Translations under genes and position numbers: made by a program | Part shown: positions 1-32,615 of the stretch, in pieces | Position numbering within the stretch: position 1 is the first letter of the stretch | How the letters are laid out: each line of letters starts with the position of its first letter | Notes under the pieces: model-generated | What the model was told of the DNA's origin: nothing | Database searches by the model: none | The model's input: the letters and a program-made list of their open reading frames with translations, nothing else | Source: a virus | Virus record (IMG/VR): IMGVR_UViG_3300007960_000095 | Coordinates: 1-32,615 of that record | Length of the DNA stretch: 32,615 bases | Strand: one strand, 5' to 3'

Positions 1-486
1 CGGGGTGTCAGCATGAACCCAAAATATTTTGGGGAGACAGAAACGGGCGCGTTATACCGTCAGTCGGAGAAGGGCGTTCGTTATGGCATGAACTTAACTC
101 AGTACGTGGCATACGAACAGATAAGCAATTGGGGGACACCCAACCATTCGGACGCGAATGGTACAGGAGTTTACGGGTCAAAACAACAAATAAAAGACTC
201 CCAAAGTTATCTGCGGGGGCAGGTTGTACCGAAAGAGGGGAGCCATTTTTTGAACCCAGATTGGGTGGAGTTATTGATGGGTTACCCTATCGGGTGGACA
301 GACATCAGTTCCCCGCCCCAAGAGGACAAGACCAATATGAGTTTGAACCGCCAAGAGTTACCGACAGGAAAGACGACAGAAGAAACCGCGTAAAAGCTCT
401 CGGGAATGCCGTTGTTCCTCAGGTTATTTATCCGGTGGCAATTGAAATATTTAAGTATTTGAACGAGTGTAAAATTAGAACAGATT
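1..486 (+). pseudogene. DNA (cytosine-5) methyltransferase, C-terminal part, frame change inside
   Basis: The open frame enters from the left edge, so the N-terminal catalytic part is outside the window. Frame 1 carries LNPDWVELLMGYPIGWTD (ending near 303), the usual target-recognition/C-terminal block of phage Dcm-type enzymes. The expected final block, YEFEPPRV...RVKALGNAVVPQ, follows in frame 3 (about 334-486, stop 486-488). The two frames must join around 305-325, where the sequence has two C runs (CCCC G CCCC). Losing one base there explains the shift. As written, frame 1 stops at 393. Family knowledge: these enzymes methylate C5 of cytosine and in phages often protect DNA from host restriction. 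Whether the break is a real mutation or a sequencing error cannot be decided here. Confidence 0.8.
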
Positions 487-526
487 AGAACATTAGATTA
501 GTAAATTGTTCAATATCTATAGTTTG

Positions 527-571
527 CTTGACTATGTATAATGTATTTTGTATACTGTAATCATAGTCAAG
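527..571 (+). promoter_or_regulatory. Promoter/operator P1 (shared dyad element, copy 1)
   Basis: The -35 box TTGACT is at 528-533 and the -10 box TATACT at 551-556, with a 17-base spacer. The element shares GCTTGAC, the spacer core TATAAT-TAT and TATACTGTAATCATAG with three minus-strand copies upstream of other small genes. In this copy a perfect 10-bp inverted repeat, CTTGACTATG (527-536) and CATAGTCAAG (562-571), also brackets the promoter. The conservation beyond the -35 and -10 boxes suggests binding by a common regulator. Confidence 0.8.
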
Positions 572-590
572 TAACAAACGGAGTGTAGTC

Positions 591-899
591 ATGTTTTCAT
601 TTACATCAGTCGAAGCTTATGAAATAATTAACGAAGTTTACCGAGTTTTCAATAGTATGCTATTAGAAATTGAAAACGACAATACGATTGAATGGATCGA
701 TTGTCACGATACTGAACGCTGGTTACACTGCTACATTCACAACAATAAGGATGAATTAAAATTCTATTTTATCGCAGGTGATGAAATAATCGCCAGTGGT
801 AATTTTGAGGAAACTCAAGAGGAACTCCACTACATGCAACAATTATTTACCATCGGATACAGTTGGGAATATGGGGCGGTTAAGGTGTCGATTGCGTAA
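591..899 (+). CDS. Unknown 102-aa protein under promoter P1
   Basis: Not recognised. It starts MFSFTSVEAYEIINEV and is acidic, with many aromatic residues in its second half (WLHCYIHNN, FYFIAGDEII). There is no signal peptide or membrane segment. The start is supported by ACGGAG (578-583) about seven bases upstream and by promoter P1. Its 3' end overlaps the 5' strand of the first tRNA-like element. The leader, AACAAACGGAG, resembles the leaders of two other genes that carry the same promoter (12,419 and 20,115), which suggests a common regulon. Confidence 0.65.
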   Translation: MFSFTSVEAYEIINEVYRVFNSMLLEIENDNTIEWIDCHDTERWLHCYIHNNKDELKFYFIAGDEIIASGNFEETQEELHYMQQLFTIGYSWEYGAVKVSIA

Positions 900-937
900 A
901 GATACGTAAGACGGCGGTTCGATTCCGCCACGCTCCA
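873..937 (+). ncRNA. tRNA-like element 1 (intact T arm, no normal D arm)
   Basis: The T arm is perfect: stem GGCGG (913-917), loop TTCGATT, stem CCGCC (925-929). The acceptor strand ACGCTCC (930-936) is followed by A937. It pairs with GGGGCGG (873-879) at six of seven positions, one of them G-U. Between them there is no room for a D arm. Instead there is one long hairpin: GTC (887-889) with GAC (910-912), and TGCGT (893-897) with ACGTA (904-908) around a six-base loop. No CCA is encoded. The 5' strand overlaps the end of the preceding gene. It may be a degenerate tRNA or a tRNA mimic; a normal tRNA is unlikely. Confidence 0.45.
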
Positions 938-940
938 CAT

Positions 941-1018
941 GGGGTACAGTCAAGGTGACACGATAGGATAAAGCCGAAGCGCACCCTATCGGAACGGGTT
1001 CGAGTCCGGTGTACTCCA
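941..1018 (+). ncRNA. tRNA-like element 2 (full acceptor and T arm, odd D and anticodon arms)
   Basis: GGGGTAC (941-947) pairs with GTACTCC (1011-1017) over all seven positions, one of them G-U, with discriminator A1018. The T loop TTCGAGT (999-1005) is canonical, with one mismatch in the T stem. The D-arm position holds GTCA-AGG-TGAC (949-959), a stem with only a three-base loop. The anticodon position holds a seven-bp stem, CGATAGG (961-967) with CCTATCG (985-991), around a 17-base loop instead of seven. It lies three bases after element 1, so the two are probably co-transcribed from P1. No anticodon can be assigned. Confidence 0.5.
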
Positions 1019-1045
1019 CTTTGTTAATAATGATAGGAGATAATA

Positions 1046-1219
1046 ATGATACCACAACTTGAAATTACAATCTTGTCACTTGAGCAAGCGCGTGATGCAC
1101 TCAAGGATTTTTCTAAAATTGCACCGTCAGGAACGCATCGGCAAATTATTCAGTCTATTTATGAGATAGACCGCACTATTTCACAGTTAAGAATTATTGA
1201 GGGTAGTGATAATGAGTAA
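1046..1219 (+). CDS. Small unknown 57-aa protein
   Basis: Starts MIPQLEITILSLEQARD and ends IIEGSDNE. TAGGAGA (1034-1040) sits about six bases before the ATG. The C-terminal half is predicted helical. It overlaps the next gene by eight bases (ATGAGTAA), a common sign of translational coupling. It is the first gene of a three-gene plus-strand cluster. Function not recognised. Confidence 0.6.
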   Translation: MIPQLEITILSLEQARDALKDFSKIAPSGTHRQIIQSIYEIDRTISQLRIIEGSDNE

Positions 1220-1808
1220 TCCACCTGAACAATGGCAGTCGATTATAGCGCATCTTGATTCAATTCAAGGTGACGTTACATCTGACGTTGAAACGATCAT
1301 TGAATCGATTAGTGAGACTCAAGACATATCACGCTGGATTATAGGCGACGCACTCCGCTATGTTGGCACAAATTCGCATAATTTAGACTATTTTAGCAAA
1401 TTAGCGCGAGTAGAGGTATCAACACTGCGTAGTTATCTTACAACAGCTAAAACATTCTTACCAGAACTCAGATGGTCATTATTGGAAGATTATCCATCAT
1501 TGAGCTTCGCAATATTCAAAGAATGCAATAGCGTCGCGTCGGAGTTTGGGCTAGATACTGCGATTGACCTGCTTAAACGTGCCGGTGATAATCTCTATAC
1601 AGTGAAAGAATTAAAGTTTTATATCGCCACTGAGTTAAAAAAACAGGATAAAAAAGAGTTTGAATTGATAGCAGATAGTTTCGGATTGACGTGGGTAGAC
1701 GCTCAAAATGAAACGTTGAACATTGAACTCGGTGATGAACTTGCTTTATTACTTGAAATTGGTAAATCATATCGAATTAAAATTTATGAGGAAAATGATC
1801 ATGTATGA
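1212..1808 (+). CDS. Possible DNA-binding protein (ParB-like helical pattern), 198 aa
   Basis: The ATG at 1212 is chosen over a TTG at 1197 because GAGGG (1199-1203) is well placed and the start overlaps the previous stop. Residues about 38-140 follow a pattern I associate with ParB/KorB-like helical DNA-binding regions: an S-R-W-I-I-G-D-A-L segment, then a variable segment with STLRSYLTTAKTF, then the SLSFAIFKEC block, then a YTVKELKFYI helix. The C-terminus is acidic. The assignment rests on the pattern only. The stop overlaps the start of the next gene by eight bases. Confidence 0.45.
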   Translation: MSNPPEQWQSIIAHLDSIQGDVTSDVETIIESISETQDISRWIIGDALRYVGTNSHNLDYFSKLARVEVSTLRSYLTTAKTFLPELRWSLLEDYPSLSFAIFKECNSVASEFGLDTAIDLLKRAGDNLYTVKELKFYIATELKKQDKKEFELIADSFGLTWVDAQNETLNIELGDELALLLEIGKSYRIKIYEENDHV

Positions 1809-1995
1809 TAATTATGTTGTTGAATTTTATCAGAAGTTACACGATCTTTGGTTAAGTGGAGATTTAGCTGATGATGATTACATCGTTTTTTTTAGACGTG
1901 CTGTATATCGATCTCAAGTTTGGGCATGGATAGAATCATGGCAAAATATCCGTAATCAAGGGATGTTTGAGGATGTTCAGTTGTTGATGGATTAA
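1801..1995 (+). CDS. Small unknown 64-aa protein
   Basis: Starts MYDNYVVEFYQKLHDLW; acidic and rich in Trp and Tyr. AGGA (1789-1792) favours the ATG at 1801 over the ATG at 1795, which would be too close. It overlaps the preceding stop by eight bases and is the last gene of the plus-strand cluster, directly followed by the bidirectional terminator. Function not recognised. Confidence 0.6.
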   Translation: MYDNYVVEFYQKLHDLWLSGDLADDDYIVFFRRAVYRSQVWAWIESWQNIRNQGMFEDVQLLMD

Positions 1996-2012
1996 TTAGC
2001 ACTCAAAATAAA

Positions 2013-2046
2013 ATAAAAAAAAGACCGCCCGTTAAGGCGGTTTTTT
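2013..2046. terminator. Bidirectional intrinsic terminator
   Basis: ACCGCC (2024-2029) pairs with GGCGGT (2036-2041). T6 follows on the plus strand and an A8 run precedes it, which gives a U tract on the minus strand too. It lies between convergent gene clusters ending at 1995 (plus) and 2050 (minus), so it can stop both. Confidence 0.9.
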
Positions 2047-2049
2047 AGT

Positions 2050-2370
2050 TTATTCAGTTTTCTTTTGATTTTCTGCTACAAAATCCTGTAGTAATTTCAA
2101 CGTTTTGTTATCTAAATCACTAGGTGTACGCTCCGTTAACGGACTGGCGACTTCGATTAAATCACGTATGATTTCACGCTTCGATGGTGGGAGTGTTTTA
2201 AACATACCTGTTACATATAAATCAAGTGGGCTATCGTCATATAAATCAATGACATTACTCAGGATGTTATCATCGCCTGAATACCACCAAAATAACGTAA
2301 CGATTGCGCCAATAGCAATTCCGATTATATAGATTCCTGTTGGGAGTCCTAAGATCTCAGATGGCATCAT
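2050..2370 (-). CDS. Small single-pass membrane protein, 106 aa, end of late operon
   Basis: Residues about 8-30 (GLPTGIYIIGIAIGAIVTLF) form one hydrophobic segment near the N-terminus. The rest is a charged soluble tail with a KREIIRDLIEVASPL helix. AGAGGA before the ATG supports the start. It is the last minus-strand gene before the terminator. Position after the tail genes would suit a lysis accessory or virion-associated role, but nothing in the sequence proves it. Confidence 0.6.
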   Translation of the reverse strand: MMPSEILGLPTGIYIIGIAIGAIVTLFWWYSGDDNILSNVIDLYDDSPLDLYVTGMFKTLPPSKREIIRDLIEVASPLTERTPSDLDNKTLKLLQDFVAENQKKTE

Positions 2371-2388
2371 ATTCCTCTTTTTGATTAT

Positions 2389-2922
2389 CTAAAACTTATA
2401 TTGTGCTGTAATTGAATCGATATATTGATAGATAGCTCGTAAGAATGCCGATGCGTAAATGTCTGTCATGGGTTCAGGTGGATTATCAAAATCAATCAAA
2501 TAATGCTGTTTGCATAATCGTTTAATATACGTTGACAAAAACGAATTAGTATATATGTCGATTAATGGTCGTACATGACTATATGCTGTTATAGCATCTA
2601 TAATTGAATCTGAATTTAAATCAATGGCGCGTTGTTGCCATATAGGTGCGATTAGATGCAACGACTCTCGTGATCGTTTAATCTCATTTGCAATTTGATC
2701 TTCTGCTAATTTTGAGAGTTGAGCGTCTGTTAATGTAGTGGAGTGATTTGAAACAACTCCTTCAATTGCAGTAATGATAGAAGAGCTGTCATCTTCTAAA
2801 ATAGCATATACATCATTACCCATTGTTTTTAGCCCTCGAAACGCTTCAACGGCTTGAAGTTCAAGGTTCAGCTTTTGCATATTAAATAAATCAACTGTTC
2901 CGATATGCAATTCTGTATTCAT
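2389..2922 (-). CDS. Unknown 177-aa protein next to tail fibre
   Basis: Starts MNTELHIGTVDLFNMQKLN. Largely helical by composition, with no signal peptide or clear membrane segment. The C-terminal half is rich in Tyr and Ile. It begins three bases after the tail fibre gene ends, so it is probably co-translated. It could be a fibre chaperone or a tail accessory protein, on position alone. Confidence 0.55.
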   Translation of the reverse strand: MNTELHIGTVDLFNMQKLNLELQAVEAFRGLKTMGNDVYAILEDDSSSIITAIEGVVSNHSTTLTDAQLSKLAEDQIANEIKRSRESLHLIAPIWQQRAIDLNSDSIIDAITAYSHVRPLIDIYTNSFLSTYIKRLCKQHYLIDFDNPPEPMTDIYASAFLRAIYQYIDSITAQYKF

Positions 2923-2925
2923 TGT

Positions 2926-4761
2926 TTAAGCCTCGTATGCATAAAATAAGCCTTCATCGGCTTCGTATAAATTCACAGGTGTTATCGCATTTTTTGTATA
3001 AAATGCTAAATCAATTGTATGTGTACCCGCACCTAAATTCATAGGTATTAAGAAGTTTGCAGGTGTCCCTGACCGATTATTATTATCTGATAAACTATTA
3101 ACCGCACCTGAATAGTAAGTGCTAGAAATTAGTACACCTATAAAATTATTATTATTATTATTACTATTTTGTGTTAATCTTGAGCCAACAAAACCGACGA
3201 AAACGCGTCCGCCTGTTGTGGTGATTGACAATCTTAAATTAGTGGTATCTATTGCTGTAGGCGATGTGCTAGTTGTTGAGTATGATGTAGTAGCCGTCGT
3301 AGTTTCAACATAATTTAAGCTACCACCACTACCGCCTCCAATATCCTCCCACGTCGCGCCGGTGTAACGTCTAAACGACGGATTTCCACTACTGGTATTT
3401 GTACCATCATCTAAATAAATATCATTCGACGATGGCGTAGTAGGTTCTGCACTTCGTTCAGTTATATTTAATGGTGGAATAGTTGTAGAATCAGGTAGGG
3501 TTAATCGGTCATTGTCATCTATTAACACGCCTGAATTTTGTATTGAATCGCCGCCCGTACCATCAAATCTAACAATAGCATTATCGGTAGAAGATGCAGG
3601 AGTAGTTATAGTACTCGCTAGATCTGCCACACTTTGCACTGTAACAGTTTTTAAATTGTCAGAGTCGTCTGTATCTTGAATGAGGATTTTATCATCCGTC
3701 GCAACTGTAGCTGATGTAATGATAGCGCCACTTAAATCCTCTTGCGCATCTAAGTTTGCTCTCGCTCCTGAGGCATTCGTTGAACCTGTACCACCTTTTA
3801 CAACAGATAGTGTGCCACCGATATTATCTAGTGTTAAATCTGATTCTGATACATCTATATCTATCTCATTATTAGCTGAATCGTCTGTAACAGATATTTT
3901 AGTTGAACCAGCGTTAATGTTCCTGAATTGTAAATCTACTCCGACTTTACCATCAAAAACGCCTACCCCATCGATACCAATATTTGATGCGGTATTAGCT
4001 TCACCACGATTTATTCGATAAATATCAGGTAGGGATGTAATATGTTCCTGTTTGATAGTCGTCACGCCATTAATTAGGCGTATATATCCGGTTATGGCGT
4101 TATTATCGTCAGGTTGTGGATACAGGCTATTAGATGCAATCAGTCGATTACTATACGATGCCGGGAATGCACTAGATTGTTTATAGCTGATGACATTAGT
4201 CACTGGGTTAATCTGGACTAATACAACTATAGCGGTTTGAGGTGTCGATGGGGGCTGTATTGCGACGGCACTTGTATCGTCTGTACTACCGTCAATTAAA
4301 TTCCCTGTAGTTTGGTCGGATGTTAAATAAACAATTCCATTAACGACATAATACGTGCCAATATATTGCACATTATTGGAATCGTTCGCAATTAATCCAC
4401 CATCTAAGATTTGATTACGGTAGACGGGCGTTTGATCGTTTATATTCACGCCGTCAATGTATTCTGAGTTTTCAGGAGCGAATCCAACAATCTTAAATCG
4501 TCCGGTTTCAGTGTAACCAACTTCGACTAATGAACGTGGTAAAAGCTCAGTTAATCCGACTCGGTTTTCAGCAGTATAGGCACTGTTAGGTGTATCACCT
4601 ATACCATGAATATAAACTAGTCCTTTTTTATCTGTAGAATCAACTTTAACCTTATAACCCTGCGCTGGGTCTCCTAGACGTGCGACGAATGTTTTCGCAA
4701 TTTGTACGCCTAAGGTTTTTGGTAGAATCTCGTCAATTTGTATCTGTGGCTTTTTAATCAT
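2926..4761 (-). CDS. Tail fibre / receptor-binding protein, 611 aa
   Basis: The N-terminal ~200 residues look like an attachment region. Residues about 322-338 carry LSVVKGGTGSTNASGARANL, a motif typical of phage tail fibres. This is followed by low-complexity Thr/Ser/Asp-rich shaft sequence and an IVRFDGTGGDSIQNSG repeat-like block. The C-terminal ~150 residues (after GGGSGGSLNYVETTT) read as a beta-rich head domain with an Asn run. Located at the distal end of the tail module, as expected for the host-recognition protein. It overlaps the upstream gene by four bases. Confidence 0.8.
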   Translation of the reverse strand: MIKKPQIQIDEILPKTLGVQIAKTFVARLGDPAQGYKVKVDSTDKKGLVYIHGIGDTPNSAYTAENRVGLTELLPRSLVEVGYTETGRFKIVGFAPENSEYIDGVNINDQTPVYRNQILDGGLIANDSNNVQYIGTYYVVNGIVYLTSDQTTGNLIDGSTDDTSAVAIQPPSTPQTAIVVLVQINPVTNVISYKQSSAFPASYSNRLIASNSLYPQPDDNNAITGYIRLINGVTTIKQEHITSLPDIYRINRGEANTASNIGIDGVGVFDGKVGVDLQFRNINAGSTKISVTDDSANNEIDIDVSESDLTLDNIGGTLSVVKGGTGSTNASGARANLDAQEDLSGAIITSATVATDDKILIQDTDDSDNLKTVTVQSVADLASTITTPASSTDNAIVRFDGTGGDSIQNSGVLIDDNDRLTLPDSTTIPPLNITERSAEPTTPSSNDIYLDDGTNTSSGNPSFRRYTGATWEDIGGGSGGSLNYVETTTATTSYSTTSTSPTAIDTTNLRLSITTTGGRVFVGFVGSRLTQNSNNNNNNFIGVLISSTYYSGAVNSLSDNNNRSGTPANFLIPMNLGAGTHTIDLAFYTKNAITPVNLYEADEGLFYAYEA

Positions 4762-5138
4762 ACGACAATGAGTACCTGTTTAATTGTGCCGATTGCACCC
4801 CATACGACGGCAAGATTCCCCGTTTTATCACTAACAGTTGTACCACCGTCAACAGATAAATCTAGCGCGCCAACTCCTGCGAATATTAACGCATCTCCGA
4901 TACGCTTTACTGTACGATAGTTAGTTGTTCCGTTATTCGTCCATGATGTTGCTGTATTGCTTGAACTATAATAACGTGGTGTTGTGCCGTCAGTCGCCAT
5001 TAATTCTATTTGTGTAGAATCGGAGATGTCAATTCCTAAACCGTAAGGCAATTCAGGGATATAATCAGTCGTCGGACTAACATCCGTCCATGTATCTGTT
5101 GCTGTAAATGTAGTTACTTTGTAGAGAACACGCGCCAT
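4758..5138 (-). CDS. Probable minor virion protein, 126 aa
   Basis: Starts MARVLYKVTTFTATDTW. Thr/Ser/Gly-rich and beta-type in composition, with no membrane segment. It sits between the large tail protein and the fibre, overlapping each by one to four bases, so it is tightly coupled to tail assembly. Specific function not recognised. Confidence 0.6.
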   Translation of the reverse strand: MARVLYKVTTFTATDTWTDVSPTTDYIPELPYGLGIDISDSTQIELMATDGTTPRYYSSSNTATSWTNNGTTNYRTVKRIGDALIFAGVGALDLSVDGGTTVSDKTGNLAVVWGAIGTIKQVLIVV

Positions 5139-8100
5139 TATTGTAGTCCTACGATGCTAATATTATCAACATATCCGAATGTATTGGCAGTGGTAAACCC
5201 TGAACCGCCAACGACGGATATACGGCATCGGATACGCTTCACATTCGATTGATTAAAGAATCTATCTACAGTTTGCCATGATAATTTAGCTGCATCATTA
5301 GCAGCTGTGGCATATGACGCAAGTAGATTATCCGATACATCATATAAAAGTATACTGCGTGATAAAACATTACTGACGGGTTGTGTATAGTAATATTGAA
5401 ATGATACCTGTTTGACTATAATTTCACTTGTCAGGGTTATATCTACATTTACATTTAATCCCCTAAATACGCCCGCTTGAACAAACGCCGCTTTAATACT
5501 AGGCGCTGTATTACCAAATGATGCATCAGGAAAAACTATAGGATCAATCGCTGTACGCCCTGAATCGATACTGGTAGTAATCTCGTAATCTACCGTTGAA
5601 GCTGTTGTCATATCTAGGTCATATTGAACACTAGATAATGATGATGATGATGATGTAACGTATAATGTTGTATTGCCGTCACCTGTAATCATGTAGTTAG
5701 GTGCGCCAAGTCCAGCAGGGCTATTTGTAAGGCGTGTAAATAACCCGTTAGCAACCGTTGCGATATATACGCCGTATTCACTTGTGCTATTAGGTGCCGT
5801 TACGACTTGATTCACCCCTGTAATATATAACCCAATATCGCTATTATCATTGTCAGTATCAGTTATTGCATCACCAACGCGAGTCGCGCTTGTCCAACTA
5901 TCACCACCATCTAATGACCGTCCGAACAATACACCTGTTTGATCGTGCCATGCAGATACAACTAGCGTCGTTGTCGTACTACTACATGCAATCCTAGCAG
6001 ATGTTAATGTGCTTGAATCATTCATCGTGTAGCTTGTGAGTAATTCAGCTTCAAAGTTTGACGCTTTTATATCATATAACCGATAGATAGATAATGTAGT
6101 ACTATCGGCACTCACTACATAAATAGATAGCGGTTCACTGAGATCGTAGCCTGAAGTGAAAAATGCACTATTGTAATCATAACAAACATCACAAACATGC
6201 CCTAAAAATAAATCATCTAAGCTCGTCCATATCGGGCTACTATCTGTAAAATTTTGAGTAATTGCTAGGTTGCCATTCGTATTGTTGGCAATAGCAACGT
6301 TTGGCAATATGCTAAAATCATCATTTGAAGGTGTATAATCGATTCCAAGTTCAGTTACCCAACCGCCGGAAACGACCGTCGCGCCGCTGCCAATAATCCA
6401 CTCGTCAGCTTGTTGTCCAAAAGTTTCCTCTTTAAGCGTGACTTGTATACTTAATGTCTGATTCTCATTATCCCAATTACGATTTACACGTTGAGCTATA
6501 AAGCGTGTGTTATTCCAACCGTTACCACTCGGATCGTAATCAGAAGATAAATTAAGTCGAAACCATATCATATATACAGGATCGATGATATTGATATTCC
6601 GATTGAGATTAATGCTGATTGTATCAGGACTTTGTAAATCAGCTGCAAGATGCCCTACGGTTTCCAGTACTGTCGTTTTGCCGTTAGTAGCATCTACAGT
6701 AAAATCAGGTAGTACAGTTTCACCTGCACCCTGTGACCATCGCTTTACACCATACCACGCTTTAACGCCACTCGCTCCTCCACCACTATAAGCAAACGCG
6801 CCCGCCCGAATATCGGAATAAGGCACTAATACACTGCGATTATATTCTAATGGTGGTAGAATGTCATCGGCACTAAATGTCATACCGATTGAGATAGCGT
6901 TACGAGTTGCATTGTCTAGATAGTTTGGGTTGCGTCTCAATACGAGTGTACCATCAGATGCGCTCCCGACGTTTCCTAATATCGCACTCGCTGCGACATC
7001 TAAACCACTTGCAATCGTTTTGCCGTTATACTCATAGCTATATTTACGTGGTGTTGTAATTGCACCTGTATCAATATCGTGCATACTAAATAGATTTTGA
7101 CATTGCCAACGGTTATACTGTAATGCGCCCTGAGGATTACTTATATCGCTGTTGACTTCCGTCCAATTGCTAGGGTTAGATACTTCGGTAATCAATTGAG
7201 CCGGAATAAATACCCGTTGAAGGTACATATATGGAGATACCGCCGTTATACTTGCTTGCCCGTAATCCCCATTATGACTATATTGATATTCAGTTACATA
7301 ACCAACAAATATATCAACATCTACGCCCGTTGTCAGATTACTACCATCATAGATACTATCATGCTGTAAATGCACATAAGCGCCGGGGTAGATTGTGTTA
7401 TCAATATTCGTACCCGTAATTGCGAATTGAATTGAACGTCCGTTTAAATCCTGAGTATCACTATTGATCGTTACAGTATACGATTCGTTTAAATCGGTAT
7501 AGTTCGTGCCGTCCGATACGAATAGATAGGTATATGCGGTATGCGTTTTGCCGTTGCTATCGGTTACGGTTAAACTGATAATGTGTTGTCCTTGCGTAGC
7601 ACTAACTTCAACTACACTATCGCTTGTTGCATAACCCGCTTCAAGGCTTACACCTGTAGGAAGTGTCCACAAATAGCTACTAATCGTTTTACTACCGAAC
7701 ACGATTGATGTATTTGTCCCTAATCGTGGCAGTGTAAAAGTCGCACTATCTCCAACTGAGATTCTAGCTGATTGACTCGTTCCAGCGTTTGCAATCGGTG
7801 GTGTATCTTCGTTTTCATCAGTATAAGCAACGTCCCATTTTTTACGGAATGAACCATTGACGATCCGGCTATAATCACCCCATAGTGGACGGTCTTTATA
7901 GATGGTAATGGTATCACTTGCGGTTATAGCTCGTTTAATGGTGGATACATAGCCACTATCACCAATTGATACAGGACTAATATATAACGTTTGCCCTGAT
8001 GTTGCTTTACGTAGTGTGCCATGAGCTACAATATCACCATTTGAATCTCGAATAATAAACCGTTGCCCAACTTCCGTATTGCTAATATCACCCGTGACGG

Positions 8101-8254
8101 TTAATGACGATGCTGGAGTTTCCGACGGAGTGTTATCAATCGTAGCAGTTGCAACAATATCAGGATTGAATATATTGAGTCGTACATTATCAATATAGTG
8201 ATGTGTACCGCGTATAAGATTTAAATCATTGGTACTGAGTGCCGATTGTGTCAT
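5138..8254 (-). CDS. Large tail-tip/baseplate protein with PKD-like domain, 1038 aa
   Basis: Residues about 150-250 hold a PKD-like domain: PPIANAGTSQ opening, YLWTLPTGVSLEAGYATSD core, and HIISLTVTDSNGKTHTAYTYL closing strands. The middle part resembles tail-tip hub proteins in composition. Residues about 640-900 contain BNR-like pieces, including GRSLDGGDSWTSATRV. The C-terminal 150 residues form a beta-rich module with a galactose-binding flavour. PKD and BNR-like modules in tail proteins usually mediate carbohydrate contact. The start is supported by AGGA just upstream, immediately downstream of a terminator-like hairpin (8261-8298). Exact role is inferred from size and position. Confidence 0.75.
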   Translation of the reverse strand: MTQSALSTNDLNLIRGTHHYIDNVRLNIFNPDIVATATIDNTPSETPASSLTVTGDISNTEVGQRFIIRDSNGDIVAHGTLRKATSGQTLYISPVSIGDSGYVSTIKRAITASDTITIYKDRPLWGDYSRIVNGSFRKKWDVAYTDENEDTPPIANAGTSQSARISVGDSATFTLPRLGTNTSIVFGSKTISSYLWTLPTGVSLEAGYATSDSVVEVSATQGQHIISLTVTDSNGKTHTAYTYLFVSDGTNYTDLNESYTVTINSDTQDLNGRSIQFAITGTNIDNTIYPGAYVHLQHDSIYDGSNLTTGVDVDIFVGYVTEYQYSHNGDYGQASITAVSPYMYLQRVFIPAQLITEVSNPSNWTEVNSDISNPQGALQYNRWQCQNLFSMHDIDTGAITTPRKYSYEYNGKTIASGLDVAASAILGNVGSASDGTLVLRRNPNYLDNATRNAISIGMTFSADDILPPLEYNRSVLVPYSDIRAGAFAYSGGGASGVKAWYGVKRWSQGAGETVLPDFTVDATNGKTTVLETVGHLAADLQSPDTISINLNRNINIIDPVYMIWFRLNLSSDYDPSGNGWNNTRFIAQRVNRNWDNENQTLSIQVTLKEETFGQQADEWIIGSGATVVSGGWVTELGIDYTPSNDDFSILPNVAIANNTNGNLAITQNFTDSSPIWTSLDDLFLGHVCDVCYDYNSAFFTSGYDLSEPLSIYVVSADSTTLSIYRLYDIKASNFEAELLTSYTMNDSSTLTSARIACSSTTTTLVVSAWHDQTGVLFGRSLDGGDSWTSATRVGDAITDTDNDNSDIGLYITGVNQVVTAPNSTSEYGVYIATVANGLFTRLTNSPAGLGAPNYMITGDGNTTLYVTSSSSSLSSVQYDLDMTTASTVDYEITTSIDSGRTAIDPIVFPDASFGNTAPSIKAAFVQAGVFRGLNVNVDITLTSEIIVKQVSFQYYYTQPVSNVLSRSILLYDVSDNLLASYATAANDAAKLSWQTVDRFFNQSNVKRIRCRISVVGGSGFTTANTFGYVDNISIVGLQ

Positions 8255-8260
8255 AGTGTC

Positions 8261-8298
8261 CTAAAAGCAAAAGCCCCGCGATAGGAGTAACGGGGCTT
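8261..8298 (-). terminator. Terminator-like hairpin just before the tail-tip gene
   Basis: On the minus strand AAGCCCCG (8298-8291) pairs with CGGGGCTT (8278-8271) around a 12-base loop, followed by TTGCTTTT. It ends only about seven bases before the start codon of the 1038-aa gene, so it works as an attenuator or leader terminator rather than simply closing a gene. Confidence 0.75.
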
Positions 8299-8337
8299 AG
8301 CTATCTGAAAATGGGAGACGTAAAATTAGCTACTTTA

Positions 8338-8365
8338 AGTTTAACCGATTTTTGATATATGTCAA
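8338..8365 (-). promoter_or_regulatory. Candidate promoter for the tail-tip operon
   Basis: TTGACA (8365-8360) and TAAACT (8343-8338), with a 16-base spacer on the minus strand. It lies between the terminator of the small gene at 8395 and the hairpin at 8261-8298. The -10 is weak (four of six consensus positions). Confidence 0.4.
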
Positions 8366-8392
8366 TAAAAATAAAAAAGCCCTTTCGGGCTT
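8366..8392 (-). terminator. Terminator of the 107-aa gene
   Basis: On the minus strand AGCCC-GAAA-GGGCT (8391-8378) is followed by a T-rich tract, TTTTTATTTTTATTG. It starts three bases after the stop codon of the small gene at 8395-8718. Confidence 0.9.
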
Positions 8393-8394
8393 GA

Positions 8395-8718
8395 TTATTT
8401 TACTTGACCATGTGCTTTTAACGTTGAGATAGCACCTTGATAAGCTGCACATTGCGGTGTTAAAAACTGATAGTCTGGTTGTTGTTTATAACCGCTCCGC
8501 GCCTGATTTAAAAACCAGTTAGTAAATTTTTCCGATTTATTTTGACTAAAGTCAAATGTATTTACTAATAGATGTCTTATTGTTTTGTGAACATATTCGT
8601 GAGCGTATTCCTTTGTAGCACCTAATTCTACATATACTCTCGCCATTTTACCGGTTCTGAAGGCATATTCTTTTAAATTAGAGTCATTTAAATAATCAAA
8701 GTTTTGAGCTGTTGTCAT
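8395..8718 (-). CDS. Unknown 107-aa protein in its own cassette (moron-like)
   Basis: Starts MTTAQNFDYLNDSN. Basic to neutral and helical (ATKEYAHEYVHKTIRHLL), with no membrane segment. It has its own dyad promoter (8762-8804) and its own terminator (8366-8392), yet lies between tail genes of the same direction. GGAGAG before the ATG is a good ribosome binding site. Function not recognised. Its arrangement matches a moron: a gene inserted between virion genes and expressed on its own. Confidence 0.65.
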   Translation of the reverse strand: MTTAQNFDYLNDSNLKEYAFRTGKMARVYVELGATKEYAHEYVHKTIRHLLVNTFDFSQNKSEKFTNWFLNQARSGYKQQPDYQFLTPQCAAYQGAISTLKAHGQVK

Positions 8719-8761
8719 GATATTCTCTCCAATATCGAATTATTAATTTGTAATTCCTTAC

Positions 8762-8804
8762 TATGCTTACAGTATACAATATATATTATATACTGTCAAG
8801 CATA
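8762..8804 (-). promoter_or_regulatory. Promoter/operator P2 (shared dyad element, copy 2)
   Basis: On the minus strand TTGACA (8799-8794) and TATACT (8776-8771) are 17 bases apart. The promoter lies inside a long inverted repeat: TATGCTTGACAGTATA (8804-8789) against TATACTGTAAGCATA (8776-8762). The two arms are complementary except for one extra base. A palindrome covering -35, -10 and the start site is typical of a repressor operator. Confidence 0.85.
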
Positions 8805-8842
8805 TTTTACAATATTTTATTTTTTCTCATATTTCAATATAG

Positions 8843-8878
8843 TAATAAAAAAAGCCCCAGTCAAAGATGACTAGGGAC
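8843..8878 (-). terminator. Terminator after the 140-aa tail gene
   Basis: On the minus strand CCCTAGTCA-TCTT-TGACTGGGG (8876-8855) pairs over nine positions, including one G-U that would be a C-A mismatch on the other strand. It is followed by CTTTTTTT. It closes the upstream tail genes before P2. A smaller perfect repeat, GCCATG/CATGGC (8881-8898), lies between it and the stop codon. Confidence 0.85.
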
Positions 8879-8915
8879 GCGCCATGTCGGATCATGGCAT
8901 TCAATACATTATAGC

Positions 8916-9338
8916 TTAATTCGCAATAATATGCCATTCAGTACCATCACAAAATACAGTTACCACGTCATATTGTGTACTAAGGGCTTTTGTTGTCGCT
9001 CCGTCAATCGTTTCGCTTGCGTTTCCGTCTAACGTCACGGCGTTCGTTGTACCGATATTCTTGACGGTCAAAATCGCACCTGTTGAGGAAGTCACGGCGG
9101 GTAAATTAACCGTAATCGCGCCACTCGTCGGGTCAGCTAATAGAATCTGCGTATTAGATAGATTTACCGTATATGGGCTATCTGTATTGTCTATAGCAGT
9201 AGAGACACGCTTCCATATACCATCAAGTAGATTATTTTCTACTGTCCTGTGGTCACTCGCAGATATTCCGCCGGTTGTGTTATCGGCTAGATTTGTTGTA
9301 ATCGTTGTTGATAAATTCGTATAACTTTGTAATGTCAT
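8916..9338 (-). CDS. Tail-associated protein with fibre-type C-terminal motif, 140 aa
   Basis: Residues about 82-140 follow the pattern GAILTVKNIGTTNAVTLDG, then SETIDG, then VVTVFCDGTEWHII, common at the ends of phage fibre and tip proteins. The N-terminus is Thr-rich. It lies immediately after the 164-aa tail gene and before a terminator. Probably a virion component at the tail tip. The exact role is not shown. Confidence 0.65.
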   Translation of the reverse strand: MTLQSYTNLSTTITTNLADNTTGGISASDHRTVENNLLDGIWKRVSTAIDNTDSPYTVNLSNTQILLADPTSGAITVNLPAVTSSTGAILTVKNIGTTNAVTLDGNASETIDGATTKALSTQYDVVTVFCDGTEWHIIAN

Positions 9339-9346
9339 TATTCCCT

Positions 9347-9841
9347 CTATTCGTATGCGCTACTATACGCGCTACTATATGCGTTTCCTACAATTACACC
9401 ACGATTCCATACCATTGAGACATTTGTATAATCAGTATCTGTTTGTTGCGTCCCATTACTGGCAATATTTTCAAACCATCGTAAATAGCATTGTATTGCG
9501 ACTTCCTTATAACGTGGATGGAATGCGTATAGCGTGATAGGGCTGATATATTTGTTACCCATGACAGTATCAAAGAAGTATTGTTGCATATCAGGTGTAA
9601 ATAATGCAATCGTTAACGATCCTGAATATTTACCGTACAATCCACCATTACCACTAATTGATTGTACAATCGTGCCGTTATTAATTGTACCATCGATATA
9701 AGCTAACCAATGTGGCGTTTTACTATCCGATTGAATTGTAAAATTCGATATAAGATAGTCGCTATTGCTCAAGATAGCTGATTTTGATATATGCCCGTTA
9801 GCGATGCGGATTAATTCAGATGTCTCATATTGTAATGCCAT
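9347..9841 (-). CDS. Probable distal tail / minor tail protein, 164 aa
   Basis: Starts MALQYETSELIRIANG. It lies directly after the tape measure gene, where siphoviruses place the distal tail or a minor tail protein. Contains ALFTPDMQQYFFDTVMG and a beta-rich centre. The C-terminus ends in a short AYSSAYSSAYE repeat, encoded by a 12-base direct repeat near 9355-9380. Assignment rests on position. Confidence 0.55.
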   Translation of the reverse strand: MALQYETSELIRIANGHISKSAILSNSDYLISNFTIQSDSKTPHWLAYIDGTINNGTIVQSISGNGGLYGKYSGSLTIALFTPDMQQYFFDTVMGNKYISPITLYAFHPRYKEVAIQCYLRWFENIASNGTQQTDTDYTNVSMVWNRGVIVGNAYSSAYSSAYE

Positions 9842-9844
9842 AGT

Positions 9845-12379
9845 TTATCCTGTTTGATTAATCGCGCGTGTTAAACCAACATGCAATTGTGATGTTAAAT
9901 CATTGGCGAATTGTTGTAAAGCTTGCGTAACTTCACTCCCGGTTGCAATATCTCCAACGGTTAAGTTAGGCGCGAAGTTCAATTGAACCATGCCAGCATT
10001 ACCCGACATTCCACGCGGTATAATACCATAATCTGCGAGTGCTGATTTTAAACCACGTGACCGATTGAATGGAATAACTGCCTCAGGGTTTCCAGTTTCA
10101 CCTATCAATCCCAATGTAGGACGGTCAATAATACCACCATCCGCAAACGCAAACGCACGTTGCCCACTTCTAACGTTTATATCATTGTTAACCGATACAA
10201 GTCGTGCGCTATTTCTTAAAGCGTTTTGCTCATATGACTTTGTACCTAATGCGCTATAGCCTAACCCTGATAATGTTCCTGACGTGCCACTGCCTGAATT
10301 ACCTGCGATACGCCGTGCCACTAATTCTAATTCACTGACGGCAGTTGTGACTTGACGAATTGCGCTAAGTTCAGCTTGCGCTTTTAGGTTAATTTCATAC
10401 AGTTGACGTTGTAATTGTTGTCGACTTCGTTCGTCAGCGATACGCTCATCTTGCGCTTGACGTTGTAATTTTAACTGACGTTCACGATCTGTTTGTCTTA
10501 ACTCTTCGGCAAACGCTTGCCGTGCTAACGTCAATTTCTCATTTGTTTGTTGTCGGGTTAGTGATAATTCCCGTTGTAAATCAACTTGACGTTCATTAAA
10601 CGCCTGTTGTCGGAGTCGCTTATCTTCACTAAATTGCTGATTAAGCTCCTTAAATTCCTGACTGCGTTGTGTCTCTTTTTCCTTTTGTTCTTGCTCAAAT
10701 GTACGTTGTGCTTGCAGGAAACTAATGACATCGTTAGATTGTTCAGCATCTCGTAAGTCTGCTAAATGGTCATCGAGTGCTTGTTTATCTTCAATTCGAT
10801 ATTGCCGATTTAAGTCACTGAGATTCTTGCGATATTGTTGTGTCGATTCAATCTCATTGTTAAAAAATTCACTTCGCAGGCTATCAAGATTCTGATTAAT
10901 GTTTGTAATCGCATCGTTGCCGTCACGTTGAATGTCTGCAAGCTCTTGCTGATGGTCTTTATTCTTTTGTTCGATCTCGCGGTTATAATCTTCAGTTTCA
11001 CGTAAATCACGTAACTGACGTTCTTGCAAAATCTCCGATTGTTGACGGTTAAAATCTTCGAGTAACTTATTTGATTGCGATTCTAGTGCGGTTAATCGTC
11101 CTAAACTTGCTTCACGTTGTTTATTAATTTCAGTTTGTTCTTTAAGTTTATCGTTAACCGATTGTAATGCGTTACGCTCCTGTTCACGTTGTATAATCGT
11201 TTCGCCTATTGTGCCATTAAGTAGGGTAGATTCCGTATCTAAATCATTAAACTTACTTTCAAGTTCTGCGATAGTATCACGCGCTTGTTGCCCTAATTCA
11301 GTATTGGCACTCGAAAACTCATTTAATTCTGAGATTTGCGATTGGATCAAATCTTTTTCAGTTTGAATCGCTTCAAGACGTGCATTGAGTGATTCACTTG
11401 TAGCAGTTTTCGAGAATTGATTGACGCGTTGTTCAATATCATATTCCTTTTGAAGTGAATCCACACGATCTAGTGCGCCCTGTGCAGCTTCGTTTTGTAT
11501 GAGTGTGGTATCAGCTAAAAGCGCGTCGTATTCTTTTAATAGTTCGATCTGTCCGGCGTAAGTTTCCGATAGACTATCAAATTCACCCTGTAACGTATCG
11601 GTTACACCTGATAATTGGGAGATTAACCGTTCGCCCAATGTTGAATTGGTAATTGTTAGCAGGTCATTATTGATTAAGCCTAATTTTTGACCAGTTGAAT
11701 CTAAATCGCGTAGAAGTTCTGTTCGTTTTTGGAATATATCACTACGGGTTGCACCACTCGCAATGTCATCTATCGCAGTTTGTTCAGCTTCGATATTCGC
11801 ACGAATTGACCTTAAACCCTGTTCAACAGCTTTAGTTAAATCGTCGCTAATAACCCTAGCAACGGCGGCAACAGCTCCAACTGCCACTAATGCCACTGCA
11901 CCAAGTCCAAAACCTGTTACACCGATAGATGACGCAAGTTTGCCGATTGCCTCACCCGCCGCTGGTGCTGCGCCTCTTAATTGTGCCGTAGCTTCTGTTA
12001 ATTCAAACAACCCGGCAGCTTGTTCAAGCCCTGCAATATTTGTTCCTGTAATCGCACCTAAACCACCACGAATAGCAGATAATGCACTATCAACATCACC
12101 GATTGAGCCTACCTGATTGCGAATCGCGCTATTTTGTTTGTCAAGTAGTTCTAATCTTGATTTTTCAGCACGAATTGCACGTTCAGATTGCGTTTGTAGC
12201 TCTTTTTGTGCTTTAACTTGTGCCTTGATTGCGTCGGACTGTTTATCACTTGCAGATGCAATCGCTTTAGTGGCTTTGAGCTGTTCGTCAGATTGCTTTT
12301 TAAGCTCACGACTAACACGGTTATATGATTGTTGATCTAATTGTGCTACGTAAGTTGTACGCACTTCTTTATTTGTCAT
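9845..12379 (-). CDS. Tail tape measure protein, 844 aa
   Basis: The N-terminal ~100 residues and a long central stretch (about 190-680) are coiled-coil sequence full of Gln, Glu, Arg and Lys. A hydrophobic segment around 140-185 includes FGLGAVALVAVGAVAAVARV. The C-terminal part has GGIIDRPTLGLIGETGNPEAV, the usual tape-measure end motif. The tape measure sets tail length and is ejected with the DNA; at about 0.15 nm per residue this length implies a tail near 125 nm. Spaced from the chaperone genes by a moron cassette. Confidence 0.93.
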   Translation of the reverse strand: MTNKEVRTTYVAQLDQQSYNRVSRELKKQSDEQLKATKAIASASDKQSDAIKAQVKAQKELQTQSERAIRAEKSRLELLDKQNSAIRNQVGSIGDVDSALSAIRGGLGAITGTNIAGLEQAAGLFELTEATAQLRGAAPAAGEAIGKLASSIGVTGFGLGAVALVAVGAVAAVARVISDDLTKAVEQGLRSIRANIEAEQTAIDDIASGATRSDIFQKRTELLRDLDSTGQKLGLINNDLLTITNSTLGERLISQLSGVTDTLQGEFDSLSETYAGQIELLKEYDALLADTTLIQNEAAQGALDRVDSLQKEYDIEQRVNQFSKTATSESLNARLEAIQTEKDLIQSQISELNEFSSANTELGQQARDTIAELESKFNDLDTESTLLNGTIGETIIQREQERNALQSVNDKLKEQTEINKQREASLGRLTALESQSNKLLEDFNRQQSEILQERQLRDLRETEDYNREIEQKNKDHQQELADIQRDGNDAITNINQNLDSLRSEFFNNEIESTQQYRKNLSDLNRQYRIEDKQALDDHLADLRDAEQSNDVISFLQAQRTFEQEQKEKETQRSQEFKELNQQFSEDKRLRQQAFNERQVDLQRELSLTRQQTNEKLTLARQAFAEELRQTDRERQLKLQRQAQDERIADERSRQQLQRQLYEINLKAQAELSAIRQVTTAVSELELVARRIAGNSGSGTSGTLSGLGYSALGTKSYEQNALRNSARLVSVNNDINVRSGQRAFAFADGGIIDRPTLGLIGETGNPEAVIPFNRSRGLKSALADYGIIPRGMSGNAGMVQLNFAPNLTVGDIATGSEVTQALQQFANDLTSQLHVGLTRAINQTG

Positions 12380-12396
12380 TTTACACCGTGTCTATT

Positions 12397-12421
12397 CAAA
12401 TAAAAAAGCCCTTGCGGGCTA
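12397..12421 (-). terminator. Terminator of the 78-aa gene
   Basis: On the minus strand AGCCC-GCAA-GGGCT (12420-12407) is followed by TTTTTTATTTG. The stop codon (12421-12419) overlaps the stem. The tape measure start lies only about 20 bases beyond. Confidence 0.9.
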
Positions 12422-12655
12422 GTTTAGACTTCGTTCATACTCCTCACATAGGAGTTGTAGTTTAATATCCTCTCGGATATTCCTTGCCCAACTAAGGGCG
12501 GTTTTAGCGTGGGTTATGCGGACTTTCCATAACCATGAGGGTTGTCCTTGAGCCCGTAGGGCTACAGCTTCGCGGTAGTAATCAGCTGCCTCGTTCATTT
12601 TTTGAACGTATTGTGCGCGGTATCCGTTAGTTTGATTGTCGTTTGCGTAGAACAT
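12419..12655 (-). CDS. Unknown 78-aa protein in its own cassette (moron-like)
   Basis: Starts MFYANDNQTNGYRAQYVQK. Helical, with several Trp and Ala (EAADYYREAVALRAQG). The promoter (12,686-12,729) and terminator are its own. The leader AATCAAACGGAGATAATA matches the leader of the 196-aa gene at 20,115 almost exactly. It splits the usual chaperone-tape measure neighbourhood, which points to later insertion. Function not recognised. Confidence 0.65.
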   Translation of the reverse strand: MFYANDNQTNGYRAQYVQKMNEAADYYREAVALRAQGQPSWLWKVRITHAKTALSWARNIREDIKLQLLCEEYERSLN

Positions 12656-12685
12656 TTTATTATCTCCGTTTGATTAATTACTTAA

Positions 12686-12729
12686 CTATACTTACAGTAT
12701 ACAATATATATTATATAATTTCAAGCGTA
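12686..12729 (-). promoter_or_regulatory. Promoter/operator P3 (shared dyad element, copy 3)
   Basis: On the minus strand TTGAAA (12724-12719) and TATACT (12701-12696), spacer 17 bases. The spacer core TATAATATATATTG and downstream TATACTGTAAGTATAG match P2 closely. The upstream half-site is degraded compared with P2. Confidence 0.8.
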
Positions 12730-12763
12730 TATTATATAATTAATATTTCTCTAATGTTGTGTT

Positions 12764-13479
12764 CTATTCTTTATACCCGTCTAATTGATACTGTAATAAG
12801 TGACGAACGCGCCTACAATTTGCATCCCATAAATAATCACGTTGTAACATTTCATCTTTAGTGGGTGGTAGTGGGGAATTACTACTATACCAATTAAGCA
12901 CGGCATCGAGTAGTAAATCAAAATCAAATTCTAATCCCCAGTTTTCGGGTTCAGTTTCGACTTTTGGAACGTTACCACTTTCAGCGCGTGCTATAGATTG
13001 AGCGGAGTCGCTTATTCGCTTACGCCACTGTTTTCTGTACTCTCTACGTTTTTTTTAACGTCATCTAATTGCAGTGTATCACCTACGAGTAATTCAGGTG
13101 ATTGTAAATCAGGATCGTGAATGCGTCCGATTTCACTATTTTCTGCCCGGTTAAATGCGTCTAACCACGCGTTATTGTGTACTAAATCTAACGATAGAAT
13201 GAAAGCGTTAAAAATAGCGTTATAGTCACTTTTACCTGAGTGCTTATTCCAGAACTTTAGGAGCTTAGATGCGTCATGCCCTAATGAATCACTAGCAGGT
13301 TCAATTGATTCAGTTCTTGCCCAAAATGTAGCGAAGTTTTCTGCGATTGTAAGCCGATGCCCTTGCATAGATTCAATGTCAATAGCACGTGCAATATCAT
13401 CAGTCAATAAAAATGTATGTAGGCAACGTCTATTAAACGTCGCCTTCAATTGACCGTTAAACAAGTTAACTTGCGTCAT
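12764..13479 (-). CDS. Tail assembly chaperone fusion made by -1 frameshift (gpG-gpT type), 238 aa
   Basis: The first 144 codons (13479-13048) are shared with the unshifted product. At the slippery site A AAA AAC the ribosome would move back one base and continue from CGT at 13048 through 94 open codons to TAG at 12766-12764. The extra part runs from RREYRKQWRK to LLQYQLDGYKE and contains an EFDFDLLLDAVLNWY helix. In lambda and many siphoviruses, G and GT are chaperones of the tape measure and tube and are produced in this way. Position between the tube gene and tape measure fits. No stop lies in the 285 shifted bases. Confidence 0.85.
13012..13479 (-). CDS. Tail assembly chaperone, unshifted product (gpG type), 155 aa
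   Basis: Starts MTQVNLFNGQLKATFN and ends ENSGVSE, just eleven codons after the slippery site, as in other gpG proteins. Acidic overall, largely helical. It overlaps the preceding 94-aa gene by 14 bases. Ordinary translation would give this protein; a minority of ribosomes would give the longer fusion. Confidence 0.8.
   Translation of the reverse strand: MTQVNLFNGQLKATFNRRCLHTFLLTDDIARAIDIESMQGHRLTIAENFATFWARTESIEPASDSLGHDASKLLKFWNKHSGKSDYNAIFNAFILSLDLVHNNAWLDAFNRAENSEIGRIHDPDLQSPELLVGDTLQLDDVKKNVESTENSGVSE
13048..13054 (-). other. Programmed -1 ribosomal frameshift site A AAA AAC
   Basis: The minus strand reads GTT AAA AAA AAC GTA in the chaperone frame, so the heptamer is exactly in the X XXY YYZ register. 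The eight-A run is the strongest such site in the window and sits near the 3' end of the gene upstream of the tape measure. A -1 move opens a frame 94 codons long. Confidence 0.85.
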
Positions 13480-13750
13480 CTGATTTTACTTTGCTAGGTG
13501 CAATAACGCGCTTGCTACCGTTTACCTGCTTATTGACATACTCAATGAGTGGTTTCAATTCATCTTCACTCGCTTTGTATGAGACATTCGGCACACTATA
13601 CCAATAGTCATGTTGGACATTTGGCACAATCGGAACTTTGCGACGAATCTGGTTTGTGTTAAATCGCTTACCGTTGATCGTCAATTCAGGGTACTTTGTA
13701 CCCTCGCCATTACTTATACCAATGCGTTCTAAAATATTACGTTCTGTCAT
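13466..13750 (-). CDS. Unknown small tail-region protein, 94 aa
   Basis: Starts MTERNILERIGISNG. The ATG at 13750 is preferred: GAGGG lies five bases upstream. A longer form from 13762 would overlap the tube gene stop by one base. Basic, with a WYSVPNVSYKASEDEL segment; no membrane span. It lies between tube and chaperone genes. Possibly a small chaperone or tail component; not recognised. Confidence 0.6.
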   Translation of the reverse strand: MTERNILERIGISNGEGTKYPELTINGKRFNTNQIRRKVPIVPNVQHDYWYSVPNVSYKASEDELKPLIEYVNKQVNGSKRVIAPSKVKSDDAS

Positions 13751-13761
13751 GTTAACCCTCA

Positions 13762-14643
13762 TTATACGCTACGGATAGGCAATGCCATTTGATAAAATGC
13801 CGCCCAATTGTCACCATCTGAACCTGCCGCGCTAATTGTAACTTGTCCAGTCGTGACATTAAATGAGCTAGGCGCTGTTACAGTACCATTGAGTGAAAAC
13901 ACATTATCAGTTTTACCGTCAGTTACGGCACTAGATGCCGGCACAAACTCAACTTCGAATGTCGTTTCAGTACCATCTGCAATCCATGTTGTGAGTGCAT
14001 ATGGATATTCAGCTTGAATCAGTAGATGGTCAGTTTTATTACCAGCGAATCCCTCATTGCTACCAAACGCCGTACCCCATGCGTGTTTGCTACTCATAGC
14101 AGGTGTAATTGTCACGGTGGTAGGTTGTGGATTCTCTCCGGCTGTTACATTGCCGCCTGTTTCACGAATGAACGCTTGAGCGTGTGGAATAACATAAGTA
14201 CGATATTCCGTATCACCATCTGCACCACTTGAACGCTCTTGTGCGGCAACAGTGAACATTACACCAATATCATTAGGTGATTGTGCATTATTATTGGGGC
14301 TTGTGATGGTTGCGTTTGCGATTGTGGTAGTATCAAGGTTCGAACCTTTAAGCATGTTATACAGCGTTAAATCGCTAGATGCGAGTTCAATGTCGAATGA
14401 TTCAAGCGGGTCAATACCCATGAATGCACTACCTAAAAAGCGTGAACCGCCAAACGTGGCACGGCGGTAATTGACGGTAGGAAGTCCTGCGACAGTTGCC
14501 TCTCCAATAAAAGCAAGCGCGTGACTGATTGTGTCGCCTGTTTCCGTTGCGTCCGGGTCGAGTTGCCCGTATGGAATTCCTGTAGCTGATACGCGCCAAA
14601 AAAATACACTTACTAGATTGTATGTATTACTACGGTTTGCCAT
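13762..14643 (-). CDS. Major tail tube protein, 293 aa
   Basis: Starts MANRSNTYNLVSVFF. Beta-rich with Ser, Thr and Gly. It contains SFDIELASSDLTLYNML and a C-terminal Ig-like stretch from ATTWIADGTETTFEVEF-like strands to DNWAAFYQMALPIRS. It lies two genes after the connector proteins and just before the frameshifted chaperone, the standard place for the tube protein in siphoviruses. Likely highly expressed. The fold cannot be proven from sequence alone. Confidence 0.75.
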   Translation of the reverse strand: MANRSNTYNLVSVFFWRVSATGIPYGQLDPDATETGDTISHALAFIGEATVAGLPTVNYRRATFGGSRFLGSAFMGIDPLESFDIELASSDLTLYNMLKGSNLDTTTIANATITSPNNNAQSPNDIGVMFTVAAQERSSGADGDTEYRTYVIPHAQAFIRETGGNVTAGENPQPTTVTITPAMSSKHAWGTAFGSNEGFAGNKTDHLLIQAEYPYALTTWIADGTETTFEVEFVPASSAVTDGKTDNVFSLNGTVTAPSSFNVTTGQVTISAAGSDGDNWAAFYQMALPIRSV

Positions 14644-14644
14644 G

Positions 14645-15133
14645 TTATATATACCTCGTATATGTGACTTGTAATGTCCATGATTTGCTTACAAAAACGG
14701 GCGCGTTTTGCACCTGTGGATAATTGCGTGGTTGTATTGCTGTAAATGCCGTTAACATGGCATTCCGAACGCCTTTTAAATTCGTGCCGTTATAAATCAT
14801 TGGCGCGTATGTTGTGAAGGTGTTTTCAATTGCAGTATGAAGAGCGTCAATTCGTGAAATATCTATATTGAGTTCAGCTTGTCCCGTCCATTCTTGCATG
14901 TACAACGTGATATTATATGTCGCTGTAGGTTTGATATATCGTTCACCTAGACTATTGTTATCATACGTGCCGTTTCCATCGGTTATAATAATCGCAGGGA
15001 GATTCGCACGTTGTAATGCCATTGGTGCAATATCAAATACGGTTATGCTAGGTGTGAACCCACTTATTGTTGTATCAGCTAGTAACATATTTTTAATGCG
15101 TGTACGAATGTCGGACGTCGTGACTTGTGCCAT
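14645..15133 (-). CDS. Probable tail terminator / tail completion protein, 162 aa
   Basis: Starts MAQVTTSDIRTRIKNMLL. A short N-terminal helix and central beta strands (PAIIITDGNG, TYNITLYMQEW) match the tail-terminator pattern (lambda gpU type). It ends one base before the tube gene starts, the typical order. Overlaps the connector gene by one base. Confidence 0.6.
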   Translation of the reverse strand: MAQVTTSDIRTRIKNMLLADTTISGFTPSITVFDIAPMALQRANLPAIIITDGNGTYDNNSLGERYIKPTATYNITLYMQEWTGQAELNIDISRIDALHTAIENTFTTYAPMIYNGTNLKGVRNAMLTAFTAIQPRNYPQVQNAPVFVSKSWTLQVTYTRYI

Positions 15134-15990
15134 TAGATAACCGTTTCAAATATCGGTTTAACATACGAGAATAGCGACTTTTGAACTATTGAAGGGTAGT
15201 TAATCCCTGCAACAGTACCATCTTGGAATTGTACAGTATTAATCTCAGTTTGACGTGAAATATATAACCATGACGCTAGTCTAGTGCAAGATAGTTTGAT
15301 CGTTTCCGGTATAGCCCACACTTCGACATCAGGTGTATTATTATGTTGAACGGCAGTGCTACCATTCACACCACGTCGGACCGTCAACGTATTACTTGTT
15401 ATTCCTGTAACTTGCATAAACTCTGATTCAATTCGGATATAGTCTAGCGTCTCAATACCGCTTGCATCTTGTACGTTAATACTCGTAGTCGTGGCATTAC
15501 CGATTGCGCCCTGTGTATCAGTTACAACCGCCCATGCGTTTTCATACGATAGATGCGAATATCCGAATATACCATTGACGGTAAATACAGGATTAAAGTT
15601 GTTACTATCGGTATATGAAAAATTCACATCTTTAGCAAACTCAATATAGCGATATGGACAACCCGTTAAGCTGTTCAATGTATCACGTAACCGATAAGAT
15701 TCACTACTGATCGTTGTATTATCGGTATCGGCTATAGATGTAATGACAAGTGTATCGTCTGGCAGTTCCTGAACCCATCGAGGGCTTATTAAATAGTCAA
15801 CTTTTGCGCTTGTATGGATATATGGCACGAATGTACGATAGCACCATTGACTAATCATGACGCTGGCTTGACGAATATAGCGCGTGATAGTGCTTTTGTC
15901 GTTTGTTAAATCTGCGCCACTCGTCAATGGTTTCAACTGACGGTTAACTTCCTCGTATGTTGTATAATCCGATGGGTATAAGCTATACAT
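15133..15990 (-). CDS. Head-tail connector (adaptor) protein with inserted beta domain, 285 aa
   Basis: The N-terminal helices (ITRYIRQASVMISQWC) and C-terminal helix (KLSCTRLASWLYISRQ) match the HK97 gp6-like adaptor pattern. Between them, residues about 135-225 are a beta-rich insert with GIETLDYIRIESEFMQVTGI and TVRRGVNGSTA. The adaptor ring binds under the portal. The insert is larger than in typical members. Confidence 0.7.
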   Translation of the reverse strand: MYSLYPSDYTTYEEVNRQLKPLTSGADLTNDKSTITRYIRQASVMISQWCYRTFVPYIHTSAKVDYLISPRWVQELPDDTLVITSIADTDNTTISSESYRLRDTLNSLTGCPYRYIEFAKDVNFSYTDSNNFNPVFTVNGIFGYSHLSYENAWAVVTDTQGAIGNATTTSINVQDASGIETLDYIRIESEFMQVTGITSNTLTVRRGVNGSTAVQHNNTPDVEVWAIPETIKLSCTRLASWLYISRQTEINTVQFQDGTVAGINYPSIVQKSLFSYVKPIFETVI

Positions 15991-16465
15991 TTGAACTCAC
16001 AATCTCGAAAAATTGACGATTGGCAAAATCACCAGCTTCAGCAAGAATCGGATTATATTTAATCCATCCCGTATTAGTATGTCCGAGTACTTGCCTTTCA
16101 CCACCAACATATTTAGCAGCAGGGAATGTACTATACAATGTAACTCGATATTCATTACCCGTTTGGTCAATATCAACATTCCAAGAATTGGCATAACCAC
16201 CATTTCGGACGTATCCATAACCATCAGTTGGCACAAGTCCATTATTGACGAGATAGAAATAGTACCGTCGTGATTTTGCCGTTGCAAATTGGAATGGATG
16301 TTTAGCGCGTGAATCTGGATATTCACGTAAACGCGGTATATATATTTGTTCTAATTCGATAGCGGTATTGAGCATTGCATTACTGAAAACATCACCTATA
16401 TCAGCGATATTTTGTTGAATATCCTCAATGCCACTAAAATCGAATACCGCGTTATAGAATGTCAT
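15983..16465 (-). CDS. Neck protein of HK97 gp10-like type, 160 aa
   Basis: An N-terminal helix is followed by the block PFQFATAKSRRYYFYLVNNG and the end AAKYVGGERQVLGHTNTGW, which recurs in gp10-like neck/minor tail proteins. It overlaps the connector by eight bases and the preceding gene by one. The likely role is joining head and tail. Confidence 0.65.
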   Translation of the reverse strand: MTFYNAVFDFSGIEDIQQNIADIGDVFSNAMLNTAIELEQIYIPRLREYPDSRAKHPFQFATAKSRRYYFYLVNNGLVPTDGYGYVRNGGYANSWNVDIDQTGNEYRVTLYSTFPAAKYVGGERQVLGHTNTGWIKYNPILAEAGDFANRQFFEIVSSNV

Positions 16466-16785
16466 TATTCACCTGCTAGATAAGCGCGAACATCTGCGAT
16501 ACCAATTTTATTAATGCCCAGTGATTCAAAGTGTTCAATAACTTCCTCAAGTATGCCGTTTTCAATAGCCAATTCACGCGCTAGAGCTGTTATGTCTACG
16601 GTTATTGACTCTCGTTGTTCGATCTCAGGTTCTTCAATGTCGTTTGTCGAAATCGCATCAGCTATACCAACATTAAGCAGATATTCGCCTAGTCCATGCA
16701 ATTTAGGATCGCGAATGTCATAAATCGCAGGTTGTACGGTTTTACCGTGTACGTTTTGATAGAATCGTCTCACTAAAATTTGCAT
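16465..16785 (-). CDS. Unknown head-region protein, 106 aa
   Basis: Starts MQILVRRFYQNVHGKTV. The segment HGLGEYLLNVGIADAI resembles the small proteins often found between capsid and connector genes. The C-terminal part is acidic and helical with an ESLGINKIGIADVRAYL end. It may be a head accessory protein; not proven. Confidence 0.55.
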   Translation of the reverse strand: MQILVRRFYQNVHGKTVQPAIYDIRDPKLHGLGEYLLNVGIADAISTNDIEEPEIEQRESITVDITALARELAIENGILEEVIEHFESLGINKIGIADVRAYLAGE

Positions 16786-16793
16786 ATTGTCAC

Positions 16794-17150
16794 CTATACA
16801 GGAATATACTGAATTTGAATTGTAACCGTCCCGGCGTTATCGCCACTTGCGATAGTTACAAGTAAGTCAGTCTCTACAAAATAATGCTCATATAATCCGA
16901 CGGACGTATTGACATTATTGACAAGCGATTCACGAACAGGATAGATATTATCACCCGTTGCCGTTTGTGTGATATTTAGGATTGTACGCCCTAGTCCGCC
17001 CTGTTCAGCAATCAGGATAGTAGGGTTATTCGTTTGACCATCTTTATTCACTAAAATATCAGTGATAAACCCTGTAATTGATTCTGTCAGGGCTTGAATC
17101 GCTTCACCACTAGCATCTAGTGTGATGGTTTCGCGTGCTGTATATGCCAT
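16794..17150 (-). CDS. Unknown probable virion protein, 118 aa
   Basis: Starts MAYTARETITLDASGEAI. Beta-rich, with IITDILVNKDG-like strands and a NAGTVTIQIQYIPV end. Located right after the capsid genes, where decoration or head-completion proteins are encoded. Not recognised further. Confidence 0.5.
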   Translation of the reverse strand: MAYTARETITLDASGEAIQALTESITGFITDILVNKDGQTNNPTILIAEQGGLGRTILNITQTATGDNIYPVRESLVNNVNTSVGLYEHYFVETDLLVTIASGDNAGTVTIQIQYIPV

Positions 17151-17566
17151 TATATATCGAATCCGTCAAACATAACGAATACAACAATATTCGCGTCGGC
17201 AGTTGTTGGAGATAAACTTCCATCGGATGTATAAGTTACGCCGATTTTATCACCTGCTACGAATGGCTCATTGCCGTATGGGATCGTTGCATAAAATTCA
17301 GTCGTTGTTGCCGCGTCGGTTTCGATTGTAAGCGTGGTTGAACCGTTGACTTCAATATCAAATTCAAGACTACCAGCTGCAACAGCGGCACTTAATTGAA
17401 TTGCATAACCTACGATTGAACCATTTAAGGGCATCGCGTAAGTTGCTGTTAAACCACCTGCGATTGCTGTATCAGTATCTGTTTGTGTAGCTTGCATATT
17501 CGCCTGTTCAAACACAAACGGAATAATGGGGCTAGTTGTACCTGCACGGTTTTGTAATTTACTCAT
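17150..17566 (-). CDS. Probable capsid decoration or accessory protein, 138 aa
   Basis: The ATG at 17566 (MSKLQNRAG) is chosen because AGGAAA lies seven bases upstream; a longer start at 17578 lacks a site. Beta-rich and Ala/Thr-rich (AAVAAGSLEFDIEVNGS). It is the first gene after the capsid, the usual site of decoration proteins. Inferred from position and composition. Confidence 0.5.
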   Translation of the reverse strand: MSKLQNRAGTTSPIIPFVFEQANMQATQTDTDTAIAGGLTATYAMPLNGSIVGYAIQLSAAVAAGSLEFDIEVNGSTTLTIETDAATTTEFYATIPYGNEPFVAGDKIGVTYTSDGSLSPTTADANIVVFVMFDGFDI

Positions 17567-17622
17567 GGGTTTCCTCATGTAAAAGGGCGGATTATACCGC
17601 CCTGATAATTAACTAGTTGAAA

Positions 17623-19998
17623 CTATACGCCGATGTTGTACAGGACGGAAACACTATCATTGTCTTGACCAACGAAGGCAAGACGCAATGTGCTTGTAAG
17701 TGTCCAAACGTCCAATGCTGCACGGTATTCAAGCGTTGTGGTAACACGACGACGATACCCTACATACCATGACGGACGGTGTACAATCGCAAGACGACCA
17801 CGCTCAACGACATTACCGCCGTTTGTGATTTTACCGTCGCTGTCTGCGAGTGCGATTTCATTTGATACGAATACCGGAATGCCGTCAATAATACCGATTT
17901 GACCGGTCATATTAGTGGCGCGTGTGCCTGCCTTATCCATTGTGATAAATTCATCCATATTCAGGAGTTTAGCTTCAACTTCTGGATGAACGATGATTGC
18001 GAGGTTAGATACCGATTGCTTGCTACGATCAAGTTTAAAGCGAACGTTACGAATCGCTGCAAGTGTTGGGTTCGTACCACTCGCGTCTACCGCGTTTGTG
18101 GTTGCGGTTACAATCGCATTTTTGAGCAAGCCGTTAAACACTAGATATTTAGCAGTTGCAGCAGGAGTACCACCGTCATCGTTAATATTCAATGATGTTG
18201 CGGTATCACCATTAGCAAGGACGTTATCAATCGCGTCTAACATTGCACGCTCAGCTTGGGCACGGTACATTGGAATCGCACCACTAACTGAATCTTCTGC
18301 TAATTCGCCACTGATGAATGTCAATAATCCGAGTTTAGCAGCCGTCATAGTGACATTGGTAGTTGCGATTTTGCTATCTGGAATAGGTGAAGCGGTCAAG
18401 TCAAGTGTATTTTGGTCAGCTGTTTCAGCTACTTTGTAGACGGTAGGGTCACTTGATTCAATCGGCAAAATGTACGGATTCGTCGGCATATCAATGACGT
18501 TGAACAATGGCAAAATTACATTGTCACGACGCGCTTTACGCCAAATTTCATCACGCCAAGCGGTTGGTACATGTTCGTCACCGTAACCCGCTTGAGTGCT
18601 GTACATAACTTCATCGGCTTTAATTGCATTAACCGATTTAATCACGCCGGGAGTCAATTCGATTTCGCCATTATTATGAGCTTTGGTAGCTTTATCAGCA
18701 AATTCACGATAGAATTTATCATCCATCTCGAATGGTAAGCTCGCACTCTTACGGGTTAAGTGCTGTTGAAGATCAGCTGCAAAGCTAAAATCTTCAGGAG
18801 TCCAATTTGAGAACTTACTAGAGATTTCAATACGTGGAGCTGAATGGCTACCTGAACCAGCTTTAGATTTACCGCGTACTTTTTCAAAAGCGCCGTTAAA
18901 CGCCTTATCAAGCTGTGCATCGGTCTTAGCTTTAGCTTGTAGACGTGAATCGATGATAGCAGGTAATTTATCGATGAGTGCCGTCAAGGCTTTTGCTTGA
19001 ACGTCCTCTTCATCGGTAGCTTGCATTTTTCCAGCTTCACTAACGAGTTCGACTTCAATTTCTTGCATATCAGCTTCGCTCATATTGTCCATTTCAGCTT
19101 TGACGCGTTCGACGACCATATTCACGATTTGTGCAATTTCATCTTCTGTCAACATTTTGACATTTTTTTCTGTAGGCATGGTTTGAGATTCCTCATTATT
19201 AGAGTGATTAATTGAATTACGTTTAACCCCGTCGGGTAAATCCTCAGAATCGTTTGTTGGAATCTCAGGCACTTTATGCCCATCGGCATCTTCTACCCCT
19301 ATATCATCAAACGAGTCTAATATTGATTTCGTCGAATATATTTTAGTGCGGTTTGGATCGGCAGGTGTATGCGTTGCGCTACCTTCAAAGATTGCCCACT
19401 TTTTGATATGACCATCTTCATCTATCTCTGCCGTGTTTGGGTTCGCACCACTAGAGAAGGCTATTTTCCCCTCATTCACCCAACCTTTAATAAACTCTAC
19501 CGCTTTTTGATAGTCGTCAATCGATACTGGCGCTTGTTTATCTTGATACCACTGATTGACGAATTTTTCATATTGATCTCGCTCACGTATAAGCGCCTCT
19601 ACCCATAACCCGTGATTATCAACTTCAGCTTTGACAAATTCACCAATAGGAATATCACGAAGTCGTTTATCAAGCCCGTGATGGAATAATAACGGTAAAC
19701 CAACGATATTATGAGGAGTGGATAAATCCGTATCTTGAGTAAAATATTCGTTGTCAAGATCGCGATTATCAGTATCTGTGAAGTTAACTAGATACCCGCC
19801 GATGCGATTATCTCCCAGTGATTTAATATTGCTACCATAGCAATATTTTAATGATTTTGTATTCTCATTTTCCATAATTGCAACCATATGATTATTTGCC
19901 GATTGTCGTGTATCGTGACATCCACCTTTGATTAAGTCGCCGGTTTCGATGTTTTGTATACAATAGAGATTTTCACGTTTAATAATGTGATAGGGCAT
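17623..19998 (-). CDS. Fused prohead protease and major capsid protein, 791 aa
   Basis: Residues 1-45 hold a small YCIQNIETGD...GCHDTRQSAN domain. About 60-225 is an HK97-type prohead serine protease: LFHHG (His106/107), FSSGA (Ser182/183) and the EGSATHTPADP block. Residues about 230-273 are linker. About 275-365 is a helical scaffold (delta) region. About 390-791 is the HK97-fold capsid, with a TAWRDEIWRKARRDNV helix and a VERGRLAIVHRPSWYVG end. Fusions let the protease cut the delta domain and mature the head. A possible internal ATG at 19179 (MPTEKNVK), with GAGGAA about 11 bases upstream, could give a separate capsid protein. Confidence 0.9.
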   Translation of the reverse strand: MPYHIIKRENLYCIQNIETGDLIKGGCHDTRQSANNHMVAIMENENTKSLKYCYGSNIKSLGDNRIGGYLVNFTDTDNRDLDNEYFTQDTDLSTPHNIVGLPLLFHHGLDKRLRDIPIGEFVKAEVDNHGLWVEALIRERDQYEKFVNQWYQDKQAPVSIDDYQKAVEFIKGWVNEGKIAFSSGANPNTAEIDEDGHIKKWAIFEGSATHTPADPNRTKIYSTKSILDSFDDIGVEDADGHKVPEIPTNDSEDLPDGVKRNSINHSNNEESQTMPTEKNVKMLTEDEIAQIVNMVVERVKAEMDNMSEADMQEIEVELVSEAGKMQATDEEDVQAKALTALIDKLPAIIDSRLQAKAKTDAQLDKAFNGAFEKVRGKSKAGSGSHSAPRIEISSKFSNWTPEDFSFAADLQQHLTRKSASLPFEMDDKFYREFADKATKAHNNGEIELTPGVIKSVNAIKADEVMYSTQAGYGDEHVPTAWRDEIWRKARRDNVILPLFNVIDMPTNPYILPIESSDPTVYKVAETADQNTLDLTASPIPDSKIATTNVTMTAAKLGLLTFISGELAEDSVSGAIPMYRAQAERAMLDAIDNVLANGDTATSLNINDDGGTPAATAKYLVFNGLLKNAIVTATTNAVDASGTNPTLAAIRNVRFKLDRSKQSVSNLAIIVHPEVEAKLLNMDEFITMDKAGTRATNMTGQIGIIDGIPVFVSNEIALADSDGKITNGGNVVERGRLAIVHRPSWYVGYRRRVTTTLEYRAALDVWTLTSTLRLAFVGQDNDSVSVLYNIGV

Positions 19999-20008
19999 AT
20001 TTTGACCT

Positions 20009-20044
20009 TAAAACACAAAAGCCCTGCGGGTTCAGGGCTTTGTG
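20009..20044 (-). terminator. Terminator of the 196-aa gene
   Basis: On the minus strand AAAGCCCTG (20041-20033) pairs with CAGGGCTTT (20026-20018) and is followed by TGTGTTTT. It lies between the end of the 196-aa gene and the start of the protease-capsid fusion, so it would cut late transcription without read-through. Confidence 0.85.
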
Positions 20045-20114
20045 CTAACGGAGAGTTTTGTATATGACTACAATCTAATTGTAGCACAATTCGTTATTCT
20101 GTCAAACGATTCTA

Positions 20115-20705
20115 TTATTGGCTACTGATTTCGATTACGTCACCGATAACAAGATAGCCGTTGTCATCGTCAATCATAACCCAGTTATATGTGTCGGGTT
20201 GTAGGCTATAGTCATCGTCGTCGTTTTTATAATCAAAATTACGTGACGCGTATACCCGTAATTCATCGTGAATAATTTCAGTCTCAAATATCCATTGAGG
20301 CATATTGTTGGTATTGAATACGACATTAAAATATTCAATCGCGTCGGGTTCGCTCATGGTTACAGGGTCATGTCCGTCTAAAGTGATGGTTACTTCGATG
20401 GTTTCCTGCTGCGGATGTAATTCGTTGTACAGTTCTTGCGCTTTTTCTTGAGCTTCGATCAAATGCCAACCTAATTCATTAATATGTTCCTGTTTGTTTT
20501 GTTCGCAGGCATAATCGTAAGCGAATTTCAATACAATGTAACCCTTACGTGCGCGAGAGCTAATTGACTCTTCAAACTTCGTTGCTGTATCTTTTACCGC
20601 GTAAACTAATTCATCGTTATCATACACGAAGGCGTATGCCGTGCCGTCGCTCTTTGCGGTTGTTTTGACTGTAATTGTGTCTAATTGTTCGTGTGCGTTT
20701 GTCAT
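20115..20705 (-). CDS. Unknown 196-aa acidic protein in its own cassette (moron-like)
   Basis: Starts MTNAHEQLDTITVKTTAKS. The N-terminal half is mixed; the C-terminal half is strongly acidic (YKNDDDDYSL, MIDDDNGYLVIGDVIE). A helix FEESISSRARKGYIVLKFAYDYA lies in the middle. No membrane segment. It has its own dyad promoter (20,732-20,775) and terminator (20,009-20,044), placed between portal and capsid genes. ACGGAGATAATATC before the ATG matches the 78-aa gene leader. Function not recognised. Confidence 0.65.
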   Translation of the reverse strand: MTNAHEQLDTITVKTTAKSDGTAYAFVYDNDELVYAVKDTATKFEESISSRARKGYIVLKFAYDYACEQNKQEHINELGWHLIEAQEKAQELYNELHPQQETIEVTITLDGHDPVTMSEPDAIEYFNVVFNTNNMPQWIFETEIIHDELRVYASRNFDYKNDDDDYSLQPDTYNWVMIDDDNGYLVIGDVIEISSQ

Positions 20706-20731
20706 GATATTATCTCCGTTTGATTAATTAA

Positions 20732-20775
20732 CTATGATTACAGTATGCAGAATATATTATAGTATGTCAAGCATA
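20732..20775 (-). promoter_or_regulatory. Promoter/operator P4 (shared dyad element, copy 4)
   Basis: On the minus strand TTGACA (20770-20765) and CATACT (20747-20742), spacer 17 bases. GCTTGACA, a TATAATATAT spacer core and ATACTGTAATCATAG are shared with P1-P3. Confidence 0.8.
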
Positions 20776-20828
20776 TTCTGTAACTTGTTTTGTATTTTGA
20801 TACTCTCTAATCTAGTGTTCTACTTGTT

Positions 20829-23381
20829 CTATAGATTTGGCAGTTTACCACGCGCCCGTGCGTTCACTCGTACTAAGTTGCACTTACAATTAAACCCTTT
20901 ACATTCAAGAATGTCGGACTGGGGTAAAATACCCTTACTATAGTATGTTTTCATACGGTGACGTTGACCGTTCAGCTTCAAGCAGTCTTTACAATGTTCA
21001 GTCGCGCCATAAACCCATTCGTATATTCCGTTTTTATCGGCACTCGCTTTACCTGCATCATACATAGGGGAGATGCTTTTGTTATACCACATAGCCGGCT
21101 TATTCAACGTCTGATTATCAGTTAGCCCACTATCATAAATTTTATCAGATAGGTTGTTGACATATTGACGCTGTGCGATGATATGCCGTTCGATCTCTAC
21201 ACGCTCATCGTCGTCGGGTTCACTGAATACACCACCGTCGCGTAATCCATCAATATAGGCTAATACGGCATAGGCGCGTATCGCTTGCATCATGCCTAAT
21301 CTAAAATTGCGCTTATCAATATCGTTGTTCAGTGCCTTGAATAGCAAATCTTCAACTTGCATTTCGTAATCAATACGCGTGGATTGTATTGATTTTTGCC
21401 ATTCCCTGACGGTATCTAATTGTGTATTGATTGCGTCTAAAATTGCGCCGGTGTCATTATATTGAAGTATCTCATCAGCTATATCGCCAGCGGTATATTC
21501 CGGCACGAATGCGCTTTTAAGATGTTTGTCAGACTTAACATATTTTAACCAAGTTTTCAACTCGCTAAAAATGTTGTCAAGCGTCGCAGGGTTGGTATAG
21601 AATCGCTTACTATAATCATCAAATGTCATAGTATCATCAATAGCATGGTGACTATGGTCATGGTCTATTGTGCAGCTACTTTTTTGAGCATCGGCAGTTT
21701 CCATTTGATTGCGTCGCGCTGTTGCCCACGAGTAACCCTCATCACCACCCCATAGCAACCATGCAATATACCCGTTAGATGGATCGTTTGGGTTCGACCA
21801 CCCGTCGCGCTTGTCAACTTCATGACGACTAAAATAGCTGTACATTCTCAAAACCGTATCAGGTGACAATTCGCGTCGGTTCGATATATCACGCGCACGT
21901 GCGATTCCCACTTCAGTTCCACCACGTCCGAACTCACGACGTAATTCTAGCCCGCGCTTGGCATTTTCTACCATTGAGTCGGTTGGTGTAAAATTGATAT
22001 GTTGATATTTTTCAGGAACTTTGAAACTAGATAATGATTTGATAGTATCTTCTGGAATTTGTTCAGGTTGTGCCGGTTGCATCCCGAATTTGTATTGCCA
22101 TAGATTAGGGATTTCGCTCAATGGGACAGGTACACCATCAATAATATAATAATCGTCTAGCCCTTCAATTGGGCTTTTACCATTCGCTAACCGATACTCA
22201 TTAATCGATAGTGTGCTATTCTGTAATTGCGTCGTATTCATATCGAGTGTAATTGTATCTTGTTCAGTGATTAACTGATAATCGCTATAATCAAACTCGA
22301 ATCGATATTCTCTATTCCCTGTTAAAAATGGGAGTATCTGTATATTGATGAGAGCTTCAATTTGTGACAATACAGGTTTAAGGCGTTTGTTGATAAATTG
22401 CGCTTCAATTTGTGGTAGGTCGTCTTTGTATGACGTGCTATCTGTTGAACCCACAAGCGCAGGGTTAATACCAAACGCGCCTAGAATCTTCGTGTCAATA
22501 TCTTTAGCAACATCGCTATATTTATCAACATCAGGCAACGGCAACGATTGTAAATCAACAGGTGTATTCAGGATTAACGGGCGGAATGCGTTTGCGACTC
22601 CCTTGTGCCAATCGCTGATAATTTTCTTGAGCGTTTCAGTTTGTTCACGGTTTAATGTACCGTTTAGCCCGGTGCTATCGGATCTTGGACTGCCGATTAT
22701 GCCGATGGTGGCATTGTTACGAAAAAATGCACGAAGGAATCGGTCAAGATTGTTTTCTATCTCAACTTTAGCGAGTGCCGATTGTAAAACGGACGTGCCG
22801 ATTAAATCATCAAACGGGTTGAATCCATGTTCATATGCAATTTCATCAGGTTTGAATATCGCGCTTTGTGTATCCCATGAATAACTAAATGAGTGAATTT
22901 CACCACCGATATAATTAATGTCAATACCTAGTGAATTGAGTACTCGAAACCCTGACGGTAAACGAAAGACATTTTTAATCTTCTCAACGAAAACGGCATC
23001 GTACAAAATCAAATTATACATCATTGCAGTTGTGGGATTCATGCCGTATGTTTTCCGATGGTCATATACATCAGCATACCAGATAGCATGAGGAATTACG
23101 TCATCGCTACGTGCGATAATTTCATCATCACTAGTATCTCCAGTGCTATTACGTATAATTTGCGTCGGGATTGATTGTGTGCTGATTGCATAGTAGTCGA
23201 CGGCTTGACGTACTGCCAACACGCTTAAATAGGCTTGAGCGTAACCGAACTTATTATCAGCTATGTTGTTACCAGAATACGTTAATCCTGATGTATATGG
23301 GTTGTAAATATCCCAAGTGCTTTTTTGTGCGACATTTACAGGGTTTAAAAATGCTTTGAGTCTATCGGTTATTGTTGGCAT
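20829..23381 (-). CDS. Portal protein fused to a GIARARD domain and a head-morphogenesis domain, 850 aa
   Basis: Residues 1-425 match the HK97-type portal pattern: LSVLAVRQAVDYYAIS, EIAYEHGFNPFDDLIGTSVL, FGINPALVGSTDS. About 454-562 is a separate domain with RRGEFGRGGTEVGIARARD-like core, SYFSRHEVDKRD and GYIAWLLWGG, seen also on its own in phage genomes. About 590-850 is a gpF-like head morphogenesis part with GATEHCKDCLKLNGQ and cysteines 797, 800, 827, 832 and 834 that could bind zinc. The portal forms the DNA gate; the C-terminal domain helps head assembly. It joins the terminase by a one-base TAATG overlap. Confidence 0.85.
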   Translation of the reverse strand: MPTITDRLKAFLNPVNVAQKSTWDIYNPYTSGLTYSGNNIADNKFGYAQAYLSVLAVRQAVDYYAISTQSIPTQIIRNSTGDTSDDEIIARSDDVIPHAIWYADVYDHRKTYGMNPTTAMMYNLILYDAVFVEKIKNVFRLPSGFRVLNSLGIDINYIGGEIHSFSYSWDTQSAIFKPDEIAYEHGFNPFDDLIGTSVLQSALAKVEIENNLDRFLRAFFRNNATIGIIGSPRSDSTGLNGTLNREQTETLKKIISDWHKGVANAFRPLILNTPVDLQSLPLPDVDKYSDVAKDIDTKILGAFGINPALVGSTDSTSYKDDLPQIEAQFINKRLKPVLSQIEALINIQILPFLTGNREYRFEFDYSDYQLITEQDTITLDMNTTQLQNSTLSINEYRLANGKSPIEGLDDYYIIDGVPVPLSEIPNLWQYKFGMQPAQPEQIPEDTIKSLSSFKVPEKYQHINFTPTDSMVENAKRGLELRREFGRGGTEVGIARARDISNRRELSPDTVLRMYSYFSRHEVDKRDGWSNPNDPSNGYIAWLLWGGDEGYSWATARRNQMETADAQKSSCTIDHDHSHHAIDDTMTFDDYSKRFYTNPATLDNIFSELKTWLKYVKSDKHLKSAFVPEYTAGDIADEILQYNDTGAILDAINTQLDTVREWQKSIQSTRIDYEMQVEDLLFKALNNDIDKRNFRLGMMQAIRAYAVLAYIDGLRDGGVFSEPDDDERVEIERHIIAQRQYVNNLSDKIYDSGLTDNQTLNKPAMWYNKSISPMYDAGKASADKNGIYEWVYGATEHCKDCLKLNGQRHRMKTYYSKGILPQSDILECKGFNCKCNLVRVNARARGKLPNL

Positions 23382-24784
23382 TAAATCGCCTCTATTGAGA
23401 TACTACCACGCATAAGATTCAAATAAGCTAGTGCAAGTGCCATAACACAATCATCATGTACGCCGTTCGCACCTTCATATTGCCAATGCCCTGACGGCGT
23501 TTGCTTGCTAATAAAGTTTCGTAATTCATGTTTTAATTCAGGAATATCTTGTAATAATAAATTGTTATCATGCAATGCGGTATAAAGTGACTGAATTAAT
23601 TGTGGTTTGTTTTGTGCCGATGTATAGAATGGGGTAACGTGAATGCCGTCAGCTTGTAACGCTTCGATATTCGGACTACCGATGCTATTGTATTCTGCTA
23701 ATATATTGCAATTATTCCAATAGTTGGCGCGTTGCTTGATATGACTACGTATATCAAACCATGATAATTGATTGACGCGTAGCATATCGACCATCTGCAA
23801 CGTATCGGCATCTAGTACGATCATGACAGTATAATCATTGTCCTGCCCAAAGTCTAATCCTGCTATATACCGCTTATTAGGTTGTGGCTTAATATTTATT
23901 TGCGCGATATATACATGCTCAATATCACCGAAAAATGAATTACCGCTGGTAAGGAAACAGCTTGAAATATCCTCAGGATATTCTTGCTTAAATTTATGAG
24001 GAAGTTCCTTGATCTTATACCGCCGCCATTTAATTTGTTCAGGTGTTAAATTGTAGCGTTCTGCTAGATATTGTTCCTCATCGGTATAGGTTAACGACTC
24101 ACCATCTAATAATGGGATGTTGTATTCATCATTCCACCACCACTCATAAAAATGGAGTTTCCATACGCTATTATTATCAAGTGCTTGCATACACGCTTCA
24201 TAAAACCAACCGGACGCGCCGTTTGGTGTAGATTCTAAAACGATATTTCCGTCAAGTGGCACGGCTTGCATAATACCTGCCATATTATCATCGGCGTTCT
24301 GCCAAAATGCGACTTCACTACCATGTACATCTGATAATGTACCACCACGACCACCGGCACTACTTCCTGCCGTTTGGATAATGACTTCACTACCTGTATT
24401 GCTGTAAATCGTAGTTGTAGCATTATCCATACTTCTATTAGGACGCACGGAGTCGGGTAAATTTTCCCAGAATCGTCTACTCATACGACGTAATAAATTA
24501 GTAGTATTTTGATCGTGTGCCAACGTCGCTAGTCGTGCGGTTTGCGTCATCGCTTTAGTCTCATGTGTCGCACGTATAACCGTACTAAATCCAAGCTGAC
24601 GCGCTTTTACAATAATATCACGCCCGGTTAGATTGTCGATTAAATGTTGTTGAGCTTTATTAAGTGTGAACGGTACGAGCCGATTACGTTTGTCGAGTAT
24701 TTTGAGATGCTTTTGAATTGTATCAGGTTGCGATTGACGTTTTTGAGCGTGTCGTCTAGCGAGTTCTAATTTGAATTGTGACAT
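23381..24784 (-). CDS. terL: Terminase large subunit, 467 aa
   Basis: Residues 60-68 (KARQLGFST) are the variant Walker A of terminases. SDVHGSEVAF (151-160) is the Walker B region with catalytic Glu157. ESTPNG (184-189) is the coupling motif. The C-terminal nuclease has GLDFGQDND (Asp311), LAEYNS (Glu364) and VHDDC (Asp444/445), the metal-binding acids. The enzyme packages and cuts phage DNA. It follows the small subunit by a one-base stop-start overlap (TAATG). Confidence 0.95.
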   Translation of the reverse strand: MSQFKLELARRHAQKRQSQPDTIQKHLKILDKRNRLVPFTLNKAQQHLIDNLTGRDIIVKARQLGFSTVIRATHETKAMTQTARLATLAHDQNTTNLLRRMSRRFWENLPDSVRPNRSMDNATTTIYSNTGSEVIIQTAGSSAGGRGGTLSDVHGSEVAFWQNADDNMAGIMQAVPLDGNIVLESTPNGASGWFYEACMQALDNNSVWKLHFYEWWWNDEYNIPLLDGESLTYTDEEQYLAERYNLTPEQIKWRRYKIKELPHKFKQEYPEDISSCFLTSGNSFFGDIEHVYIAQINIKPQPNKRYIAGLDFGQDNDYTVMIVLDADTLQMVDMLRVNQLSWFDIRSHIKQRANYWNNCNILAEYNSIGSPNIEALQADGIHVTPFYTSAQNKPQLIQSLYTALHDNNLLLQDIPELKHELRNFISKQTPSGHWQYEGANGVHDDCVMALALAYLNLMRGSISIEAI

Positions 24785-25257
24785 TATTCGATAGGTACGC
24801 CTGCTTGCCTAAATAGCTGTTGAGCTAAGTTCTCGTCATCGAATGCAAACATAAAATCATTATAACTGATTTCACCACGTTTGATTGACTCAATCGCTTC
24901 GTCTTGCCACGTTGTTATTCTTAGATTAGTGTTATTTTGTTCAAGCCCTGTGATCTTATCAATTCTAGCCTGTGCTTGTATGCAAGTTTTATAATCCTGA
25001 ACTTTTAATGCACGTTGGAATAATAATTCGTAGCGTTGAATAGCATTACCTAATTCAGTATCACGGGCTATCTGCGTTCGCTCATTAAAGTACTCTCTCG
25101 CGCGTGCGATATATATATCAATAGTCCGGTCTTTAACTCCCCACTCAGTTTCATTTGTGCAATATTGTAAAATTTCTTGACGACTTGCACCACGTAATAA
25201 TAATTTATATATAGTATTAACACGTTGTAAAATTTCTGAATGTGTTGCCTTGCTCAT
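24784..25257 (-). CDS. terS: Terminase small subunit, 157 aa
   Basis: The N-terminal ~60 residues hold helix-turn-helix-like sequence (GASRQEILQYCTNETEW, DRTIDIYIARAREYF), then a helical oligomerisation region (IQRYELLFQRALKVQDYKTCIQAQARIDKIT). This pattern is typical of small terminase subunits that bind packaging sites. AAGGAAACGGG supports the start. It lies directly upstream of the large subunit. Confidence 0.85.
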   Translation of the reverse strand: MSKATHSEILQRVNTIYKLLLRGASRQEILQYCTNETEWGVKDRTIDIYIARAREYFNERTQIARDTELGNAIQRYELLFQRALKVQDYKTCIQAQARIDKITGLEQNNTNLRITTWQDEAIESIKRGEISYNDFMFAFDDENLAQQLFRQAGVPIE

Positions 25258-25258
25258 A

Positions 25259-25953
25259 TTACCCGTTTCCTTGAATCATAGCTTCGAAAAATTCATTGAC
25301 GAAAAATTCATAGACATCTGTTGAAGTGGTTAAAATATACTGTTCGCATCTCGGTTGTGCTGATAGGTTTGCGCTTCCGGTAATGGTTACAGTTTGACCA
25401 TGTTTATTTTTTAATGCAATGCACTTGACATGGTTTTTAAACGTCAAGAATATTTGTTTATGCTTTTGAATACCTTCAATTAATGTGTTAGCGACAGCTG
25501 ACTCGCGTCTAGTAAGTAGGGATCGGTAACGATTGCTAATTTAGTTATATTATGATTATCAAGTAATTCAATAATAGATAATACATGATTTCGATTACTA
25601 GCCCACGTACTAATAGAAGCGGTTATGTTTGTATTACCTAACATCTCGACTAAATGAGGGATGAATGTCCCAAAATCAAAAGCGTCTACACTCCTACCGA
25701 CTATTTTTTCAGCTCCAGCGCCATTCCCAACAATATATAAATCTGTGTCGGGTGATGGTAATTTTGTAATTAATTTTGTTAATGCCTCTTTTTTCATGCC
25801 ATTAATAAATAATCGTTTTGCTTCTTTGCGTTCATGTAATTTCGGTCTTTTCAAATTATCTGAGGAATGAAGTGTAGTAGTATCGTCAAGTAAATCAGAT
25901 AATTGTGAATCACCAATATTGAAGTCATCGTCAAGTAAATCAGATAAGCTCAT
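25259..25953 (-). pseudogene. Phospholipase-D-like nuclease, split by a frameshift
   Basis: The 5' part (from ATG 25953, MSLSDLLDDD, to the stop at 25480) ends with ITKLAIVTDPYLL, then leaves the family pattern. The continuation TRRESAVANTLIEGI, then HVKCIALKNKHGQ and GSANLSAQPRCEQY lies in another frame and ends at 25259. H-x-K followed by GSAN is the PLD (HKD) motif. Frames must join near 25515-25530, where CCC occurs; one lost base explains it. No standard slippery heptamer is there. The start at 25953 overlaps the upstream stop as ATGA. The 5' part has two LSDLLDD repeats. Confidence 0.75.
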
Positions 25954-26150
25954 AATTCTACTGCCAATATAATCCCGTAATCCTGATAATAACAATCTAC
26001 TAGATGCTGAACGACTTCATGCCGTATTTGAATATCCTGTTTGTCGTTTCGTTTGATTGCATAACATAACTGATTTTGATATTCGATGATCGTTTGTAAC
26101 GATGCAATTTGTGACTCTAGTTTGTCGTTAACTTTTATCTGTCGTGTCAT
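25950..26150 (-). CDS. Small unknown helical protein, 66 aa
   Basis: Starts MTRQIKVNDKLESQIASLQ. Probably coiled coil in its first half. AGG lies before the ATG. It overlaps the upstream membrane gene by 23 bases and the PLD-like gene by four. It may be a lysis or packaging accessory protein, on position only. Confidence 0.55.
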   Translation of the reverse strand: MTRQIKVNDKLESQIASLQTIIEYQNQLCYAIKRNDKQDIQIRHEVVQHLVDCYYQDYGIILAVEL

Positions 26151-26355
26151 GGTTGCCTGATTCTATATGTGTAGAATTTTTAAGCTCGTGTATCTCTTGA
26201 CGAAGTTCTTTTATCTCATGTAGCAGGTAGAAAAATTCTTGCTTATTGTCGATGTCGTGCGATTCTTCACTGTCACCAGTTGCAGATACAATACGAAAGA
26301 AAAATGCTAAACCAATGAAAAATAGAATCACACGATTATTGAGTAATTCATCCAT
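26128..26355 (-). CDS. Small membrane protein with coiled-coil tail (holin candidate), 75 aa
   Basis: The chosen ATG at 26355 gives MDELLNNRV, then a hydrophobic segment ILFFIGLAFFFRIV (residues about 9-22), then a helix of heptads FFYLLHEIKELRQEIHELK. One membrane segment plus coiled coil fits small holin or phage membrane-anchor proteins. A GTG at 26361 is also possible. The ribosome binding site is weak. It overlaps the preceding membrane gene. Confidence 0.5.
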   Translation of the reverse strand: MDELLNNRVILFFIGLAFFFRIVSATGDSEESHDIDNKQEFFYLLHEIKELRQEIHELKNSTHIESGNHDTTDKS

Positions 26356-26854
26356 CTGCACGCAATTCGATTATCTGTTCTCTAATTTGTTTGATTTCTT
26401 TATTCGCTTGTTTCAACAAATACCGATTGACGACTCCAATAATCACAAGGTAGGGTATCGTCAATAAATAAAGTGCTGCTAATAATCCCGTCATTTGTAT
26501 GTCGCCTTGAATCGTTTCGATTGCGACAAATACACCATAAATAATAATCGGTAAACTGCCAACGGCATAATGAATAGGTAGACGATCTCGTAGGAAACAA
26601 TAGACACTCATCAAATAAGCAAACGCAATAATATAATAGGCATTGATATTTAACGCGTCTGCTAATTCTGCTACGCCTCCCGACGTTCCTCGCTCAATTA
26701 AGACGCTATTAATCCCAGCGAATAGCATATAAAAAACGCCTAGTCCAAACTGGGATTGTAAAGGACGCACGTATGAAATGAGCTTGTTGTTGATGGTCTT
26801 AACATTAACCATGTTATCAAATTGGATTATCAATTTCGACTCGAGTAGTTTCAT
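26348..26854 (-). CDS. Multi-pass membrane protein (holin candidate), 168 aa
   Basis: At least three to four hydrophobic segments are visible: FGLGVFYMLFAGINSVLI, YYIIAFAYLMSVYCFL, AVGSLPIIIYGVFVAIE, and LLAALYLLTIPYLVIIGVV. The C-terminus is a charged helix (KQANKEIKQIREQIIEL). The late promoter lies just upstream. An ATG at 26887 would sit inside the loop of the leader hairpin without a ribosome binding site, so the ATG at 26854 (MKLLESK) is preferred, though its site is also weak. Position at the head of the late operon suits a holin; not proven. Confidence 0.55.
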   Translation of the reverse strand: MKLLESKLIIQFDNMVNVKTINNKLISYVRPLQSQFGLGVFYMLFAGINSVLIERGTSGGVAELADALNINAYYIIAFAYLMSVYCFLRDRLPIHYAVGSLPIIIYGVFVAIETIQGDIQMTGLLAALYLLTIPYLVIIGVVNRYLLKQANKEIKQIREQIIELRADG

Positions 26855-26874
26855 AGGTTCATTTCTTGGAATTG

Positions 26875-26898
26875 AAAAACCCGCCATAAAAGCGGGTT
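26875..26898 (-). terminator. Leader terminator-like hairpin in the late operon
   Basis: On the minus strand AACCCGC (26898-26892) pairs with GCGGGTT (26884-26878), loop TTTTATG, followed by TTTC. It lies about 40-60 bases after the late promoter. The ATG in the loop is the longer start of the membrane gene. Its U tract is short, so it is a modest terminator. Confidence 0.6.
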
Positions 26899-26941
26899 CA
26901 AAAACGGAGTACTTGCGTCATATTGGTTGTTCTGTACTTTC

Positions 26942-26969
26942 ATTTTAGCATAGATTATCTATCTGTCAA
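26942..26969 (-). promoter_or_regulatory. Late operon promoter
   Basis: TTGACA (26969-26964) and TAAAAT (26947-26942), 16-base spacer, on the minus strand. It is the only strong promoter I see between the right-end genes and the terminase/capsid genes, so it probably drives the whole late operon. Its leader contains the hairpin at 26875-26898. Confidence 0.75.
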
Positions 26970-27015
26970 ACAAAGTCATTAAAGGTTGTAATTATCCTGA
27001 CAGACGATATTGAAA

Positions 27016-27534
27016 CTATTCATGATTAACGTCTATCCGTTTGATAATCGACTCATGCTTTGCCGTTTCATTTTCTGGTATCACTGGAATATCTCGCAGA
27101 TTTGCACGTTTTCGCCGTTCAATCTTGGTTAACAATTCCGCATAGAATACTACCATGTCATATCGATTTACATTTAAAATTTTACAGCATTGAGATAGCA
27201 TTTCACGTTCCTCTTTTTGTGATGCATCGCTATGCCCGAATCTATATTTATTTTTCAGGTAGAGTAGTAAAAGATACAATTGATAATCGAAGCTCGAAAA
27301 TTCCAAGTTGTGGATTCTATTCTGATAAACACTATCGTCAAAGTCGTAATCTTTGTTGTACATAATTTTATTAATCACCATATCTTCTACAGGTCTATAA
27401 ACAGTCGTAACAAGATCATCTTTTTTATCACATATTGGTATAAACTGCCCGTGTTGGCGCGTAAATATCCGTATATGTTTCCGGTACGTTCGTCGTCTTA
27501 CAAAATCAGCACTATATCGATTTGCAATTTTCAT
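27016..27534 (-). CDS. Unknown basic protein, 172 aa
   Basis: The ATG at 27534 (MKIANRYSADFVRRRT) is chosen because GGGGAT lies just upstream, after the metallophosphatase stop; a longer form from 27639 would overlap that gene. The N-terminus is basic (RRRTYRKHIRIF). The middle has QLYLLLLYLKNKY and the end is an Arg/Lys-rich helix (ERRKRANLRD). It could bind nucleic acid. Not recognised. Confidence 0.5.
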   Translation of the reverse strand: MKIANRYSADFVRRRTYRKHIRIFTRQHGQFIPICDKKDDLVTTVYRPVEDMVINKIMYNKDYDFDDSVYQNRIHNLEFSSFDYQLYLLLLYLKNKYRFGHSDASQKEEREMLSQCCKILNVNRYDMVVFYAELLTKIERRKRANLRDIPVIPENETAKHESIIKRIDVNHE

Positions 27535-27562
27535 ATCCCCAAAATATCCCAATATATCACAA

Positions 27563-28663
27563 TTAAATGACTCCTGTGAATGATAATGGCACGGAATAAC
27601 GCGTCGTGCCGTCAATTGCATAGATATGCGTTTCATCACGATAATACATGAAATTAGTGAATTGTACCGCGTCGGTGTCTGTATCTAATATTGCCATGCC
27701 TAACGATTGCGTCCAGTTTGATGTATATTTACCGCGATTAGTTTCGTAATGTGGTACTAAATCGCATCGACAACCGACTACCATCGCGTGACTTGTAAAT
27801 CGAATGGCTTTATGAGTATATCCGTCAGGTCTATGCGTATGCCCTGCGACGTGATGAACGGTGTGATCTTTGGTTGTCATGGATTTAGCGACGTTTTGAC
27901 CTGCACCACCATCGTGCCGTATAAATAGACTGTCTAACAAAAGCTCTTGCGTATTGCCTAAATAATGCACACGACCTTCATGCTTAATCAAATCGGTAAA
28001 TAGTCGTAGTAACGTTTTTGGAGTCCTACCTGATAATGCCATCTCATTGAATCTTAAATCGTGGTTTCCAAAGATAAATGGCATTAATGGATAATTCCCC
28101 GCTTCAATGAGCCGATCCGTGTCCTCTTTGTATGCTGATTGAATTCGCTCATAGCAGTCATCGAACGACGGAGATTGTTGTAGTTCATAGTCGGGTTCGT
28201 GACGCGATATAGTTGGGAAGTCGAATATATCACTCCCGTGAATGATTATATCTGCACCAATAGATTTAATAATTTCGGCATCGAGTGCAACCGCATCTGG
28301 ATCGTGAAACGGTATATGTTTGTCAAATGGAAAGAATATTTTTAACCATCGTTTTGATTTTTTTAGTGCTTTATAGCGTGACCAAAATCCATCGGCATTA
28401 TTGTCATTGTAAGTTAATCGTCGAATGACAACGGGTTTAATCGCTTGTTTGAATTTAGGTAATTTCGTCTCAATTGCATTAAGTTCAGGTTCTTGATTAT
28501 CACGTTGAACCCACTTACACCATTTACGATACTCCGATACACCACCACGTACACCTGATACGCTTACGTTATACCGTTGTGCAATCTGTTTATTTGTGTA
28601 TCCATCTTGACGCATCTTATAAAATTTATCAGCATTTAATCGTGGTTTTGTTGGCTTTTTCAT
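27563..28663 (-). CDS. HTH-metallophosphatase (calcineurin-like), 366 aa
   Basis: The ATG at 28663 follows CGGAGGG. Residues about 8-45 contain a helix-turn-helix (MRQDGYTNKQIAQRYNVS). The catalytic part has the metallophosphatase order: D114-x-H116 (PFDKHIPFHD), GSD (about 143-145), GNHD (199-202), IRHDGG (His250) and GHTH (274-277). Such enzymes cut phosphodiester bonds with two metals. A GNHD/GHTH enzyme joined to a DNA-binding domain suggests action on nucleic acid, perhaps on phage or host DNA or signalling nucleotides. The following gene lies 29 bases downstream. Confidence 0.85.
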   Translation of the reverse strand: MKKPTKPRLNADKFYKMRQDGYTNKQIAQRYNVSVSGVRGGVSEYRKWCKWVQRDNQEPELNAIETKLPKFKQAIKPVVIRRLTYNDNNADGFWSRYKALKKSKRWLKIFFPFDKHIPFHDPDAVALDAEIIKSIGADIIIHGSDIFDFPTISRHEPDYELQQSPSFDDCYERIQSAYKEDTDRLIEAGNYPLMPFIFGNHDLRFNEMALSGRTPKTLLRLFTDLIKHEGRVHYLGNTQELLLDSLFIRHDGGAGQNVAKSMTTKDHTVHHVAGHTHRPDGYTHKAIRFTSHAMVVGCRCDLVPHYETNRGKYTSNWTQSLGMAILDTDTDAVQFTNFMYYRDETHIYAIDGTTRYSVPLSFTGVI

Positions 28664-28689
28664 AAACCCTCCGATAATCATAATGTGTA

Positions 28690-29154
28690 TTATAGCATAT
28701 TTTCTAATGATTTCATATTAGGTGTAAACCAATTCAATTTGTAATATAGCGCACGGCGTGCCGGGTGCTTGCCCTTACCTACATTATTTACATCAAATAG
28801 TTTATAAATCAGGTCGAAATGCTTGCGCGTCGTGTCCTCTGTATACCCTGATTTTAGTGCAATCTGCTTAATGCTATAGGTTGGATGTTGCTGGATCGTA
28901 TTGAATGTTGTTTGTATACGCGATGGGAGTAAATATCTATTTCTATCTGGATGTATCCAACCTAGTAAATTAAAAATACTCAATTGTAAATCGTGCCCGA
29001 TTAATAAATGCGTGTTCTTTTGTGCAAGGTCAGTCATGCAAACGCGAACGGTTACAGCCGTTACGTCGGATATATCTGCAATGCCCTGATATGTTATTAA
29101 AGGATTTTCTACAAAATAACGTAGTATTTTAGCGTGGCGTAATTTGATATACAT
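28690..29154 (-). CDS. Two-HTH DNA-binding protein A, 154 aa
   Basis: Two helix-turn-helix regions are visible: TYQGIADISDVTAVTVRVCM (about 21-41) and YSIKQIALKSGYTEDTTRKHF (about 93-113). A basic linker (GKGKHPARRALYY) follows. GGGAGGGAAAG precedes the ATG, giving a strong ribosome binding site. It is a relative of the gene at 31,717, with the same layout and the same LYxxxxWF-type C-terminal segment. It lies downstream of a terminator with no promoter of its own. Confidence 0.75.
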   Translation of the reverse strand: MYIKLRHAKILRYFVENPLITYQGIADISDVTAVTVRVCMTDLAQKNTHLLIGHDLQLSIFNLLGWIHPDRNRYLLPSRIQTTFNTIQQHPTYSIKQIALKSGYTEDTTRKHFDLIYKLFDVNNVGKGKHPARRALYYKLNWFTPNMKSLENML

Positions 29155-29194
29155 CTTTCCCTCCCGTCGATCTCGTTATCTAAAAGTTAAAAGC

Positions 29195-29221
29195 CACGTA
29201 TTTTGTACGTGGCTTTAATAT
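29195..29221 (-). terminator. Terminator after the helicase-methyltransferase gene
   Basis: On the minus strand AAGCCACGTA (about 29216-29207 region) pairs with TACGTGGCTT around a CAAAA loop and is followed by TTAACTTTTA. It lies six bases beyond the stop at 29227. Confidence 0.85.
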
Positions 29222-29226
29222 GCTAC

Positions 29227-31668
29227 CTAAAACATTACGAGTTGTTGTTTCGCTTTTTCAGCTTCTTGAAGATGTCGAATCGCTGTTTTAAAATACGACT
29301 CTTTGAGTTCAATGCCGATAGCTTTGCGATTCATCCGAATTGCAGTTACTAATTCACTACCGACTCCTGCGAATGGACTGAATACGGTATCTCCCTCGTT
29401 TGACCATAAATCAATACCCTTACGAATTACATCAAGCTGCAACGGGCAGATATGTTTTTCGTCGTCGTTATCACGCGCGATCTTGTGGTTTAATACATTC
29501 GTTTGGTCAATATCAAACCATACCGGGCTTGCGTATCGTTGCCACACTGCAATTGAATAGGCGCGTTGTTGTTCTTTTTCGTCCATCGGCAAGCCGTTAT
29601 AACTGTATTCATATTGTTCACTAGACGGTGGTTTAGTGCCTATATAATCACCGATGACGCGCTTTTGTGTTACTGGCTCAATTAAGTCCTCATTGTCAAC
29701 GTCCCATTTGCGGAATGTGATGAGATAATCTGCCATGCCTTGACGCACGCCACTCGCGTCTTTTGTGAAGTTCTTATGCAACAATCCATGATTCTTAGTG
29801 CGTTGCATTTCGATAACAGGATCTTTCCAGATATTCACACGACTGTGGAATACCCACTTAGGTTTTGTCTTACGTTCAATCTGCCATTCTGCTAAATCGC
29901 GCTTATATGCTGATATACTATCATAATCGTCAATGTCGGGTTTATCCATCTCCTCGAATGCACGAATAATATCACCGGCAAAGTCCTGTAAACCCATTGC
30001 GCCGTCACGACCTTTATATAGCGGCAAGTCTTTACAATGGACTGAACACAAACGTCCTACTTTTGTTGTACGGTACATCTCACGGATGAGATATTTATAG
30101 TGTTTGAAAAATTCGTCATTGTCTGAGGAATTACCCATGTCAGCTTCAGATGCGCTATAGATATATAGATTCGCGAATGGTGGTGAATGAATACCGTAAT
30201 CAATGCTATTATCATCGATCTTCGCAATCTGTTCTACGCAATCCCCAAGATGCAATTCCCAGTTCTTGCCACTCTCGTATTGATATTCCGGCGTTTTCAG
30301 TTCCGTTTTATTTTGATCTCTAAATAGCCCGTGATTTTCCATCGCTTTAGTCATCTCCGTTTGCATTTCAATAAATTGACGTTGTTTTTTGTGAATCGCC
30401 TGTACGACGTTGCCCTCAGATTCGCTGAATATCATATAGGCGTTTACGGGTTTCTTTACTCCGAAACGATATGACCGTCGTAGTGCCTGATATGTTTTCT
30501 CAAAACTGAATGACACGCCGACGAGTATCTGATGAGTGCAATGTTGCCAATTAAGACCGAAACCCGCTATTGACGGTTTCGTGATAATTGCACGGTACTT
30601 TTGTTCAGTAAATGATTGTAACTTATTAACTTTATCTTCGCGTTTATCACTACCGTTAACTTCAATTGCAAACGAGAACGCATCTTGAAGTTCTTGAGCT
30701 TCGTCATTGGTATCGCACCAAAATATAATAGGCTCATCGTCGTCGATGGTATCTACGATGCGTTGCGCTTCTGCTACTCGTAAATCTAGCGATTCGCGTT
30801 TTAGCGCGTGTAATCCTGTACTTGATACATTAACATCAGGGAATAACATGCCTTGTTCACTCGCACGGTCAAGTGTTGCCTGTGAATATCCTACGCTACA
30901 TTCAAGCATATTCAATTCTGGTAAGTCGAAATTAGGCATATCGTATTCAGCACCTAAGTCACGTGGATGAGATATGCAAACCGCCCAAGATGTTAGCCAA
31001 CGATAAAAGTCGTCGCGCCCGTGTGACTTCAGGATGTAATTACCGGCTGCCATTGTGTCATTTTTGAACCATCTCATAATCATCTCATTAGACGGCATAA
31101 CATCCAAAAAGTCCGCGTGATTCCCTATTTCAAGAAAGTCGTTTGGCGCGGGGGTTGCTGTACATGCTAATTTATACGGTGTTTGCCGGAATGATTCTGC
31201 TAACATCTGTTTTGTCTTACCTGTAAAATTTTTCAGGATACTCGACTCATCCAACGCTACACCGTCAAATTGTGAACAATCGAACTTGTGAATACGATCA
31301 TAGTTCGTAATCACAATTGCATCAGCTGGTAATGATTGCATTTCACTTTCATCGGCAACATAGTCAATCTTAATGCCGATTTTATCAGCTTCAATGATCG
31401 TTTGTCCTGTTACGGCAAGTGGAGCTACGATAATTACGCGCCCGGCAGTATGTTGCGATACGTGACGTGCCCACTCAACTTGCATGAATGTTTTCCCGAG
31501 TCCACATTCGGCAAATATAGCTGCCTTGCCGAGTGCTATTGCCCATCGGACAATAGCATTTTGGAATTTGTATAACATCGGATGCACATCTGATTCTTGA
31601 ATCTCAAAACCAGCATATTGAGGGTTTTCATGTTTACTCTTTAAAAATTCTTTATATTGCACGTTCAT
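29227..31668 (-). CDS. Helicase-DNA methyltransferase fusion, 813 aa
   Basis: Residues 1-440 are an SF2 (SNF2-like) helicase: ECGLGKT (54-60), LDESS (139-143), TATP (170-173), QALRRSYRFG (394-403). Residues about 465-813 are an amino-methyltransferase: HSPPFANLY (494-502, catalytic SPPF) and FSPFAGVGS (763-771, AdoMet binding). The order catalytic motif before AdoMet motif is that of the beta class (N4-cytosine or N6-adenine). No nuclease motif is seen. It has its own promoter and ACGGAG site. Likely role: DNA modification or anti-restriction. Known in several phages. Confidence 0.9.
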   Translation of the reverse strand: MNVQYKEFLKSKHENPQYAGFEIQESDVHPMLYKFQNAIVRWAIALGKAAIFAECGLGKTFMQVEWARHVSQHTAGRVIIVAPLAVTGQTIIEADKIGIKIDYVADESEMQSLPADAIVITNYDRIHKFDCSQFDGVALDESSILKNFTGKTKQMLAESFRQTPYKLACTATPAPNDFLEIGNHADFLDVMPSNEMIMRWFKNDTMAAGNYILKSHGRDDFYRWLTSWAVCISHPRDLGAEYDMPNFDLPELNMLECSVGYSQATLDRASEQGMLFPDVNVSSTGLHALKRESLDLRVAEAQRIVDTIDDDEPIIFWCDTNDEAQELQDAFSFAIEVNGSDKREDKVNKLQSFTEQKYRAIITKPSIAGFGLNWQHCTHQILVGVSFSFEKTYQALRRSYRFGVKKPVNAYMIFSESEGNVVQAIHKKQRQFIEMQTEMTKAMENHGLFRDQNKTELKTPEYQYESGKNWELHLGDCVEQIAKIDDNSIDYGIHSPPFANLYIYSASEADMGNSSDNDEFFKHYKYLIREMYRTTKVGRLCSVHCKDLPLYKGRDGAMGLQDFAGDIIRAFEEMDKPDIDDYDSISAYKRDLAEWQIERKTKPKWVFHSRVNIWKDPVIEMQRTKNHGLLHKNFTKDASGVRQGMADYLITFRKWDVDNEDLIEPVTQKRVIGDYIGTKPPSSEQYEYSYNGLPMDEKEQQRAYSIAVWQRYASPVWFDIDQTNVLNHKIARDNDDEKHICPLQLDVIRKGIDLWSNEGDTVFSPFAGVGSELVTAIRMNRKAIGIELKESYFKTAIRHLQEAEKAKQQLVMF

Positions 31669-31701
31669 ATTAACTCCGTTTTGTTTATATGTATTTTATG
31701 T

Positions 31702-31730
31702 ATTATATAGATATTTTCATGAATTGTAAA
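31702..31730 (-). promoter_or_regulatory. Promoter of the helicase-methyltransferase gene
   Basis: TTTACA (31730-31725) and TATAAT (31707-31702), 17-base spacer, on the minus strand. It overlaps the 3' end of the upstream HTH gene. The leader AACAAAACGGAG is followed by the ATG at 31668. This promoter lacks the P1-P4 dyad. Confidence 0.85.
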
Positions 31731-32202
31731 GAATGAGTTTATTGAAGTCGTCGCGTAATTGGTCTACATCAAACCAACCGACTCGCTCATATAATCGTAA
31801 CCGTGTAAACAATGTACTACGCGCTTGAATATCGTAATAGCGATATAAGTTTAACATTCCTTGACGTACGGATTGCATGGAATAGCCTAACGTATCTGCT
31901 AATTGTTGATATGATGCACTAGGTGTTTGTACTAATTGTTTGACTGTGTAATATTGAATCGAATCCCATTTATAGGAATATGGAATAATTCCCAGTGGTT
32001 TGATATATCCAATATAATCGAAAAATTGCAATCGGCTAATGCGTTTATGGCACGATGGGAAGTATTCACGAATTGCAAATGATACCAACGATTTACTGCA
32101 CGATCCAATAGACTGTTCAATTTCTGAATGTGATATAAATGGATTCAGGAATATGAGTCCAAGAATCTCCTTTTGACGTGGAGTGTGTGATTTTAAAAAC
32201 AT
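31717..32202 (-). CDS. Two-HTH DNA-binding protein B, 161 aa
   Basis: Two helix-turn-helix regions: ISHSEIEQSIGSCSKSLVSF (about 23-42) and ASYQQLADTLGYSMQSVRQG (about 96-115). The layout matches protein A at 28,690: N-terminal HTH, IGYI-type linker, second HTH, and a RLRLYERVGWF ending like A's YYKLNWF. The two are probably diverged duplicates. The ribosome binding site is weak (AAGCGG). It could regulate genes of this cluster; no target is shown. Confidence 0.7.
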   Translation of the reverse strand: MFLKSHTPRQKEILGLIFLNPFISHSEIEQSIGSCSKSLVSFAIREYFPSCHKRISRLQFFDYIGYIKPLGIIPYSYKWDSIQYYTVKQLVQTPSASYQQLADTLGYSMQSVRQGMLNLYRYYDIQARSTLFTRLRLYERVGWFDVDQLRDDFNKLILYNS

Positions 32203-32213
32203 TATATAACCGC

Positions 32214-32615
32214 TTATTTATCAAAAACTTCCACAAACAACTGCCAAAATCCGAAGTTATTACGATAATTAAAAGCATCATCATATGTGTAAAATTCATC
32301 ACCATTTTTAGTTAAATAAATGATTTTACAATATATAGAAATATCTTCAATTTTAGTAATAACAAGTTTATCATCCGGATAGATATGTTCATGTGGAGGG
32401 TAGTTTATATCCGATGTGATAATATTGTATTTTGTCGCTTTAATATTGGTAGGGTTTTTATGAAAACTCCAATATATTTGAAAATCATCTTCTAAATTAG
32501 CATCAATCCAATCGTCTTCATCCCAATCGTCTTCATCCCAATCATCTTCATCCCAATCGTCTTCATCCCAATCATCTTCATCCCAATCGTCTTCATCCCA
32601 ATCATCTTCATCCCA
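32214..32615 (-). CDS. Acidic protein with DWDED repeats, 5' end outside the window
   Basis: The frame runs off the right edge. The first seven visible units are W-D-E-D-D repeats encoded by 15-base units. They lead into about 99 non-repeated residues, starting WIDANLEDDFQIYW and ending NNFGFWQLFVEVFDK, then TAA (32216-32214). The repeats are extremely acidic, like DNA mimics, but this is inference. The gene ends 12 bases before the HTH gene. Function unknown. Confidence 0.7.
   Translation of the reverse strand, partial: WDEDDWDEDDWDEDDWDEDDWDEDDWDEDDWDEDDWIDANLEDDFQIYWSFHKNPTNIKATKYNIITSDINYPPHEHIYPDDKLVITKIEDISIYCKIIYLTKNGDEFYTYDDAFNYRNNFGFWQLFVEVFDK
32511..32615. repeat. 15-bp tandem repeat (seven units) reaching the window edge
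   Basis: The plus-strand unit ATCGTCTTCATCCCA repeats seven times. One base alternates G/A in units 2-7, making a 30-bp higher-order period. It codes for the WDEDD pentapeptide on the minus strand. The sequence stops inside the array. Confidence 0.9.

Follow-up and report, generated by a model that had tools for sequence, protein, structure and literature searches.

Four copies of a promoter-leader module, probably duplicated, before small moron-like units of a phage

The window analyzed here, a linear IMG/VR virus record taken over its whole length of 32,615 bases (40% G+C), raises the question of why nearly the same promoter sequence stands before small genes at four separate places. The original prediction was that one regulator probably binds all four sites. 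The genes for the portal, terminase, major capsid, and tape measure proteins are located on the minus strand of the window. Among the proteins scanned in the window, no integrase or repressor was recognized, and a helicase-methyltransferase is the only DNA-metabolism enzyme. The contig ends in 15-base tandem repeats (32484-32615), where the assembly probably broke. The repeat tract and the scarcity of these proteins suggest that the record is probably a fragment. At the opposite end, the C-terminal end of an apparent cytosine DNA methyltransferase is found on the plus strand (13-488) in two frames (13-393 and 129-488), likely owing to a frameshift.

Results

Sequence and significance of the four sites

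The four sites are P1 (528-566, plus strand; TTGACT-17-TATACT-GTAATCATAG), P2 (8761-8799, minus strand; TTGACA-17-TATACT-GTAAGCATAG), P3 (12686-12724, minus strand; TTGAAA-17-TATACT-GTAAGTATAG), and P4 (20732-20770, minus strand; TTGACA-17-CATACT-GTAATCATAG). All of them follow the pattern TTGA(C/A)(A/T), a 17-base spacer, and (T/C)ATACT, and then GTAA.CATAG or GTAAGTATAG, and their common sequence is ATATGCTTGACA-3 variable-TATAAT-aTAT.tTG-TATACT-GTAA.CATAGT. The spacer core TATAAT(A/G)TAT (TATAATRTAT) is present in all four sites and is conserved as well as the −10 element. The −35 element, the 17-base spacer with its core, and the downstream CATAG part are all found at the predicted places.

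P1–P4 are one family, far beyond chance. When each site was scored with a model made from the other three, P1, P2, P3, and P4 gave 44.7, 59.0, 53.4, and 51.9 bits, respectively, while no score above 14.8 bits was reached in 100 dinucleotide shuffles of the window. The motif search suggested with the original prediction thus recovers the four sites, and no fifth site is found in the 32,615-base window, the next-best score being 9.7 bits. The −35 and −10 hexamers match TTGACA-17-TATAAT, the sigma-70 type, at 10–11 of 12 positions with 17-bp spacing, and recognition by the host's sigma-70 type polymerase is proposed by analogy. A predicted promoter is located directly upstream of each unit, as in moron units.

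TATAAT in the spacer should be noted, since it is a perfect −10 hexamer in every site and could belong to a second, overlapping promoter approximately 20 bp upstream, the pair competing or giving two start sites. A plausible −35 hexamer is found for P2 (TTGTAA-16-TATAAT) and P4 (GTTACA-17-TATAAT), with 10 of 12 matches each, but no acceptable one is located at the right distance in P1 or P3, and a second promoter is therefore very improbable.

Dyad symmetry

The sites had been described as dyad promoters, with P2 as an almost perfect 15-bp inverted repeat. The 14 inner pairs around the center of P2 were counted in each site and compared with shuffles. The matched pairs are 13 in P2, a near-perfect 28-bp dyad, 11 in P3, 8 in P1, and 7 in P4, against shuffle means of 4.4–5.9. 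The description as a dyad is appropriate for P2 and P3, while the symmetry is weak and near background in P1 (p = 0.03 against shuffles) and P4 (p = 0.11). A dyad operator conserved at all sites, as a repressor regulon would have, is not observed. As for P2 itself, its outer arms (TATGCTT/AAGCATA) and inner arms (ACAGTATA/TATACTGT) differ in register by one base, and a clean 15-bp operator half is therefore not formed. Some of the symmetry is inherent, because TTGACAGTATA is similar to the reverse complement of TATACTGTAAG. The palindrome TATACT-GTA-AGTATA over the start site was also considered as an operator but was discarded, since the downstream GTATA persists where the −10 element is altered and the palindrome is absent in P1 and P4.

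Units behind the promoters

Behind each of P2, P3, and P4, on the minus strand, lies one gene that is followed by an intrinsic terminator of its own. The P2 gene (107 aa, 8395-8718) follows a leader (8719-8760) that is unlike the other three and has the ribosome site TTGGAGAG. It is closed by a terminator at 8377-8392, and another terminator (8855-8876, minus strand) is located just upstream of the unit. The P3 gene (78 aa, 12419-12655) and the P4 gene (196 aa, 20115-20705) follow leaders (12656-12685 and 20706-20731, respectively) that both contain TAATTAATCAAACGGAGATAATA. The P3-unit terminator is located at 12407-12420, and the terminator after the P4 gene at 20018-20041, with another promoter-like site between the gene and this terminator. 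The divergent P1 unit on the plus strand consists of a leader (567-590) with the ribosome site AACGGAG, a 102-aa gene (591-899), two tRNA-like RNAs (873-1018), and three further ORFs (1046-1219, 1212-1808, and 1801-1995; 1046-1995 together) before the first terminator at 2019-2046. The prediction that each promoter controls one small gene is consequently correct for P2, P3, and P4, whereas P1 heads an operon reaching to 2046. The predicted leaders of the four units are 28–46 nt long, and no RNA structure beyond that of shuffles was found in them. The matches at −35 and −10, the leaders with ribosome sites, and the terminators make the assignment of P1–P4 as putative promoters of dedicated small units well supported.

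None of the four small proteins belongs to a PHROG family, and neither Pfam, at its cut-off, nor the phage records gave a match to them. They are not convincingly alike, as had been stated for the controlled genes. For the P2 and P4 proteins, the structures modeled without relatives were too poor to be used (pLDDT 63 and 43, respectively).

The first of the two tandem RNAs in the P1 unit resembles the tRNA-like domain of tmRNA, with a score of 32.1 bits against RF00023 (E = 1.1e-11), which is below the gathering score of 47, and the 310-base message part of tmRNA is cut to 4 nt in it. A G3-U70 pair is found in both RNAs, and CCA is encoded in neither. They appear to be isolated tRNA-like domains of tmRNA, the second being more doubtful. 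Their phage matches are only mycobacteriophages, two of which are annotated as tmRNA at the matching place.

A promoter-like site, a short leader, and a terminator are also arranged just before a gene at three places on the minus strand (20105-20018, 26969-26877, and 8365-8262). The genes that follow are the capsid gene, the gene at 26348-26887, whose annotated start is in the hairpin, and the tail gene at 5138-8254, respectively. These sites resemble the pR'-tR' layout on which Q-type antitermination acts. Two of the leaders contain CTCCGTT (20053 and 26909, minus strand), the exact complement of AACGGAG of P1, P3, and P4. On the minus strand, CTCCGTT occurs only once more, opposite the ribosome site of P1 itself, and the coincidence may be due to chance.

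Likeness beyond the promoters

The likeness among P1, P3, and P4 extends from about 70 nt upstream of the promoters downstream to the start codon. An upstream block is found in P1 (486-501, plus strand; TAGAACATTAGATTAG) and P4 (20807-20822, minus strand; TAGAACACTAGATTAG), with TAGAACAYTAGATTAG common to both at 26–36 bp upstream of the −35 element, and a weaker copy is found in P3 (12751-12766, minus strand; TAGAACACAACATTAG). P1 and P3 align over 93 nt with 73% identity, and P3 and P4 over 42 nt with 83% identity across the leader and the start codon. The upstream alignments of P1 with P4 and of P3 with P4 exceed 500 of 500 shuffles, and that of P1 with P3 exceeds all but one. The leaders of P1, P3, and P4 share the ribosome site AACGGAG, and 84% likeness over 38 nt is found between the terminators of the P2 and P3 units. 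In P2, the upstream block is absent and the leader is different, so that its membership in the module rests on approximately 45 bp and the terminator.

Likeness of this extent would be expected of duplicated modules and is more than an operator would require. The original prediction reasoned from the conserved spacer and downstream sequence to one regulator. This step does not follow by itself, since the likeness reaches far outside the promoters and T4 early promoters provide a parallel: they carry an extra consensus and are read by the host polymerase (PMC2988021). We regard it as probable, from these comparisons, that P1–P4 belong to duplicated promoter-leader modules that carry promoters of the host sigma-70 type and head moron-like units. 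This interpretation is favored because of the T4 early promoters and because the promoters of Methylophilales phage Melnitz, described below, were predicted to be of the sigma-70 type. Contrarily, the spacer core conserved as well as the −10 element speaks against it. Promoter spacers are usually free to vary.

The invariant spacer core is a reason to consider a phage regulator that would bind the four sites through TATAATRTAT, perhaps with the flanks, and switch the units together while the host polymerase still reads the promoters. P2 and P3 are strongly symmetrical, and the window encodes two related winged-helix proteins (28690-29154 and 31717-32202, minus strand; 24% identity, E = 1e-6). 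However, nothing links these proteins to the sites, and no solved relative was found for the first one (28690-29154). The symmetry in P1 and P4 is weak, no dyad is common to the four sites, and none of them is followed by a regulator gene in this probable fragment. With four copies, a recent duplication explains the spacer equally well, and the likeness continues far outside any one binding site. The claim that one regulator probably binds all sites is thus reduced to a possibility that we consider unlikely, though the invariant core speaks for it.

Search for the motif in relatives and other phages

The strict pattern including the spacer signature was found among IMG/VR contigs only in L004, a fragment of the same species in which P4 is unchanged, and L004 was still the only match after the bases between the −10 element and the start site were freed. 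Searches with the terminase, the P4 protein, and the tape measure protein gave only same-species fragments (L004–L007), among which L004 alone covers a promoter site, that of P4. For the expectation that the motif precedes genes in relatives, the comparison covers only these fragments of the same species, of which L004 carries the P4 unit. No relative lacking a unit was found in these searches, and in phage records the terminase and the portal protein had only distant matches.

The looser core TTGA-N18-G.ATACTGTAA..ATAG matched at least 117 stretches, compared with 17 for a control, and this enrichment is rough because the control is one permutation of the downstream bases. Among the control matches, only one family of four contigs is promoter-like. 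The looser-core matches listed are mostly T4-like marine phages and are dominated by two groups, A and B. No relatives of the proteins in the window are encoded at any of the looser-core loci listed. The spacer is conserved within each group and differs between the groups.

Group A contigs (L008–L123, IMG/VR) are apparently marine T4-like phages, and one of them has genes for a UvsX-like recombinase and a DnaB-like helicase, like those of T4-like phages. Their spacer contains the dyad GYAAGA-NN-TCTTRC with a free center and a few shifts relative to the −35 and −10 elements, a pattern that an operator would show. No correlated changes were found in this dyad (Fisher p = 1); only symmetrical tolerance is observed. 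One group B site is identical with Methylophilales phage Melnitz over 60 bases. In Melnitz (MZ577097.1, L124–L126), the spacer TTTGTTNTNAWAACA is found in 12 of the 14 best sites. This spacer is more strictly shared than the sequence after the −10 element and does not appear in the available part of the genome paper (PMC9004378).

An unrelated contig (L009) has two promoter copies. Both precede small genes that run antisense to structural genes, and a terminator accompanies the second. The promoter families of L009 and Melnitz are comparable cases in favor of the duplicated-module interpretation. Another candidate (L153), found by the core and a ribosome site, was dropped because it has no TTGAC at the right distance. 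A text search of the literature for TATACTGTAA gave no such promoter among the titles listed. A genome scan gave nine matches, against approximately 1–2 expected by an estimate from base composition; they are mostly in Clostridia-type genomes and provide no pointer to the host.

Two further interpretations depend on these searches. Unrelated phages also contain the outer core TTGAC-N17-TATACTGTAAGTATAG, as would be expected if each unit had evolved the same strong promoter alone, with neither duplication nor a regulator. The common upstream block, leader, and terminator nevertheless need common descent or exchange, and the spacer signature is confined to its own species, which makes such convergence the most improbable of the explanations. 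The promoter families of Melnitz and group A, each with its own conserved spacer, speak for a regulator. In a wider form, the phages would share the outer promoter TTGAC-N17-TATACTGTAAGTATAG and carry their own exchangeable spacer operators, each read across the promoter family by a phage-specific regulator, with P1–P4 as one such regulon; we consider this proposal quite doubtful. A promoter frame is thus common to several groups of marine phages, each with its own spacer, and this raises the question of whether the spacers hold operators.

Discussion

Moron genes of tailed phages have their own promoter and terminator among late genes. The P2, P3, and P4 units are alike in consisting of a promoter, one small gene, and an intrinsic terminator among structural genes. 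The units here differ in sharing one promoter-leader module and in that P1 heads an operon, and the sequence does not imply lysogeny.

The mobile promoter/stem-loop (PeSL) cassettes of T4-like phages (Arbiol 2010 and Comeau 2014, as cited in PMC4503421) are a second comparison. According to the available part of that source, they are similar in that nearly identical modules of promoter and terminator recur around small genes that vary. The repeated promoter and the similar terminators are present here, while exchange of the genes is only putative. In addition, there are only four copies, and the phage is not T4-like, judging from its portal (phrog_12), terminase (phrog_2), and tape measure protein.

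As in the T4 early promoters (PMC2988021), strong −35 and −10 elements are accompanied by extra consensus positions beyond the hexamers. The consensus is another one, however: P1–P4 have TG directly before the −10 element instead of a spaced TGn, and they are only four. The Melnitz promoters, predicted as sigma-70 early promoters in the available part of the genome authors' paper (PMC9004378), share TTGAC(A/T)-17-TATA(C/A)T, a conserved phage-specific spacer, and, in one site, an identical TATACTGTAAGTATAG. In contrast, their spacer is unrelated and Melnitz is a T4-like phage; no operator is mentioned in that part of the paper.

Returning to duplicated modules as the preferred explanation, P1–P4 would be strong promoters for the host housekeeping (sigma-70 type) RNA polymerase. 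The module would comprise the promoter, the start region, and a short leader containing a ribosome site, together with the upstream block in three of the four copies. Each module would head a moron-like unit located among the late genes or next to them, driving one small gene in the case of P2, P3, and P4 and a short divergent operon in the case of P1. Transcription of the units would then need no phage factors and would not depend on the surrounding late genes, and it would take place early in infection or from the genome of a resident phage. The shared sequence may have been kept by common descent and selection for promoter strength, and it may also offer homology for swapping the genes behind the promoter.

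The window would provide a clear and testable example, outside the T4-like phages, of small genes that are unlike each other but stand behind copies of one promoter-leader module. With a repeated module of this kind, phages may be able to acquire new genes and express them.

Follow-up and report, generated by a model that had tools for sequence, protein, structure and literature searches.

Repeated promoter-hairpin units at the late gene blocks of a phage lineage suggest lambda-like antitermination gates

A strong promoter that is followed almost at once by a terminator-like hairpin raises the question of whether late transcription is gated by antitermination, as at pR'-tR' of lambda. This arrangement is found in the window, a 32.6-kb (32,615-nucleotide) linear viral record that is a fragment and whose late strand is the minus strand, on which the window features described here lie. 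The promoter at 26942-26969 (TTGACA-16-TAAAAT, with an extended -10, TGC) carries 11 of the 12 consensus bases, and the hairpin at 26878-26898 (AACCCGCTTTTATGGCGGGTT, that is AACCCGC-TTTTATG-GCGGGTT, with the tail TTTCAATT) has a terminator score of 9.1, which bears out the pair described in the first-pass annotation. The hairpin begins 43 nt past the -10, so the leader would be about 60 nt long. The same annotation had the hairpin overlapping the first possible start codon, but the ATG in the loop (26887) is probably unused. Instead, the first gene past the unit, g26348 (26348-26854), likely starts at ATG 26854, just past the hairpin, as does its 44% identical homologue (R42959-43504) in the related genome G001, which sits directly past that genome's own unit.

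The pair is not confined to this locus. A second promoter at 20078-20105 (TTGACA-16-TACAAT) is followed by a hairpin at 20018-20041 (AAAGCCCTGAACCCGCAGGGCTTT then TGTGTTTTAAGG, score 11.9) and by a fused protease/major capsid gene (17623-19998, start 19998). Likewise, a third promoter at 8338-8365 (TTGACA-16-TAAACT) precedes a hairpin at 8271-8298 (AAGCCCCG...CGGGGCTT then TTGCTTTTAGG), which with a score of 0.1 is the weakest in the set, and a large tail-region gene, g5138 (5138-8254), that has a 60% identical homologue in G001. All three units share an exact TTGACA and a 16-base spacer, and their promoters carry 10-11 of the 12 consensus bases. Under the rule that a promoter of at least 10/12 must be followed by a leader hairpin at a distance of 30-60 nt, three units lie on the late strand of the window and none on the opposite strand, whereas 60 dinucleotide shuffles gave 0.017 on average. 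A similar count over both strands gave 4 vs 0.1 in shuffles.

The hairpins were compared by a terminator score of published type. By this measure all 10 leader hairpins of the comparison set score at least 0 (range 0.1 to 37.6, mostly 0-15), whereas among random stretches of the late strand only 6 of 250 and 1 of 250 reach that value. A T-tract lies 3' of every leader stem, and in several of the hairpins the U-tract is short, with 4-5 T and then G. Judged by their sequence, with a hairpin and a T-tract, the leader hairpins are intrinsic-terminator-like.

Conservation in relatives provides further evidence. Near-identical contigs carry unit 1 (L002) and unit 2 (L004) unchanged. In a further contig, L003, the upstream gene is different, but the sequences match again from just ahead of the promoter, with the unit 1 promoter and leader identical. 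At greater distance, a TerL search returned a clade at 41-50% identity, including G001 (contig L016), a genome of 60 kb that is complete by a 91-base terminal repeat and syntenic with the window. Protein identities between the two are 53% for the metallophosphoesterase, 41% for g27016, 44% for g26348, 47% for TerL and 45% for the portal. A perfect TTGACA-16-TATAAT with a hairpin lies between the g27016 and g26348 homologues of G001, in the same position as unit 1. The late strand of G001 contains exactly four such 12/12 promoters, vs 0.05 in base shuffles, all at the starts of late blocks: they lead to g26348, the capsid gene, the tape-measure gene and a tRNA cluster ahead of the g5138 homologue. 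Leader hairpins begin 40-48 nt past the -10 in three of these units, and in the fourth three tRNA genes come first and then the hairpin. These tRNA genes occupy R10675-10941 (reverse-strand coordinates), between the perfect late promoter and the hairpin.

Further relatives repeat parts of this pattern. L017 has a promoter-hairpin unit before its capsid homologue. G003 (L030) and G009 (L101), each complete with a 127-base terminal repeat, have a unit upstream of the terminase genes and past a small zinc-ribbon gene; a second, looser candidate lies on the same strand of G003 as its terminase unit. No unit was seen in many other members of the TerL clade, and the strict rule gave hardly any at control loci. 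The spacing between promoter and hairpin varies little among distant relatives. Genomes that have diverged in the rest of their DNA keep this layout, and its retention suggests an on/off gate like that of lambda, which would be used several times per genome.

The likeness to known gates lies in the layout. Q-dependent lambdoid promoters also combine a sigma70 promoter, a short leader, a terminator-like hairpin and late genes beyond it. In HK97, TTGACT-17-TAAATT lies beside the antitermination gene, with a hairpin (AAAGCCCTGAGTTAATAGCTCGGGGCTTT-TTGCGTTTTAAG) 34 nt past the -10 that, together with its tail, is closely like that of unit 2, while at the annotated pR' of phi80 the terminator is ~53 nt past the -10. 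The first-pass comparison with pR'-tR' therefore holds as far as layout is concerned, given the three units of the window, the four of G001, those of G003 and G009, and the HK97 and phi80 spacing. There are also clear differences. Lambdoid phages have one Q-dependent unit and a 17-base spacer, whereas here there are 3-4 units per genome with a spacer of 16, and they start head and tail gene blocks. In addition, HK97 and phi80 have a known Q family, whereas none was found in the window or the searched relatives: PF03589 and PF06530 were absent from the window fragment, G001, G003, G009 and L017, in a search in which HK97 and phi80 were positive for PF03589. This agrees with the first-pass remark that no Q-like gene is recognised in the window, and its proposal to look for an antiterminator gene outside the window yielded neither family in the four relatives. 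As the search gave no known Q protein, the units are not filed under the lambda Q system.

Q proteins require a binding element between the -35 and -10 as well as a -10-like pause element (PMC6606751). Two of the G001 spacers are identical at 13 of 16 positions, and other pairs at 10 of 16 at most. No motif of 8-9 bases that all units share rose above background, the lists having been inflated by masked promoter bases, and among the first bases to be transcribed the pause hexamer TAnnnT is present in 2 of 7 units. Other antiterminators offer partial parallels. AlpA of Pseudomonas aeruginosa controls two operons with a promoter-terminator layout, one terminator starting 26 bp past the start site (PMC7969949), through the element GGGACG-N5-GGTA between the -35 and -10 (PMC7969949, PMC9371919). 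As in the gates proposed here, there is more than one promoter-terminator unit per factor and a weak terminator near the start (PMC7969949, PMC9371919), but what AlpA controls is a death pathway of the host together with another operon rather than phage late blocks. In the Caulobacter gene transfer agent cluster, which is under GafYZ control, one antiterminator, GafZ, enables polymerase to cross terminators inside the virion gene cluster (PMC11150451). Unlike here, GafZ has one target promoter, with a terminator past the first gene, and needs the activator GafY and IHF (PMC11150451).

Based on this evidence, it seems fairly likely that the units work as Q-like antitermination gates, 3-4 per genome. 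Host polymerase of the sigma70 type would start at the strong constitutive promoter and, with a leader of ~60 nt made, in most cases stop at the leader hairpin. Late in infection or upon induction, a phage protein would load onto polymerase at the promoter or close to it, and the loaded polymerase would then ignore both the leader hairpin and later terminators. The gate would be used three times in the window and four times in G001, restarting late transcription past inserted accessory genes. The regulator would lie outside the tested Q families, with g27016 as the first candidate.

The later terminators are part of this argument. All of those that the first-pass annotation had listed in the downstream operon exist (20041-20018, 12420-12407, 8876-8855, 8392-8377 and 8298-8271). 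However, the hairpins near 20009 and 8261 are leader hairpins, because promoter units repeat at 20105 and 8365. Of the remaining three, the strong hairpin at 12407-12420 (score 28.6) lies ~28 nt before the tape-measure gene (ATG 12379). No good promoter was found between the two, the best having 8/12 and overlapping the T-tract, so late RNA has to cross this hairpin. Another lies within the late region at 8855-8876, and a second strong one (8377-8392, score 38.5) follows a small gene at 8718-8395.

That gene belongs to a set of its own. A promoter repeat of ~74 nt occurs in three copies on the minus strand (8760-8833, 12685-12758 and 20731-20804) that are 74-80% alike, each preceding a small gene (8718-8395, 12655-12419 and 20705-20115, respectively), and two of the copies have a near-identical ribosome-site stretch. 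The small genes lie between late genes and are in this respect moron-like cassettes. A scan of viral contigs for their promoter pattern returned one near-identical contig and nothing else.

A passive attenuator, in which a constant fraction of the RNA would end at the hairpin, setting the level of the late block with no phage antiterminator, seems unlikely but is the best of the alternatives. Its appeal is that the leader U-tracts are modest, with scores mostly of 0-15 vs the 28.6 and 38.5 of the hairpins at 12420 and 8392, and that neither a Q family nor a clear operator was found. Yet such a device leaves the much stronger terminator before the tape-measure gene, which lacks a good promoter, to be crossed. 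Moreover, G001 encodes an integrase as well as CI-like regulators and looks temperate, so its lysogens would need silent late promoters, while perfect-consensus promoters without a gate would be expected to be on.

An improbable reading is that the hairpin serves at the 5' end of late mRNA, in protection from decay or in ribosome access, with termination being incidental. The AGG-type ribosome site that lies directly 3' of the hairpin in several units (TTTTAAGG, TTTTAGGA) would suit this role. However, there is a T-tract past every stem, the hairpins score as terminators, and their position matches that of terminators beside Q-controlled promoters. It is even less probable that the hairpins are ordinary ends of upstream operons that lie past a new promoter by chance. 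In the window this would be consistent with the upstream genes, which are all on the same strand as the late genes, but the narrow range of spacing between distant relatives argues against it. For at least two units of G001, those of the capsid and tape-measure genes, this reading is ruled out: the neighbouring upstream genes are on the opposite strand, and these two hairpins can therefore act only on the RNA of their own promoter.

The first-pass annotation had also named a cis-acting RNA such as put. The put RNA of HK022 is a pair of successive stem-loops in the nascent leader. Modification of polymerase by such an RNA without a protein is hardly credible here: a structured element does lie near the 5' end, as in HK022, but hairpin sequences differ between units, the terminator-like hairpin is essentially the sole one in the minimum free energy fold of each leader, the short stretch before it has almost no predicted structure and nothing comparable to put, and no Rfam match was found.

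For the antitermination gate, the protein that would load onto polymerase has several candidates. The first is g27016 (27016-27639), an ORF just upstream of unit 1 with an uncertain N-terminal start, whose 41% identical homologue holds the same position in G001. Its AlphaFold2 model is poor (pLDDT 48.5, from two sequences), although the C-terminal helices, which are better predicted, gave weak matches to helix-turn-helix and sigma region 4-like folds, with Z up to 5.4. No Q protein was among the fold matches listed, which excludes nothing. The case for g27016 is weakened by L003, where another gene lies upstream of an unchanged unit 1, and by the absence of a homologue from G003. Alternative candidates are the winged-helix paralogues g28690 (28690-29154) and g31717 (31717-32202), also on the minus strand, which are diverged helix-turn-helix proteins with 24% identity (E 1e-6). 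A further lead is provided by small zinc-ribbon genes immediately upstream of a unit in L030 (6651-6977), L101 (4109-4513) and L017 (5088-5327). In L003 the same place (1-60) shows a Cys-containing end alone, perhaps of another zinc-ribbon protein.

The nearest bacterial TerL relatives are Chloroflexota contigs, several of them from Anaerolineae. The host is thus probably a member of the Chloroflexota, a call based on the bacterial TerL relatives alone. A portal search of 400 Chloroflexota genomes gave two weak matches, and bacterial genomes scanned with a tail protein gave no match. A more specific proposal, that a Chloroflexota-associated lineage has 3-4 dispersed gates, one per late block, all answering a new antiterminator family represented by g27016, is speculative and at present somewhat doubtful. 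If the gates are real, antitermination as a form of late control would extend to a bacterial phylum with little-studied phages, and a single phage would have several separate late promoters turned on by one factor. Accessory genes could then be inserted between late blocks with control intact, and in g27016 a new antiterminator family would have a specific candidate member.

Other genes of the window also deserve mention. At 25259-25995, on the minus strand, the frame of a PLD-like nuclease appears split. An intact copy probably exists, because the sister contig L002 differs by a small indel, and at the same place L003 has a different stretch with a terminase-small-subunit-like gene. A 15-base tandem repeat coding for WDEDD repeats (32499-32615, minus strand) is cut by the contig end. 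Lastly, a helicase fused to an N4/N6 DNA methylase is encoded at 29227-31668 (minus strand); it is 68% identical in L005 and about 42-45% identical in S-CBS3 and Helicobacter prophage records.
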